The notes under the pieces are model-generated. The model did not search any database and was not told where the DNA came from. It saw only the letters and a program-made list of their open reading frames with translations. The position numbers and the translations under genes are program-made. Of a stretch of 50,596 bases of DNA, positions 1 to 50,596 are shown piece after piece. Every line of letters begins with the position of its first letter. The first letter of the stretch is position 1. The DNA comes from Saprospiraceae bacterium (lineage in GTDB: Bacteria > Bacteroidota > Bacteroidia > Chitinophagales > Saprospiraceae), in contig JAIYAV010000383.1 in the NCBI GenBank assembly GCA_027488855.1, forward strand, positions 1 through 50,596, written 5' to 3'.

Positions 1-22
1 CGAGACAAAATACCCACATTTC

Positions 23-89
23 GTCCCTACGGGACTCGGAAAATCCTGGATATCGCAATATACTACCCATATTTCGCCCCTAGCGGGGC
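23..89. repeat. Two tandem short hairpin repeats
   Basis: Two related short palindromes lie 53 bases apart: GTCCCTACGGGAC at 23-35 and GCCCCTAGCGGGGC at 76-89. Each is preceded by a similar lead (TACCCACATTTC and TACCCATATTTC). The stems differ in sequence but both pair, as in dispersed intergenic repeat families. No gene was seen in 1-226; the window edge may cut a longer array. Confidence 0.5.
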
Positions 90-174
90 TTATCGCCATG
101 TGCAAAACTAGAACCAATCTACCCTGCAGCTCCGGGGCAGCCTCTCAAACTGTACGGTGTGCTGCTGACTAAAA

Positions 175-213
175 TTTAAGTTGACTAAACTTTGGAAGTT
201 TAGTCAACTTAAA
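175..213. terminator. Perfect 18-bp hairpin after the lipoprotein gene
   Basis: Arms 175-192 and 196-213 are perfectly complementary around a 3-base loop. The hairpin starts 14 bases past the stop codon of the minus-strand gene at 227-673. It has A/T bases on both sides, so it can end transcription in either direction. The T-run on the minus strand is short, so it may instead stabilise the mRNA 3' end. Confidence 0.6.
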
Positions 214-226
214 AACTTAAAACCCA

Positions 227-673
227 TTAATTCTTGGTCTTGAGATCGTCGGCGATGCGCTCCATCCGGTTGGCAACGCTGTTTTTGAAATCGGCCCAAC
301 CTGCTTCGATGTTTTCACCGACCTGCTTCAGGTCTTTATTCAATTCCTGGCGATCTTGTTCCAAGGCATTGCGGCGTTCAATCCACCGCACTTTTTCTTT
401 CTCATTGGCTCGTTCTATTTTTTGATCCAACTCGGCAATCGCCTGGTCTAATTCACGGCCTTGTTGGCGCATGTTTTCAGCCAATTCATCGCGCTCAGTG
501 CGCATGGCCTGGCCAACATCTTCTGCGGCTTCTTTCAGGTTTTCGCCAGCGCGATCCATGTCTTGCTGGGCTTCTTTAGCAGCTTGGTTATTTTGGCAAG
601 AGGTGGTGCTTGAAAACACCCACATGGTGCCTAGGGCGATCAAAAGCACAAAAGCGAAGTTTCTCTTTTTCAT
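227..673 (-). CDS. Coiled-coil lipoprotein, function unknown
   Basis: 148 residues. The N-terminus has a basic start, a hydrophobic stretch and a lipobox-like STTSC ending at Cys26, so the protein is probably a lipoprotein. Residues 30-148 are almost all Glu, Lys, Gln, Arg and Ala in a long amphipathic helix pattern, predicting a coiled coil in the periplasm or on the outer membrane. There is no catalytic motif. It lies 110 bases downstream of the kinase operon but has its own hairpin terminator. The function is unknown; an envelope spacer or stress lipoprotein is only a guess. The ATG at 673 is used because it opens the signal sequence. Confidence 0.7.
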   Translation of the reverse strand: MKKRNFAFVLLIALGTMWVFSSTTSCQNNQAAKEAQQDMDRAGENLKEAAEDVGQAMRTERDELAENMRQQGRELDQAIAELDQKIERANEKEKVRWIERRNALEQDRQELNKDLKQVGENIEAGWADFKNSVANRMERIADDLKTKN

Positions 674-783
674 GGTACATGATTTTACTTACCTTCTCTG
701 GTAAAAAAACTATACCACGAATTGATTGATGAAAAGCAGCGGCAAAGTGGGGAATTGTGTGGAATTTTGGGGTGTTGATGCTA

Positions 784-1845
784 CTAACGTTTTAACCAAA
801 CGGTAAATGTAGCGCCCTGGCCTTCAATGGAGCGCACCTCGATGTTTCCGCCGTGCAATTGTACAATGCTCAGGGCACCAGCCAGCCCCAGCCCTACCCC
901 ATTGACTTTATTGGAAAAATAGGGTTCAAAAATGCGGTTGCGTACTTCCCTGGGAATGCCGGGGCCATTGTCCTGGATCACGATCCCGATTTGTTTGGGA
1001 AAATTGACGACGCGAATGGTCAGCTCGCCCTGGCCTGCCTCCATGATTTCAACTCCGTTGATGATGATATTGAGTAGAGCTATTTTCAATTTTTCAAGGT
1101 CAACCTGGATCGTTTCCTGCTCCAGTTCATAAGCTTTGACCAATTTGATGTTTTTTAAGGCGATGCGATCCGCAGCCATTTCCAGGGTTTGTTCCAATAC
1201 TTCTTGCAAAGTAACGGCTTGTAAGCTGAGTTGGCCAGGGTTGCTGGTTTCCAACAAGGCTGTGACCAGTTGGCCGATGCGTTTGCTGTTGCGCTCAATG
1301 ATTTCAAGGTAATCCGCCAATTCGGGGTCTTTGTTTTCCAGCAACAATTGGCCTACCGCCAGGTCGATATTGGTCAAGGGATTGCGAATTTCGTGGCCAA
1401 GGGTGCGCATGAAACGTCCGGTTGCGGCCAGTTTTTCTACCCGCATTAACTCTTCGGCTGCTTTGGTGCGTTCGAGGGTATAACGGATGCTGCGCTCCAG
1501 TTTTTTAGCGTCCAGCTCGTGTTTCTCCAGATAATCAGCTACCCCTGAACGGATGGCTTGCACGTCGACCTGGGTGTCTCCTTTTCCGGACAACAAAATA
1601 ATGGGTACCCGCAAGTCCAGTTCCTTGGCCACCGCAAGTAGATCCAATCCCGTGCGAAAACCCAGCAGGTAATCAAAAAAACAAAGGTCGAAATGTTGGG
1701 TGGCAAACAACTGCAAGGCCTGGTCGTAGGTGGATGCCCAGGTAATAATAAAATTATGCCCGGTGATGCGTTTCAAATATTCAGTGGTAAGAAAAAAATC
1801 ATCTTCGTCGTCATCAACAATGAGTACCTCCAGTGTTTGAGCCAT
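784..1845 (-). CDS. Receiver-histidine kinase fusion protein
   Basis: 353 residues. Residues 5-125 form a response-regulator receiver with the acidic pocket D11-D13, phospho-acceptor D58 (FFDYLLG) and conserved Lys108. Residues about 140-205 are a HisKA dimerisation domain with phospho-His H151 (GHEIRNPL). Residues about 240-353 are a HATPase domain with DNGPGIP and GVGLGLAG boxes. No membrane segment is seen, so it is cytosolic. The receiver-first order suggests that phosphorylation by another kinase controls its own kinase activity. It is the last gene of the rpoN operon, 12 bases after the preceding kinase, so a phosphorelay with that kinase and the NtrC-type activator is likely (inference). 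Confidence 0.9.
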   Translation of the reverse strand: MAQTLEVLIVDDDEDDFFLTTEYLKRITGHNFIITWASTYDQALQLFATQHFDLCFFDYLLGFRTGLDLLAVAKELDLRVPIILLSGKGDTQVDVQAIRSGVADYLEKHELDAKKLERSIRYTLERTKAAEELMRVEKLAATGRFMRTLGHEIRNPLTNIDLAVGQLLLENKDPELADYLEIIERNSKRIGQLVTALLETSNPGQLSLQAVTLQEVLEQTLEMAADRIALKNIKLVKAYELEQETIQVDLEKLKIALLNIIINGVEIMEAGQGELTIRVVNFPKQIGIVIQDNGPGIPREVRNRIFEPYFSNKVNGVGLGLAGALSIVQLHGGNIEVRSIEGQGATFTVWLKR

Positions 1846-1857
1846 GTTTAGTTTTTT

Positions 1858-2637
1858 TTATTCAAAGGGTAAAACGATGGCAAATATTGCCCCTGCGCCG
1901 GGTACGCCAGTGGCTTTGATCACACCACGGTGGTTGTCCACTACTTTTTTACAAATGGCCAGGCCAATGCCGGATCCCTGGTATTCTGAAACGCCGTGCA
2001 ATCGTTGAAAAATGTTGAAAATTCTTCCTGCATTTTCCTGATCAAAACCAATTCCATTGTCGGCAAACTCCAGCACACAATAATTCCCCTCTGCCCACAA
2101 CTCAACCTCGGGCAGTTCAGCAGCAGTGGTCTGGCGGTAACGAATGTCGATCACCGTGGGGACATCCTTGCGCTTGAACTTATAGGCGTTGTCCAGCAGG
2201 TTCTGAAAAAGTTGTTGCATTTGGGAAGGTACCGCCCTGATCAGAGGAAGGGTATTGGGCATATTCAAAGTGATTTCAGGCTGATCAAGCAGGTTGTTAT
2301 CGGTCAATACCTCTTGCAAAATTTGTCCTAAATCCGTTGGCTCCATTCCTGTATCGCTACGAGTAGACCGCGAAAACGACAACAAATCATCCAGGAGGCG
2401 CTCCATCCGTTTGGTTGATTCGAGGATACGTTCCAGGTACAGTTGACCATCTCCAGTCAAGGCTTCAGCGTAACGGTCCGACAACAGTTTGCCAAAAGAT
2501 TGAATTTTGCGCAATGGGACGTGCAAGTCGTGCGAAGCCACGTAAGCAAAGTCTTCCAGCTCCTGGTTCGAGCGGTCAATGCGTTGGGTGAGCAGTTCGA
2601 GCTCGCGCTGTTTGCGGGTGAGGGTAGCGTTTTTCAT
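1858..2637 (-). CDS. Cytosolic sensor histidine kinase
   Basis: 259 residues. A short N-terminal helix (1-27) leads directly into a HisKA domain with H36 in SHDLHVPLRK, a motif of the phytochrome/bacteriophytochrome-like kinase group. The HATPase domain follows: N-box (NLLDNAYKF), DNGIGFD and GSGIGLAICKK. There is no sensor domain, PAS domain or membrane helix, so the input must come from a partner protein. It starts 6 bases after the NtrC-type gene and precedes the receiver-kinase fusion by 12 bases. It probably phosphorylates one or both neighbouring receivers (inference). Confidence 0.9.
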   Translation of the reverse strand: MKNATLTRKQRELELLTQRIDRSNQELEDFAYVASHDLHVPLRKIQSFGKLLSDRYAEALTGDGQLYLERILESTKRMERLLDDLLSFSRSTRSDTGMEPTDLGQILQEVLTDNNLLDQPEITLNMPNTLPLIRAVPSQMQQLFQNLLDNAYKFKRKDVPTVIDIRYRQTTAAELPEVELWAEGNYCVLEFADNGIGFDQENAGRIFNIFQRLHGVSEYQGSGIGLAICKKVVDNHRGVIKATGVPGAGAIFAIVLPFE

Positions 2638-2643
2638 GTTGTA

Positions 2644-4158
2644 CTATTTGATGTTGTACATTTTCAGCTTGTTGTATAAGGTCTTTCGATCAACCCCCAA
2701 CAATTGAGCTGCTTTGCTTTTATTGAAACGGGTTTGGTACAGCACCTGCATGATCATTTGGTATTCAGCGCCCTGAGCGATGGATTTCAGGTCAGTATGC
2801 GCAGGAATCGGCGTTGCTTCCGGAAGGGGTAAAGCACTGAAATTCGGGCTTTCCACCGGAAGAGTCTCATCGGTTTGGTACCCAGCAGCATGTTCAGCCG
2901 ACTGAGGACTTGTTTCTATTTTGTCCTCCATACCCAAACGCGCGTAATGGGTAATTTCAAAAGGCAGGCATTTGGATTCTATCCAGGGGCCATCGCTCAA
3001 CAAGGTGGCACGTTTGATCACGTTTTTGAGTTCCCGGATGTTGCCATACCAGGGGTAGTTCAAAAAGAGTTGTTCCACTTCGGGGGTGAATCCACTGATG
3101 CTGCGCTGAAGTTCTGCGGAGGTTTGTTGCAAGAACTGTTGGGCAAACACAATGATGTCTTCCCGTCGTTCGCGCAAAGAGGGCATCTCGATGCTAAACT
3201 CATTGAAGCGGTGGAAAAGATCTTCGCGGAATTTTCCTTTTTTACTTTCTTCCAACAAACGCTCGTTGCTGGCTACGATGATCCGAACATCCAGGCTGAT
3301 TTCCTTGCCTCCGCCAATGCGTTTCAGCTTCCGTTCCTGCACTACTCGCAACAGGGAAACCTGCACATCATAAGGCAAGTTGGCGACTTCGTCCAAAAAC
3401 AAGGTACCTCCATTGGCCATTTCAAAGTGCCCAATTTTAGTTTGTAAGGCCCCGGTAAAGGCCCCTTTTTCATGCCCAAACAATTCGCTGTTGGCCAAAT
3501 CCCGGGAAATGGCCCCACAATCCATGGCAACAAAGGGCTGGTTTTTGCGTGGGCTGCGATCGTGAATCATGCGCGCAGCGGCTTCTTTGCCCGAGCCACT
3601 TTCACCATAAATGATCACACTGTAATTGGTGGGCGCAACCAGGTCAATTTGTTTGTACAGGGCTTGCGCCATTGGACTTTGCCCGATGATGTAGCCCTGC
3701 GGGGGGGGACTACTGCTAGCTCGACTTTTGGTTGTTTTTACAGCTACATTTTCTGCTGTGGCAGCATTGAATTCAGACTGTGGGTGTGCTTTGGGAGAAT
3801 CCAAGGCGCGTTGAATGCTCAGTAGGATTTCATCCGGTACAATGGGTTTGGTGATGTAATCCAGGGCGCCTAGTTTCATGACATTGACGGCCGTGCGGAT
3901 ATCGGAATACCCAGTCATGACGAGTACAGGCAGATCGGGATGATGTTCGCGAAAATGCACCAACAATTGGCTGCCCTCCATATCGCCCAGGCGAAAATCG
4001 GTAATCGCCAAATCGAATGCCTGGGCTTTGGCTGCTGCTATACCCGCCGCGCCGCTGTGGGCGGTGACTATTTCGTAACCTTTGCGGGTCAGAAAGCGCT
4101 GCAAAAGCAGGCACAAATCCAAATCGTCGTCGATGGTCAATATTTTTGCACGGCTCAT
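2644..4158 (-). CDS. Sigma-54-dependent NtrC-type response regulator
   Basis: 504 residues from the ATG at 4158; a TTG start at 4179 is possible but less likely. Domains: receiver (2-120) with D10-D12 and phospho-acceptor D54; AAA+ sigma-54 activation domain with Walker A GESGSGKE, the intact GAFTGA loop that contacts sigma-54, and Walker B GGTLFLDE; and a C-terminal Fis-type helix-turn-helix (NKSKAAQLLGVDRKTLYNKL). A low-complexity linker joins the AAA+ and DNA-binding parts. It lies directly downstream of rpoN and upstream of two kinases, so it is probably the cognate activator of a local sigma-54 circuit. Its target promoters are not visible here. Confidence 0.95.
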   Translation of the reverse strand: MSRAKILTIDDDLDLCLLLQRFLTRKGYEIVTAHSGAAGIAAAKAQAFDLAITDFRLGDMEGSQLLVHFREHHPDLPVLVMTGYSDIRTAVNVMKLGALDYITKPIVPDEILLSIQRALDSPKAHPQSEFNAATAENVAVKTTKSRASSSPPPQGYIIGQSPMAQALYKQIDLVAPTNYSVIIYGESGSGKEAAARMIHDRSPRKNQPFVAMDCGAISRDLANSELFGHEKGAFTGALQTKIGHFEMANGGTLFLDEVANLPYDVQVSLLRVVQERKLKRIGGGKEISLDVRIIVASNERLLEESKKGKFREDLFHRFNEFSIEMPSLRERREDIIVFAQQFLQQTSAELQRSISGFTPEVEQLFLNYPWYGNIRELKNVIKRATLLSDGPWIESKCLPFEITHYARLGMEDKIETSPQSAEHAAGYQTDETLPVESPNFSALPLPEATPIPAHTDLKSIAQGAEYQMIMQVLYQTRFNKSKAAQLLGVDRKTLYNKLKMYNIK

Positions 4159-4196
4159 ACTGTTTTGGTTAGTGGGCAAAAATAAATGTTCATTTT

Positions 4197-5651
4197 TTAT
4201 AGCCCCTTGCGCATTTTTGCAGCGGGTAAATGTAAAATTTCGCGGTACTTGGCCACTGTTCGCCGGGCCAGTACGTAACCCTTTGTGGCCAGTTTTGCTA
4301 CAATCTCCTGGTCAGAAATGGGGTTACTTTTGTCTTCTTCGGCAACGATGGAGGAGAGGGCGTCCATGATTTCTTTGTTGGTCACTAGGTCTCCGTCGGC
4401 ATTGGCGATCCCCTGATTGAAGAGGGATTTGAGGTGAACAACGCCAAAATCCGTTTGGGTGTACTTGGTGCTGGTCACCCGTGAGATGGTGGATACATCA
4501 AAACCCGTTAGGGCTGCGATGTCCTTTAAACCCATTGGTCGCAACTGTTTGGCGTCTCCGCTTTGAAAATATTCTTGCTGGAGTTGTACAATGCTTTGCA
4601 TGGAAAGGAGCATGGAGTTTTCCCGCATTTTAATCATTTCAATGAACCACACTGCGGCATCCATTTTAGATTTCAGGTAGCCGTGGCTATCTTTTTCAGT
4701 GCCCTGGCGCCTGGCCTTGCGCAATTGCTCCAATTTGTCCGTCATGGCGCTGCTCAAACGCAACTCAGTACTTCCCTTCATCAAGGAGACGCTAAAAAGC
4801 CCTGCTTCATTTTGTTCGATCAGGAATTCGGGAATGATGTTCTGGTTTTTGTAGAACTGCAGGCCATTGTCGCCAACGGGTTTGGGACTTAGCTTGGTGA
4901 TGAGTGCAATGGCGTGTTGCAGTTCTTCGCTGCTGATGCGTAAAGTGTTTTTGATCTGATCGTAATGGTGTGCACCCAAATCTTCCAAATGGGCATTGAC
5001 AATTTTCCAGGCGTTTTGGATGTAGGGGGTTTGGCTGGGTTTGTTTTCAATCTGTAGCAGGAGACATTCGCGCAAATCCCGCGCTCCTACCCCCATGGGT
5101 TCGAGGGATTGCAGGGTTTCCAATTGTTCCAGCAATTCATCTTCGGTAGCGTATAGTTGTTGGGAAAAAGCCAGATTGTCCAGAATGTCTTCCAGGGCAA
5201 TGCGCAGGTAACCGTCGTCTTCCAGATTATCGATCAGGTAATGGGTCAGGGTTAAGGCGCGTTCGGACAGGGCGAGCATCGTCAATTGCTGGCGCAATGG
5301 CTCGCGAAAATCGTTTTGCTCTACCAGATTGCCCAAAAAGGGGAATTCCGCAGTCGATTTTTCTTCGGCTCGGGTTCGGTAATCGGGAATGAAGTCCTCT
5401 TGTTGGTAGCCTTCCAGGAACCCGCCACGCTCGTCATCGATGCGGGTATCTGTCTCGGCAGAACGTTCACTATCTGCATTTAGGCTTGCACTGGTTGTAT
5501 TGCCTTCCAACACCGGGTTGTCTTCCAATTCGTCATGAATTTTCTGTTCCAATTCGAGGGCATTGAATTGGATAAAATTCAGCAGCTGGATTTGCTGTGG
5601 CGACAGTTTGAGCAACTGCTTTTGACTGAAGTGTTGGTTTTGACGTAGCAT
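4197..5651 (-). CDS. rpoN: RNA polymerase sigma-54 factor
   Basis: 484 residues from the ATG at 5651; a GTG 13 codons upstream is less likely because family members start at the Gln/Leu-rich region I (here QKQLLKLSPQQIQLLNFIQ). An acidic region II follows, then the core-binding domain, a helix-turn-helix near LKDIAALTGFDVSTISR and the RpoN box ARRTVAKYRE close to the C-terminus. It directs RNA polymerase to -24/-12 promoters and needs an AAA+ activator, which is encoded 38 bases downstream. Sigma-54 and its activator and kinases sharing one transcript is a compact arrangement. Confidence 0.97.
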   Translation of the reverse strand: MLRQNQHFSQKQLLKLSPQQIQLLNFIQFNALELEQKIHDELEDNPVLEGNTTSASLNADSERSAETDTRIDDERGGFLEGYQQEDFIPDYRTRAEEKSTAEFPFLGNLVEQNDFREPLRQQLTMLALSERALTLTHYLIDNLEDDGYLRIALEDILDNLAFSQQLYATEDELLEQLETLQSLEPMGVGARDLRECLLLQIENKPSQTPYIQNAWKIVNAHLEDLGAHHYDQIKNTLRISSEELQHAIALITKLSPKPVGDNGLQFYKNQNIIPEFLIEQNEAGLFSVSLMKGSTELRLSSAMTDKLEQLRKARRQGTEKDSHGYLKSKMDAAVWFIEMIKMRENSMLLSMQSIVQLQQEYFQSGDAKQLRPMGLKDIAALTGFDVSTISRVTSTKYTQTDFGVVHLKSLFNQGIANADGDLVTNKEIMDALSSIVAEEDKSNPISDQEIVAKLATKGYVLARRTVAKYREILHLPAAKMRKGL

Positions 5652-5818
5652 ACTTAGTAAATCTAAAAAAGCATGCCAGGGATGAGACACACACCAAGTT
5701 GGGTTTTTTTGGGGTAAAAATTCTACATTTCGGGGAATTTAAAAAAATAAAATCGTGTATATGTTGCTATAATTCTGGTAAAGTACTGGTTTGACGTGGT
5801 TACGTTTGTATAAAAAAA

Positions 5819-5845
5819 ATTGCCAGGAGCCTGGCCCCTGGCAAT
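5819..5845 (-). terminator. Rho-independent terminator of the YtxH gene
   Basis: Arms 5819-5827 and 5837-5845 (ATTGCCAGG / CCTGGCAAT) pair fully. On the minus strand the stem is followed by a run of T residues (complement of 5812-5819). It lies about 50 bases beyond the stop of the gene ending at 5894 and separates it from rpoN. Confidence 0.8.
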
Positions 5846-5893
5846 AGCGTTACTCGAAATGATGAAATGTCCTCACTTGTCGAATAGACTTTA

Positions 5894-6313
5894 TTAAGAA
5901 AAATGAGCATGCACATCATTGGTGGTGGAACGGCCTTCTTTTACCACTTGTTTTACACCCTTTTTGCCATCCTGGGTGATTTCCTCCAGGGTGTTTTCGG
6001 CTTTGTCTGCCAGGTCTGAGGTTTTGTTTTTGGTTTTTGACCACCAGCTTTCTCCTGTTTTCAGGATGTGACTGATGAAGTCGTTCAATTCATGGGCAGC
6101 GACTCCGGCACTTGATTCTACCTTACCTTTGGTTTTGTACCAGCTCTTTTTGCCTTCTTCAACCAGCTCTTCCAGGTATTCTTCCGATTGTTGTTTTGCT
6201 TTCGCGATGTTTTTGCGGGTCTCTTTACCGGAAGCTGGCGCAAGAAGGATTCCCAAAACCGCACCAGTTGCAGCACCGGTGATAAAGGACATTAACAGAT
6301 TTTTGTTGGACAT
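5894..6313 (-). CDS. YtxH-domain small membrane protein
   Basis: 139 residues from the ATG at 6313; an upstream TTG gives 11 more residues but is less likely. Residues 4-27 form one hydrophobic, Gly/Ala-rich helix (SFITGAATGAVLGILLAPASG) ending in the SGKETR motif typical of YtxH/gas-vesicle-like proteins. The rest is a charged, Lys/Glu-rich helical tail. Family members are often general-stress proteins of unknown mechanism. The gene is monocistronic with its own terminator. Confidence 0.85.
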   Translation of the reverse strand: MSNKNLLMSFITGAATGAVLGILLAPASGKETRKNIAKAKQQSEEYLEELVEEGKKSWYKTKGKVESSAGVAAHELNDFISHILKTGESWWSKTKNKTSDLADKAENTLEEITQDGKKGVKQVVKEGRSTTNDVHAHFS

Positions 6314-6618
6314 GATCTGGAGATTTTGTGTGAACGATAAGGGCAAGATGAACGTGAGACCATCAGAAATGATTCACTGTTTTCGCTTGCTTACGACTAA
6401 TCTACCAAGAATATCATGCCAGGTATAAAGTGTGGCGATGTTAGGGCGTTGTGTAGAAAACTGTGGAAAATCAACCTCATGTGGAAGAATAGTCCCAAAA
6501 ATCGGCTTGATTCTGGCTCCGTTGTTGTATTTTCATCCAATCAACGCTGGAATGACTTTTGCTTATAAAGGGTGATTAGACTGCCAGAACAAACAAGGTC
6601 TATTAGATTCAAATACCC

Positions 6619-6966
6619 ATGGAAGACCAGAGAAGTTTACTCATTGTTGATGACGAAGAAGACGTTTGTCTGCTTTTGAAACGTAGTTTTCGGCAGGAAT
6701 TTAAAACCGTGGAAACTGCCAATTTGCTCCAGGAGGCCGTGCAGATAGCAGAACGCTTGCGACCAGATATCCTTTTGCTGGACAATAATCTGCCGGATGG
6801 CTTAGGGCTAAACTTTGTCGAAAAATTCAAATCCATCAACCCGGAGATGTACGTCATTTTGTTCAGTGCCATGGATTTGCAGCGGGAGGCGATTGTGGCA
6901 GGGGCGGATGTGTTTTTGGGGAAGCCTTTGGATTTGGGGGTGATGCGGGAGGTGATGCGGAGATAG
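6619..6966 (+). CDS. Single-domain response regulator
   Basis: 115 residues, a CheY-like receiver and nothing else. Visible residues: D11-D12 acidic pair, phospho-acceptor D55 (LLLDNNLPDG), the Ser of LFSAMD and Lys of GKPLD. With no output domain it must act by binding a partner or as a phosphotransfer step. It is divergent from, and about 970 bases beyond, the rpoN-kinase operon, so it may take part in that relay (inference). Confidence 0.88.
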   Translation: MEDQRSLLIVDDEEDVCLLLKRSFRQEFKTVETANLLQEAVQIAERLRPDILLLDNNLPDGLGLNFVEKFKSINPEMYVILFSAMDLQREAIVAGADVFLGKPLDLGVMREVMRR

Positions 6967-7030
6967 AGGCGATAGCATGTATTCTACTAATTACCAAAAA
7001 TGCGCTAAAGTGTACACATCCCGCTAACCT

Positions 7031-8449
7031 TCAATTTCCCTCAATTAACTCCGGGTACCTCCTCTTAACAATTGCCTTTTCTTCCGCATTCAATTCATTG
7101 ATATTAATGGGCTTATCCTGAGGTCGCGTCCCTTTCTGATTGAGCCTGTTCATCAGGCTCCAGTTGCGAATGGTTTGCCCTTGTTTAGGATCAGCAGGTT
7201 CTTGTGCTTTCAAATCATAACGGGTAAAATCAATCACCTTTTCCTGATCGTTTTCGTTCCGATTGGACAGCAATGCCAGTCTGAAATCTTTATTCATGAA
7301 CCATCTGATTTGCAGACTTGTATCTGATGCACAAACTCCAGAGCCGCGCTGAACGAACCGATAGTTGATGTTTTTGTTGTTTTTAAATTGTTTCCGCCAG
7401 GCCATTCCCAATTCTCCATGGGTTATGCCTTTTGTTTGGGGCCAGCGTTTGCTTATTTCACTCAGCCAGATATTCAGCCCTTCCATGCCATCGTTTTTTT
7501 TGTTGACTTTCAAAAGGCTTAATTCCCAGATGCAGGTTACCCAGGCAAAATTATTGAGTTCATATCCTTTATCGAAATGCGCGGCCGTCGTTGCCAGCAT
7601 TTCTTTGGTTCCCAAGGGTGTACCTTGCCGAAGAATGGTTTCGATCGGGCCAACACCTTGCCGGCTGCCACACCTCACTCCATTGATAAATTGAGCAGCG
7701 GGATATCTTGCATTGATAAAATCAACGGTCCAACCATCGAGGTTGACACAATCGATCCGGTCCTTTTTGCTTTGTGCGGGTTTACAGAAATGTTCGCTTG
7801 AAGGATAATAAGGATAAGAAATCGAACCCTCTCCATCGCCATTGTCCACGGCATACTGGCTCCAGATATTTCCCTGGCAAACATGGATCCCCTCCTTTTC
7901 AGCCAGGTATTTGAGGTTATCAGCAGCGAGGAATCCCGAGATAACGCTCAGCGGGCGGTACCCGCCACCGACCAAATCCGAGACCATCTGCAGCCCTTCA
8001 TGCAAATCCCGATTGATTTGCGCTCGGGTATTGTGCATATTGGCGAAAAAGCCTCCGGGAATAAAGGTGATTTCATCGCCATACTTTTTATGGTAAAAAA
8101 CGATCTGCTTCTTTAATTCCACATAATTCTCGCGCTGGTCTTTAAGTGCCAACCAGCTAAGTGCCCAGGTAATTTTGGCCCCTGGCAAGTTTTTCTCAAT
8201 GGTTTCCCGGAAAAGGCGGGCTGAAGCGGCAGTATGTATTTCTGATTCATCGGTTCCGATAGCAGTATCTCTCCTTACCTCAATCTGATTGACCCTGATT
8301 AAGGAACAAATCGTGAGAAAACGGTTCCCCATCAATTGCGGGAATTTATTTTCCTGAGCTTTTATGCTTTCACAAGATACCCATGGGATGATTACACTCA
8401 AAAAGAGTATCCTGATGCTTATTTTTCCAATTTTTTCGAGATTTCCCAT
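7031..8449 (-). CDS. Secreted deacetylase-like protein (possibly DUF3863/DUF3864)
   Basis: 472 residues. An N-terminal hydrophobic segment (about 10-30) containing VSCESIKAQ suggests a signal peptide or lipoprotein signal. The middle region (TWALSWLALKDQ, GDEITFIPGGF, GYRPLSVISGFLAADNLKYL) resembles the strand/helix pattern of the glycoside hydrolase/deacetylase (NodB-like) fold, possibly Pfam DUF3863 with DUF3864; this is from memory and unverified. The C-terminus (about 400-472) is polar with no clear motif. It lies 51 bases downstream of the symporter, so it probably belongs to the same sugar-processing unit. The substrate is unknown. Confidence 0.6.
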   Translation of the reverse strand: MGNLEKIGKISIRILFLSVIIPWVSCESIKAQENKFPQLMGNRFLTICSLIRVNQIEVRRDTAIGTDESEIHTAASARLFRETIEKNLPGAKITWALSWLALKDQRENYVELKKQIVFYHKKYGDEITFIPGGFFANMHNTRAQINRDLHEGLQMVSDLVGGGYRPLSVISGFLAADNLKYLAEKEGIHVCQGNIWSQYAVDNGDGEGSISYPYYPSSEHFCKPAQSKKDRIDCVNLDGWTVDFINARYPAAQFINGVRCGSRQGVGPIETILRQGTPLGTKEMLATTAAHFDKGYELNNFAWVTCIWELSLLKVNKKNDGMEGLNIWLSEISKRWPQTKGITHGELGMAWRKQFKNNKNINYRFVQRGSGVCASDTSLQIRWFMNKDFRLALLSNRNENDQEKVIDFTRYDLKAQEPADPKQGQTIRNWSLMNRLNQKGTRPQDKPININELNAEEKAIVKRRYPELIEGN

Positions 8450-8500
8450 ATTGGAAAATGATTGGTATTAAATTCAGGCCAATCCTTTTCAGGACAAATT

Positions 8501-10258
8501 TTAAGCCGAAGCATCAACAATATTTTTATCGCCCTTCTCCGGCATCACCCCCTGCAAAATCCCCGCAATCCCCATCACCAACAAACATCCAATCAAGTTC
8601 AACCACAAATACGCCACCCGCACCGGAATAACCAAGCCAAACAGGTTCAAATCAATTTTGTACTCACTGAGCACATACACCACGATGACGATGATTTGGG
8701 TCAAAATAGCGGCAATGAACACCGCCCGTCCTTTTACTTTTGGCTGGAAAAAAGCCGCCAGAAACACCCCAAGGATGACCCCATAAAAGATGGAACCGAT
8801 AATGTTGACCGCCTGGATCAAATTGTCGAACAACTGGGCAGAAAAGGCAAAACCCAGGGAAATCAAACACCAGGCCGCCACGAAAAACTTGGACATCCGC
8901 AAATAATGCCGATCACTCGCCTCCGGTTTGTACAAGCGCTGGTAAATGTCGATTACCGTAGTGGTGGCCAGGGCATTGATTGCCGAAGCACCCGAGGAGC
9001 ACGCAGCAGCCAAAATCATGGCTATGAGTAAGCCTATCACTCCAATGGGCATGTATTGCAACACGTAAGAGATAAAAACATAGTCGGTATCCTTGGTAGC
9101 CGCGTTGGGCACATGGTCTTTAATCAGGGCTTTGGCATCTTCACGCAGTTGCAATTCGGTGGCGTGTAAGGTTTCTACTTCCGCTTGTGCCATAGCTGTA
9201 CCTTTGTCATCCCCACTGCGCATGGCCTGCATCATTTGGTCAACTGCTGTGCGCCGTTGTTCAAAAACCACTTTTTGCTGGGTTTCCAATACCTGATACT
9301 GCTCCGCTGCGCTGCCACTCAGGCGATTCACGTTGTTGGAATTGAAGTGCAATGGGGCTTGATTGAACAAGTAAAATACAAAAACCAGCACCCCTACCCC
9401 CAGAATCAGGAATTGCATGGGTACCTTGATCATGGCATTGAGCATCAAGCCCAAACGCCCCTCGGCCAGGGACTTACCACCCAAATAACGCGCTACCTGC
9501 GACTGGTCGGTGCCAAAATAGGAAATGGCCAAGAAGGCCCCCCCGATGATGCCCGACCAAAAATTATATCGATTGGATAAATCAAACTCAAAATCCACGA
9601 GGTTGACTTTGCCCATTTTACCCGCAATGCTCAGCGCATCGCTAAAATGGACATCGGAAGGCAATTGGAAAAAAACGATCCCCGCTGCCAAAAACAGGCC
9701 CAGCCAAATCACCGAAAACTGCAAGGTTTGGGTGTAACTCACTGCTTTGTAACCACCCACATAGGTATAGGCCAGAATCAGCCCAGCAATAAACAGAATG
9801 GTAAAATTCAGCGACCAACCCAACAATTGCGACATCACGATGGAAGGGGCAAAAAAGGACAAACCCGTGGAAAAGCCCCGCTGCAACAAAAACAAAAGCG
9901 CGGTAAACACCCGGGTATTCACGCCGAAACGATTTTCCAGGTATTCATAAGCGGTGTATATCTTGAGCTTGTAGTAGTACGGAATGACAAAAATGCTCAG
10001 AAAGATCATCGCCAAAGGCAAACCAAAATAAAACTGCACAAAGCGCATGCCATCTTCGTAAGCCTGGCCGGGCAAGGAGAGGAAGGTGACCGCACTGGCC
10101 TGGGTAGCCATGATGTTGAAACCAATGACCATCCAATTCAGGTCGTCGCTGCCGCGCATGTGGGTTTCCGAAGACCGGATATGGCGGGTTCTCCAGATTC
10201 CGTAAGCTGCGATTCCAATGAGGGTGGCCAGCATTACCAGCCAATCGATCCAATTCAT
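8501..10258 (-). CDS. Sodium/solute symporter (SSS family)
   Basis: 585 residues with about 13-14 hydrophobic helices. Family features: the N-terminal helix WIDWLVMLATLIGIAAYGIW, the conserved MIGFNIMATQASAVTFLSLPG-like region, GGYKAVSYTQTLQ, and AAACSSGASAINALAT in the later core. An unusually long hydrophilic loop with Gln/Glu-rich helices lies at about residues 305-365. SSS carriers use the Na+ gradient to import sugars, sialic acid, amino acids or vitamins. Its position between a PIG-L deacetylase and a secreted deacetylase-like protein points to a sugar derivative (inference). Confidence 0.93.
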   Translation of the reverse strand: MNWIDWLVMLATLIGIAAYGIWRTRHIRSSETHMRGSDDLNWMVIGFNIMATQASAVTFLSLPGQAYEDGMRFVQFYFGLPLAMIFLSIFVIPYYYKLKIYTAYEYLENRFGVNTRVFTALLFLLQRGFSTGLSFFAPSIVMSQLLGWSLNFTILFIAGLILAYTYVGGYKAVSYTQTLQFSVIWLGLFLAAGIVFFQLPSDVHFSDALSIAGKMGKVNLVDFEFDLSNRYNFWSGIIGGAFLAISYFGTDQSQVARYLGGKSLAEGRLGLMLNAMIKVPMQFLILGVGVLVFVFYLFNQAPLHFNSNNVNRLSGSAAEQYQVLETQQKVVFEQRRTAVDQMMQAMRSGDDKGTAMAQAEVETLHATELQLREDAKALIKDHVPNAATKDTDYVFISYVLQYMPIGVIGLLIAMILAAACSSGASAINALATTTVIDIYQRLYKPEASDRHYLRMSKFFVAAWCLISLGFAFSAQLFDNLIQAVNIIGSIFYGVILGVFLAAFFQPKVKGRAVFIAAILTQIIVIVVYVLSEYKIDLNLFGLVIPVRVAYLWLNLIGCLLVMGIAGILQGVMPEKGDKNIVDASA

Positions 10259-10264
10259 AGGTTG

Positions 10265-10378
10265 TCAGGCAAATAATCGAGTAATCAAATAAAACAATAC
10301 AATCAACACTGCATTGAATACAAAGACCAGGAAATAAACTTGATTCCAGGACTTGAAAAAGGGTGGTCTATCGAGCAT
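10265..10378 (-). CDS. Small single-helix membrane protein, 37 residues
   Basis: An ORF of 37 residues starts at the ATG at 10378 (MLDRPPFFKSWN...) and ends 6 bases before the symporter start. It has a polar N-terminus and one transmembrane helix (residues about 13-34, YFLVFVFNAVLIVLFYLI). The close coupling to the symporter suggests an accessory subunit or assembly factor, similar to small membrane proteins seen beside SSS carriers. A longer reading from a GTG upstream would run into the palindromic repeat and is less likely. Confidence 0.6.
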   Translation of the reverse strand: MLDRPPFFKSWNQVYFLVFVFNAVLIVLFYLITRLFA

Positions 10379-10390
10379 ATATGTAAGGTT

Positions 10391-10590
10391 TAAACATGAA
10401 TCATCCCAAATTTCTTGAACATCACGAAAGCGACATTTTTTTATCACAAAGGAAAAAAAGAGGACACAAAGGACACAAAGCGAAGCGTCGTCTACGTCTA
10501 ACTTTGTGCCCTTTGTGCTTCTTTGTGCTTTCTTTGTGAAAATTATGTCGCTTTGGGTTTATTTTGAAAATTCGGGATGATTCATGTTTA
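10391..10590. repeat. 200-bp periodic-arm palindrome (CACAAAG type)
   Basis: The outer ends TAAACATGAATCATCCC (10391-10407) and GGGATGATTCATGTTTA (10574-10590) are exact inverted repeats. Inside, the left arm carries repeats of GGACACAAA (about 10445-10480) and the right arm CTTTGTGCC / CTTTGTGCTT (about 10502-10538). The spacer contains GCGAAGCGTCGTC and ends CGTCTAA. The right end includes the stop codon of the PIG-L gene. A relative with the same CGTCTAACTTTGTGCCC core lies at 34171-34263. It can fold as a large hairpin that would also end the PIG-L transcript. Confidence 0.85.
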
Positions 10591-13098
10591 TTTCCCAATC
10601 GAAATCATATTCGCAAAAAGCCGGAACGCCCCTGGAACGCCCGCAGGCAATTGCCGGAACCAGGAATAACCCGTATAAATGTAATACCCCGATCCATATT
10701 TGGCCACCAGCAAACCACCATCGCGGGCGGGTTCCCCAGGGTCATTGGACGAGAGGATGGCGTCAAAATTCGTTTTGTCCCAATCATTCGGGAAATACAA
10801 GCCACGTTCTTGCACCCAGCCGCTGAAGTCCTGAGCCGTAATTTTGTTGGGTTGATTCAGGATTTTGTGCTCAGGTTTCAGGAAACGAACCTCGGCATTT
10901 TCATCGGTCACCCGATCACGGGACACACTCAATTTATAGGGGGCCAATTCACTGGCTTCGACTTTGTACTCAAAGTTGGTATTGTATTGTACGATCAATG
11001 TGCCTCCTTTGCGGGTGTACTCCATCAAATTGGTTTGCCGATAGGACAAAGCGTCGATGGTATTGTAGGCCCGAATCCCCATGATGACGGCATCGTATTT
11101 GGCCAGGTTTTCGGGAGTGAGGTCTTTTTCACCCAGCATGTCTACTTTATAGCCGATCTGTTGCAAGCTGGCGGGAATGTCGTCTCCTGCCCCAGCTACG
11201 TACCCCAATAGTTGCCCCGCTTTTTTCAACTCGATGTGGGCTACCTTGGCTTCAGCATTGAGCAACACGGTTTGAGCCGGAATATGGTCGTACTTGATTT
11301 CGAGCATTTCCTTGCTGTAATTCTGCCCATCAATGGTCGCTACCGGGAAAATTTTTCCTTCGCTGGCCCCTGATGGAGGCGTGACCATAAATTTGATGCT
11401 CTTCTCATCACCTTTTTTGGCAATGCTGAAATTGGCCTCAGCGGGTTCCACTTTCCAGCCACTCGGCACACCCAATTTGAGGGTTCCGCTGATGTTTCCT
11501 TTCCCGGCTTTTACTTGTATGCTAACCGGCTTGGCAGCGTTGTCGGCGAATACCAATACTTTTTCACTCACTTTAGTAAACACAGGGGGAATGATCTCGA
11601 AAGGGCGGTAAATTTCTCCTTTGGCCGGGTCTGCATCCTTGTACACAATGTCCGTTTCGTAGACGATGGGAACCCCCGCGATTTTATAGTGGTAACGAGC
11701 CTTGAAAGCGCGTTGCGTTTCGGGTTTGCCCCGCATTTGTTGATCTTTCACGGCATACATGCCTGTCGTGCCAGGCTCAGTCAGCCAATAAGCGCTGGTA
11801 TAGGCCATGTCTTTGTTCAGGCGCACTTTACGCGGCCAGATCAGTCCCTGGTTGTTGGCCAACGGCTTGTTGAATACGGTATCCAGCCCAATCGGATCGA
11901 TGCTCACTTTATCCAACACCACGATGGCCGGACTGCGGTTGATGACCTCGGTACGGATGGTCATTTCGTCGCCAGGAGCAGCAGAAAAATCGGCAGTGGC
12001 TGTTTCGTGGTAAAGGCCCAAACAGGCTTTGATCACGTCTTTGATCTCCACCAATTTCACCCTTTTCCAATATCCGTCAGGCAGTTTTTCAATCAATTGA
12101 TAGGCTTTGACCAGTTCAGGTACACTGGCCGCTGGATTGTCGAAGCGAAATTTGGTTTGCACTGCCGCCAAGATGACACCGATGGGTGCCCCACCGGGTA
12201 CGCGGGTCCAGGTGGTATTGATGCCTTCAAAGAGGTCGGTTTTACTTTTGGGTTCGTCGCCTTTGATGAATTCGAGGTACTCCTGACTGGTACCCCGGGT
12301 ACCCATCGAACCGAAGCCCTGGCAACGGTGTGAACTGCGGCTTTCGGCAGCAATTTCAGTATTGGATTTGCCCAGATTGGGGAAATATCCTCCAGCTTCT
12401 ACACTGAATAGTTTAGATTTATCGGCTTTTTCAAAAGCGGCGCGGCTGCCAAAGAAAAACCAGGAGATGTTGAAAAACGTACGGCGGGGCTGCCAGGGCT
12501 TGACGTAAGCCAATTGCTCAGGATAAGCCTGGGGGTTGTTGGCCAAGTCAAATGCCTCTACCGAAAGGACGGCAGAAGCCGTGTGGTGGCCGTGGGTAGT
12601 GCCTGCGGTGCGGTGGTCAAAACGATTGATGATCACGTCGGGTTGCCATTGGCGAATGGCCCATACAACGTCGCCCAAAACATCGTTGCGATCCCAGGTT
12701 TGGAAAGTTTCAGCAGGGTTTTTGGAAAACCCAAAATCATTGGCGCGAGTGAACATCTGCTTGCCCCCATCAATACGCCGGGCCGCCAGCAGTTCCTGGG
12801 TACGCAACAAACCCAGCAGTTCCCGAATTTCGGGACCAATCAGGTTTTGTCCGCCATCCCCACGCGTAAGCGACAGGTAAGCCACATTGGCCTTGCGCTC
12901 ATTGGCAAGATAAGAGATAAACAGGGTATTTTCATCGTCGGGGTGCGCCGCAATGTACAGGGCTGAACCTAAAAAATTCAGCTTCTTGACGGCTTCATAA
13001 ATTTCCCCGGAGGTGTAACGTTTGGGTGCCTGGGCACGGATGGAAGTAAATGGAAGGCTGAATGCCAAAAGGAAAAAGAGTATACTCCAACGCTGCAT
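10588..13098 (-). CDS. Secreted PIG-L family deacetylase with C-terminal ThuA-like domain
   Basis: 836 residues from the ATG at 13098, which opens a good signal peptide (cleavage near SIRAQA). An ATG 16 codons upstream lies before the likely promoter (13136-13143) and is rejected. Residues about 30-240 are a PIG-L/LmbE domain with the zinc motif AHPDDE and THGHHTAS, which remove N-acetyl groups from GlcNAc-type sugars. Middle beta-rich domains follow (about 330-620). The C-terminal part (about 640-836; VIMGIRAYNT, GGTLIVQYNTNFEYK) looks like a GATase1/ThuA-like fold. It is the first gene of a run with the small membrane protein, symporter and deacetylase-like protein. Confidence 0.88.
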   Translation of the reverse strand: MQRWSILFFLLAFSLPFTSIRAQAPKRYTSGEIYEAVKKLNFLGSALYIAAHPDDENTLFISYLANERKANVAYLSLTRGDGGQNLIGPEIRELLGLLRTQELLAARRIDGGKQMFTRANDFGFSKNPAETFQTWDRNDVLGDVVWAIRQWQPDVIINRFDHRTAGTTHGHHTASAVLSVEAFDLANNPQAYPEQLAYVKPWQPRRTFFNISWFFFGSRAAFEKADKSKLFSVEAGGYFPNLGKSNTEIAAESRSSHRCQGFGSMGTRGTSQEYLEFIKGDEPKSKTDLFEGINTTWTRVPGGAPIGVILAAVQTKFRFDNPAASVPELVKAYQLIEKLPDGYWKRVKLVEIKDVIKACLGLYHETATADFSAAPGDEMTIRTEVINRSPAIVVLDKVSIDPIGLDTVFNKPLANNQGLIWPRKVRLNKDMAYTSAYWLTEPGTTGMYAVKDQQMRGKPETQRAFKARYHYKIAGVPIVYETDIVYKDADPAKGEIYRPFEIIPPVFTKVSEKVLVFADNAAKPVSIQVKAGKGNISGTLKLGVPSGWKVEPAEANFSIAKKGDEKSIKFMVTPPSGASEGKIFPVATIDGQNYSKEMLEIKYDHIPAQTVLLNAEAKVAHIELKKAGQLLGYVAGAGDDIPASLQQIGYKVDMLGEKDLTPENLAKYDAVIMGIRAYNTIDALSYRQTNLMEYTRKGGTLIVQYNTNFEYKVEASELAPYKLSVSRDRVTDENAEVRFLKPEHKILNQPNKITAQDFSGWVQERGLYFPNDWDKTNFDAILSSNDPGEPARDGGLLVAKYGSGYYIYTGYSWFRQLPAGVPGAFRLFANMISIGK

Positions 13099-13135
13099 AG
13101 GTGATTCGGTTTTGTTGCGGTAAAATCGAGTGCAG

Positions 13136-13143
13136 CAAATATA
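13136..13143 (-). promoter_or_regulatory. Putative -7 box of the PIG-L gene
   Basis: The minus strand reads TATATTTG, matching the Bacteroidota TAnnTTTG box. No clear TTG lies 19-22 bases upstream. The predicted start of transcription is near 13128, giving a ~30-base leader to the ATG at 13098. Confidence 0.4.
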
Positions 13144-13280
13144 CATTTTGAAATGCAGAAAGTTGGGGAAAGATGGGTATTAGGTCGTTTTGAGTGCGTA
13201 TGGGGGGAAAATGGGATGTAAATGCAAGATTTAGAAAAGAAAGCCCATGAATAACAGGCTTCCTTTCATTCAGGTAGTGG

Positions 13281-13637
13281 TTATTTCCTTTTTGGCAAAG
13301 CCTGGCGAGTCCACAACGCGCCCAGCAAATCGACAACCCCAAAAAGAATCAAAGTTGGCCCTGCCATTTTTAAGAGCACGAAAGCTCCAAAAAACAAAAT
13401 CACGGTCATGCGAGAAGTAACGGTCATGCGGAAAAAGGTGACCAAATCGGACTTGGCGGCCTCCCAATAATAATAGGCCAGAGTAAGCACAAACATTCCA
13501 ATAACCCGAATCCATACTTCGGAGGTTGAAGGCAGTTGGAATAGGTTCAAGAGCATATTCGGGACAATCAGAAGGGTAAGTCCCAGTCCTACCAGATAAA
13601 TAGAAAAGTAAAAAATGGTTTTTGCTGCTGCACTCAT
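13281..13637 (-). CDS. Small four-helix membrane protein, unknown function
   Basis: 118 residues from the ATG at 13637; an upstream TTG at 13697 would add 20 residues but lies at or before the predicted -7 box (TACATTTG, minus strand, 13695-13702). About four hydrophobic helices: 7-30, 38-55, 72-90 and 92-108. No family motif is recognised. It stands alone between the PIG-L gene and the toxin-antitoxin pair. Confidence 0.65.
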   Translation of the reverse strand: MSAAAKTIFYFSIYLVGLGLTLLIVPNMLLNLFQLPSTSEVWIRVIGMFVLTLAYYYWEAAKSDLVTFFRMTVTSRMTVILFFGAFVLLKMAGPTLILFGVVDLLGALWTRQALPKRK

Positions 13638-13694
13638 ATGATTAGGATTTAAGGTGACAAGGGGGGCATAAGCACAGCCGGGCGATTGTTTTTC

Positions 13695-13702
13695 CAAATG
13701 TA
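13695..13702 (-). promoter_or_regulatory. Putative -7 box upstream of the small membrane protein
   Basis: The minus strand reads TACATTTG, an exact match to TAnnTTTG, 58 bases before the ATG at 13637. The -33 element is not clear. Confidence 0.4.
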
Positions 13703-13756
13703 AAAAATTGATTCAATAAAGGTGAGAATCGAGGTCTAAAATCTAAAATACCACCA

Positions 13757-14107
13757 TTAAGCTCGAAGCTCCGACAAAATTTCCTGCAAATTCTCTTTCA
13801 AAGGAGGAAGGTTCAATGTAATAATATCCCAAATGCTTTTGTCATCAACTCCGAAATACTCATGAATCAGAATATTTCGCAGACCAATAATTTGACGCCA
13901 GGGTACATTGGGGTACTGAGCTATTAAATCTGGAGAAATCCGATTTGCGGCTTCTCCTACAATACCTAGCTGCCTAATGCAGGCATCTAAGCGCATGTTA
14001 TCTTGTTGAAACTGTTCAAAGGTGATTTTTTGAGTGTAGGACTCTATGGTTTTTATGGCTTTAAGCATGTGCTCTATCCGCCCTTTATCTCCAAACCTAT
14101 CGGGCAT
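13757..14107 (-). CDS. hepT: HepT-like ribonuclease toxin (DUF86)
   Basis: 116 residues, all-helical. The catalytic HEPN motif R-x4-H-x-Y is seen as RNILIHEY (about residues 83-90), the RNase centre of HepT toxins. The family length matches (about 110-140). The start overlaps the last 11 bases of the upstream nucleotidyltransferase gene, so the two are translationally coupled. HepT cleaves RNA and is neutralised when MntA transfers AMP to its Tyr. Confidence 0.9.
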   Translation of the reverse strand: MPDRFGDKGRIEHMLKAIKTIESYTQKITFEQFQQDNMRLDACIRQLGIVGEAANRISPDLIAQYPNVPWRQIIGLRNILIHEYFGVDDKSIWDIITLNLPPLKENLQEILSELRA

Positions 14108-14390
14108 AAATCAACGTTTTTTCTTGATGAATTGTCGGGCCAATAAACTCTGAAAGCCCTCGCGACGACACCAAATCCACTTCACGGCCCAATAGGTCTT
14201 CAAGGTCTAATTTCATGCCGACAAACTCAAGACCCACAGGTTGCGTGTAATCGAGTTCTACTAAAATATCCACGTCACTTTTTTCTTCAGCTTCCCCTCG
14301 CACAAACGAACCAAATAGATAAGCCTTCAAGACAGGCTTGTCTTGAAAATAGTGACGAATCGTTTGTACTTGTTGGTCGTTGAGGTACAT
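14097..14390 (-). CDS. mntA: MntA-like nucleotidyltransferase antitoxin
   Basis: 97 residues, a minimal nucleotidyltransferase (NTP_transf_2). It shows GSFVRGEAEEKSDVDILVEL: the G-S motif followed ten residues later by D-x-D, which binds the metal and nucleotide. In characterised MntA/HepT pairs this enzyme AMPylates the toxin on the RX4HXY tyrosine. It is immediately upstream of hepT with an 11-base overlap, antitoxin first. Confidence 0.9.
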   Translation of the reverse strand: MYLNDQQVQTIRHYFQDKPVLKAYLFGSFVRGEAEEKSDVDILVELDYTQPVGLEFVGMKLDLEDLLGREVDLVSSRGLSEFIGPTIHQEKTLIYAR

Positions 14391-14504
14391 TTTTAGTGTT
14401 TGACTGGATAAAATTAGGTTTTTTTAGGGGCTTATACAAGATTCCTTTGACCCAACTCAGACAAAAAAATGAATAATTTTGTCTGAAACATGTTTTTGAA
14501 ATCA

Positions 14505-14542
14505 GGTTTCAGACAGAAAAAATGATTTTTTTGTCTGAAACC
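14505..14542 (-). terminator. Hairpin between otsAB and mntA
   Basis: Arms 14505-14515 (GGTTTCAGACA) and 14532-14542 (TGTCTGAAACC) pair exactly; the loop is A-rich then T-rich and can extend the stem. A third TGTCTGAAAC word lies at 14480-14489. It sits downstream of the minus-strand otsAB gene and upstream of mntA, fitting a terminator or an operator site for the toxin-antitoxin promoter. Confidence 0.5.
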
Positions 14543-14575
14543 TAAAAATAGCTACTTTTAAATAGACCAAAAAAT

Positions 14576-16765
14576 CTAAAACCCCGCCGTCACCAACTCC
14601 GCCAACAGCCCCCGTACCTCTTCCACATTCGCCAGCGTATACCGCGCAGCACTCTGCTCCAGCCCAACTTTCACCGTAAAAGAATGTTCCTCTGGCAATA
14701 CCCGAAATACATCCTCATCCGTGCGGTCATCGCCGATGGCCAATACAAAATCCCAGTCTTGCTCATTGAGCCAGCTCAGGGTCGCTTTGCCTTTGCTCAC
14801 ACTGGCATGTTTGACTTCCACTACTTTGTTGCCTTCCAGTACTTGCAGGTCGAGGTTGGCGGTGATGTACAAAAGCCCGTCGCGGATTTCGCGTACCCGT
14901 TTTTCGCCCAGGTCGCGGTCGATGCGGCGGTAATGCCAGGCCAGGGAGTAATCTTTTTCTTCTACAAATGAGCCGGGCGTACGTTCCACCAGGTGTTCCA
15001 GCACCGGGCGAATATCTGTTTTCCAGGTATTGGACAAGCCCGGGTTGATTTTCCACTGCCCATTGCGTTTGATCCACACGCCGTGTTCGCCAGCCATGTC
15101 GATGCCGAGTGGGCCGAGCCAGGTTTGGAGGGTTTGGTGGTCACGGCCACTATTGATAATCAATTTGTTGCCCACAATGCTACTCAACTGGCTCAACAAA
15201 CGCATCAAATCCGCGTCGGGCGCAACTGCCTGGGGATCGGGATGAAAGGACATCAGGGTACCATCGTAATCCAGGATGATCAGGCGATTCTGGGCACTGC
15301 GGTATTTCTCCAGCAGGGCATTGCGGTGGGGGCCATGCAAGAGTACCATGTTGTTGAAGGCTTGTTGTTGTTCCATGAGTCGTTTTTGTTCCTGCACAAA
15401 AGTATTCGCCCAATGTTTGACATTGTAGCGTTTGAGGTGTTGTTGCATGGTTTCCATGCGCCAAACCTGCTCATTTTCGTTCATTTCCAGAGCCTGTTTG
15501 ATCACCTCCGCCATCTTGTTGATGTCGTGCGGGTTGACCAGCAAGGCGGAGCTCAACTCATTGGCAGCCCCGGCCATTTCGCTGAGGATGAGTACGCCCC
15601 GTTTGTGTTCATCCTTGGCGGCGATGTATTCTTTGGCCACCAGGTTCATGCCATCCCGTAGGGGCGTGATCATCGCGATGTCCGCTACCTGGTACAAGGT
15701 ACTCAACTCATTAAAATTTAGGGAGCGGTACAGGTATTGGATCGGCATCCAGTCAAAGGTACCGTAGGCACTGTTGAGTTTGCCGACCAGGGTATCGATG
15801 CTCTGCTTGAGCTTGCGGTAATTGTCCACGTTGGAACGGGAAGGCACCGCAATCAGCACCAGCGACACCTTGCCAATGTATTCCGGGTAGCGCTCGATGA
15901 ACTGTTCAAAAGCCTTGATGCGCTGCGGAATCCCTTTCGTATAGTCCAGTCGATCGATGGAAATGATGATGCGGCGATTCCTGGCCAGTTGTTTGATTTT
16001 GAACGAATCGTCGTTGGCAAACAAATCGATACCGGGGTGGGCATATTTTTCATAATCAATCCCCATCGGGAAAACGTCCACATTGATCAGGCGATTGCCT
16101 ACGCGCAGTTTGCCGTACAAGTGCTCGTGCCCGCCCAAACGGTAGGCCGCACTGAGGAAGTGGCGCATGTAGCCAAAGGTGTGGAAACCGATTTGATCGG
16201 CGCCCAAAAGACCTTTCAACAATGCTTCGCGCCAGGGCAATACCCGAAAAATCTCGTAAGAAGGAAAGGGAATGTGTAGAAAAAATCCAATCGAGTTCCG
16301 GGGCGCAAACTCGCGGATCATCGCAGGCAACAGCATCAATTGATAATCGTGCACCCAAATGAGGTCATCGGGCTGGATGATGGGTTTGAGGGCTTCCGCA
16401 AATTTTTGATTGACCAAACTGTAAGCCTCCCAATATTCGTCCTGATAGGTGGTGTATTGAGTAAAATAGTGAAAATGCGGCCAGATGGTTTTGTTGCTAA
16501 ATCCCTCGTAGTAGAGCTCAATTTCTTTTTTGCTCAAAAAAACGGGGACCAATCCGGTTTTGAGCAGGTCTTCACGCACCTGATTCTGGGTTGCCAGATC
16601 AACAATTTCTTCCCCAGGCCAGCCCACCCAAACCCGCTCCAGGGAGTCATCCAACGAGTTGAGCCCCGTAGCCAGGCCTCCCGCACTGGATGAATAACTT
16701 AAGCCCGCGCCATTTTGCTGAATGGTGAGGGGAAGTCGGTTGGAGATGATGACGATGCGGCTCAT
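14576..16765 (-). CDS. otsAB: Fused trehalose-6-phosphate synthase/phosphatase
   Basis: 729 residues, both trehalose enzymes in one chain. Residues 1-470 are GT20 synthase: WVHDYQLMLLP, HIPFPSYEIFR, SIDRLDYTKGI and PLRDGMNLVAKE, which bind UDP-glucose and glucose-6-phosphate. Residues about 490-729 are HAD phosphatase OtsB: DYDGTL nucleophile motif, SGRD, VEVKH and GDDRTDED acidic pair. The product is trehalose, an osmolyte and desiccation protectant. The fusion lets trehalose-6-phosphate pass directly between active sites (known for Bacteroidota and eukaryotic fusions; inferred here). The ATG at 16765 starts the typical IVIISNRLP motif. Confidence 0.97.
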   Translation of the reverse strand: MSRIVIISNRLPLTIQQNGAGLSYSSSAGGLATGLNSLDDSLERVWVGWPGEEIVDLATQNQVREDLLKTGLVPVFLSKKEIELYYEGFSNKTIWPHFHYFTQYTTYQDEYWEAYSLVNQKFAEALKPIIQPDDLIWVHDYQLMLLPAMIREFAPRNSIGFFLHIPFPSYEIFRVLPWREALLKGLLGADQIGFHTFGYMRHFLSAAYRLGGHEHLYGKLRVGNRLINVDVFPMGIDYEKYAHPGIDLFANDDSFKIKQLARNRRIIISIDRLDYTKGIPQRIKAFEQFIERYPEYIGKVSLVLIAVPSRSNVDNYRKLKQSIDTLVGKLNSAYGTFDWMPIQYLYRSLNFNELSTLYQVADIAMITPLRDGMNLVAKEYIAAKDEHKRGVLILSEMAGAANELSSALLVNPHDINKMAEVIKQALEMNENEQVWRMETMQQHLKRYNVKHWANTFVQEQKRLMEQQQAFNNMVLLHGPHRNALLEKYRSAQNRLIILDYDGTLMSFHPDPQAVAPDADLMRLLSQLSSIVGNKLIINSGRDHQTLQTWLGPLGIDMAGEHGVWIKRNGQWKINPGLSNTWKTDIRPVLEHLVERTPGSFVEEKDYSLAWHYRRIDRDLGEKRVREIRDGLLYITANLDLQVLEGNKVVEVKHASVSKGKATLSWLNEQDWDFVLAIGDDRTDEDVFRVLPEEHSFTVKVGLEQSAARYTLANVEEVRGLLAELVTAGF

Positions 16766-16782
16766 TGATTGAGAATTTCGGA

Positions 16783-16932
16783 TCTCGGATTTCGGATTTC
16801 GGATGGAGCGTTGCCTTTGGCATTTATAGCTCGTTTAGTGTTTGGTTTTCAGTTTTGAAAACCAAATTGGGATTAATCAAAATTCCTGAACGCAAGCAGT
16901 AGCCAAAATCCGCAATCTCGAAATCCAAAATG
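16783..16932. repeat. Degenerate periodic-arm palindrome (GGATTTC type)
   Basis: The left arm at 16783-16815 repeats TTTCGGA words; the right arm at about 16907-16932 (AAAATCCGCAATCTCGAAATCC) is its imperfect complement. The spacer contains an internal hairpin, GGTTTTC/GAAAACC, at about 16842-16863. Architecture matches the palindromes at 10391, 25839, 28542, 34171 and 38894 though the words differ. It lies just upstream of otsAB. Confidence 0.55.
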
Positions 16933-16965
16933 AAAAAGGCGAGCCTACGATCTGGCCCGCCTAGT
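16933..16965 (-). terminator. Terminator after the unknown 462-residue gene
   Basis: Arms 16937-16945 and 16954-16962 pair (AGGCGAGCC / GGCCCGCCT with one mismatch). On the minus strand a run of T follows (complement of 16933-16937). It would stop transcription from the gene ending at 17221 or isolate otsAB. Confidence 0.65.
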
Positions 16966-17045
16966 AACATCTTTCAACTATTTCATTCATAAAGTCCGGC
17001 TTACTCCGTCCTAATGAACATATTGTCTTTTGGGAGCAGAGGACA

Positions 17046-17187
17046 TCAATTGCCACGTGCTTTAGCGCGTGGGTCGAGGTTCATCCTCTTGATAGGGCTT
17101 TAGCCCAAGCCTTAATGCTTAAGTGAGGGCTGAAGCCCAATTCAAAGTTGCACTCCGAATCCACGAGCTAAAGCACGTGGCAATTGA
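17046..17187. repeat. Diverged copy of the RAYT-linked double-hairpin repeat
   Basis: A 142-bp unit bounded by TCAATTG and CAATTGA. Outer stem: GCCACGTGCTTTAGCGCGTGG at the left and CCACGAGCTAAAGCACGTGGC at the right. Inner elements: GGGCTTTAGCCC and GGGCTGAAGCCC. The unit matches the 143-144-bp units at 49419 and 50403 in length and layout, but the outer stem words differ on both sides so that pairing is kept. No gene lies in 16766-17220. Confidence 0.8.
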
Positions 17188-17220
17188 AACCCTCCAAGCA
17201 AAATTTGCAGTAGTGTGGGC

Positions 17221-18609
17221 TTATTCTGCCTTTTTCTTCCGCCGCGTTTTGAACATTTCGACCACTTCTTTTTCCTTGAGGAAGCCGAAATCGACAAAAG
17301 CCGAGGCGACAAATTTCTTGATGTCCTGGTAGTCCTTGCCCCGCTTGTCGACAAATCGAGTCAGTGAGCGGGTAACGAAGTTCATCGACAAGTCTTTCAA
17401 ACCCTGGTTGAACTGTTCGTTCACAAAAATGCGCATGTAGATCGAGAATTGTTTCGAGATGTCGAACAAATCGGGATAATGGCGCTCTTCCAGGTTGCTG
17501 ATGAAGCGATTGAAGTATTGGAAAACGGTTTGCCGCACACATTCGTTGATGGTCGACATCCCTTCATGTTTGTTGTAAAACACTTTTACCGCTTCGTGTG
17601 CTTCCTCGTTGATGTAGCCTTTATCGTGAATGATGTCGAGCACTTGGTAGTATTCGCTCAACTTGTCGTTGTAGGTTTTATCTACGAGCGCTGACATTTT
17701 TTTGTCTGCCTCGGGCAAAATTTTAAGTACCGGATGGTGGTGCAATTCCATCAAAAAATGCAGGAAGCGCTCGCTGAATCCAGTCGATTTTTCCCGAACT
17801 TTATTAAAAATGTTGCTCAGTTGTTTGCGGCTGGCATCGCTCAGGTCGTAGAACATCGCGTAAATGGCCATCACCTGCATGTGCTCGGTAGTGCCTTGCA
17901 ATGATTCGTTGAGCACAAACTTGTCCAGTGGTTCCAACAAACTGGCATTGTTCACCTTGACCGAAGCCCGGTGAATCAAAAAGTTCTTCAGTGGATTGAA
18001 GAGCACAGGAAGGTCTGCGGCAGTATTTGGAAATTCTGCGGTATGGAAATGATCGTTGCGAAATTGATTGTGGTAACGATCCAGTCCCACCTTACGATCG
18101 CTGTCCCGACGGTAACGATCCAGCTTTTGCCCTTGCAGGTAGTAGCGGATGCGTTTGTTGGTGATGCTGTTGATCAGGTTGGTGATCCAGATATCGCTGC
18201 TCAGCGCAAAACCAATTTGAATGGTTTGGCCAATCCGCTTTTTTATGATTTCAAAATTGGTGGAGCCACAAATGGCCAACAGAATGTCCTTGAAGTGCTC
18301 TTGTGGGCGCACGTACTTGACCTGCTGGTTGACCTCACCTCGCAGCACGGAATACCCCAGGATTCTGGGCAAAAACAAGCCCTCGAAGATCGGGTCGAGT
18401 AAGACCAACTCAAAGGAAATGAGTTGCAATGGATTGTCTTTGGCAACCGCTTCGTAAATAAGGGCGATGCGTGGTTCGTATAACTCTTTCAGGCGCGTGA
18501 AGTCTTCTTCCTCTTCGCTATCCAGGTACCGGGCCAGTTCGTCAGATTCTTGAATTTCGGAGGCGATGGTTTCCAGTTCTTCCAAGTATTGCTGATCGAG
18601 TTCGTACAT
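17221..18609 (-). CDS. Conserved-looking protein of unknown function, 462 residues
   Basis: No known domain is recognised. The protein is soluble, Asp/Glu/Leu-rich and mostly helical, with a very acidic N-terminal segment (residues 1-50) and a basic C-terminal tail (KTRRKKKAE). There is no signal peptide or membrane helix, so it is cytosolic. It has a well-formed Bacteroidota promoter (18739-18770) and a 123-base leader. The ATG at 18609 is the only good start. Neighbours are otsAB and rpsP with no clear functional link. Confidence 0.75.
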   Translation of the reverse strand: MYELDQQYLEELETIASEIQESDELARYLDSEEEEDFTRLKELYEPRIALIYEAVAKDNPLQLISFELVLLDPIFEGLFLPRILGYSVLRGEVNQQVKYVRPQEHFKDILLAICGSTNFEIIKKRIGQTIQIGFALSSDIWITNLINSITNKRIRYYLQGQKLDRYRRDSDRKVGLDRYHNQFRNDHFHTAEFPNTAADLPVLFNPLKNFLIHRASVKVNNASLLEPLDKFVLNESLQGTTEHMQVMAIYAMFYDLSDASRKQLSNIFNKVREKSTGFSERFLHFLMELHHHPVLKILPEADKKMSALVDKTYNDKLSEYYQVLDIIHDKGYINEEAHEAVKVFYNKHEGMSTINECVRQTVFQYFNRFISNLEERHYPDLFDISKQFSIYMRIFVNEQFNQGLKDLSMNFVTRSLTRFVDKRGKDYQDIKKFVASAFVDFGFLKEKEVVEMFKTRRKKKAE

Positions 18610-18738
18610 ATGCCTGCTCTTTTTAAAGGCAAACCTGATAGTGCAACTTAAAGCACTACCAGGTCCGCGATATATTAATGATTAAAGTATAGCCTTGTTG
18701 GTTTGGACAAAATTTTTTGTCCTTTCTTCACCATATGG

Positions 18739-18770
18739 CAAAGATAAATTCTTTGGGGCGAATCTCCAAA
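18739..18770 (-). promoter_or_regulatory. Promoter of the 462-residue gene
   Basis: On the minus strand TTTG (18770-18767), 20 bases, then TATCTTTG (18746-18739). Both boxes match the Bacteroidota consensus (TTTG near -33, TAnnTTTG near -7). The predicted start of transcription is near 18732. Confidence 0.65.
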
Positions 18771-18788
18771 TGAAAGATTCAAGTTTTA

Positions 18789-18821
18789 TTCAGGGTTCGA
18801 ACTTAGCATCCGAACCCTGAA
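18789..18821 (-). terminator. Terminator of rpsP
   Basis: Arms 18789-18799 (TTCAGGGTTCG) and 18811-18821 (CGAACCCTGAA) pair perfectly around an 11-base loop. It begins 10 bases past the rpsP stop; the minus-strand tail AATAAAACTT is only moderately T-rich. Confidence 0.7.
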
Positions 18822-18830
18822 TGGCGCTGC

Positions 18831-19355
18831 TTATTCAGCAGGTGCTTCGCTGGTTTCTTCAGCAGGAGTTTCTTCAGCAGTTGCTTCAGTCACTTCTTCT
18901 TCTGCTTCAGCTACTGGCTCTTCTACAACGGGTACGGGTTTAGCCTTGGCTACACCAGATACTGCCAAGCGGAAAGCTTCTTTCTCTTCAGCAGTTTTTT
19001 GTACACGAGCAGCGGTTTTCGACTCCTTGGCATCAACCCAAGCTTGGAACTTCTCGGTTGCTTCTTCAACGGTCATGGAACCTTTGGCAACCCCACGCAT
19101 GAGGTGCTTGCGGTAATACACTCCTTTGAAGCGCAAGATCGCACGAACGGTATCGGTAGGCTGAGCACCTTTGCTTACCCAATCGTAAGCTTTGTCACGA
19201 TCGATTTCGATGGTGGCAGGCTTGGTCATTGGGTTGTAAGATCCCAGATTTTCGATGAAACGTCCATCACGAGGAGAGCGAGAATCGGCTACCACAATTT
19301 GGTAGAATGGGCGTTTTTTGCGGCCCATGCGCTGCAATCTAATTCTAACAGCCAT
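18831..19355 (-). CDS. rpsP: 30S ribosomal protein S16
   Basis: 174 residues. Residues 1-80 are the S16 fold ([58 protein letters not shown]). Many bacteria stop near residue 80-90; here an extension to 174 is rich in Ala, Glu, Val and Pro and ends as an acidic tail, as is usual in Bacteroidota. The S16 part helps assemble the 30S subunit. It has its own promoter, leader hairpin and terminator, so it is expressed alone rather than with rimM-trmD-rplS. Confidence 0.97.
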
Positions 19356-19385
19356 TGTTGGTTAACAATTACAAGGTTAAACCAT

Positions 19386-19418
19386 GACCTACTTACCTTG
19401 ACGAACAAGCGGTAGGTC
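19386..19418 (-). promoter_or_regulatory. Leader hairpin of rpsP mRNA
   Basis: GACCTAC (19386-19392) and GTAGGTC (19412-19418) pair in the 67-base leader between the promoter and the ATG at 19355. It may be an autoregulatory or stability element; the stem is short. Confidence 0.35.
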
Positions 19419-19428
19419 CTGAGCGCGG

Positions 19429-19459
19429 CAAATGTACGAGGAGTTTGGGGATTTTGCAA
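19429..19459 (-). promoter_or_regulatory. Promoter of rpsP
   Basis: On the minus strand TTG (19459-19457), 20 bases, then TACATTTG (19436-19429), a full match to the Bacteroidota vegetative promoter. Start of transcription is predicted near 19422. Confidence 0.65.
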
Positions 19460-19707
19460 GTCCGTTTCCCGATTTTTTAAAATCGGGGTAAATGAGAGAA
19501 ATAGTTGGGTTTAAAAAAAATCGCCAGATCAGCAGATTTAAGTTTGATCAGTTTTCAAGCTGGCATTTTCACTTCGGCTAGTTAGCTCCCAAATCCACTT
19601 TGTGACCTTGTAATGTGCACTGGTTTTGCTTAAATTTATCTTCGCAAAAGCAACTTCAACCAAATTAGCCCGTTTTTTAGAGGATTTAGATACCAAAGCC
19701 CTTCGAA

Positions 19708-20334
19708 ATGGCAATTTTACAGCCTTTAGTTCATCTAATGAAAGACGATACTATTTTTCAAAACCATTCATTGCTTAAGCAGCTCATCTCCCATTTTGTC
19801 GAGCCAACTGAGGAGGAATGGAACGAATTCCTGAATGTTGTTCAATACGAGAAATTTAAAAAAGGTCAAAAGATCGTATCAAAAGACATTCCTTGCAATA
19901 AACTTTACTTCATTGTTGAAGGGGTTGCGAGGCATTACACCTTGGTTGAAAACGAGCTAGAAATAACAACCTGGTTCAATTCAGTTGGCAGCCTAGCAAC
20001 AGATTATGCCGGATTTACCACCAGTGAACCACAACCATTCATCATTCAGGCCATCACACCCGTCCTTGCAATAAGCATTACCAACACAGCCCTTCAAAGT
20101 TTGTATGATAAAAGCCAAACCTGGGAAAGAATGGGGCGACTGATCAATCAGCACTATTTAATTGAGCTGATTAAACGAAACAATGGCATGTTGAACAAAA
20201 CGGCTCGTGAGCGATACGAGGAGTTTTTACTTTTGTATCAGCCCCTTTTTAAAGTTGTGCCTTTAAAATACATCGCATCCTACTTGAATATAAGCATAGA
20301 AACACTAAGCCGATTGAGGTCAGATAGCTATTGA
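19708..20334 (+). CDS. Crp/Fnr-family transcriptional regulator
   Basis: 208 residues. Residues about 30-125 form a cyclic-nucleotide-binding beta-barrel (KFKKGQKIVSKDIPCNKLYFIVEG, FNSVGSLATDY), followed by a long dimerisation helix and a C-terminal helix-turn-helix (VPLKYIASYLNISIETLSRLR). The cAMP-contact residues of true CRP are not evident, so the ligand is unknown. It is 73 bases upstream of the large surface lipoprotein gene on the same strand and may control it (inference). Confidence 0.88.
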   Translation: MAILQPLVHLMKDDTIFQNHSLLKQLISHFVEPTEEEWNEFLNVVQYEKFKKGQKIVSKDIPCNKLYFIVEGVARHYTLVENELEITTWFNSVGSLATDYAGFTTSEPQPFIIQAITPVLAISITNTALQSLYDKSQTWERMGRLINQHYLIELIKRNNGMLNKTARERYEEFLLLYQPLFKVVPLKYIASYLNISIETLSRLRSDSY

Positions 20335-20380
20335 TTTTTTGATATTTATCAAGAGATTGGGCAGGATATAACCCGTAATT

Positions 20381-20401
20381 TTCGGCATCACAAAAGCCGA
20401 A
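20381..20401 (+). promoter_or_regulatory. Hairpin directly before the lipoprotein start
   Basis: TTCGGC (20381-20386) and GCCGAA (20396-20401) pair around a 9-base loop and end 6 bases before the ATG at 20408. Without a T-run it is a poor terminator; it could limit ribosome access or be a regulator site. Confidence 0.35.
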
Positions 20402-20407
20402 TATCAA

Positions 20408-22831
20408 ATGACAAGGTACTACTATTTAACTTTAGCTGCAATCGGCCTAAGCCTGACTGGCTGTTTGCCTCCTTCCACACCCTACCCCAGTTTACCACCA
20501 GCAGTGGTAGTTTCACAAGCCCAGGCATTATCTGATAGCTTAGAAACCTACATTTACAAATGGAGGCAAGGATTAGTCCCCGCTAAGATTCCAGCCCGCC
20601 TGATTCCACGAGGGATTTCGGATTGCCAAGATTTTTATTTAAAACATCCCGATTCAGTTTCAGCGGCAGAAACTTGGGCCGTTCGGTATGCAAAACCAAT
20701 CAATAAGGATTCATTGTATGCGGGGATTCCAGATCCCAAGATTACTTATTTATTGCTGGGCACAGCCTTGGCCCCATTTGGCAGCAAGTTGGTCATTGAA
20801 GGTGAGTTTCCGCACTGTCGTTTTTTTTCCATTCAAGTAACGCCGCCTCTAAATGGGTTGGAATACTATGCCCAACGCCAATTTGGAACCGCTGAAGTGT
20901 CCATAGTGGATGCAGACATCATTCCGGAACCTGGCAGTGAGAACCCCTTCCGCGTCGGTGCCAATCGAAACGCTAAAAACCGAAAGTACAAGGTAACTTA
21001 TGACTTAACGACAGGTAATCCAACCTTGCTCAATGGTTCCGCTCACAGCTACCCTTACCGAAAAAATTCTAACGCACGTAAAGGTGGTTTAATCACTTAT
21101 CAAGGGCCCTTGGGTTTTCAAACCCTGGCCGGAACACCTTTGCCTCCCGACCAGCAAGGCCCCTGGGATTTGGGTAACGTTTGGATACGCATCTATGAAC
21201 CCGACAACAATGTGGATGCTTTAGGAGGAGTACCTTTTCCCAAAGTGTATTTTGAGCTCCCCACTGGTGAAAAATATTTTATTGGCTCTGATTTTTCCAA
21301 ACTCCTCACACGGGCCAACACAACCATTCCCAATCGCAACACCCTTACTCAACCCAACCCAAATTTTGGCCCATCGGTGGGCTGGTTCAAATCCTGGGGA
21401 GTTTCCCGAGGAATTCTGAATGGCATTTGTCTCAGCAACAATTGGACAGATAGCACGGCTCGCGTGAGGCAGATTGATTTGGGTTGGACTGGGAGAGGTG
21501 AATTCCAGCCAGCGCCAGGCAACATTGAACCCCATGCTACCACCAACAACTACATCAGTTATTTCGGAAGGACCGTTACCGTTCCACCTGGAATGGTTGC
21601 AGTGCTTACGGGCAAATTGCCTACTTTTCCATCGACAAGAAATGGAGAAGGAACGATGACAGGTGGGGATTTAAGGTATTGGAGTGTTTGTGGGATTGAC
21701 GTAGATCCTTTTTCTCCTTTGCCCGCCACCACCATTCACGCCATTTCTGATGCGGATGTGATCATTGATGGGAATAGAAACTATGTCATTGCTTTTTCTC
21801 GTCCGGGTGATAAGCCCCGAAACGCAAATCCAAGCAATGGCGTTTCCTGGGTTGATTGGGGAACGCAAAGCGAATTGGGACTTCTGATCCGCTGGCTTTG
21901 TATTGCGCCGGATTGGCGCTTTAGCTTAGCTCCGCATGAACACAATCTGGATTTTGCACATTCCGATTATTCAGCCACCTTGTACGACAAAACACTCGTT
22001 GGAACCAACTGGCGAAATGGTTTCATGAAATGTTATCTTCCAAAAGTTCACTACCTGAGCAAGGCAGAATTTGAAGCCATTGGAACCAATGTAAATGCCG
22101 AAAATGTGCCCGTTTGGGTAGATAGTAGCAATGTCAACACTGGCCCTGCAGAATCAAAATTGGGCAGCGTATTTGTTTCAAGCAATTTGGATGCATCACT
22201 GGCCAATGCGGGATTAAACCTAAAAGATGGCAATAAGAATACTGCCTGGTCCAGTGCATTTGGGCAGCCGGTAGCATCGGCAATCATCGATCTAGGCAGT
22301 GTAAAAATCATCTCAGCCGTAAAATTGTATTGGGACTTGTTGCTTTTTGGTAAAAACTACACCCTACAAGTCTCAAACGACAATGCCAATTATACCACCG
22401 TTGCGGGTACCAGCAATGGCAATGGAAACGTCGATTTGTACAAGAATTTGCAAAATGTAAAGGGCAGATACGTAAAACTCAGTTTGACCAATTACAACCT
22501 TGCCTATTATCGTTTACTGGAATTTGAAGTGTACACCAACGACTGTAACTGTAAAGCTCCGATTGTTAGCTCGATTGGATCGAATATTCCCACAAATGAG
22601 CAACTAAAGGTATTCCCCAACCCAGCTCAAGAGTTTGTAAACATTCAAAGTAATTTGACGGGACGGCAAACCATCAGCATTTACAACATGCAAGGCCAAT
22701 TGGTATTTGAAACTACCTCCACAAGCAGTAGCACAAAAATCAATATTGCTGCACTTCAAGTTGGGACATACTTCCTAAAAATAAGTGGCCAACAACAAAG
22801 TTTTGTGAAGAAACTCCTCAAAGTGCGCTAG
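20408..22831 (+). CDS. Surface lipoprotein with discoidin and T9SS sorting domains
   Basis: 807 residues. A lipobox (SLTGC, Cys19) predicts a lipoprotein signal. Residues about 60-570 are a large beta-rich region with many aromatic, Asn and Gly residues and no recognised catalytic motif. Residues about 580-715 form a discoidin (F5/8 type C) sugar-binding domain (NKNTAWSSAFGQPVASAIID, RYVKLSLTNY). Residues about 735-807 are a type A T9SS C-terminal domain (VFPNPAQEFVNI ... GTYFLKIS ... KKLLKVR). Together they suggest export to the cell surface for glycan binding. A lipobox with a T9SS tail in one chain is unusual. Confidence 0.85.
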   Translation: MTRYYYLTLAAIGLSLTGCLPPSTPYPSLPPAVVVSQAQALSDSLETYIYKWRQGLVPAKIPARLIPRGISDCQDFYLKHPDSVSAAETWAVRYAKPINKDSLYAGIPDPKITYLLLGTALAPFGSKLVIEGEFPHCRFFSIQVTPPLNGLEYYAQRQFGTAEVSIVDADIIPEPGSENPFRVGANRNAKNRKYKVTYDLTTGNPTLLNGSAHSYPYRKNSNARKGGLITYQGPLGFQTLAGTPLPPDQQGPWDLGNVWIRIYEPDNNVDALGGVPFPKVYFELPTGEKYFIGSDFSKLLTRANTTIPNRNTLTQPNPNFGPSVGWFKSWGVSRGILNGICLSNNWTDSTARVRQIDLGWTGRGEFQPAPGNIEPHATTNNYISYFGRTVTVPPGMVAVLTGKLPTFPSTRNGEGTMTGGDLRYWSVCGIDVDPFSPLPATTIHAISDADVIIDGNRNYVIAFSRPGDKPRNANPSNGVSWVDWGTQSELGLLIRWLCIAPDWRFSLAPHEHNLDFAHSDYSATLYDKTLVGTNWRNGFMKCYLPKVHYLSKAEFEAIGTNVNAENVPVWVDSSNVNTGPAESKLGSVFVSSNLDASLANAGLNLKDGNKNTAWSSAFGQPVASAIIDLGSVKIISAVKLYWDLLLFGKNYTLQVSNDNANYTTVAGTSNGNGNVDLYKNLQNVKGRYVKLSLTNYNLAYYRLLEFEVYTNDCNCKAPIVSSIGSNIPTNEQLKVFPNPAQEFVNIQSNLTGRQTISIYNMQGQLVFETTSTSSSTKINIAALQVGTYFLKISGQQQSFVKKLLKVR

Positions 22832-23073
22832 TGTTTTTCAACACCCTGATCACTACCTATCCAGTCAAACATAGTCCAGCCAGCATCGGCCAGATAGATC
22901 AGGTTATCACGATGGATAGCTTGTTTAAATACGAAAGTTTTTATTAGAGGAAGGGTTTGATTGGTTTGATGGGAACCTAAAACAACAGCTTAGCCAAATC
23001 AACTCCAACCGCATTGCACCTACATCCTCCCGTATCACTAGTTTTTTGTATTTTCACCCCAAATACTTCGCAA

Positions 23074-24594
23074 ATGCGTTATTTCAACACTTCGGGGCCG
23101 AACTTCCCGGAGCAACACTATACCTTATATCGGGAAGATCTGTTGCAAACTGGATTAAATCTGGTAGAAGGGGAGCGGTATTTCACGATTTGGGCACCAC
23201 GTCAGACGGGGAAGAGCACTTATTTCAGGCAATTGAATGAGCGTTTGACCCAAAGAGGATATAAAGTGGCTCAATTTAATTTTGAAAATTATCGGAATGC
23301 TCCTCTCAATGATTTGTTGATTGAATTAGGTGAAGTATTCCAGCAACTAGGCTACCCGCTACCGATTTGTCAATCCTTGAGTGAATTTTCTCGTATCGTA
23401 AAAACTTTTGGAGAAGGTAAAGTAGTCCTCATTTTTGACGAAGTTGAAGGACTCAACCCAGATCTTTTTGGACAATTTCTGCACACCATCCGCAATCTGT
23501 ACCATTCCCGCCAAGAACATTGTTTAAAAAGTGTGATTCTGGTGGGTGTAAGCAATATTGTTGGCGTAGCTGAAGACAATGCCAGCCCTTTCAACATTAC
23601 CGAGAACCTCAATGTGCCTTACTTTACTGATGCAGAAACAGCCGAACTCCTGCAGCAACACGAACAGGAAACCGAGCAGCAATTTGAGCCTCGGGTGATC
23701 CAAAAAATCAGCGAAATCACCGCCAACCAGCCTGGCTTGGTCAATGGATTTGCCTACCAATTGGTGGCTCGGAACAAAGCCAAACCGCTGATCAATTACC
23801 AAGACTATTTGGCGGTGGAAGAATGGTACTTGACCGAAGCCATCGACAAAAACTTCGCCAACATCCTCAAACAGGCCCGGGCATTTCGGCCTTTTATTGA
23901 ATCCCTGTTGTTTACGGATATTGAAATTCCTTTCCGAATCGACCGAGAGGCCATCAAGGTATTGCATACCAATGGTTTGATACGAAAAGGAGAAGGGGGA
24001 AATGTGCAATTCTGGGTACCCTATTACAAAAAACGCTTGCACGATGTGTTTTATCCCTATACCAATGGTGAAAAAGACCGCATTAGCGCAACGATTTATG
24101 CTGCTGACTTCTTTCTGCCGGATGGCCAACTTAACCTTGATTTGTTGATTGATTTCTATAAGGCTTATGCCAAAAGGCGGGGCTTCGGAATCTTTCGTGA
24201 AAAAGACGAACAGGGTAAATTTGCGAGCATCAAAGAGGCTGGGCTGATTTACAGTTTTGAGACTTTTTTGGCAGCGTTTGTGCAGCAAGCTGGGGGCAAA
24301 AGTTACCGCGAGGCCAACACTGGATTGGGAAAAAGTGATCTTTTGTTAAATATTCAGGGTAAAGAATTCATCGTAGAAGCGAAGAAATATTATGGTTTTG
24401 CCCAGTTTGAAAAGGGTAAAAAACAACTGTCGTATTACGCCTCACGCCTGGGTTTGACCCAAGCAGTATACCTCGTTTTTACGCCCAATCACTTGCGCTA
24501 TCCACCGCCAGTAGTGGAAGGGAATGAGGTACTCAATGGCGTCGAAATCCGTACGTATTTGGTGGAGTATGATGAGGAGAAAGATTTTGATTGA
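23074..24594 (+). CDS. AAA-like ATPase fused to PD-(D/E)XK nuclease domain
   Basis: 506 residues from the ATG at 23074; an upstream TTG at 23014 adds 20 residues and is less likely. The N-terminal ATPase shows Walker A APRQTGKST (41-49) and Walker B VVLIFDE (D122, E123). A helical middle part resembles a lid and winged-helix region. The C-terminal part has the PD-(D/E)XK pattern: D422 (GKSDLLL), then E435-A-K437 (FIVEAKK). The family (AAA-ATPase-like with a restriction-like nuclease) is common in multiple copies in Bacteroidota; its role is unknown, possibly nucleic-acid surveillance. It stands alone. Confidence 0.85.
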   Translation: MRYFNTSGPNFPEQHYTLYREDLLQTGLNLVEGERYFTIWAPRQTGKSTYFRQLNERLTQRGYKVAQFNFENYRNAPLNDLLIELGEVFQQLGYPLPICQSLSEFSRIVKTFGEGKVVLIFDEVEGLNPDLFGQFLHTIRNLYHSRQEHCLKSVILVGVSNIVGVAEDNASPFNITENLNVPYFTDAETAELLQQHEQETEQQFEPRVIQKISEITANQPGLVNGFAYQLVARNKAKPLINYQDYLAVEEWYLTEAIDKNFANILKQARAFRPFIESLLFTDIEIPFRIDREAIKVLHTNGLIRKGEGGNVQFWVPYYKKRLHDVFYPYTNGEKDRISATIYAADFFLPDGQLNLDLLIDFYKAYAKRRGFGIFREKDEQGKFASIKEAGLIYSFETFLAAFVQQAGGKSYREANTGLGKSDLLLNIQGKEFIVEAKKYYGFAQFEKGKKQLSYYASRLGLTQAVYLVFTPNHLRYPPPVVEGNEVLNGVEIRTYLVEYDEEKDFD

Positions 24595-24603
24595 ACAGAA
24601 AAC

Positions 24604-25572
24604 TCAGCCTCTTCCAAATCCAAGTTCAAATCCCGAAATCTGGGCGGTGATTGGGTCATTGGCATTGGTGTTCACAATGCCCATTTCCGCAGGCCCAGGG
24701 CCAATAAATTCGCTTACCTTTTCCTCTAAGTGGATCAATCCACGCTTGGGGTCGATTTCAAGAAAAGTAAACAGAGGGTCTTTATACGGAATGGTGCTCC
24801 GCAAGATGGGATATTGCTTGTCGATGGCCTCACTCAAACGAACCCGTTGGTATTGTTCCCCCACCCAACGGTAGGAAGCGCTGTTGATTTGGCAATAATG
24901 GATGCCATTGATTTGGGTAAGGTAATTGGTATGGTTGTGACCGCTAAAGCAGGCGATGACCTTAGTGAATCCTGCTTTTTGATTGGCGGCCTCCAATACT
25001 TGCCGAACCACGGAGGCATTGTGTACCCCTACTTCGGGGTCTTCTAGGGTCTGGTGGGAAAAGATCAAGGTAGGCAATTTGGTTTTTTCCAAATCCGCTT
25101 GTAGCCAGCTCAGTTGCTCCGGGCCAAGGAGCCGGTTGTAACCCGCCCATGGCTTGGGATTAGGGTCGTTGCCGTCCAGAAATACAAAGTGAAAGCCTTT
25201 CAAGTCAAAAGAATGGTAGCTCTGCTGGATGCCGTAATAGGCCATGGTTTGTTGGCGGGTAAAGCCTCCATCCATGTCGTGGTTGCCCAGCAGGTGATAC
25301 TTGGCGCCAGGGTAGGCATTCCACAGGTTGAGGAAGTTTTGATTTTTAGGAATGGGCTGGCAAAAATCGCCCATTTGTAGGATGAAATCGGGTTTGCGTT
25401 TTTGAGCAGCTTTGAGAAATGTGGCCAGGCGATCGTCGGCATCATACATGGCGTCTTTGTGGATGTCGGCAATGAGGCCGATGCGGATTTTTGGGGCTTT
25501 CCTAAGCGGGATGCCCAGCAGGAAAGGAATGGAGATTACGGCGGTGTTTTGGAGGAAGGAGCGTCTTTGCAT
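24604..25572 (-). CDS. Secreted calcineurin-like metallophosphoesterase
   Basis: 322 residues. The N-terminus (MQRRSFLQNTAVISIPFLL) has twin Arg before a hydrophobic stretch, fitting a Tat-like signal or anchor. Metal-binding motifs occur in the usual order: D36-x-H38 (ADIHKD), GDF, GNHD, SHQ and GHNH. These coordinate two metal ions and hydrolyse phosphate esters. The substrate cannot be told. It is the last of three minus-strand genes after the TonB receptor and small membrane protein. Confidence 0.92.
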   Translation of the reverse strand: MQRRSFLQNTAVISIPFLLGIPLRKAPKIRIGLIADIHKDAMYDADDRLATFLKAAQKRKPDFILQMGDFCQPIPKNQNFLNLWNAYPGAKYHLLGNHDMDGGFTRQQTMAYYGIQQSYHSFDLKGFHFVFLDGNDPNPKPWAGYNRLLGPEQLSWLQADLEKTKLPTLIFSHQTLEDPEVGVHNASVVRQVLEAANQKAGFTKVIACFSGHNHTNYLTQINGIHYCQINSASYRWVGEQYQRVRLSEAIDKQYPILRSTIPYKDPLFTFLEIDPKRGLIHLEEKVSEFIGPGPAEMGIVNTNANDPITAQISGFELGFGRG

Positions 25573-25655
25573 GGTAAGGGCGATTATCGATTAAGTCAAA
25601 GATAATGCCCCCTTTCCATAAAGGCTTAATCCAGCAGATGAAGTAAATGTAAACT

Positions 25656-25832
25656 CTACCGATGCGGATGCTCCAACACCTTCTCCTCCTCCGACCGATA
25701 CACAATCGGCACCCCCAATGCATCCAGCAAAAAGGAAAGGATGATGAGCAGTACAAAGAAAATCAGCACCTTGCGCCCGAAGCTCATCTTGGGGGCGGCG
25801 GGAGGTGGTGGTGGAGTATTGGATTTGGCCAT
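25656..25832 (-). CDS. Short membrane protein, 58 residues
   Basis: An open frame of 58 residues starts at the ATG at 25832 (MAKSNTPPPPPAAPKMSFG...) and stops at 25656. It has a Pro-rich cytosolic start, one transmembrane helix (residues about 21-40, KVLIFFVLLIILSFLLDALG) and a charged tail (EEEKVLEHPHR). A clean signal-anchor and sensible composition support a real gene. It lies between the TonB receptor and the metallophosphoesterase, same strand. The function is unknown. Confidence 0.6.
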   Translation of the reverse strand: MAKSNTPPPPPAAPKMSFGRKVLIFFVLLIILSFLLDALGVPIVYRSEEEKVLEHPHR

Positions 25833-25838
25833 GTAGTG

Positions 25839-25948
25839 AAAGATGAGAGATGAAAGATGAGAGATGAAAGAGGCTACCGCAGAGACTTAGACAAGGTCAT
25901 CGTCAAAAACGCTGCGGCAGCATCTCTCATCTTTCATCTTTCATCTCT
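25839..25948. repeat. Periodic-arm palindrome (GATGAAA type)
   Basis: The left arm 25839-25866 (AAAGATGAGAGATGAAAGATG...) and right arm 25921-25948 are complementary at 26 of 28 positions. The arms consist of GATGAAA/GATGAGA words. The 54-base spacer contains CCGCAG and CTGCGG, which pair as an inner stem. It starts 7 bases above the small membrane gene start and ends 3 bases before the TonB receptor stop, so it fills the whole gap. Confidence 0.8.
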
Positions 25949-25950
25949 AA

Positions 25951-28488
25951 TTAAAAGTCCACCCTAAACCTCAAATTGATCCTCCGTGAGGTCAAATAAG
26001 TCGGGATGGCGTATTGTTGTTGAAAAATTGTTTTGATCCAGTTGTTGCCTGCCTGGTTTTGTACGTCGAGGAGGTTGAACACTTCGAGGCTGAGCCAGGA
26101 GTTGCGGGTGAAGCGCAGGTAGTGGTTCGGTTTTTTAGCCGCCATTTTGAGGCGATCCCACATCTGGATGGAAAACCCAATGTCGACCCGGTGGTAGGGG
26201 TTGAAGCGGTAGGTGTTGCGGTACACGATGTTGTTGCCGCGCAAACCGTAGGGAAGTCCACCACCCACAGTGAGGTTCAAGTGCATCTTGAAATTTTCGT
26301 TTTTCGGCAGGTAATCCTGGAAAAACATCGAGAGGTTGAAAAAACGGTCAGTTGGACGGGGTACGTCCTTGACCTGAGTTGCTTCCTCTTGTCCAATTTC
26401 CCGCACCAGGTGCTGTACGCCCAGGATGCGCTCACGAGCCCGTAGAAAGGAGAGGTTGATGTAGGATTCTGCGCCGGGCACAAACTCGCCGTTCATCCGC
26501 AAGTCCAAACCCGTGATGTAACCTTCTGAATCGTTGAGCCCCGAGTAGCGAATGCGCACGTTTTCAATCTCATACGATACCATGTCCCAGAGCGACTTGT
26601 AATAGGCCTCCCCGATCAGGCGGAATTTTTTAGGGTTTTGGCCCATGTAAAAATCGTAGGTCAGGCCCGCCACCAGGTGCAGCGATTTTTGCGCTTTGAG
26701 GTCGGTGTTGACGCTGCCGTCGGGGGCACGCATTTCGCGGTAAAAAGGTGGCTGCACGTATAAGCCCGCCGCCAGGCGATACGAAATGTCCTTTTCACCC
26801 TTTAGTGGTTTGTACAACAACTGTGCCCGTGGCGAAATCAACATTTCCTCGTTCAAATCCCAATACGTGGCCCGTACTCCCGCCGAAATCCGCCATTCAC
26901 CCTTGCCGTTGTTGCGGAAGGTGTAAGTATCTTGGAAAAAGCCATTGATGCGATTGGAACTGAGTTGGTTGCTCGTTTTGAGTACGTTGAACAGGTAAAT
27001 ATTGGCAGTATCGTAAGGAATGGAATACCCCGCTGAATCCAGGCGTTCCCATTCATTGATGCGGTCATTGATGTTTTCCTGCTGGTATTTGAGGGCCCAT
27101 TGCAGGAAGTGGCTGCTGGTGACTTCGGAGTTGAGGTGCGTGGTTTGCAACTCGATGCCGCCCCGGTGTTCCAGGTTGGTCACTTCGATGTTGAGAAAGT
27201 TGCGCACGTACAGGTGCTGGGTGCCCGTGCCCAATTCGGAAATGACATCTCCAAAGTTGCCGCTACCAAAATTGGATTCAATTTCGCGCAAGCTGTAATC
27301 CCCAATGATGTCAAAACGTTCGTTTTCATCCGAGCGGAAACGTGAACCCAGGAGTTTTAAAAACAGCGGATTGCGCTTGCGGTCGGGCAGATAAGTAAGC
27401 GAAAGTCCACCCATTGAGGTAGTAAAATCGTCAACTTCCCGGCCTTCAAATACCGTGTACAATTGCAGGGCGTAGTTGATCAAACCAAATGCGCTGGAGC
27501 CCTCTTCGGGGACAAAAGTAAATTGTGAACGGTTGTAGTTGCCCAGGAAACCGACCTGCAAATCACGGGTAATGTCGTAGGTGAGGTAAGTTTGGACGTC
27601 CGCAAAATTGGGAACGTACTCCCCTTTCACATCCAATGAACTCAACAAATAGCGGTTGGTTTTGTAGCGTGCCCCAGCGAGGTAGCGAAAACGCCGAAAA
27701 TTGTCTTTCCCGGTTTTAAAACTGCCTTCAATATGGGTAGAGCCGCCCAAAAAACTGGCCGCAGCCGAAGCCCGCAAACTATCAGGCCGTTTGTACTTGA
27801 TGTCGAGTACCGAAGATTGTTTGTCGCCGTAACGCGCCTCGAAGCCTCCAGAAGAAAAGGACAGGTCCCGCATCAGGTCGATGTTGGGAAAACTCAAACC
27901 TTCCTGTTGCCCAGCGCGAATCAATTGAGGACGGTAAATTTCAAAGTCGTTGACGTACACGAGGTTTTCGTCGTAGTTCCCGCCCCGCACGTTGTATTGA
28001 GAGCTGAGTTCCCCCCCGGTTCCACTGCTGGTGCCCAAGGCAATACTTGGCAGAATACTTTCCAGGTTGCCCGTGGTGGTGGGTAGGACTTTGAACTGAT
28101 CTACCCCTTCGCGCACCATACCCGCCGTTTCGAGTCGGCTTTCCCGCACCACAAACTCAACGTCGGAGTCGACGGGAGCCAACTCTACGTCAATTTGTTT
28201 GGCGCTGCGGGGCGGCATGGCTTTGACGTTTACAACTGATTCCTTGTAACCCACCCGGGAAAAAACCAGTTCCAGATCACGGTTGGCGGGTACATCCAGA
28301 CTATAGCGGCCATTTTCAGAGCTCGACGTATTGATTTGGGTGCCTTTTACATAGATGGTTACCAATTCAACCATCTGATTGTTGGAGCCATCTTTAACGA
28401 TTCCGGTGATGCGGGACAGGTTGTCTTCCTGAGCGAAGGCAGACAATGTCCAAAGAAAAAAAAAAAAAAAAAGTAGGATTCTTTTCAT
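25951..28488 (-). CDS. TonB-dependent outer-membrane receptor
   Basis: 845 residues from the ATG at 28488; an upstream TTG gives 5 more. The signal peptide (MKRILLFFFFFLWTLSAFAQ) is followed by a carboxypeptidase-regulatory-like beta domain (about 30-105; GIVKDGSNNQMVELVTIYVKG), a TonB plug domain (about 120-250; YNVRGGNYDENLVYVNDFEI, FEARYGDKQSSVLDI) and a 22-strand-type beta-barrel ending RINLRFRVDF. No SusD partner is adjacent, so it is not a classic polysaccharide locus. The signal-peptide Phe run is encoded by a 17-base homopolymer that could vary in length. Confidence 0.9.
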   Translation of the reverse strand: MKRILLFFFFFLWTLSAFAQEDNLSRITGIVKDGSNNQMVELVTIYVKGTQINTSSSENGRYSLDVPANRDLELVFSRVGYKESVVNVKAMPPRSAKQIDVELAPVDSDVEFVVRESRLETAGMVREGVDQFKVLPTTTGNLESILPSIALGTSSGTGGELSSQYNVRGGNYDENLVYVNDFEIYRPQLIRAGQQEGLSFPNIDLMRDLSFSSGGFEARYGDKQSSVLDIKYKRPDSLRASAAASFLGGSTHIEGSFKTGKDNFRRFRYLAGARYKTNRYLLSSLDVKGEYVPNFADVQTYLTYDITRDLQVGFLGNYNRSQFTFVPEEGSSAFGLINYALQLYTVFEGREVDDFTTSMGGLSLTYLPDRKRNPLFLKLLGSRFRSDENERFDIIGDYSLREIESNFGSGNFGDVISELGTGTQHLYVRNFLNIEVTNLEHRGGIELQTTHLNSEVTSSHFLQWALKYQQENINDRINEWERLDSAGYSIPYDTANIYLFNVLKTSNQLSSNRINGFFQDTYTFRNNGKGEWRISAGVRATYWDLNEEMLISPRAQLLYKPLKGEKDISYRLAAGLYVQPPFYREMRAPDGSVNTDLKAQKSLHLVAGLTYDFYMGQNPKKFRLIGEAYYKSLWDMVSYEIENVRIRYSGLNDSEGYITGLDLRMNGEFVPGAESYINLSFLRARERILGVQHLVREIGQEEATQVKDVPRPTDRFFNLSMFFQDYLPKNENFKMHLNLTVGGGLPYGLRGNNIVYRNTYRFNPYHRVDIGFSIQMWDRLKMAAKKPNHYLRFTRNSWLSLEVFNLLDVQNQAGNNWIKTIFQQQYAIPTYLTSRRINLRFRVDF
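28456..28472. repeat. A17 homopolymer in the receptor signal-peptide codons
   Basis: Seventeen A residues on the plus strand (T17 in the coding strand) encode the Phe run of the receptor signal peptide. Runs this long slip readily during replication; a change not divisible by three would shift the frame about ten codons in and switch the receptor off. Confidence 0.85.
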
Positions 28489-28541
28489 GTCAATTTTGTT
28501 CAAACGAGTCTAGTGTTTGGTTTTGGCTGCGCCAAAACAGT

Positions 28542-28657
28542 AATTAACCACGACGAAACGACGAACACGACGATTTCGCGCTTCGCGCGATTGGACGACG
28601 CTTGCGTCGTGTGATGCGGAGCCTAACGTCGTGTTCGTCGTTTCGTCGTGGTTAATT
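28542..28657. repeat. Periodic-arm palindrome (CGACGAAA type)
   Basis: Arms 28542-28572 and 28627-28657 are perfect 31-bp inverted repeats built of CGACGAA / CGAACACGA words. The 54-base spacer has inner hairpins CGCGCTTCGCGCG and GACGACGCTTGCGTCGT and ends GCCTAA. It lies between rpe and the TonB receptor start. A further small hairpin GCAGCGAAGCTGC follows at about 28664-28676. Confidence 0.9.
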
Positions 28658-28721
28658 CCATCAAGCAGCGAAGCTGCGCTTTAGCAACTTGTGTTAGAAC
28701 TGATCTGGGGCGTTGGGCAGC

Positions 28722-29396
28722 TTAAAATTTATACACCTCCTCCCCGATCGCCTTCAGTTGGGCGATGGTAGTTTCGGGATCTTTGGCCGCAAAAACACTA
28801 TTGCCCGCTACCAGTACATTGGCACCAGCTTTGAGCAATTCTTCGGCGTTTTGCAGGCCTACCCCACCATCAATTTCGATCAGCGGATTGAGGTTTCGCT
28901 CTATCAAACGATCTTTTAAGCGGCGGATTTTAGGAAGGGTACGATAAATGAATTTTTGTCCGCCAAAACCCGGATTGACCGACATGATCAGGATCAAATC
29001 CACGTCTTCCAGGATGTCGTCCAGGAGCTCCACCGGGGTATGTGGGTTCAAGGCTACTCCGGCCTTGGCACCACTGGCTTTGATTTGCTGGATCGTGCGG
29101 TGCAGGTGCGTACAGGCTTCGTAGTGCACTGTGATCACATCGGCGCCTCGGTCGCGAAACTCGGAAATGTATTTTTCGGGTTCTACGATCATTAAATGAA
29201 CGTCAATGGGTTTTTGGCACAGTTTTCGCGCTGCTTCTAATAAGGGGAATCCGAATGAGATATTCGGTACAAAGCGCCCATCCATGACATCGAAGTGAAG
29301 CCAATCGGCTTGACTGCGATTGACGAGGTCCATTTCGGCGGCCAATTGAGTGAAATCAGCGGCGAGAAGCGAAGGCGCAACGAGATGTTGGCTCAT
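28722..29396 (-). CDS. rpe: Ribulose-phosphate 3-epimerase
   Basis: 224 residues, a TIM barrel of the expected length. Motifs: APSLLAADFTQL at the start, HFDVMDGRFVPNISFG, PIDVHLMI, SVNPGFGGQKFI and EIDGGVG, which bind metal and phosphate. It interconverts ribulose-5-phosphate and xylulose-5-phosphate in the pentose phosphate pathway. It stands alone; a possible -7 box TATTTTTG lies on the minus strand at 29465-29472. Confidence 0.97.
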   Translation of the reverse strand: MSQHLVAPSLLAADFTQLAAEMDLVNRSQADWLHFDVMDGRFVPNISFGFPLLEAARKLCQKPIDVHLMIVEPEKYISEFRDRGADVITVHYEACTHLHRTIQQIKASGAKAGVALNPHTPVELLDDILEDVDLILIMSVNPGFGGQKFIYRTLPKIRRLKDRLIERNLNPLIEIDGGVGLQNAEELLKAGANVLVAGNSVFAAKDPETTIAQLKAIGEEVYKF

Positions 29397-29477
29397 TTAA
29401 TAAAAAATTTTATATAATACTTGAATTTTGTAAAGAAAAGCTTTATTTTGCACTTGCTTTGAGACAAAAATAAAAAA

Positions 29478-29502
29478 AACCGGTCGGGTAACCCAACCGG
29501 CT
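29478..29502 (-). terminator. Strong terminator upstream of rpe
   Basis: CCGGTCGGGTAACCCAACCGG (29480-29500) forms a hairpin (CCGGT/ACCGG plus GGGT/ACCC, one bulge). On the minus strand a run of T follows (complement of 29472-29479). It ends a minus-strand transcript that starts to its right, where the only candidate is the short ORF at 29594-29725. Confidence 0.75.
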
Positions 29503-29593
29503 TTCCAAAAAGAGCTTTGAGAGGCTATCTACATACCAAGGACATCTCGTTTGACATCCTAAAAAATTCTTTGAGAAACAAAATTTGTTTTGT

Positions 29594-29725
29594 TCACGGG
29601 ATTATAAATGCGTTTTCAACTGAGGTTTTGGTTTTAGTTTTGTCGTCCTGGTTGTTAGTAGTTGATCGCTTATTTCCTTCTGACAATACAAATGTCTTAT
29701 CTTTTTTCCCGTCTGCTAAGTACAT
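29594..29725 (-). CDS. Candidate small protein, 43 residues
   Basis: ORF from the ATG at 29725 to the stop at 29594. The product begins MYLADGKKDKTFVLSEGNKR and ends ENAFIIP; the middle is Lys/Thr/Asp/Asn-rich (TTNNQDDKTKTKTS). It has no signal peptide or membrane helix. It is supported mainly by the strong minus-strand terminator about 95 bases downstream and by the absence of any other gene in 29397-30189. Coding status is uncertain; a small RNA is the alternative. Confidence 0.35.
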   Translation of the reverse strand: MYLADGKKDKTFVLSEGNKRSTTNNQDDKTKTKTSVENAFIIP

Positions 29726-29986
29726 CTTTTCAAATTACTGGTTTTTTTATTAAAGCAAAATTTCACCCATCTTACTCATTTCCAATCTTTTAAACTCAAT
29801 TTAAAACTCCCTTTTTAAGGAAAGTACAGCCCCTTTTTTTCTTTCAAAAACGTATTTTTTGCCCATTTTTTAATTTCTCTCCTGCAAATCGATTGAAAAA
29901 AACACAACTGCTTGCTTATGCCTTAATATATAGAGCCGCTATCTGAAATCAGAAGGGTGAGCCTTGAAAAAAAAGCTGACAAAAAC

Positions 29987-30018
29987 TTGACAAGTTGACG
30001 ACATAGTTTTTACATTTG
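29987..30018 (+). promoter_or_regulatory. Promoter of the lipoprotein/haloperoxidase pair
   Basis: TTG (29987-29989), 21 bases, then TACATTTG (30011-30018), matching the Bacteroidota promoter pattern. It is about 170 bases upstream of the lipoprotein ATG at 30190. The rest of 29726-29986 shows nothing else recognisable. Confidence 0.5.
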
Positions 30019-30189
30019 TGGCTAATTCTTTGTAATTCTTTTTATTCGAGAAAAATCGTCCTATAGTATTGATCATTTTTTTGCGTTTTCCTGATCGATT
30101 TAGTTATCGTTTCCTCCCTTACTGGCTATTTGCTTTGCTCACTGAAATAAGTTGAGCTTTCTCAAAACCGATTTTTGATCAGTGCCCGT

Positions 30190-30675
30190 ATGAATACGTA
30201 TCGCTTTTTGGCTGTGTGCTTGGTATGCACGGCTTGTAGTTCCGAAGAATTGCCATTCGAAAACGAAGGCAATCCACTTTTGGCTGAAAGTAAGCAGCTC
30301 AACTGCACCAATCAACGTTACGAACATACCATTGATTCGCTCTGGGACAAAGTATCTACTCGCCTGGATCAAGTATTGCCTGATACCATGCCTCCTGGTC
30401 GCCGGGAGAACATGATCAAAATCCGCAATGCCAGCCTTTTGAAACAGTTCAAGATTTTTTATACTACCCTCGATACCCTTTCCTTAAATTTAATCACCCG
30501 TAGCGGTACAATTGACTCCCTGATTGCACTCCAGCTAATGGAACTAAAAGTGCAACGCGAGACACTTGAAAAGCGGGTGTTGGGTTTTTTGATTAAAGTG
30601 GAAAAACAAAGCCCAAAGGCAGCCACACGATGGAACAAAAAATTCCTGGAGGCAGCCGACGAGGCTTGTCAATAA
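30190..30675 (+). CDS. Small lipoprotein of unknown function
   Basis: 161 residues from the ATG at 30190; an upstream TTG is less likely. The signal (MNTYRFLAVCLVCTACSSEE) carries a lipobox with Cys16. The remainder is helical with charged residues (about 70-145 likely coiled coil) and no catalytic motif. It lies 34 bases upstream of the haloperoxidase-like gene, so the two are probably one operon. Confidence 0.7.
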   Translation: MNTYRFLAVCLVCTACSSEELPFENEGNPLLAESKQLNCTNQRYEHTIDSLWDKVSTRLDQVLPDTMPPGRRENMIKIRNASLLKQFKIFYTTLDTLSLNLITRSGTIDSLIALQLMELKVQRETLEKRVLGFLIKVEKQSPKAATRWNKKFLEAADEACQ

Positions 30676-30709
30676 ACCGATTCATCCATTCAAACAAGTT
30701 AATAATCCT

Positions 30710-32110
30710 ATGAGAAATTGGCTACACTCTCTTCGAAACCTGGCCATGATGGCCCTACTGTCACTGGCAGTGTTTACTTGCCAAAAAGATGACCCTACCG
30801 ATGTAATTGAAAATCCAACCGGAGACCCCCTGAAGGAAACTTACGAACTGGCCTTGGCCTGGAACAATGTACAATTGGATGTCGAGCGCTTTTCCAGAGG
30901 TTACCGCCCTCCCATTGCCGCGCGTACCTTAGGCTATACAGGCTTGGCGGCCTATGAAGCCATTGTCAATGGCATGTCGGGCAAATACAATTCTTTTGAT
31001 GCCTATTTTAAGGGCCTTGATATTCCAGAACCAAACGCCAAGGAGGATTACTACTGGCCAGCAGTGTTGAATGCCACTTATGCGCGTTCGATCACTCATT
31101 TTTATCCTACGGCACCTGCGGCACAACTGTTTGCGGTGTATACCATTGAGCAGGATTACAATGAAAAATTCCGCGCCACAGTTCCCAATGACGTTTATGT
31201 GCGCTCGCTGGAATATGGCCGGCAGGTAGCAGATGCTGTATTCAATTGGTCAAGAACGGATAAAGATGGCGATGGAGCGTTTTTGCGCACCAGCGACCCC
31301 AACTACGTTCCACCAACTGGCCCTGGCAAGTGGCAACCCACTTTCCCGGATTACTCTCCAGCCTTGTTGCCTTATTGGGGCAAGGTGCGCACCTTTGTAG
31401 CTGATGCTACCGATAAGTGCCCTGAGCCACTGGCATACAGCACCGACCCCAATTCCGATATTTACAAACAAGCCTTAGAGCCATTCAAACTGGTGAATCA
31501 AATCAAGGCAGGTGGAGCAGCTACTGAGCATTGGATTGCCGACTTTTGGAGTGATGATTGCGCTACGCTGACCTTTACTCCAGCAGGGCGTTTTATTGCA
31601 GTAGCCAACCAATTGATTGAAAAAGAAAAATTGAGCCTGGGTCAAGCTGTGGAAGTCTATGCTCGGATAGGTTTGGGACTTTGTGATGCAGGTATCCGTG
31701 CCTGGCACCAAAAATTCACCCACAACTACGAACGTCCAATTGATTACATCCGCGAAGTGATGCCGAACGCAAGTACCTGGAATTCGGTGATGTGCCCCGA
31801 TGGTTCTGGCCGTTATTTCTCGCCACCGTTCCCAGCGTATCCATCGGGTCACGCTACTTTTGGGGCGGTTGCTGCTGAAATTTTCTCTGGTATTTTTGGG
31901 GAAAACTATCAGTTCACCGATCGTTGCCATGAAGGCCGTACCGAATTCATCGGCAAACCTCGTTCCTTCAATAGCTTCCGCCAAATGGCTGAAGAAAATG
32001 CGTATTCCCGCTTGCCAATCGGTGTACACTTCCGCATGGATGCGACATCAGGCGTTGCATTGGGTTATGGCATTGGCAAAAAAGTGAATAGTTTGCCTTG
32101 GCGCAAATAA
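30710..32110 (+). CDS. Vanadium haloperoxidase / PAP2-family lipoprotein
   Basis: 466 residues. An N-terminal signal ends in FTCQKDD (probable lipoprotein Cys). The PAP2 phosphatase/vanadium-haloperoxidase signature is complete: K-x6-RP (KFTHNYERP, from K335), PSGH (378-381) and SR-x5-H-x3-D (SRLPIGVHFRMD, 433-444). These residues bind phosphate or vanadate and include the catalytic His. Members act as acid phosphatases or halide oxidases; which applies cannot be told. It is co-transcribed with the preceding small lipoprotein and ends at a hairpin terminator. Confidence 0.9.
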   Translation: MRNWLHSLRNLAMMALLSLAVFTCQKDDPTDVIENPTGDPLKETYELALAWNNVQLDVERFSRGYRPPIAARTLGYTGLAAYEAIVNGMSGKYNSFDAYFKGLDIPEPNAKEDYYWPAVLNATYARSITHFYPTAPAAQLFAVYTIEQDYNEKFRATVPNDVYVRSLEYGRQVADAVFNWSRTDKDGDGAFLRTSDPNYVPPTGPGKWQPTFPDYSPALLPYWGKVRTFVADATDKCPEPLAYSTDPNSDIYKQALEPFKLVNQIKAGGAATEHWIADFWSDDCATLTFTPAGRFIAVANQLIEKEKLSLGQAVEVYARIGLGLCDAGIRAWHQKFTHNYERPIDYIREVMPNASTWNSVMCPDGSGRYFSPPFPAYPSGHATFGAVAAEIFSGIFGENYQFTDRCHEGRTEFIGKPRSFNSFRQMAEENAYSRLPIGVHFRMDATSGVALGYGIGKKVNSLPWRK

Positions 32111-32125
32111 TGATTTGCTGACAAC

Positions 32126-32170
32126 AAAAAGAGGCTGTTTCGTAGAAAAATGCGAGGCAGCCTCTTTCTA
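32126..32170 (+). terminator. Terminator of the haloperoxidase operon
   Basis: AAAGAGGCTG (32128-32137) and CAGCCTCTTT (32158-32167) pair 10 of 10. It starts 15 bases past the stop codon and ends in a short T-run. Confidence 0.7.
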
Positions 32171-32282
32171 CATTGGCGCACATAAAAAAGGGCATTGCCC
32201 ATTAGATGGATGCATTGCCCGTGATTTGAAGGTATAAAAAGGGTAGATGTCACTCACCATTGAAGCTGGTGAATGCTTGAGG

Positions 32283-32521
32283 TAAAAAAAAGGGTTCCGC
32301 AATAGTATTTACGGAACCCTTCCAACGCACTCATGAGATTATAAGTCCCCAAAAATAAAGGCCTTGGGGGTGCCAAAAAATTTTACATTCAGTGGGAAAA
32401 AACAATTTGTCAGTGTTGGTCCTTGTCGTCTTAAAAAAAATTAGGTCGTCGTCGTCGTAGGAATTACAATTTGCTAGCGTGAGCCGTTTTTTATTCCAAA
32501 GGATGTTGTTTGTCCTTCTTC
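32283..32521 (-). ncRNA. Candidate small RNA or micro-ORF transcript
   Basis: A minus-strand -7 box TACATTTG (32535-32528) lies about 240 bases before a strong minus-strand terminator (hairpin 32291-32299 / 32312-32320 followed by T8). Between them the only start is an ATG at 32523 encoding just ten residues (MKKDKQHPLE). No longer ORF exists, so a small regulatory RNA is likely; no -33 TTG is at the right distance. Confidence 0.4.
32291..32320 (-). terminator. Terminator of the candidate small RNA
   Basis: AGGGTTCCG and CGGAACCCT (32291-32299 / 32312-32320) pair fully; on the minus strand eight T residues follow (complement of 32284-32291). Confidence 0.75.
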
Positions 32522-32613
32522 ATGATACAAATGTAAGCGGACGATATTGTGGAATTAAGTACAATTAACTATCTTACTGGACTAATGCAGGGGTAGTTGT
32601 TTGGTTTAAAATC

Positions 32614-32645
32614 TTGACAATCAATTTTTTAAACCCATATTTTTG
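32614..32645 (+). promoter_or_regulatory. Promoter of the 481-residue gene
   Basis: TTG (32614-32616), 21 bases, TATTTTTG (32638-32645): a good match to the Bacteroidota promoter. Transcription would start near 32652, 20 bases before the ATG. Confidence 0.6.
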
Positions 32646-32671
32646 CCTAAAAAATAATTTTTTACCTTTTT

Positions 32672-34117
32672 ATGAAGGACAGCAAACTCGTAAAATACAT
32701 CTCCGAATTGGGTCCACGCGACCGGGAACGCCTCCGTCAGTTGGTACAATCTCCTTTTTTTAACCAACATAAACCAACGATAGACTTGCTGGAATTGATC
32801 CTCAAGTCGGTTGCAAAAGGGGACGCTCCACTGAATCGGGAGAAAGTATACCAAAAGATTTTTCCGAAGAGCACTTTTGACGAACAGAAGTTGCACAATG
32901 TGATGTCGAACCTTAAAAAACTGTTTCACCGTTTTTTGGCGATAGACTACATCGAGAAACAACCTCTGTTGGAAGACTTATACACCCTGGAGGCAACTTT
33001 TGAGCGCAACCAGTTTGAACTCATGAACAATCGTGCCAAACTGCTGGAAAAACACCTGGCCGATCAAAAATATGAAGATTATTTTTTCCATCACGCGCAC
33101 TACCGGATGGATTACAACCTGGGGTATTACGGCGGCCACTATGTGGATCGAACCAAGACTGAAACCTTCCAGTCCATGCTAGATCATCTTGATCGCTCTT
33201 TTTTGATCGAAAAGCTCCGCAACTGTTGCCACTTGACCGCCAATTCGATGCAGGTCAATACCCATTATGACTTTGGACTACTTACGCCCCTGTTGAAGCA
33301 CGTTCAAACCCATTATATCGACACCCCTGCAAGCGACCAGGATTGGTCGATCCGCTTGTATTGGACCATTCTGCAAACCATGCAGGATGAAGGCAATGCA
33401 GCACACTACCTGGAACTAAAGCGGATGCTCAACGAATCCTTTGACCATTTCAGCCCCGAAGCAAAACAGGATTTGTACGGATTCGCCAGTAATTATTGCA
33501 TTCGCCGCAGTATGACGGGTGATGAAGACTATAAGCGTGAGTTATTCGATTTGTACAAGCGGGGGTTGGAGACCAAACTCCTCTTGAGCAATGGGATGAT
33601 CACCGAGTACAACTACAAAAACATTGCTACCCTGGGCGGAAACTTGCGCGAATTTGACTGGACGGAGAATTTTTTACAGGAATACAAAATGTTACTCCCA
33701 GTTTCAAAACGCGACAATGTATACAATTACAACCTGGCCTACTTGTTTTACAATAAAAAGCAGTACAAGCTGGTCTTGTCCAATCTGCTGCACGTGCAGT
33801 TCACCGATGTGATGTATTATTTGAACTCGAACTTCTTGATGTTGCGCACTTATTATGCCCTCAAGGACACCGAGGCATTGTTGTCGCTGATCGAAACTTT
33901 CCGCATTTTTGTGATGCGCAACAAAAAAATGTCGCCTACTCAGCGCAAAGAATACACGAATTTCCTGCGTTTTGCCAAAAAATTGGTGGAATTGAAGCAC
34001 CACGGAATGTACACCCGTAGTGCCTTGGAAGAGAAATTAAAAGCCCTGCGGGCAAAAATAGAGGCAACGGATAGTGTGATCAATCGGAGTTGGTTGTTGG
34101 AGGAAATGGGGGGGTAG
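32672..34117 (+). CDS. Unknown cytosolic protein, 481 residues
   Basis: No recognised domain. The chain is Leu/Tyr/Lys/Arg-rich and almost entirely helical with regularly spaced helices, suggesting a helical-repeat scaffold (TPR-like spacing is possible but no clear TPR consensus is seen). There is no signal peptide or membrane segment. The ATG at 32672 follows a clear promoter. It is flanked by the small RNA candidate and a palindromic repeat, so nothing in the context indicates the role. Confidence 0.75.
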   Translation: MKDSKLVKYISELGPRDRERLRQLVQSPFFNQHKPTIDLLELILKSVAKGDAPLNREKVYQKIFPKSTFDEQKLHNVMSNLKKLFHRFLAIDYIEKQPLLEDLYTLEATFERNQFELMNNRAKLLEKHLADQKYEDYFFHHAHYRMDYNLGYYGGHYVDRTKTETFQSMLDHLDRSFLIEKLRNCCHLTANSMQVNTHYDFGLLTPLLKHVQTHYIDTPASDQDWSIRLYWTILQTMQDEGNAAHYLELKRMLNESFDHFSPEAKQDLYGFASNYCIRRSMTGDEDYKRELFDLYKRGLETKLLLSNGMITEYNYKNIATLGGNLREFDWTENFLQEYKMLLPVSKRDNVYNYNLAYLFYNKKQYKLVLSNLLHVQFTDVMYYLNSNFLMLRTYYALKDTEALLSLIETFRIFVMRNKKMSPTQRKEYTNFLRFAKKLVELKHHGMYTRSALEEKLKALRAKIEATDSVINRSWLLEEMGG

Positions 34118-34170
34118 GAGCCTTGCTCAACCGCCCCGAAAGTTTGAAACTATTCACGACAAAGAAAATT

Positions 34171-34263
34171 AGCACCAAAAGACACAAGGGTAGCACAAAG
34201 GGCATAAAGCCTCGTCAACGTCTAACTTTGTGCCCTTTGTGCTGCCCTTGTGTCCTTTGTGCT
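34171..34263. repeat. Periodic-arm palindrome (CACAAAG type, second copy)
   Basis: The left arm (AGCACCAAAAGACACAAGGG...) at 34171-34209 and right arm (CTTTGTGCCCTTTGTGCT...) at 34226-34263 are imperfect complements. The CGTCTAACTTTGTGCCCTTT core and trailing TGTCGCTTT are shared with the copy at 10391-10590. It lies between the converging ends of the 481-residue gene and btuB and may stop both. Confidence 0.8.
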
Positions 34264-34302
34264 AAAAAAATGTCGCTTTAGACATTATTCTTTTGTGTTA
34301 TT

Positions 34303-36285
34303 TTAAAACTTCCCCTGCAAGCCCAACATAAAATTAAACCTCCGGGAATTGTACCCGTACAAGTCAAGCAACTGTTGATTGCCGAGATTCCGCAAATCCA
34401 AAAAGACTTTCAAATTCGGCTTGATCCGGTATTCCTGGTACAAATCCAGGGTCAGATAAGGATCCAATTCCACCTCGGAAGATTGGAAAGTGCTGTTGTC
34501 GAAATAATTGTCGATGCGTTTGCTGACGCTGCGTACAGATAGGCTGGCCTCCCATTTTTTACTCAAGCTGTAACCCACATTCAGGTTGACGGCGTGTTTT
34601 GGGCGACGAAGCAGGTTAAAATAGGTCGTGTCCCGGCCTGAATTTAAGGCGGTGGTCACTTTGCCATCCACATAAGTGTAGTTGAAGCCCAGCTTGAGCT
34701 TGTCCCATTGCACTTGCCCCTCAAGCTCCAAACCAGCGTCATCCTGTTGGTTAAAATTGAGGTATTGACCAAAAGGTGGCGCAGAGGTAGAGCGGAAAAC
34801 GATCACATCCTGCAAAGAACGTTGGAAATAAACGGCCCGAAACTGAGTGCTTTGATTTTTGCTGAACCATTGTGCTCCTGCCTCAAAATTGGTACCCGTT
34901 TCCGGTCTCAGTTCCTGGTTGCCATATATTGAGAAGAGTTGGTACTGCGTAGGCGCTTTAAAACTGCTCGACAAGTTGACGAAGGCTTTGAATTGTTGCT
35001 TGATCAGGATGTAGGGGTTCACATTGTAAGTCGTGAAGGTGCCAAATTCGGAGTGTTGATTAAACCTCCCCCCTACTTCAAACCCAAAAATACCAAGCTT
35101 GGACACATTTAAAGAGGCGTAGGTACTCAGGAGATTGGACTGGGTAAAATCGGCCTTCAATTCGTCCACATATTCTCCAAAATCGCTGATCGAGCGGTAC
35201 AACTGACTCATGTTTTGGCTGCGGTTTTCGATGCCCAACAGGAAGTCCATTTTTTGCCCAAACTTAACATTGCCATAGGCTTCCAAAAAATTGGATTTGC
35301 CTTGGTAGTCGGTGCGGGAAAACTTGTCGAAAGCCGTCGCCGGTACAAAAGTCGAGTCGTCTTCAAAAATCCGCTCGGTGGCGTTGTACACATAGTTTGC
35401 GGTCAAGCGCAGGTATTGTTTGTCAAAAACCAGACCTGCTCCACCCAAAAGGTTGTTGCTTGCCGTGATGTAATCCCGATCATCCACAAAAGCACCCGCG
35501 TCGATGTCCGCAGTATAGGTATTGTAGTTGAATAGGCCCTTGAGCAAAAGGCCCGGTACAATGCGCTGTTTGAGTTGCGCGCTGAGGTTATTTTCCACAA
35601 AGCCATCCTTGTCAAAACCGCCTTGCCCTTTTTCATCAAAAGCTGAGGAAAAACCCTGGCTATTCAAGTGGCTGAACTGAGCGCTGTAGCTGGTTTTTTC
35701 ACTTTGTCCACCCAGCGTGAGGTTCCCTTTCCAGGTGCCGTAACTGCCTGCTCCCAGCAAAGCTTGCAGCTCCAGTGGCTTTTGGAAACTTTTTTTGCTA
35801 ATGATGTTGATGACCCCGGCCAGTGCATCCGAGCCATACAGGGTAGATTGCCCGCCCTTCAGGATTTCGATGCGTTCGATTTGATCGATGGGGATGAGGT
35901 TCAGGTCAAAATTGTTGTTCAAATTGGCAGGGTCATTGAGGGGAATCCCATCCAGCAGAATCAGCGCATAACCGATGCCAGCCCCCCGAATGTACACATT
36001 CTGATTGGTGCCCAGGTTGTTTTGAGCCCCGTTGATGATGATTCCGACCTGGCGATTGAGCAATTCAGCCAGGGTTTGGCCGGAAGAGCGCTCCAAAACT
36101 TCGGTGCTGATCACCGTAAGTACTTTGCCGGTTTGGCTTTGTTTGCGCTCGTGTTTGGTGGCCGTGATGACCACCTGATCGAGTTGTTTGGTAGAATCTG
36201 CGGTTGTGCTGTTTTGGGAAAACAGGAATCCCGGACCTGCGCATAGACATAGCGCCAGTGCCAGCGTGTTGAATGCTTTAAACAT
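34303..36285 (-). CDS. btuB: BtuB-like TonB-dependent vitamin B12 receptor
   Basis: 660 residues from the ATG at 36285 (a second ATG 6 codons upstream is possible). A signal peptide (about 1-25, ending GFLFSQ) is followed by a plug domain: TonB-box-like LDQVVITATK, LAELLNRQVGIIINGAQN, VYIRGAGIGYALILLDGIPL and GGQSTLYGSDALAGVINIIS. The barrel ends with an aromatic residue (GLQGKF). The cobalamin riboswitch in its leader identifies the substrate as B12 or a related corrinoid. It imports corrinoids across the outer membrane using TonB energy. No B12 ABC transporter or synthesis gene is in the window. Confidence 0.93.
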   Translation of the reverse strand: MFKAFNTLALALCLCAGPGFLFSQNSTTADSTKQLDQVVITATKHERKQSQTGKVLTVISTEVLERSSGQTLAELLNRQVGIIINGAQNNLGTNQNVYIRGAGIGYALILLDGIPLNDPANLNNNFDLNLIPIDQIERIEILKGGQSTLYGSDALAGVINIISKKSFQKPLELQALLGAGSYGTWKGNLTLGGQSEKTSYSAQFSHLNSQGFSSAFDEKGQGGFDKDGFVENNLSAQLKQRIVPGLLLKGLFNYNTYTADIDAGAFVDDRDYITASNNLLGGAGLVFDKQYLRLTANYVYNATERIFEDDSTFVPATAFDKFSRTDYQGKSNFLEAYGNVKFGQKMDFLLGIENRSQNMSQLYRSISDFGEYVDELKADFTQSNLLSTYASLNVSKLGIFGFEVGGRFNQHSEFGTFTTYNVNPYILIKQQFKAFVNLSSSFKAPTQYQLFSIYGNQELRPETGTNFEAGAQWFSKNQSTQFRAVYFQRSLQDVIVFRSTSAPPFGQYLNFNQQDDAGLELEGQVQWDKLKLGFNYTYVDGKVTTALNSGRDTTYFNLLRRPKHAVNLNVGYSLSKKWEASLSVRSVSKRIDNYFDNSTFQSSEVELDPYLTLDLYQEYRIKPNLKVFLDLRNLGNQQLLDLYGYNSRRFNFMLGLQGKF

Positions 36286-36410
36286 GGTTAAAAATTGTGG
36301 CATACCCCTAGTCTTTCCATACCGGAAATCAGCTTAGAGATGGCCATAAGCAATAAGGTGACAAGCACTCGACCCAAACCCGTCCGTCCGCGGGTGTCGG
36401 CTAAGGATTA

Positions 36411-36613
36411 TCAGCGGCAGGTCTCCTGGCTCGTTTCATTGCCGCCAGCCTTCCCGGAGTTGAGATTTGCTCCAGTGGCCAGAAAAGGGCAGCAACTAAA
36501 AAGGCTGTGCGCACAGCCTGATCGAAACTTACAGTTGCGGGGACAGCTCCGGTTTTGCACCGGATTCCCTATTAAGCCATGCACCACCCGCCGGGTGGTA
36601 TGGCACCGTAGAT
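36411..36613 (-). promoter_or_regulatory. Cobalamin riboswitch
   Basis: Read on the minus strand, conserved elements appear in order: CCGGTGCAAAACCGG, the CCCCGCAACTGTAA stretch (complement at about 36528-36545), CCACTGGAG, GGGAAGGCTGGC and GCCAGGAGACCTGCC (complement of 36416-36430). It lies about 125 bases upstream of btuB, which it should turn off when B12 is abundant. Confidence 0.93.
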
Positions 36614-36934
36614 CGGGGGTAAAGGTAGGGAATGGAGGGAAATTTGGCAAATAAAAAAATACGCTGTACGTTAAAAAGAACGGGCGAAAATCGTATAAAA
36701 TAGTACTCTAAACCCGCTTGTCAAGTGCCACACCTGAACAACTTCAAAATTTGTAAATCATAGACTTATTACAGCGATACACTTGCGCCAGCGGGTACTT
36801 TTTTTGTCCACTTTCTTGAAATATTATTTGCGTATCATTCGTTTTGTATTTATCTTAGAGATGTTTTTACGATCTATTTTTCGAGCGTTCAACTATAACT
36901 AAACCATATTTTTCATTTTAAAACAACTTCAGTT

Positions 36935-37582
36935 ATGGCAATCGTTTCAAATTTTGAGTTACTACTCAATCGCATCGCCAGTGGTGGCGACCCAAACCTA
37001 CCCGCTAACGTACTGTTTCGGCGCGTCGTTCAAGGTTATTTCCTCACTATTTCAAACCCAAACCCGACTACCATCACGTTTCAGTTGCGTTTCACCACCA
37101 ATGCGGCCACCAACACCGATTTTGGTGACCCAAACAACGCTTGGTATCGTGGCTTTGTCGGTTCTAGTGTCGGCAACGCGAATCACGTTTTGGTCGTAAA
37201 CCGCGAACCGGACAGTAACGCCTTAGTGAGCAACATTCAACAAGGCTTTTTGCCTACCGCCACAGTATTTGGGGCCGCTCGGCAATTCGTCCCCGCTGCG
37301 CCTTTGGCAACAATTCCGATCTTAGGCGGCCAAACGTTCTCAATCGCCCTGTTGCCCAACACCAGCAATCCTTTGGTTTTGGGCACCGCAAACTTAGCCA
37401 TTCGAGGCTATGCAGAAATTTTGGTGACCCCTGCGGTAAATCTAGACCTTATTGTCTCGGCTGAACACCGTGGTACTTTCCTAGACAACGACTACCCTTC
37501 GGATTCTGCAGAATCATTGGATTTTGATCAAATCGCCTATGCTTTGCCGATGTTCAGTGGCGGCTCTCAGGTTAAAGTGTAA
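36935..37582 (+). CDS. Unknown beta-rich protein, 215 residues
   Basis: No recognised family. The chain is rich in Asn, Thr, Ala, Val and Phe with alternating hydrophobic residues, predicting a beta-sandwich. Charge is low and there is no signal peptide, membrane helix or catalytic motif. Segments such as SNPNPTTITFQLRF suggest a structural or adhesin-like fold. A hairpin terminator follows at 37701-37739. The preceding 36626-36934 gap shows no clear promoter. Confidence 0.65.
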   Translation: MAIVSNFELLLNRIASGGDPNLPANVLFRRVVQGYFLTISNPNPTTITFQLRFTTNAATNTDFGDPNNAWYRGFVGSSVGNANHVLVVNREPDSNALVSNIQQGFLPTATVFGAARQFVPAAPLATIPILGGQTFSIALLPNTSNPLVLGTANLAIRGYAEILVTPAVNLDLIVSAEHRGTFLDNDYPSDSAESLDFDQIAYALPMFSGGSQVKV

Positions 37583-37700
37583 TTTTTTTAAGCACTTATC
37601 TGGTATTAATTTAGTCTATTTTCGCAGTAACGTGTTGTAAATAAACACTTTATTGCAATAGCCAATTAACACATTGTGCTTATAAAAATCCTTTGTAATT

Positions 37701-37739
37701 GAAAACGGTTGATATCTGTATGGATGTCAGCCGTTTTTC
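37701..37739 (+). terminator. Terminator of the 215-residue gene
   Basis: GAAAACGGTTGATATC (37701-37716) and GATGTCAGCCGTTTTTC (37723-37739) pair with two G-U pairs and end in a T5 run, about 120 bases past the stop. Confidence 0.65.
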
Positions 37740-37766
37740 TGCTATTGAAGCCGAAGCAAAAAATAA

Positions 37767-37946
37767 AAAGGAATCGAGCAGGGAATCGAATTGGGTGAAA
37801 CCAAGCTCAAGGAAGAGTTGCTCAAACATGCTGTACCTGAGCTCGTACAATTAGGCCTAGAAGCGGAAAGAATTGCAGCGATTTTGGATTTGGAGGTAGA
37901 GGCAGTTCGAAGGGTGATGGAAAAGGGTGTACAAGAAACCCTTTGA
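37767..37946 (+). pseudogene. C-terminal remnant of an Rpn/PD-(D/E)XK transposase-like gene
   Basis: A 59-codon frame without a start codon, preceded by an in-frame TAA at 37764. The product (GIEQGIELGETKLKEELLKH ... AERIAAILDLEVEAVRRVMEK) matches the Gly-Ile-Glu-repeat and terminal helix pair seen at the end of Rpn-family recombination-promoting nucleases. The nuclease part is gone, so this is a fossil. Neighbouring 37947-38024 holds nothing else. Confidence 0.65.
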
Positions 37947-38024
37947 AATACCTTTATTCTGGCATCTTATCACAAAGATAAACTGATGCGTGCGTGGTTT
38001 TGAGCAATGAGTGATTCAAAATAC

Positions 38025-38774
38025 CTATTGATACCCATGCTTTTTCCAAATCTTCTTAGCTTCCGCCGAAAACAAAAAGTCAAAAAACCTGCGACTCGCC
38101 TCTGGGTGCTGCTTTTGCCCATAGCTCGTAATCACCGCCGCCTGACGAATCGGCTCATGGTGTTTGGGATCAATGTCTACCCATTTGCCTTTGCCGCGCA
38201 TCTCTTCAGCCATCACCATTGACTTGGCAGTCAGCCCCACTTCACAGGCACCAGCCAGGATGTATTGGGTGGTTTGGGCTATACTTTCGCCATACACCAA
38301 CTTCGATTCCACTTTTGCATACAGCCCTTTTTTCTTCAGCCATTCAATCGCCGCTCGTCCATAAGGGGCCGTTCGGGGGTTGGCCACTGCAATTTTGTTT
38401 ACCCGAGCGTCCAACAGTATTTTACCATCTGGCTTAAGCACCAGCTCCGACTGAGTGCTCCACAATACCAGGGTGCCTTCGGCATACACCTTGGGGGCAT
38501 TGGCCGTCATCCCAGCTTTTTGCAGGCCTTGGGGATATTCTTCATCGGCGGATACAAACACGTCAAAAGGAGCGCCTTGGGTGATTTGGGTGCTCAATTT
38601 GCCGGAGGAACTGTAGTTGATGTCCACCTTCAGTTTGGTTTTGGCTTCAAAGGCTTTTTCAATGTCTTCGAGGGCGAAACGGACATTGGCGGCGGCGGCC
38701 ACGGAGAGGTCTTGGGCTTGTAGGGGGAGAGCAAAGAAAAATAAGGCAGCAATAATAGAGGGCAGACATTTCAT
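38025..38774 (-). CDS. modA: Molybdate ABC transporter substrate-binding protein
   Basis: 249 residues. A signal peptide (MKCLPSIIAALFFFALPLQA) is followed by the ModA fold: LSVAAAANVRFALEDI, YSSSGKLSTQITQGAPFDVFVSADEEYP, TLVLWS and ANPRTAPYGRAAIEWL. These bind molybdate or tungstate in the periplasm. The ModB permease and ModC ATPase are not next to it; the following sequence is an Rpn remnant. A ModE-like regulator lies upstream beyond a palindromic repeat. Confidence 0.93.
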   Translation of the reverse strand: MKCLPSIIAALFFFALPLQAQDLSVAAAANVRFALEDIEKAFEAKTKLKVDINYSSSGKLSTQITQGAPFDVFVSADEEYPQGLQKAGMTANAPKVYAEGTLVLWSTQSELVLKPDGKILLDARVNKIAVANPRTAPYGRAAIEWLKKKGLYAKVESKLVYGESIAQTTQYILAGACEVGLTAKSMVMAEEMRGKGKWVDIDPKHHEPIRQAAVITSYGQKQHPEASRRFFDFLFSAEAKKIWKKHGYQ

Positions 38775-38893
38775 ACAAAGTCATCTTGTTTTTTAAAAGA
38801 ACCGCAGGCTCCTTTTCAGTTGCGAAAAGAAGCCCCGGTTGCCGTATATAACCTAATATCAATAGACAAATTTGGATTTGGCTTACTGCTTCA

Positions 38894-38999
38894 CTAAGGT
38901 GTTCTTAGGTGCCTAAGGTGGTTCAAATTAAAAAATCTAAAGTTTTCAGAACCAACTAGGCTCATTTTGAACCACCTTAGGCACCTTAGAACACCTTAG
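38894..38999. repeat. Periodic-arm palindrome (CTAAGGTG type)
   Basis: Arms 38894-38927 and 38966-38999 are complementary at 33 of 34 positions and built of CTAAGGTG / CTTAGGTG words. The 38-base spacer is AT-rich. It lies between the ModE-like gene and modA and may end or insulate the transcript. Confidence 0.85.
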
Positions 39000-39118
39000 A
39001 ATGATGCGCCCTTGGCGCTTACCAGGAAGTCGCAGCTAAAATAGCGTTATATTTTAAAAGAAATAACGAAAAGCAAAAAAAGTTCAATCAAATGCTATTT
39101 CGTCAGCTTGATTCAGGG

Positions 39119-39526
39119 TTATTCCCCGCGCAGTAAATTTTGGGTTTCTTGCTGTAAAAAGGCTTCAAAGCGTTGGCGGAGCTCGCGGTAAGTTTGAATG
39201 AGTGTTTGGGCTGTCTCACTGAGCTGGGCTCCCCCACCCTGCTCGCCGCCTGTTTGGGTCACAATCAGTGGCGTTTCAGCCTGCCGATTGAGGGACTGTA
39301 CCATCAGCCAGGCTTTTTTGTAGGACATACCCATTTCTTTGGCCGCTTTGTTGATTGAGCCAGTAGCAGAGATGCGTTCCATGAGTTCAATCCGCCCCGG
39401 GCCAAGGAAGGGCTCATCGGGGCCAACGATGCGTAGCATGCCACTGACTTTATAGGAGGAGCTATTTTTGAGCTGGTTTTTGATGTTCAAGGTTTGGTGG
39501 GTTATATCACGGCATACTGTAAGCAT
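39119..39526 (-). CDS. ModE-like winged-helix regulator
   Basis: 135 residues from the ATG at 39526; an in-frame TTG at 39490 is another plausible start because the family fold begins near SYKVSG. A winged-helix DNA-binding domain is clear: FLGPGRIELMERISATGSIN, KAAKEMGMSYKKAWLMVQSLN. There is no C-terminal molbindin (TOBE) domain, so it is the short ModE type and may not sense molybdate directly. It overlaps the DUF433 gene by 25 bases and precedes modA, which it probably regulates (inference). Confidence 0.85.
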   Translation of the reverse strand: MLTVCRDITHQTLNIKNQLKNSSSYKVSGMLRIVGPDEPFLGPGRIELMERISATGSINKAAKEMGMSYKKAWLMVQSLNRQAETPLIVTQTGGEQGGGAQLSETAQTLIQTYRELRQRFEAFLQQETQNLLRGE

Positions 39527-39687
39527 GCTTGCACATCTTCGAGTTCAATCTCCAATTCTTCTACAACTTCTTGCTGGGATAGACCAACTGCGAGAAGCTC
39601 TAATACATCAGTGACACGGATCCTCATTCCGCGAACACATGGCTTTCCTCCACATTGATCAAGGTTGATAGTGATACGTTCTAACAT
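39502..39687 (-). CDS. DUF433 family protein (antitoxin-like)
   Basis: 61 residues. MLERITINLDQCGGKPCVRG-MRIRVTDVLELLAVGLSQQEVVEE matches the DUF433 helix-turn-helix fold (GKPxIRGxRI, then LLAxGxSxxEV). Many members are antitoxins of a DUF5615 PIN-like toxin, but no such partner follows; instead the frame runs into the ModE-like gene. The length is slightly short, so the C-terminus may be trimmed. A promoter lies 16 bases above. Confidence 0.8.
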   Translation of the reverse strand: MLERITINLDQCGGKPCVRGMRIRVTDVLELLAVGLSQQEVVEELEIELEDVQACLQYAVI

Positions 39688-39702
39688 GATTTACATTTTT
39701 GA

Positions 39703-39735
39703 CAAAGTTAATGAAAAAATTGCTCTAGTCCACAA
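39703..39735 (-). promoter_or_regulatory. Promoter of the DUF433-ModE pair
   Basis: On the minus strand TTG (39735-39733), 22 bases, TAACTTTG (39710-39703). This fits the Bacteroidota pattern with a slightly long spacer; the predicted leader is under ten bases. Confidence 0.45.
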
Positions 39736-39834
39736 TTATACAGTTCCATACATCTCAATCAGGTGAAAAATTTTGAGTTGCAATTTATTTTTCAAAAACC
39801 CTATCTAAAAACTAGACTTTTAAGAATATCCCCC

Positions 39835-39842
39835 TATTTTTG
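39835..39842 (+). promoter_or_regulatory. Putative -7 box of the TauE gene
   Basis: TATTTTTG matches TAnnTTTG, 51 bases before the ATG at 39893. No convincing TTG is at the right distance upstream. Confidence 0.4.
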
Positions 39843-39892
39843 CCAGCAAGTAGTTTCTCACCAACTTATTCTGGAAAACAACTTGCACAACT

Positions 39893-40780
39893 ATGATCTT
39901 CACACAATCACCAAATATGCTTGAAAGAATTACCCTCAAACACATTACACTGCTAATCATAGCCATGAAAGTGGCCATGGCCCTGTATCTATTTTGGGGC
40001 ATCATCAACAAAGGAGGCAGTGAAACAGCCTTTGCTTTTGACTGGACATTTTTGGGCTATTTACTGACTGGATTTGTTGCTCAGCTGATCGACGGCGCTT
40101 TGGGTATGGCACATGGCGTCACCTGCACCTCTTTGTTGTTCTATTTTGGTGTTTCACCAGCAGTGGCTACGGCCAGCGTTCACACCACCAAGGTCTTTAC
40201 CGCTGGAGCCTCTGGATTGTCACATCTATACCTGGGAAATGTAGATCGAAAGCTGTTGTTGCGCCTCATTTTGCCCGGCATTTTGGGCGCGGTTATTGGC
40301 GCCTACATGATCTCCGAAGTATTAGATGGCAAATGGATCAAGCCTTACATCACCATGTATTTGCTATTTCTGGGTGTGTTGATTCTTTTGAAAAGTTTTC
40401 GCACCCAACGCCCCAAAACCGAAGTGAAGTTTGTCTCTTTGCTGGGCGCATTTGGCGGTTTTTTTGACTCCATTGGCGGTGGTGGTTGGGGGCCAATTGT
40501 CACCTCTAATATCGTCAATCAGGGAAATGACCCTCGTGAAGCAGTAGGTACAGTGAATACAGCAGAGTTTTTTGTAGCTTTTTTCAGTACAATGGTTTTT
40601 CTGGTATTTGTGGTAGTGGAAAGTTGGCAGGTTGTGCTAGGGCTCATTGCAGGAGGCTTATTGGCTGCACCCTTAGGTGCCTTGTTAGTTCGTCAAATTC
40701 GCCCCAAAACCTTAATGTTTCTGGTAGGTATCACCATTATCTTGTCCCAAAGTTACAATTTGTACAGCTGGTTATTTTAA
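39893..40780 (+). CDS. TauE/SafE-family sulfite/anion permease
   Basis: 295 residues with about eight membrane helices. Family pattern: GALGMAHGVTCTSLL and SVHTTKVFTAGASGLSHLYLG in the first half, FGGFFDSIGGGGWGPIVTSN and TVNTAEFFVAFFSTMVFLVF in the second, reflecting the internal duplication. TauE/SafE proteins export sulfite or sulfoacetate or move other organic anions. It is followed by a strong terminator, then a TonB receptor and peroxiredoxin. Two later ATGs (39917, 39965) are possible starts. Confidence 0.9.
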   Translation: MIFTQSPNMLERITLKHITLLIIAMKVAMALYLFWGIINKGGSETAFAFDWTFLGYLLTGFVAQLIDGALGMAHGVTCTSLLFYFGVSPAVATASVHTTKVFTAGASGLSHLYLGNVDRKLLLRLILPGILGAVIGAYMISEVLDGKWIKPYITMYLLFLGVLILLKSFRTQRPKTEVKFVSLLGAFGGFFDSIGGGGWGPIVTSNIVNQGNDPREAVGTVNTAEFFVAFFSTMVFLVFVVVESWQVVLGLIAGGLLAAPLGALLVRQIRPKTLMFLVGITIILSQSYNLYSWLF

Positions 40781-40793
40781 CCTGTAAACTCAT

Positions 40794-40827
40794 AAAAAAT
40801 CCATCCTGAAAAGGGTGGATTTTTTTG
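40794..40827 (+). terminator. Terminator of the TauE gene
   Basis: ATCCATCC (40799-40806) and GGGTGGAT (40813-40820) pair (one G-U); T7 follows and A6 precedes, so it works in both directions. It separates the permease from the TonB receptor. Confidence 0.85.
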
Positions 40828-40904
40828 GGATAAAATTCTACTTTTTTGATGTAATTTATCAAATAACTTCTATTTATTTTCCCATATCCAAACAAGCAAC
40901 ACTT

Positions 40905-43769
40905 ATGAAAAATTTATTTTACGCACTCATTCTTTTGGGAATCAGCACCTGGTTCCATTCGGCCAGTGCCCAAAACACCCTGGTAGAAATCAGTGGCCAA
41001 GTAAAAGACGCCGTTGCAAAAACACCCCTGGCCAACGCCACCGTGTACATTCGTGAACATGAGGCTGGCGCGACTACTGATGACAATGGACAATTTGTAA
41101 TCAAAAGCTACCTCCGTTTTCCCTTTACCCTGGAGATCAGTTTTATCGGCTACGAAAAACAGGTTTTTACCGTAGAAAATGAACGCGCCAAACTCCAGTT
41201 TCAATTGCAGCCCCTGGTGGTGATGTCGAATGAGATGGTCGTTACTGCCTCACGAGTGGAGGAGCGCCTGTTCAAGTCGCCCGTAGCCATTGAAAAACTG
41301 GACATTCGAGCCATTCGGGAAACGCCCGCCGCATCCTATTACGATGCCTTGGAAAACGTAAAGGGGGTGCAATTGACCACTTCGAGCTTGACCTTTAAAG
41401 TACCCAATACCCGGGGCTTCAACAACCCCAACAACTTTCGCTTCATGCAATTGGTCGACGGGGTGGATGTTCAGGCCGCTACCCTCGGGGTGCCCCTTGG
41501 CAACACCATTGGCCCGTCGGAACTGGATATTGCTTCGGTGGAAATTACTCCTGGCTCGGCTTCGGCTTTATACGGAATCAACTCCATCAATGGTTTGGCT
41601 CATTTGCGCAGCAAAAATCCGTTTTTAACCCAGGGTTTGAGTTTTTACCAGCGTGTTGGCTTGAACCATGTGGACAACATTGACCACGACGCTGCATTGA
41701 TGACTGAAACCGCCTTGCGCTTTGCCAAGGTTTTAGATAAAAATGAAAAACTGGCAGTAAAGCTAAATGTCAGCTACTTCCAAGGTATCGACTGGGTGTC
41801 CTCGGCTGCCGTTGATCAAAATGCCGGCAACAGAGCCTCGGCCAATCCCGCCTTCCCGGAACTGGGCAGCGGCGCAACCAACCCCGCCTACGATGCCTGG
41901 AACCGCTACGGCGATGAGCGCAACAACAACGTAGCCGTAGCCGTCAACTACCTGGGCAAACGCCAAACCTTCAACGTGCGCCGCACGGGCTATTGGGAAA
42001 AAGACCTGACCGAACCCCAGGTAAGCAACCTGAAGTTTTCGGGTGGCCTGTTTTACCGCCCTTTCAAAGATTGGGAGTTGAGCTACAACTACCGTTACGG
42101 GAGTATGGATGGCACCTTCCAACGGGGCAACAAAATCAGGCTGAACAATGCGGTGGTGCAAAACCATTCGCTCGAGCTCAAGAACAAGCGCCTGACTGCC
42201 CGGGTGTATTTCACCGATGAAAACACCGGAGATTCTTACAACCTCAAACCATTGGTAGACAATTTTGAATTGACAACCAAAACCAATAAAGATTGGAGTG
42301 CCCTGTATCAAACTACCCTACAAGGTGGCATCGACCAGGGTAAATCCCTGACTGAGGCTCACCTTGCGGCCCGTGCTCGTGCCGACCAAGGCCGCCCCGA
42401 ACCAGGCACTCAGGCATTCCAAGACCTGAAAAACAAGATCATCAGCATCAACAATTGGGATCATGCTTCCCTGATCGCTGGTGCCCCTGCTACGGGTGGA
42501 GCAGCGCTCTGGCAACGCAGCCACTTGTACCATGGCGAGCTACAGTACGATGCTTCGCATTGGTTTAAGGAAAAAGTGAGCTTGTTGCTGGGCACCGATT
42601 TGCGGGTCAATGAGGTGATTCCCGATGGCAACAACTTTGTTGATTTTAGTCGCCCGATTGAAGAGCGGGCGCTTCCAGGTGGCGACAAGGTGCATTATTC
42701 CAAGTTGGGTGCTTTTGCTCAGGCCACCAAGTTGTTGTTTGAGGAAAAATTAAAACTGGTTGCTTCGATCCGTTACGACCACAACTACGATTTTCCCGGA
42801 CGTTGGAACCCGCGGGTGGCCGCCGTTTTTTCGCCCAACGAAAAATGGAACTACCGCCTTTCCTACCAGTCGGGGGTACGTTTCCCGGCTTTGTTTGAAG
42901 CGCTTTCTTACGTCAACAATGGCAACGTACGGCGGGTAGGTGGTTTGGCCAAAGTGAATGAGGGACTGGGCTTTCTGGAAAATTCCTATACCCTCAACTC
43001 CCTGGACCTTTTCACCGCAGCAGTCAACAAAGATGTGGCCGCAGGCAGTACCCGCAACGATGCCAGCCTCAAAAACCGCAACTTATTGGTGGTTGCCAAC
43101 TTGCCACAGTTGGAGCCGGAAGCAGTACAGGCCTGGGATGCCGGGGTAAAAAGTGTTTTGTTTGGCAACAAAGTGGTACTCGACTGGGATTTTTACTACA
43201 ATAGCTACCGCGGCTTTTTGGGTCAGGTAGAGGTTGCGGTGCCGCTGGATGGCAAAGTAAATACCGATGCAGCAGTGCTAAATATGTTGGACCGCAACAA
43301 ACAAGTGCGCTACCGGGTATTTACCAACGCTACAAATACCTACTACAATTATGGTTCAGCGCTGCGTTTGAGCTACAACTTTTACAAAAAGTATTCGCTC
43401 TCCGGCAACCTGAACTACAACGACTTGCAGACCAAAAACGACAACGACATTTTCATCACCGGGTTCAACACCCCCACCTGGTCAGGCAATGTCCAGTTTG
43501 GCAACCGGGAAGTGTTGCCCAATTTTGGCTTCAACCTGGTCTGGAAATGGCAGGATAGTTTCCTGTGGCAAACACCTTTGGCAGAAGGGATAGTTTCTTC
43601 TTTCTCTACAGTGGATGCACAGGTGTCGCTACAAGTGCCAAAATGGAATGCTTCCTTTAAATTGGGAGGCACCAACCTGGCGAACCAACGTTACATTCAG
43701 TATGCTGCTGGGCCTACCATTGGTGCCTTGTACTACCTGAGTGTAATCTGGGATATTTGGAAGAAGTGA
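40905..43769 (+). CDS. TonB-dependent receptor with regulatory-like domain
   Basis: 954 residues from the ATG at 40905, which opens a signal peptide (ending HSASAQ). A carboxypeptidase-regulatory-like domain (about 30-110; ISGQVKDAVAKTPLANATVY) leads into the plug (about 120-240; MVVTASRVEERLFKSPVAIE, VPNTRGFNNPNNFRFMQLVD, SASALYGINSINGL) and a beta-barrel. There is no SusD neighbour. The substrate is unknown; the flanking TauE permease and peroxiredoxin hint at a sulfur or redox theme but this is weak. Confidence 0.9.
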   Translation: MKNLFYALILLGISTWFHSASAQNTLVEISGQVKDAVAKTPLANATVYIREHEAGATTDDNGQFVIKSYLRFPFTLEISFIGYEKQVFTVENERAKLQFQLQPLVVMSNEMVVTASRVEERLFKSPVAIEKLDIRAIRETPAASYYDALENVKGVQLTTSSLTFKVPNTRGFNNPNNFRFMQLVDGVDVQAATLGVPLGNTIGPSELDIASVEITPGSASALYGINSINGLAHLRSKNPFLTQGLSFYQRVGLNHVDNIDHDAALMTETALRFAKVLDKNEKLAVKLNVSYFQGIDWVSSAAVDQNAGNRASANPAFPELGSGATNPAYDAWNRYGDERNNNVAVAVNYLGKRQTFNVRRTGYWEKDLTEPQVSNLKFSGGLFYRPFKDWELSYNYRYGSMDGTFQRGNKIRLNNAVVQNHSLELKNKRLTARVYFTDENTGDSYNLKPLVDNFELTTKTNKDWSALYQTTLQGGIDQGKSLTEAHLAARARADQGRPEPGTQAFQDLKNKIISINNWDHASLIAGAPATGGAALWQRSHLYHGELQYDASHWFKEKVSLLLGTDLRVNEVIPDGNNFVDFSRPIEERALPGGDKVHYSKLGAFAQATKLLFEEKLKLVASIRYDHNYDFPGRWNPRVAAVFSPNEKWNYRLSYQSGVRFPALFEALSYVNNGNVRRVGGLAKVNEGLGFLENSYTLNSLDLFTAAVNKDVAAGSTRNDASLKNRNLLVVANLPQLEPEAVQAWDAGVKSVLFGNKVVLDWDFYYNSYRGFLGQVEVAVPLDGKVNTDAAVLNMLDRNKQVRYRVFTNATNTYYNYGSALRLSYNFYKKYSLSGNLNYNDLQTKNDNDIFITGFNTPTWSGNVQFGNREVLPNFGFNLVWKWQDSFLWQTPLAEGIVSSFSTVDAQVSLQVPKWNASFKLGGTNLANQRYIQYAAGPTIGALYYLSVIWDIWKK

Positions 43770-43907
43770 TTAAAATCAAAGCTGATCAGCAGGATTGTTT
43801 TTATCTTTAAAGATTGAATACGGCGAGGTGAATTAATCTCAAGATTGCTAAACCGCTTTCAATCCAAGTATGTTCTCATTCCATACATATACCTAAAAAC
43901 AAAGAAT

Positions 43908-44549
43908 ATGAGTCTGCGTCTCGGCGATATTGCGCCCAACTTCCAAGCCCAAACTACTGCGGGCGATATTGATTTTTACGAGTACCTGGGCACCGGCTGG
44001 GGTATCCTTTTTTCACACCCTGCTGATTACACTCCGGTATGTACAACTGAACTAGGCCGTACTGCTGCACTGAGCGGCGAATTTGCGAAGCGGAACACCA
44101 AAGTACTGGCCGTAAGTGTAGATCCACTGGACAAACACAAAGGCTGGGTCAATGACATCAACGAAACCCAGCATGTGGATGTACAATTCCCCATCATTGC
44201 GGATGAGAACCGGGTAGTGGCTGGCTTATACGATATGATTCACCCCAATGCTTCGGAGACCTTCACTGTGCGTTCTTTGTTCATCATCGGGCCGGACAAG
44301 AAGGTAAAACTGATGATTGTTTACCCTGCATCTACGGGTCGTAATTTCAATGAAGTCCTGCGGGTATTGGATTCCCTGCAACTGACCGCCAATTACAGCG
44401 TGGCGACTCCTGCTGACTGGAAACATGGCGAAGATGTGATTGTGGTTCCTGCGGTATCTACGGAAGCGGCAATTGAAAAATTCCCGAAAGGGGTGACCAT
44501 TGTGAAGCCTTATCTGCGCTATACACCACAGCCGGATTTGGAAGACTAG
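43908..44549 (+). CDS. 1-Cys peroxiredoxin (Prx6 type)
   Basis: 213 residues from the ATG at 43908; an upstream TTG is rejected. The peroxidatic Cys45 lies in HPADYTPVCTTELG, the motif of the Prx6/AhpC-TSA group. Residues about 165-213 form the Prx6-type C-terminal domain (DVIVVPAVS, EKFPKGVTIVKPYLRYT). It reduces hydrogen peroxide and alkyl peroxides using a thiol donor. It follows the TonB receptor by 138 bases on the same strand. Confidence 0.95.
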   Translation: MSLRLGDIAPNFQAQTTAGDIDFYEYLGTGWGILFSHPADYTPVCTTELGRTAALSGEFAKRNTKVLAVSVDPLDKHKGWVNDINETQHVDVQFPIIADENRVVAGLYDMIHPNASETFTVRSLFIIGPDKKVKLMIVYPASTGRNFNEVLRVLDSLQLTANYSVATPADWKHGEDVIVVPAVSTEAAIEKFPKGVTIVKPYLRYTPQPDLED

Positions 44550-44582
44550 AAACAAGTTTTTAATAATCGAGTATATTTTTCG

Positions 44583-44610
44583 GAGCGCTCTGTTGCAAAA
44601 CAGGGCGCTA
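44583..44610 (+). terminator. Terminator of the peroxiredoxin gene
   Basis: GAGCGCTCTGTT (44583-44594) and AACAGGGCGCTA (44599-44610) pair with one mismatch and a 4-base loop; a short T-run follows. It lies 34 bases past the stop codon. Confidence 0.65.
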
Positions 44611-44618
44611 CTTTCCCA

Positions 44619-44714
44619 CGAATAAATTCATGGGCTATCTCCACGACTAAAGTCATGGGCTGGCTTCCCTTCTACAATCACAAATAATCTACGAATGAAT
44701 TCGTAGATTATTTG
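44619..44714. repeat. Three consecutive small hairpins
   Basis: CCCACGAATAAATTCATGGG (about 44615-44634), CCACGACTAAAGTCATGGG (about 44641-44659) and a perfect 16-bp pair 44681-44696 / 44699-44714 follow one another. All have the form (C)NACGANT-x-ANTCGTNG with compensating stem changes. The last one contains the stop codon of the minus-strand anti-sigma-like gene and probably ends its transcript. Confidence 0.7.
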
Positions 44715-45940
44715 AACACCACCTTATAAATCACCCAAGTTCCTGGTTTCCCATTACGCCATTTCGGGCCATTCTCAATAAGGTGTTCCGCAACCTGATC
44801 ACAGCCGAAACCCAGAGAACGCAGTACACCGATTCGGGTAGGCGTACCATCTTTTTCAAAAGTAAACTCCAGGGTGACGTCTCCACTGACAAAGTTTCGT
44901 TTTGCTTCCAAGGGTGTCTCGATGTTTTTTTGAATGTATTGTTCAAATTGCTCAAAACCGCCTTCTGGACTTGGATAACCCACCCCTTCCCGGCGATCGC
45001 TGGCATCGAAAGATTTTTTTAGCGCTTTGGTTTTGCGTTGCAGCACTACCTTTTCGTCATTGTCATCCAGGCGCAGCGACTGCGTTTCAAATTCAGGATC
45101 AATGACCTTCACTTGTGCTGGGGCCACGGAAGGCAGTGCAAAAGCCCCATCCCGATTGGTTATGGCGAAGGTATTGGCGTCACGTTGTACGGGGATGCCC
45201 GCCGCGCGTTGCCCACGTTCATCTACCACTATGCCGCCTACAGTAGGTTTGACTTGCAAAGCATTTAAATCCCGTGTAGCAGGGCTAATTTTTGCCAGTT
45301 CTTTATCCTCCACATTACCTGCTGCACGAGAACTTGCGGCCTTACCGGGTGCATCCTCTCTACTTGCTTCAACTTTGGGCTTTTCTTCGGCGATTTCCGC
45401 AGCGGCTAGGCCATTGGCATCTTCTTTTATCAGGCCATCATCTGCCAGTGCTTCTGTGCTTAGGGTGGCAGGCTCAGGGCCTTCTTTGGCTTTCCGCTTT
45501 GAGGGTAGTGTTTTATCTACTTTTTCAATGCTTACATCGGCTACTTCTGGAGTGGAAGGCGTTGGTTTGGGTTCTGATTCAGCTTTCGATTCAATTTTAG
45601 GAACATCAACTACCAGGTCTGCATTTGGAGCAGGATTGAACAGCCATTTCCAGCCAAAAGTAAGGAGCAACAATACCGCAGCGGCAGCGGCAAGGCGGGG
45701 TAGCCAAATTAAAACTGGCCCAGCTTTGTGCTGATTCGTTTGGGTTCTTGCCGCTATTTTAGTATTGAGTTGTTTGATCTGGTGCAGGTGATCGGCTTGC
45801 GGCTTTTGGTTCAAACCCTCCCAGGCATCCGCCAGGAAAGGATCTTCCTGTGCTGCTCGTTCCAAACGACCTTGCTCGCTGCCTCGGGTTTCACCGCGCA
45901 ACCAACGTCGTAAAAGATCGATCAATGCCTGGTTTTGCAT
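44708..45940 (-). CDS. Putative anti-sigma/TonB-like membrane protein
   Basis: 410 residues from the ATG at 45940; an upstream TTG gives 14 more. The N-terminus (about 1-75) is cytosolic and resembles anti-sigma factors (LLRRWLRGETRGSEQGRLER). One membrane helix (about 80-101, LAAAAAVLLLLTFGWKWLF) is followed by a long acidic, Pro/Glu/Lys-rich periplasmic linker (about 105-240), a carboxypeptidase-regulatory-like segment (GGIVVDERGQRAAGIPVQRD) and a C-terminal TonB-like domain (GDVTLEFTFEKDGTPTRIGV). It starts 11 bases after the ECF sigma gene and is its likely partner, linking a surface signal to sigma release (inference). Confidence 0.75.
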   Translation of the reverse strand: MQNQALIDLLRRWLRGETRGSEQGRLERAAQEDPFLADAWEGLNQKPQADHLHQIKQLNTKIAARTQTNQHKAGPVLIWLPRLAAAAAVLLLLTFGWKWLFNPAPNADLVVDVPKIESKAESEPKPTPSTPEVADVSIEKVDKTLPSKRKAKEGPEPATLSTEALADDGLIKEDANGLAAAEIAEEKPKVEASREDAPGKAASSRAAGNVEDKELAKISPATRDLNALQVKPTVGGIVVDERGQRAAGIPVQRDANTFAITNRDGAFALPSVAPAQVKVIDPEFETQSLRLDDNDEKVVLQRKTKALKKSFDASDRREGVGYPSPEGGFEQFEQYIQKNIETPLEAKRNFVSGDVTLEFTFEKDGTPTRIGVLRSLGFGCDQVAEHLIENGPKWRNGKPGTWVIYKVVFK

Positions 45941-45951
45941 ATCGTTTATTT

Positions 45952-46548
45952 TTAAGCCCCCCCGAGGGGTGCCTCTACGCAATTTTTCAAATTCCGCCGC
46001 CCATTCTGGATATGGGATCGCACGATGTTCAAATCTACCTGCATGCCATCGGCAATATCCTTGTAACTGCGGTCTTCAAAATAAAACAATCGAACACAGT
46101 CCTTTTGTTGATCGGAGAGTTTTTCGATGCAGGTTTCCAATTTTTTCAGCATCAGTTCCCGATCTGGAAGGTCGTCTGCATCAGGATGCAAAAGCTCGAG
46201 GGAATACATAAGCCCGGGGTCAAAACTTACGGTGAAATTTTGACCTGCCTTGCGCAAACGCATCAGGCAATGGTTTTTGGCCAAAACGTACAACCAGGGC
46301 CGAAACTGGCCGATGTCATGCTTTTTCGCTTTTAGAACCAATTCTTCAAAAATATCCATGACTGCATCGGCTGCTGTTTCTTCCTGCTTCAAGTATTTCA
46401 AACAAACGCCGTAAACCAATTCCGTGTAGCGACTGTACAACGTACCCAAAACCTTTAAGTCTCCACTTTGTTGGTAGTGGGTCAGTAAGTTTTCGTCCGA
46501 AGACGTTTCCGCTTTGGGTGCAAACAGGCGCAGTTTCAAATGGATCAA
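45952..46548 (-). CDS. ECF-type RNA polymerase sigma factor
   Basis: 198 residues from a TTG start at 46548 (no ATG is in frame). Sigma region 2: YTELVYGVCLKYLKQEETAADAVMDIFEEL; region 4 helix-turn-helix: CVRLFYFEDRSYKDIADGMQVDLNIVRSHIQNGRRNLK. There is no region 1 or 3, the ECF layout. A -7 box TATTTTTG lies on the minus strand at 46575-46568. It is followed by its probable anti-sigma gene. Confidence 0.9.
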   Translation of the reverse strand: MIHLKLRLFAPKAETSSDENLLTHYQQSGDLKVLGTLYSRYTELVYGVCLKYLKQEETAADAVMDIFEELVLKAKKHDIGQFRPWLYVLAKNHCLMRLRKAGQNFTVSFDPGLMYSLELLHPDADDLPDRELMLKKLETCIEKLSDQQKDCVRLFYFEDRSYKDIADGMQVDLNIVRSHIQNGRRNLKNCVEAPLGGA

Positions 46549-46705
46549 ATTAGCATTGGTAGTGGGGCAAAAATAGAAAAAGGGAACGTGGAAACCGTAC
46601 TCAGCAAAAAAAATTCTTTTATTATCAGGATTTGCGCTTAAAAACTCCGACCTTAAAAATGAAAAAAAACGAGCTATCGTTTATCCATACCAAAACCTAA
46701 ATACC

Positions 46706-47638
46706 ATGCAAACCATCCTCGGCGCCGGGGGCGTCATTGGCAATGAATTGGCCAAAAGCCTCATGACTTACACCGATCAAATCCGTCTCGTCAGCCGCAA
46801 TCCAAAAGCCATCAACAAAAACGATGAATTGTTTGCAGCCGATCTACTCGATCCTAAAGCTGTACAAGCGGCCCTAAAAGGATCAAGTATCGCTTACCTC
46901 ACCGCCGGCCTGCCTTACTCAAGCAAAATCTGGCAAGAAAAATGGCCCATTTTGATGCGCAATGTCATTGATGCCTGCAAAGCCAATGAAACCAAGCTCG
47001 TCTTTTTTAGCAACGTGTACGCACTGGGCAAAGTGGAAGGTTGGATGTCGGAAGAAAGCCCGATGAATCCATGCAGCAAAAAAGGAGAAGTCCGTGCTAA
47101 AATCGAACAAATGCTGCTAGAGGAGGCTCAAAATGGCAATATTCAGGCCATGATTGCCCGTGCCGCCGACTTTTATGGCCCTGGAGCCGCCCTTGGTTTT
47201 GTAGACTATATGGTTTTTCAAAACCTCGCAAAAGGTAAAACCCCACAAATTTTGGTCAACGCAAATACCAAACATTCCTATACCTTTACCCCCGATGCAG
47301 CCCGAGCTACTGCTGCTTTAGGCAATACCACCGATGCCTACAATCAGATCTGGAATTTACCAACTGATCCTGACGCCTTGAGCGGAAAGGATTTTGCCGA
47401 ACTCGTTGCCCAAGCCTTTGGCGCCAAATTCAAATACACTGTTGTGCCCAAATGGATGACCCGTATCCTGGGTTTGTTTATCCCCGAAATGGGGGAAGCC
47501 GTAGAAATGCTCTACCAAAACCAATACGATTATCTGTTCGACAGTAGTAAATACCTCCAACGTTTTAAACATACGGCTACGACCTATCGCGAAGGCATTC
47601 AGGAAACCGTAGCTCATTTGCAAAAACAATCAACCTAA
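46706..47638 (+). CDS. NAD(P)-binding epimerase/dehydratase-like protein
   Basis: 310 residues. A Rossmann start with the nucleotide-binding Gly motif GAGGVIGNELA (extended SDR type, one residue variant of GxxGxxG). Later motifs: SSIAYLTAGLPYSS, VFFSNVYALGK and MIARAADFYGPGA, of the NAD-dependent epimerase/dehydratase family. The classic YxxxK motif is not obvious, so it may be a reductase or structural variant. It precedes the GapN-like gene by 52 bases on the same strand. Confidence 0.85.
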   Translation: MQTILGAGGVIGNELAKSLMTYTDQIRLVSRNPKAINKNDELFAADLLDPKAVQAALKGSSIAYLTAGLPYSSKIWQEKWPILMRNVIDACKANETKLVFFSNVYALGKVEGWMSEESPMNPCSKKGEVRAKIEQMLLEEAQNGNIQAMIARAADFYGPGAALGFVDYMVFQNLAKGKTPQILVNANTKHSYTFTPDAARATAALGNTTDAYNQIWNLPTDPDALSGKDFAELVAQAFGAKFKYTVVPKWMTRILGLFIPEMGEAVEMLYQNQYDYLFDSSKYLQRFKHTATTYREGIQETVAHLQKQST

Positions 47639-47690
47639 CTAAACCGCCTCAAGCTTCTAGACCCTCTCAACGCATAACCGTACCCAAACA

Positions 47691-49319
47691 ATGAACACAT
47701 TAACCAACCAAATCACCCAGCTATTCCCGGACGAAAATGGCATTCCGGAGGAAAATCGGCTGAGTGCTCCCATTCACCAGCGCGAAATGCTGATCGATGG
47801 GCAAATGATTCCCTGGACAGGTACCGTGCAGGACGTGTATTCACCCGTACATGTGCACACTCCCGATGGGCTGAAAAGACTCCATATCGGTAGTTATCCC
47901 TTAGCTGGGCAAGCTGAGGCCGATGCCGCCCTGGAAGCTGCCGTACACGCTTTTGACAATGGTCGGGGCGAGTGGCCCACCATGCCGATTGGTGAGCGGA
48001 TCGAGTGTATGGAAAAATTCATTGGCCGGATGATCGAGCAAAAAAGCTTGATCATCAATTTGTTGATGTATGAAATTGGCAAATCCATTGCCGATTCCAC
48101 CAAGGAATTTGACCGCACGGTGGAATACATCTACGATACCATCGACATGCTCAAAGAGCTCGACCGCAATTCTTCGCGTTTCCGCATTGAGCAAGGGATC
48201 ATTGGTCAAATTCGGCGCTCGCCACTGGGAGTGGTGCTCTGTATGGGCCCCTTCAACTACCCCTTGAACGAGACGTATACGATGTTGATTCCTGCCCTGC
48301 TGATGGGGAATACCATTTTGTTCAAACCGCCAAAACACGGTACCCTCTTGCATTACCCCATGCTGGAGGCTTTCCGCGACTGCTTTCCCAAGGGCGTGAT
48401 GAACACCTTGTATGGGCGTGGAGGAACAGTGGTACCCGCCTTGATGCAATCGGGAAAAATCAATGTGCTGACCTTGATCGGTTCTAGTCGAGTAGCGAAT
48501 GACCTGAAAAAAATGCACCCGAAAGTCAACCGACTGCGGGCTGTACTGGGACTTGATGCCAAAAACGCGGCCATCATCCTGGAAGATGCCGACATTGATT
48601 TGGCAGTCCGCGAATGTATCTTGGGCTCTTTGTCATTTAATGGCCAGCGTTGTACTGCCATTAAAATCATCCTGGTTCACCGCAACATTGCCGACAAATT
48701 TTTGGAGCGTTTTTCGGAAGCGGTGAATAAACTGCCCTTTGGTATGCCCTGGCAAAAAGGTGTGGCAATCACACCTCTGCCCGAGCCCAACAAGCCAGCT
48801 TACCTTCTGGATCTGGTCGAAGATGCCAAAGCTCACGGTGCTCAAGTGATGAATGAAGGCGGGGCAACCATCAACGAATCCTTTTTCTACCCAGCGGTGG
48901 TTTACCCGGTCACTGACAAAATGAAGATTTACCGTGAGGAACAGTTTGGTCCGGTCGTACCCGTAGCTTCTTTTGCCAGTATGGAAGAGCCGATCCAATA
49001 CTTGATCGACTCCCCACACGGCCAACAAGTCAGCATCTTTGGCAACGACCCCGATGAGATTGCCCACTTGGTAGATCAACTGGTGAACCTGGTAAGCCGC
49101 GTGAACATCAATGCGCAATGCCAGCGTGGGCCGGATACTTTCCCTTTCACTGGGCGGAAGGACTCTGCGGAGGGTACGCTTTCGGTGGAGGACGCCATTC
49201 GGGCTTTTTCCATCCGTACCATCGTGGCTACTAAGGAGACCGAGAAGAATAAGGAGATTCTGAATGAGATTGTGGAGGGGCACAAGTCGCAGTTTTTGTC
49301 GACGAAGTTTATTTTTTAG
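47691..49319 (+). CDS. gapN: GapN-type aldehyde dehydrogenase (NADP-dependent GAPDH)
   Basis: 542 residues, ALDH fold. The catalytic Cys321 sits in SFNGQRCTAIK; the GapN signature follows near the C-terminus (QRGPDTFPFTGRKDSAEGTL, EDAIRAFSIRT). Non-phosphorylating GAPDH oxidises glyceraldehyde-3-phosphate to 3-phosphoglycerate and yields NADPH. At 34 residues before Cys321, where ALDHs have a Glu general base in LELGGK, this enzyme has LGLDAK with Gly287. That may be a subfamily trait; the biochemistry needs a different base. Expression likely follows the epimerase-like gene. Confidence 0.88.
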   Translation: MNTLTNQITQLFPDENGIPEENRLSAPIHQREMLIDGQMIPWTGTVQDVYSPVHVHTPDGLKRLHIGSYPLAGQAEADAALEAAVHAFDNGRGEWPTMPIGERIECMEKFIGRMIEQKSLIINLLMYEIGKSIADSTKEFDRTVEYIYDTIDMLKELDRNSSRFRIEQGIIGQIRRSPLGVVLCMGPFNYPLNETYTMLIPALLMGNTILFKPPKHGTLLHYPMLEAFRDCFPKGVMNTLYGRGGTVVPALMQSGKINVLTLIGSSRVANDLKKMHPKVNRLRAVLGLDAKNAAIILEDADIDLAVRECILGSLSFNGQRCTAIKIILVHRNIADKFLERFSEAVNKLPFGMPWQKGVAITPLPEPNKPAYLLDLVEDAKAHGAQVMNEGGATINESFFYPAVVYPVTDKMKIYREEQFGPVVPVASFASMEEPIQYLIDSPHGQQVSIFGNDPDEIAHLVDQLVNLVSRVNINAQCQRGPDTFPFTGRKDSAEGTLSVEDAIRAFSIRTIVATKETEKNKEILNEIVEGHKSQFLSTKFIF

Positions 49320-49371
49320 GGAAGTGAAAAACTCCTTTCTTTTTTTAATAACGCATGAATTGCCTCCAGCT

Positions 49372-49418
49372 AATGAAGTTTTTTGAAATATCCGATCTTA
49401 ACTCTTAGGCTAGAGGTA
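49372..49418. repeat. Left terminal repeat of the RAYT locus
   Basis: AATGAAGTTTTTTGAAATA begins a 47-base segment whose reverse complement, slightly diverged, recurs at 50547-50592 at the right end. A third copy sits between two palindromic units at 50355-50402. The left end abuts a cut-off repeat half (CATGAATTGCCTCCAGCT at 49354-49371). Confidence 0.75.
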
Positions 49419-49562
49419 CATGAATTGCCTCCAGCTTTAGCTGGTGGACAGGCAATGTACTCTGTTTTGGGCTTTTGCCCCATCTACAAAATTGAGTTTT
49501 GGGCTAAAGCCCATTTAAGTTCTGGCCTTCGAACCACCAGCTAAAGCTGGAGGCAATTCATG
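49419..49562. repeat. RAYT-linked double-hairpin unit 1
   Basis: A 144-bp unit bounded by CATGAATTGCC and GGCAATTCATG. The outer stem is TCCAGCTTTAGCTGGTGG / CCACCAGCTAAAGCTGGA; inside are GGGCTTTTGCCCC and GGGCTAAAGCCC. Complete and flanked at the left by terminal-repeat sequence. Confidence 0.85.
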
Positions 49563-49688
49563 CGCGTTATGCCTAAAGTCTAAAATTATGCGTTTAAAAT
49601 AGTTTATTCAAAAACGCTACCCACCATGCAGGGTATAGAAGCTAAGCTGAAGGCAATTCTTACACTTTTCCAAAACCAACCACCTATT

Positions 49689-50132
49689 CTATTGCCTGTC
49701 TTTATATTTTACAAAACCGAATTTACTCATAAGCTCATTGTACTCCTCCTCAAAGGTTTTGTGCTTATGGTGTTCCTCCTGATTTTTGATGTAATCCCTT
49801 ACTTTGTTCATCATCGACTCAGATACAGACAGAGCAAAATATTCGTCTTGCCAAGAAAAATGATGTTGGGTGAGTTTATTTTTGTTAATCCAAAAAGAGG
49901 ATTCCCCTTTTAATAGCTGAGCAATTTTTTCGATGGTCTGATTCGAACTTAAAGAAACTAAGCAATGGCAATGTTCTTGATGGCCATTGACAAAGTCAAC
50001 ATGAATATTTTTGTCTTTTGCATTTTCACAAATATGTTTCCAAACTTTTTTTCTTAACTCAGGAGTATCCAGAAAAGGAACCCTGTGTTTGGTACTCCAT
50101 ACATAATGAATGTACACTTTTAGATAAGCCAT
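49689..50132 (-). CDS. REP-associated Y1 transposase (RAYT, IS200/IS605-like)
   Basis: 147 residues from the ATG at 50132; an upstream TTG is less likely. The Y1_Tnp fold is clear: YIHYVWSTKHRVPFL at the start, the HUH motif HCHCLVSL, and the catalytic Tyr in WQDEYFALSVSES. HUH transposases nick single-stranded DNA through a 5'-phosphotyrosine. It is the right size for a RAYT, has no orfB, and lies between palindromic repeat units as RAYT genes do. It is probably active on those units or was recently (inference). Confidence 0.92.
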   Translation of the reverse strand: MAYLKVYIHYVWSTKHRVPFLDTPELRKKVWKHICENAKDKNIHVDFVNGHQEHCHCLVSLSSNQTIEKIAQLLKGESSFWINKNKLTQHHFSWQDEYFALSVSESMMNKVRDYIKNQEEHHKHKTFEEEYNELMSKFGFVKYKDRQ

Positions 50133-50230
50133 GTTCTCTAGTTTAAATGTTATAGAATTCGTTTCTATCAAAGATGTGTGTAGAAATAATGGTCATTATT
50201 CGCACGATTTTAGTCTCTAGATGCAACGCT

Positions 50231-50354
50231 CATGAATTGCCTCCAGCTTTAGCTGGTGGGAGAAGTGAGCACTAGTTTTTGGGCTTTAGCCCCATCCACA
50301 AAATTGAGTTTTGGGCTAAAGCCCATTCAAGGCTTGACCTTCGAACCACCAGCT
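50231..50354. repeat. RAYT-linked double-hairpin unit 2, truncated
   Basis: Starts CATGAATTGCCTCCAGCTTTAG like unit 1 but stops after CCACCAGCT at 50354, where terminal-repeat sequence (AATGAAG...) takes over. The right half-stem is therefore missing, pointing to an insertion or excision junction at AGCT. Confidence 0.85.
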
Positions 50355-50402
50355 AATGAAGTTTTTTTGAAATAACCGTTCTCAAATTTTGGAATGAAAG
50401 TG
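50355..50402. repeat. Internal copy of the RAYT terminal repeat
   Basis: AATGAAGTTTTTTTGAAATA followed by a sequence diverging from the left end copy. It joins unit 2 to unit 3. Confidence 0.7.
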
Positions 50403-50546
50403 CATGAATTGCCTCCAGCTTTAGCTGGTGGAAGCAGTGAGCACTAGTTTTTGGGCTTTAGCCCCATTTGCAATATTGAGTTTTGGGCTAAAGCCCATTC
50501 AAGGTTTGACCTTCGAACCACCAGCTAAAGCTGGAGGCAATTCATG
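50403..50546. repeat. RAYT-linked double-hairpin unit 3
   Basis: A full 144-bp unit with the same outer stem (TCCAGCTTTAGCTGG / CCAGCTAAAGCTGGA) and inner GGGCTTTAGCCCC and GGGCTAAAGCCC. It differs from unit 2 by a few bases only, so the copies are recent. Confidence 0.85.
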
Positions 50547-50592
50547 GAGGTCTAGCCTAAAAGTTAAGATCGGTTATTTCAAAAAACTTCAT
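50547..50592. repeat. Right terminal repeat of the RAYT locus
   Basis: The reverse complement of the left terminal repeat (49372-49418), ending TTCAAAAAACTTCAT, then AAGC at the window end. If AAGC continues as CTGGAGG the element sits inside an older repeat unit. Confidence 0.7.
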
Positions 50593-50596
50593 AAGC

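Follow-up and report, generated by a model that had tools for sequence, protein, structure and literature searches.

Dispersed intergenic palindromes built from tandem words, and their differing words at orthologous gaps, in a Saprospiraceae genus

Palindromes and genes of the window

The window analysed here is a stretch of 50,596 nucleotides from a Saprospiraceae bacterium (GCA_027488855.1, contig JAIYAV010000383.1, positions 1 to 50,596). Long palindromes whose arms are made of short tandem words occupy several of its intergenic gaps, and REP-type inverted pairs and the gene of a Y1 transposase lie in the same stretch (Table 1).

Table 1. Palindromes, REP-type pairs and the transposase gene of the window
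Feature	Position	Strand	Remarks
200-bp palindromic element, CACAAAG words	10391..10590	none	arms 71 nt, 70% (inverted-repeat search)
ATTTCGG-word palindrome, degenerate	16775..16931	none	left array 16775-16804, right array about 16903-16931 (by eye)
REP-type inverted pair (CCACGAGCTAAAGC..), no word palindrome	17039..17194	none	missing in the orthologous G004 gap
ATGARAG-word palindrome	25837..25951	none	touches the stop codon of the 850-aa receptor gene; inverted repeat at 25843, arms 50 nt, 82%
Core hairpin GCTACCGCAG..CTGCGG(T/C)AGC	25873..25921	none	present also in elements with other words
CGACGAA-word palindrome	28542..28657	none	rpe on one side, TonB-type receptor gene on the other; arms 31/31
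CACAAAG-word palindrome	34171..34263	none	convergent genes on either side; inverted repeat at 34176, arms 34 nt, 91%
CTAAGGTG-word palindrome	38894..38999	none	arms 33/34 (34 nt, 97%); same word and spacer in G004
REP-type inverted pair	49405..49576	none	flanks the Y1 transposase gene
Y1 transposase, IS200/IS605-family (RAYT-like), 160 aa	49689..50171	-	REP_Tyr_transpos model match below cut-off
REP-type inverted pairs	50280..50586	none	other side of the Y1 transposase gene

A sequence-only reading of this DNA had claimed six intergenic palindromes of one architecture. Five are clear as inverted repeats; the sixth (16783-16932), with a 7-base unit, is degenerate and was not returned by the inverted-repeat search, and the orthologous gap in the nearest relative used (G004) carries a clear version of it with a score of 23. 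At each of the six places TRF detected a short-period array in one or both arms. The ATGARAG element does reach the stop codon at 25951. RNA folding of four of the palindromes gave z-scores of -9.2 to -12.4. The single architecture is better split, by eye, into one group with 7-8-base words near stop codons and a second with CAC-plus-word triplets that lie farther from them. The element at 10391 belongs to a family of about 200 bp with outer terminal inverted repeats, which in this copy are about 19 nt long and AAACATGAGTCATCCCGAA-like; allowing up to 5 mismatches, 7 of 25 aligned copies showed both ends and a further 13 showed a single end.

Abundance, families and distribution

Scans covered 447,494 bases of the window's own genome (G000) and 400,000 bases of a second relative with a 4-contig assembly (G002). 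Palindromes scoring at least 18 numbered 68 and 52, respectively, and 0 in each after dinucleotide shuffling (one shuffle per sequence). In the genus, long palindromes thus come roughly every 6-8 kb. An assembly artefact is unlikely because the 4-contig relative has the same pattern. Strict periodicity, defined as an autocorrelation of at least 0.6 in both arms, holds for 18/68 in G000 and 25/52 in G002, and words from a list made by eye are carried by 42/68 and 44/52; REP-type pairs are among the palindromes outside that list.

The arrays themselves are mostly paired. Intergenic arrays of 6-11-base words had a nearby inverted partner in 52/58, 69/80 and 24/27 cases in three species (145/165 in total), compared with 69/990 matches in the control, the flanks of other arrays; no direct partner was found for the 165 arrays. 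The five named places other than 34171 were searched for copies, and all fall into dispersed families of the own genome. The element at 10391 alone gave 80 match rows (both strands counted, with 40 of 168 candidates scored), and words and cores are common to tens of loci in one genome. Families of dispersed palindromes of about 80-200 bp, each with its own tandem word, thus lie between the genes of this genus, and neither single-copy sequences nor a lack of enrichment, which the sequence-only reading had named as grounds for giving up its claim, was found.

Word inventories vary between species. In the DNA compared (620 kb of G002, 163 kb of G004 and 447 kb of G000), GGTTCG has 27, 0 and 2 places, respectively, and CTAAGGTG has 0, 2 and 8. 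GGTTCC, at 4 places in G002, 4 in G004 and 5 in G000, is not specific to G004, since the other two species have it as well. Among 395 genomes of the phylum, a sample in which the same-genus G001-G004 are not listed and which may or may not include two core-bearing MAGs, the exact core pattern occurred in one, the own genome, at 59 places. Of 149 genomes of the order, 13 contain CACAAAGGACACAAAG, the own among them with 81 matches and the remaining 12 with 1-6 apiece; its reversed control pattern gave two matches. One of the 10 CACAAAGGACACAAAG loci returned from outside the genus (L344) has a palindrome scoring at least 18, and 26 extra-genus loci (L167-L192, 93 kb) have none. A core scan of viral contigs returned 3 loci, with no palindrome of that score listed in them.

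Orthologous gaps

Gaps were compared with G004 (65 gaps) and G002 (49 gaps), a gap counting as occupied if it held any palindrome scoring at least 13, REP-type included. With gap lengths unmatched, a limit that all the co-occupancy figures carry, the counts for both, G000 only, relative only and neither were 12/4/3/46 with G004 (p=1.6e-7) and 10/3/6/30 with G002 (p=1.8e-4). Shuffled gaps, at three shuffles per gap, were never positive (0 of up to 195 for G004 and 147 for G002 per side). Orthologous gaps within the genus therefore tend to be occupied jointly, often with different words.

The two species that share the 12 co-occupied gaps are roughly 90% identical, and the words in these gaps are unrelated in 4, changed but related in 3, ambiguous in 1 and in agreement in 4; in the 10 gaps co-occupied with G002, words agree in 0. 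The sequence-only reading would have been undone by one word decaying at orthologous gaps, and what the co-occupied gaps often show is a different word. The gap of the palindrome at 34171, for example, holds a CTAAGGTG palindrome in G004 and a CTGGTCACC palindrome in G002, and by eye three species differ in the word that lies near one and the same stop codon. Spacers differ as well in most of the replaced gaps open to comparison; the gaps at 31427 and 38775 keep both spacer and word between G000 and G004. A single drifting family is rejected by the unrelated words and unrelated spacers. Because spacers mostly change too, mutual replacement of dispersed elements explains most of the word differences.

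Core hairpin, arm symmetry and one inverted spacer

A single core hairpin occurs with about seven word types, mostly in two MAGs; the own genome combines it with three or more. In a comparison anchored on this core, from which 13 of 80 core loci without word arms by eye were excluded, MAG arms matched better within a locus (0.76) than between loci with the same word (0.60; n=49, p=2e-7), whereas in the own core family the match was 0.88 within a copy and 0.87 between copies (n=16). The first six bases outward of the core agree on both sides in 62/72 MAG cores and in 21/36 of the own genome, and left and right unit numbers in the ATGARAG family seem independent by eye. An earlier arm comparison, in which the own partner was best or tied in 49/69, was biased because the palindromes had been selected on arm match, and is superseded by the core-anchored one.

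At C195:34338, the spacer is retained but inverted (0/200 shuffles as good), and the word GTGAAAA has given way to ATGAAAA in every unit on each arm; across three species this gap holds GTGAAAA, ATGAAAA and GCGAAWA, the spacer being inverted between two of them. Quasipalindrome template switching is reportedly addressed by an assay in E. coli. It homogenises the arms of inverted repeats and inverts spacers (PMC8604942, in its available portions), and the inverted spacer and changed word at this one locus fit such an outcome, though the same portions describe a mutation process rather than a genome-wide source of word palindromes.

The sequence-only reading had taken new words on both arms to imply a templated mechanism. 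The inverted array pairs, the core with several words and the fit at this gap stand on its side; given the spacer changes and the own-family match of 0.88 against 0.87, a dedicated palindrome-building mechanism is possible and not implied.

Position relative to genes

Palindromes occupy 21/57 convergent (37%), 36/202 tandem (18%) and 4/53 divergent gaps (8%) in G000, and 26/80 (32%), 37/256 (14%) and 11/77 (14%), respectively, in G002. Palindrome edges lie within 15 bases of a gene's 3' end in 27/80 cases in G000 and 46/90 in G002, and of a 5' end in 8/44 and 11/62. A role at 3' ends is weakened by G002, where divergent gaps are occupied as often as tandem ones.

Intrinsic terminators of the canonical kind are not supported, as the stems lack an excess of T-runs behind the arms: T5 stood near 9/138 and 16/172 arm ends, against a background of 8% in both genomes. 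A promoter and terminator scan of 25001-40000 gave 16 and 22 sites, compared with 18.2 and 19.2 in shuffles, and no Rfam family covers the palindromes of the window at the gathering score. The sole Rfam match in the window is a cobalamin riboswitch at 36399-36625.

Comparison with known repeats

Cyanobacterial STRR are intergenic tandem arrays of 7-base words. Direct TAACTGA heptamer repeats occur in Beggiatoaceae, Cyanobacteria and some Bacteroidetes, and in BOGUAY most arrays precede start codons and one of 170 sets is inverted (PMC4679880, available text). Both resemble the arrays described here in being lineage-specific tandem 7-base words between genes; they are direct, whereas 145/165 of ours have an inverted partner.

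REP, BIME and REPIN elements with their RAYTs are, in the accessible parts of PMC3733652, dispersed intergenic palindromes that lie mostly in unidirectional or convergent gaps. The word palindromes share with them the dispersed, intergenic and species-specific families and the RNA hairpins, but those units measure 20-40 bp rather than about 80-200 bp, and the tandem-word arms, the several words per core and flanks without a RAYT link set ours apart from what these parts describe. By eye, no unpaired GTAG/CGTC tag of the REP kind was seen, the GGTAGC of the core being paired. No word palindrome was found flanking 13 Y1_Tnp genes (11-base exact seed; flanks of up to 1.5 kb, some ending at a contig edge), and REP-type inverted repeats stand in at least six Y1 gene flanks (L151, L153-L157). 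Mobilisation of word palindromes by RAYTs is unsupported, there being no local association with Y1 genes in the flanks scanned.

Short intergenic MITEs are also comparable, among them BrickBuilt of Porphyromonas gingivalis, a minisatellite MITE that joins a 23-nt tandem array to small inverted ends (PMC4596501, as far as its available text goes); in the word palindromes each arm is a word array inverted relative to its partner, and the word is variable. By eye, a 4-5-bp repeat at C250:13937, read against the G004 gap, could be a target-site duplication, and the word families gave no firm case of one. Intergenic DNA of almost every bacterium has an excess of inverted repeats, and the survey, in its accessible text, treats short generic patterns without periodic words or replacement (PMC4060949). 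A literature search, judged by the titles listed, found no relevant published work on these word strings, nor, for Haliscomenobacter with repeats or palindromes, anything on word palindromes.

Proposed origin and turnover of the palindromes

We give about even chances to a reading in which one palindrome succeeds another at favoured intergenic sites of the genus, often just past a stop codon. Each family would spread as short non-autonomous elements akin to MITEs or REPs, and the 3' end of a gene would be a tolerated and probably useful site for a long hairpin that could form in RNA from either strand. There it would protect the 3' end or contribute to Rho-dependent end formation, and would not act as an intrinsic terminator. 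Long palindromes are unstable, so old occupants would be lost, then replaced by whichever family is active in the lineage. Within an element, slippage would yield the tandem word, and template switching in the hairpin would recopy one arm from its partner, which would keep the arms complementary and let a new unit variant sweep both; slippage and template switching probably make and homogenise the arms.

Joint occupancy may reflect safe insertion sites and not function. Functionless MITE-like or REP-like insertions that survive in harmless gaps, each lineage receiving them anew in one small set of safe gaps and without renewal, are the strongest competitor, although we consider this somewhat unlikely. 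The terminal inverted repeats of the 10391 family and the species-dependent word inventories favour it, as do the rarity of occupied divergent orthologous gaps (1/12 with G004; one per species among 10 with G002) and the G004 gap at C250:13937, which is without the CGACG element. Against it, tandem gaps alone are still co-occupied, lengths again unmatched (6/3/3/35 with G004, p=5e-4; 4/1/5/22 with G002, p=0.015, in the order given above), and the inverted pairing of arrays, the several words on one core and the one word change with an inverted spacer also count against it.

It is doubtful that the genus has a palindrome-renewing process. In such a process, a template would direct the writing or copying of tandem words onto the two arms at favoured gaps, so that every unit changes; the site would stay the same, as would the core or spacer in some cases. 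This reading draws on the core with about seven words, the inverted pairing, the three-word gap at C195:34338 and two shared gaps that hold GGTTCC in G004 and GGTTCG in G002. The more specific proposal, an enzyme with a nucleic-acid template that adds words outward from the core ends, a new template giving a new word, is a long shot: the same core and shared gaps, the matching outward bases of the MAG cores and the seemingly independent unit numbers speak for it, but many words coexist per genome, GGTTCC is in all three species, the junction match in the own genome is 21/36 only, and element spread explains most cases. Purely local evolution, with slippage expanding a gene-end hairpin and template switching keeping its symmetry without mobility, would suit C195:34338, 31427 and 38775, but is highly improbable and as a sole process refuted by the dispersed families, with tens of loci per genome sharing words and cores and several replaced gaps holding unrelated words and spacers.

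Joint occupancy of gaps by palindromes whose words often differ between species is unusual. Such word differences, with occupancy itself strongly correlated, offer a natural experiment on how palindromes originate, keep their symmetry and replace one another, and a direct handle on whether REP-like repeats still arise de novo, a question that the available text of PMC3733652 leaves open.

Species of one genus share a palindrome set with interchangeable words, the short tandem units that make up the arms of these intergenic inverted repeats. The genome containing the window as its contig C248 (G000; 8.37 Mb in 422 contigs) was compared with members of its genus, a search of 40 genomes having turned up four others; G004 is the nearest relative used (~90% identity), and G002, in 4 contigs, is the second. 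The sequence-only reading had described six window palindromes with a common plan (10391, 16783, 25839, 28542, 34171, and 38894, named by start), and an inverted-repeat search recovered five, the sixth (16783) being present only in degenerate form. The observation is real, and bigger than first described. At a score of at least 18, there were 68 palindromes in 447,494 bases of G000 (the window, contig C195, and 80 kb each from contigs C250, C142, C285, and C85) and 52 in 400,000 bases of G002, with 0 in dinucleotide shuffles of these samples (one per sequence). Both arms were strictly periodic in 18/68 and 25/52, respectively, and words from a list compiled by eye were present in 42/68 and 44/52, with inverted pairs lacking words (REP-type pairs) and other stems among the remainder. 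RNA folding of four window palindromes gave z-scores of −9.2 to −12.4. We found no description of such an arrangement in the literature searched, which covers a minority of subscription journals.

Features of G000 and their state in orthologous gaps (window coordinates unless a contig or fetched locus is named; word comparisons in the four named gaps made by hand)
Location	Feature	G004	G002
16783-16932	degenerate ATTTCGG array pair	clearer counterpart	
16983-17218	REP-type pair	absent; aligned flanks ~5 bases apart	
gap 25572-25951	ATGARAG		AGCGAATAGCTAAA palindrome
gap 28503-28722	CGACGAA	GGTTCC	GGTTCG
gap 34117-34303	CACAAAG	CTAAGGTG	CTGGTCACC
36399-36625, minus strand	cobalamin riboswitch adjoining receptor gene 34303-36303		
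gap 38774-39119	CTAAGGTG	CTAAGGTG retained	
49405-50586	RAYT-like Y1 transposase gene (49689-50171) between long inverted REP-type pairs (CCACCAGCTAAAGCTGG / GGGCTTTAGCCC), both sides		
C250:13937-14243 (L280-L283)	CGACG palindrome nested in larger element that also carries inverted ends and outer hairpins; possible target duplication of 4-5 bases, judged by eye	missing	
C250:65406-65484	apparently single surviving arm of GTTGAG-type palindrome	complete palindrome, core different	complete palindrome, core different
L297:13402-13559	~160-bp repeat family in divergent gap	aligned flanks just ~5 bases apart; many matches in genome	many matches in genome

Occupancy and word change in orthologous gaps

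A systematic comparison covered three blocks (the window, C250, and C195) and counted any palindrome scoring at least 13. Among 65 gaps compared with G004, 12 were occupied in both genomes and 46 in neither, with G000 alone occupied at 4 and G004 alone at 3 (Fisher p = 1.6e-7, gap lengths unmatched); among 49 gaps compared with G002, 10 were occupied in both and 30 in neither, with G000 alone occupied at 3 and G002 alone at 6 (p = 1.8e-4, lengths unmatched). Convergent gaps were co-occupied in 6/6 cases with G004 and 6/7 with G002, and tandem gaps alone gave p = 5e-4 and 0.015, again with lengths unmatched.

The words in the 12 gaps co-occupied with G004 were unrelated in four (10259, 34118, 42752, and 66523, the G000 call at 66523 being a REP-type palindrome that a CACAAAG palindrome adjoins), changed yet related in three (28933, 34338, and 50656), and in agreement in four (38775, 60986, 31427, and 46424, the last a short non-periodic stem). 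Gap 16766 is ambiguous, with ATTTCGG arrays in both genomes yet a REP-type pair as the G000 call. In the ten gaps co-occupied with G002, the 6-mers in common never exceeded one third; six were unrelated (10259, 28504, 34118, 60986, 28933, and 16766, where the REP-type pair was called in G000), three related (31427, 34338, and 42752), and one, 16450, holds a pair of short stems. By eye, the arrays at 42752 and 34338 start at the stop codon or a few bases off it in all three species. Comparable spacers in word-changed gaps were mostly unrelated, and spacers were retained at 31427 and 38775. At 34338, where the word goes from GTGAAAA in G000 to ATGAAAA in G004, the G004 spacer fits that of G000 only after inversion (z 5.1; 0/200 shuffles). 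The lone arm at C250:65406-65484 looks like the collapse of a palindrome to half.

Word inventories, counted as places with the motif, palindromic or otherwise, are species-dependent, with the exception of GGTTCC (5 places in G000, 4 in G004, and 4 in G002). In samples of 447 kb (G000), 163 kb (G004), and 620 kb (G002), GGTTCG occurs at 2, 0, and 27 places and CTAAGGTG at 8, 2, and 0, respectively; the 3 places counted for ATGARAG all lie in G000. The motif CACAAAGGACACAAAG was found in 12 other genomes among 149 of the order, with one to six matches apiece.

Dispersed families and Y1 transposases

Own-genome searches with five of the six places (all except 34171) returned 80, 69, 87, 94, and 35 match rows, which mix both palindrome strands and single arms, with 40 candidates scored per search, and are not copy counts. 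Several contigs start within repeat copies (L020-L022, L043, and L044), and the assembly therefore probably understates how many copies exist. The ATTTCGG query from the 16783 place matched mainly single arms. Outer terminal inverted repeats of the 10391 family were seen at both ends in 7/25 copies and at one end in 13/25. In the CTAAGGTG family, mean arm identity was 94% and spacer identity 60%, versus 52% for shuffled spacers (21/21 copies parsed). By eye, 27 copies of the ATGARAG family have a conserved core hairpin with a varying number of words on each side, left and right numbers being seemingly independent. The string CCAAAGCGACATTTT lies outside the CACAAAG arms in the 10391 family (compared together with L078, L084, and L090) and, in some copies of the CTAAGGTG family, within the spacer, directly preceding a CAC-word array in both settings.

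The search for an enzyme that mobilizes the word palindromes covered Y1 transposases, of which G000 has 13 genes, one within the window, and yielded no assignment. REP-type inverted repeats flank at least 6 of the 13, and a flank scan found no word palindromes near Y1 genes. Other Y1 genes of G000 are surrounded by hairpin classes that differ from those at 49405-50586.

Inverted arrays and a core hairpin with several words

Intergenic arrays of period 6-11 had an inverted partner at most 220 bases away in 52/58 cases in G000, 69/80 in G002, and 24/27 in G004; past the first 20 bases, none had a direct partner in these genomes, and with shuffled flanks none had an inverted one. Flanks swapped in from other arrays gave a partner in 22/348, 37/480, and 10/162, and arrays within simple ORF calls had one in 3/8, 10/16, and 1/3.

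The core GCTACCGCAG..CTGCGGTAGC was found at at least 80 loci in a scan of genome contigs. Among the matches listed, two MAGs (JAIXOO and JAAFHQ) account for 66 and a rumen Bacteroidaceae MAG for one (L218); another 13 are without word arms by eye. About seven word types form inverted arrays around the core in these matches (GGTTGAG/GGTTTAG, TTTAGAAGTGA, AAAAGTG, AAAAATG, ATGAATG, GACGAAT, and AAAAGCG). In G000, the core is accompanied by ATGARAG, GTTGAR, and GTGAAAA words, and its exact pattern occurs at 59 places and is absent from all 394 other phylum genomes searched. The six bases next to the core, read outward, agree between the two sides in 62/72 MAG cores and 21/36 G000 cores. Past the first word, arm match in MAG cores was 0.76 within a locus versus 0.60 between loci with the same word (n = 49, p = 2e-7), and in G000 cores 0.88 versus 0.87 (n = 16, p = 0.42).

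Gap orientation and interpretation

Convergent gaps are preferred in both G000 (palindromes in 21/57 convergent, 36/202 tandem, and 4/53 divergent gaps) and G002 (26/80, 37/256, and 11/77), and in G002 divergent gaps hold palindromes no less often than tandem ones. A palindrome edge is no more than 15 bases from the 3' end of a gene in 27/80 cases in G000 and 46/90 in G002, and equally close to a 5' end in 8/44 and 11/62. By the rule used, no palindrome in the G000 and G002 position samples falls within a called ORF, but three G002 palindromes do under different margins, and the G002 gene calls are therefore soft. T-runs after the arms showed no excess over chance, so we infer a role for the palindromes from position only.

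The sequence-only reading also proposed a templated mechanism that builds or renews palindromes. Most of the pattern is explained by dispersed elements replacing one another at favoured gaps. The coupled inverted arrays, the one core with several words, and the single word change with an inverted spacer leave room for a templated renewing process, which we consider unlikely.
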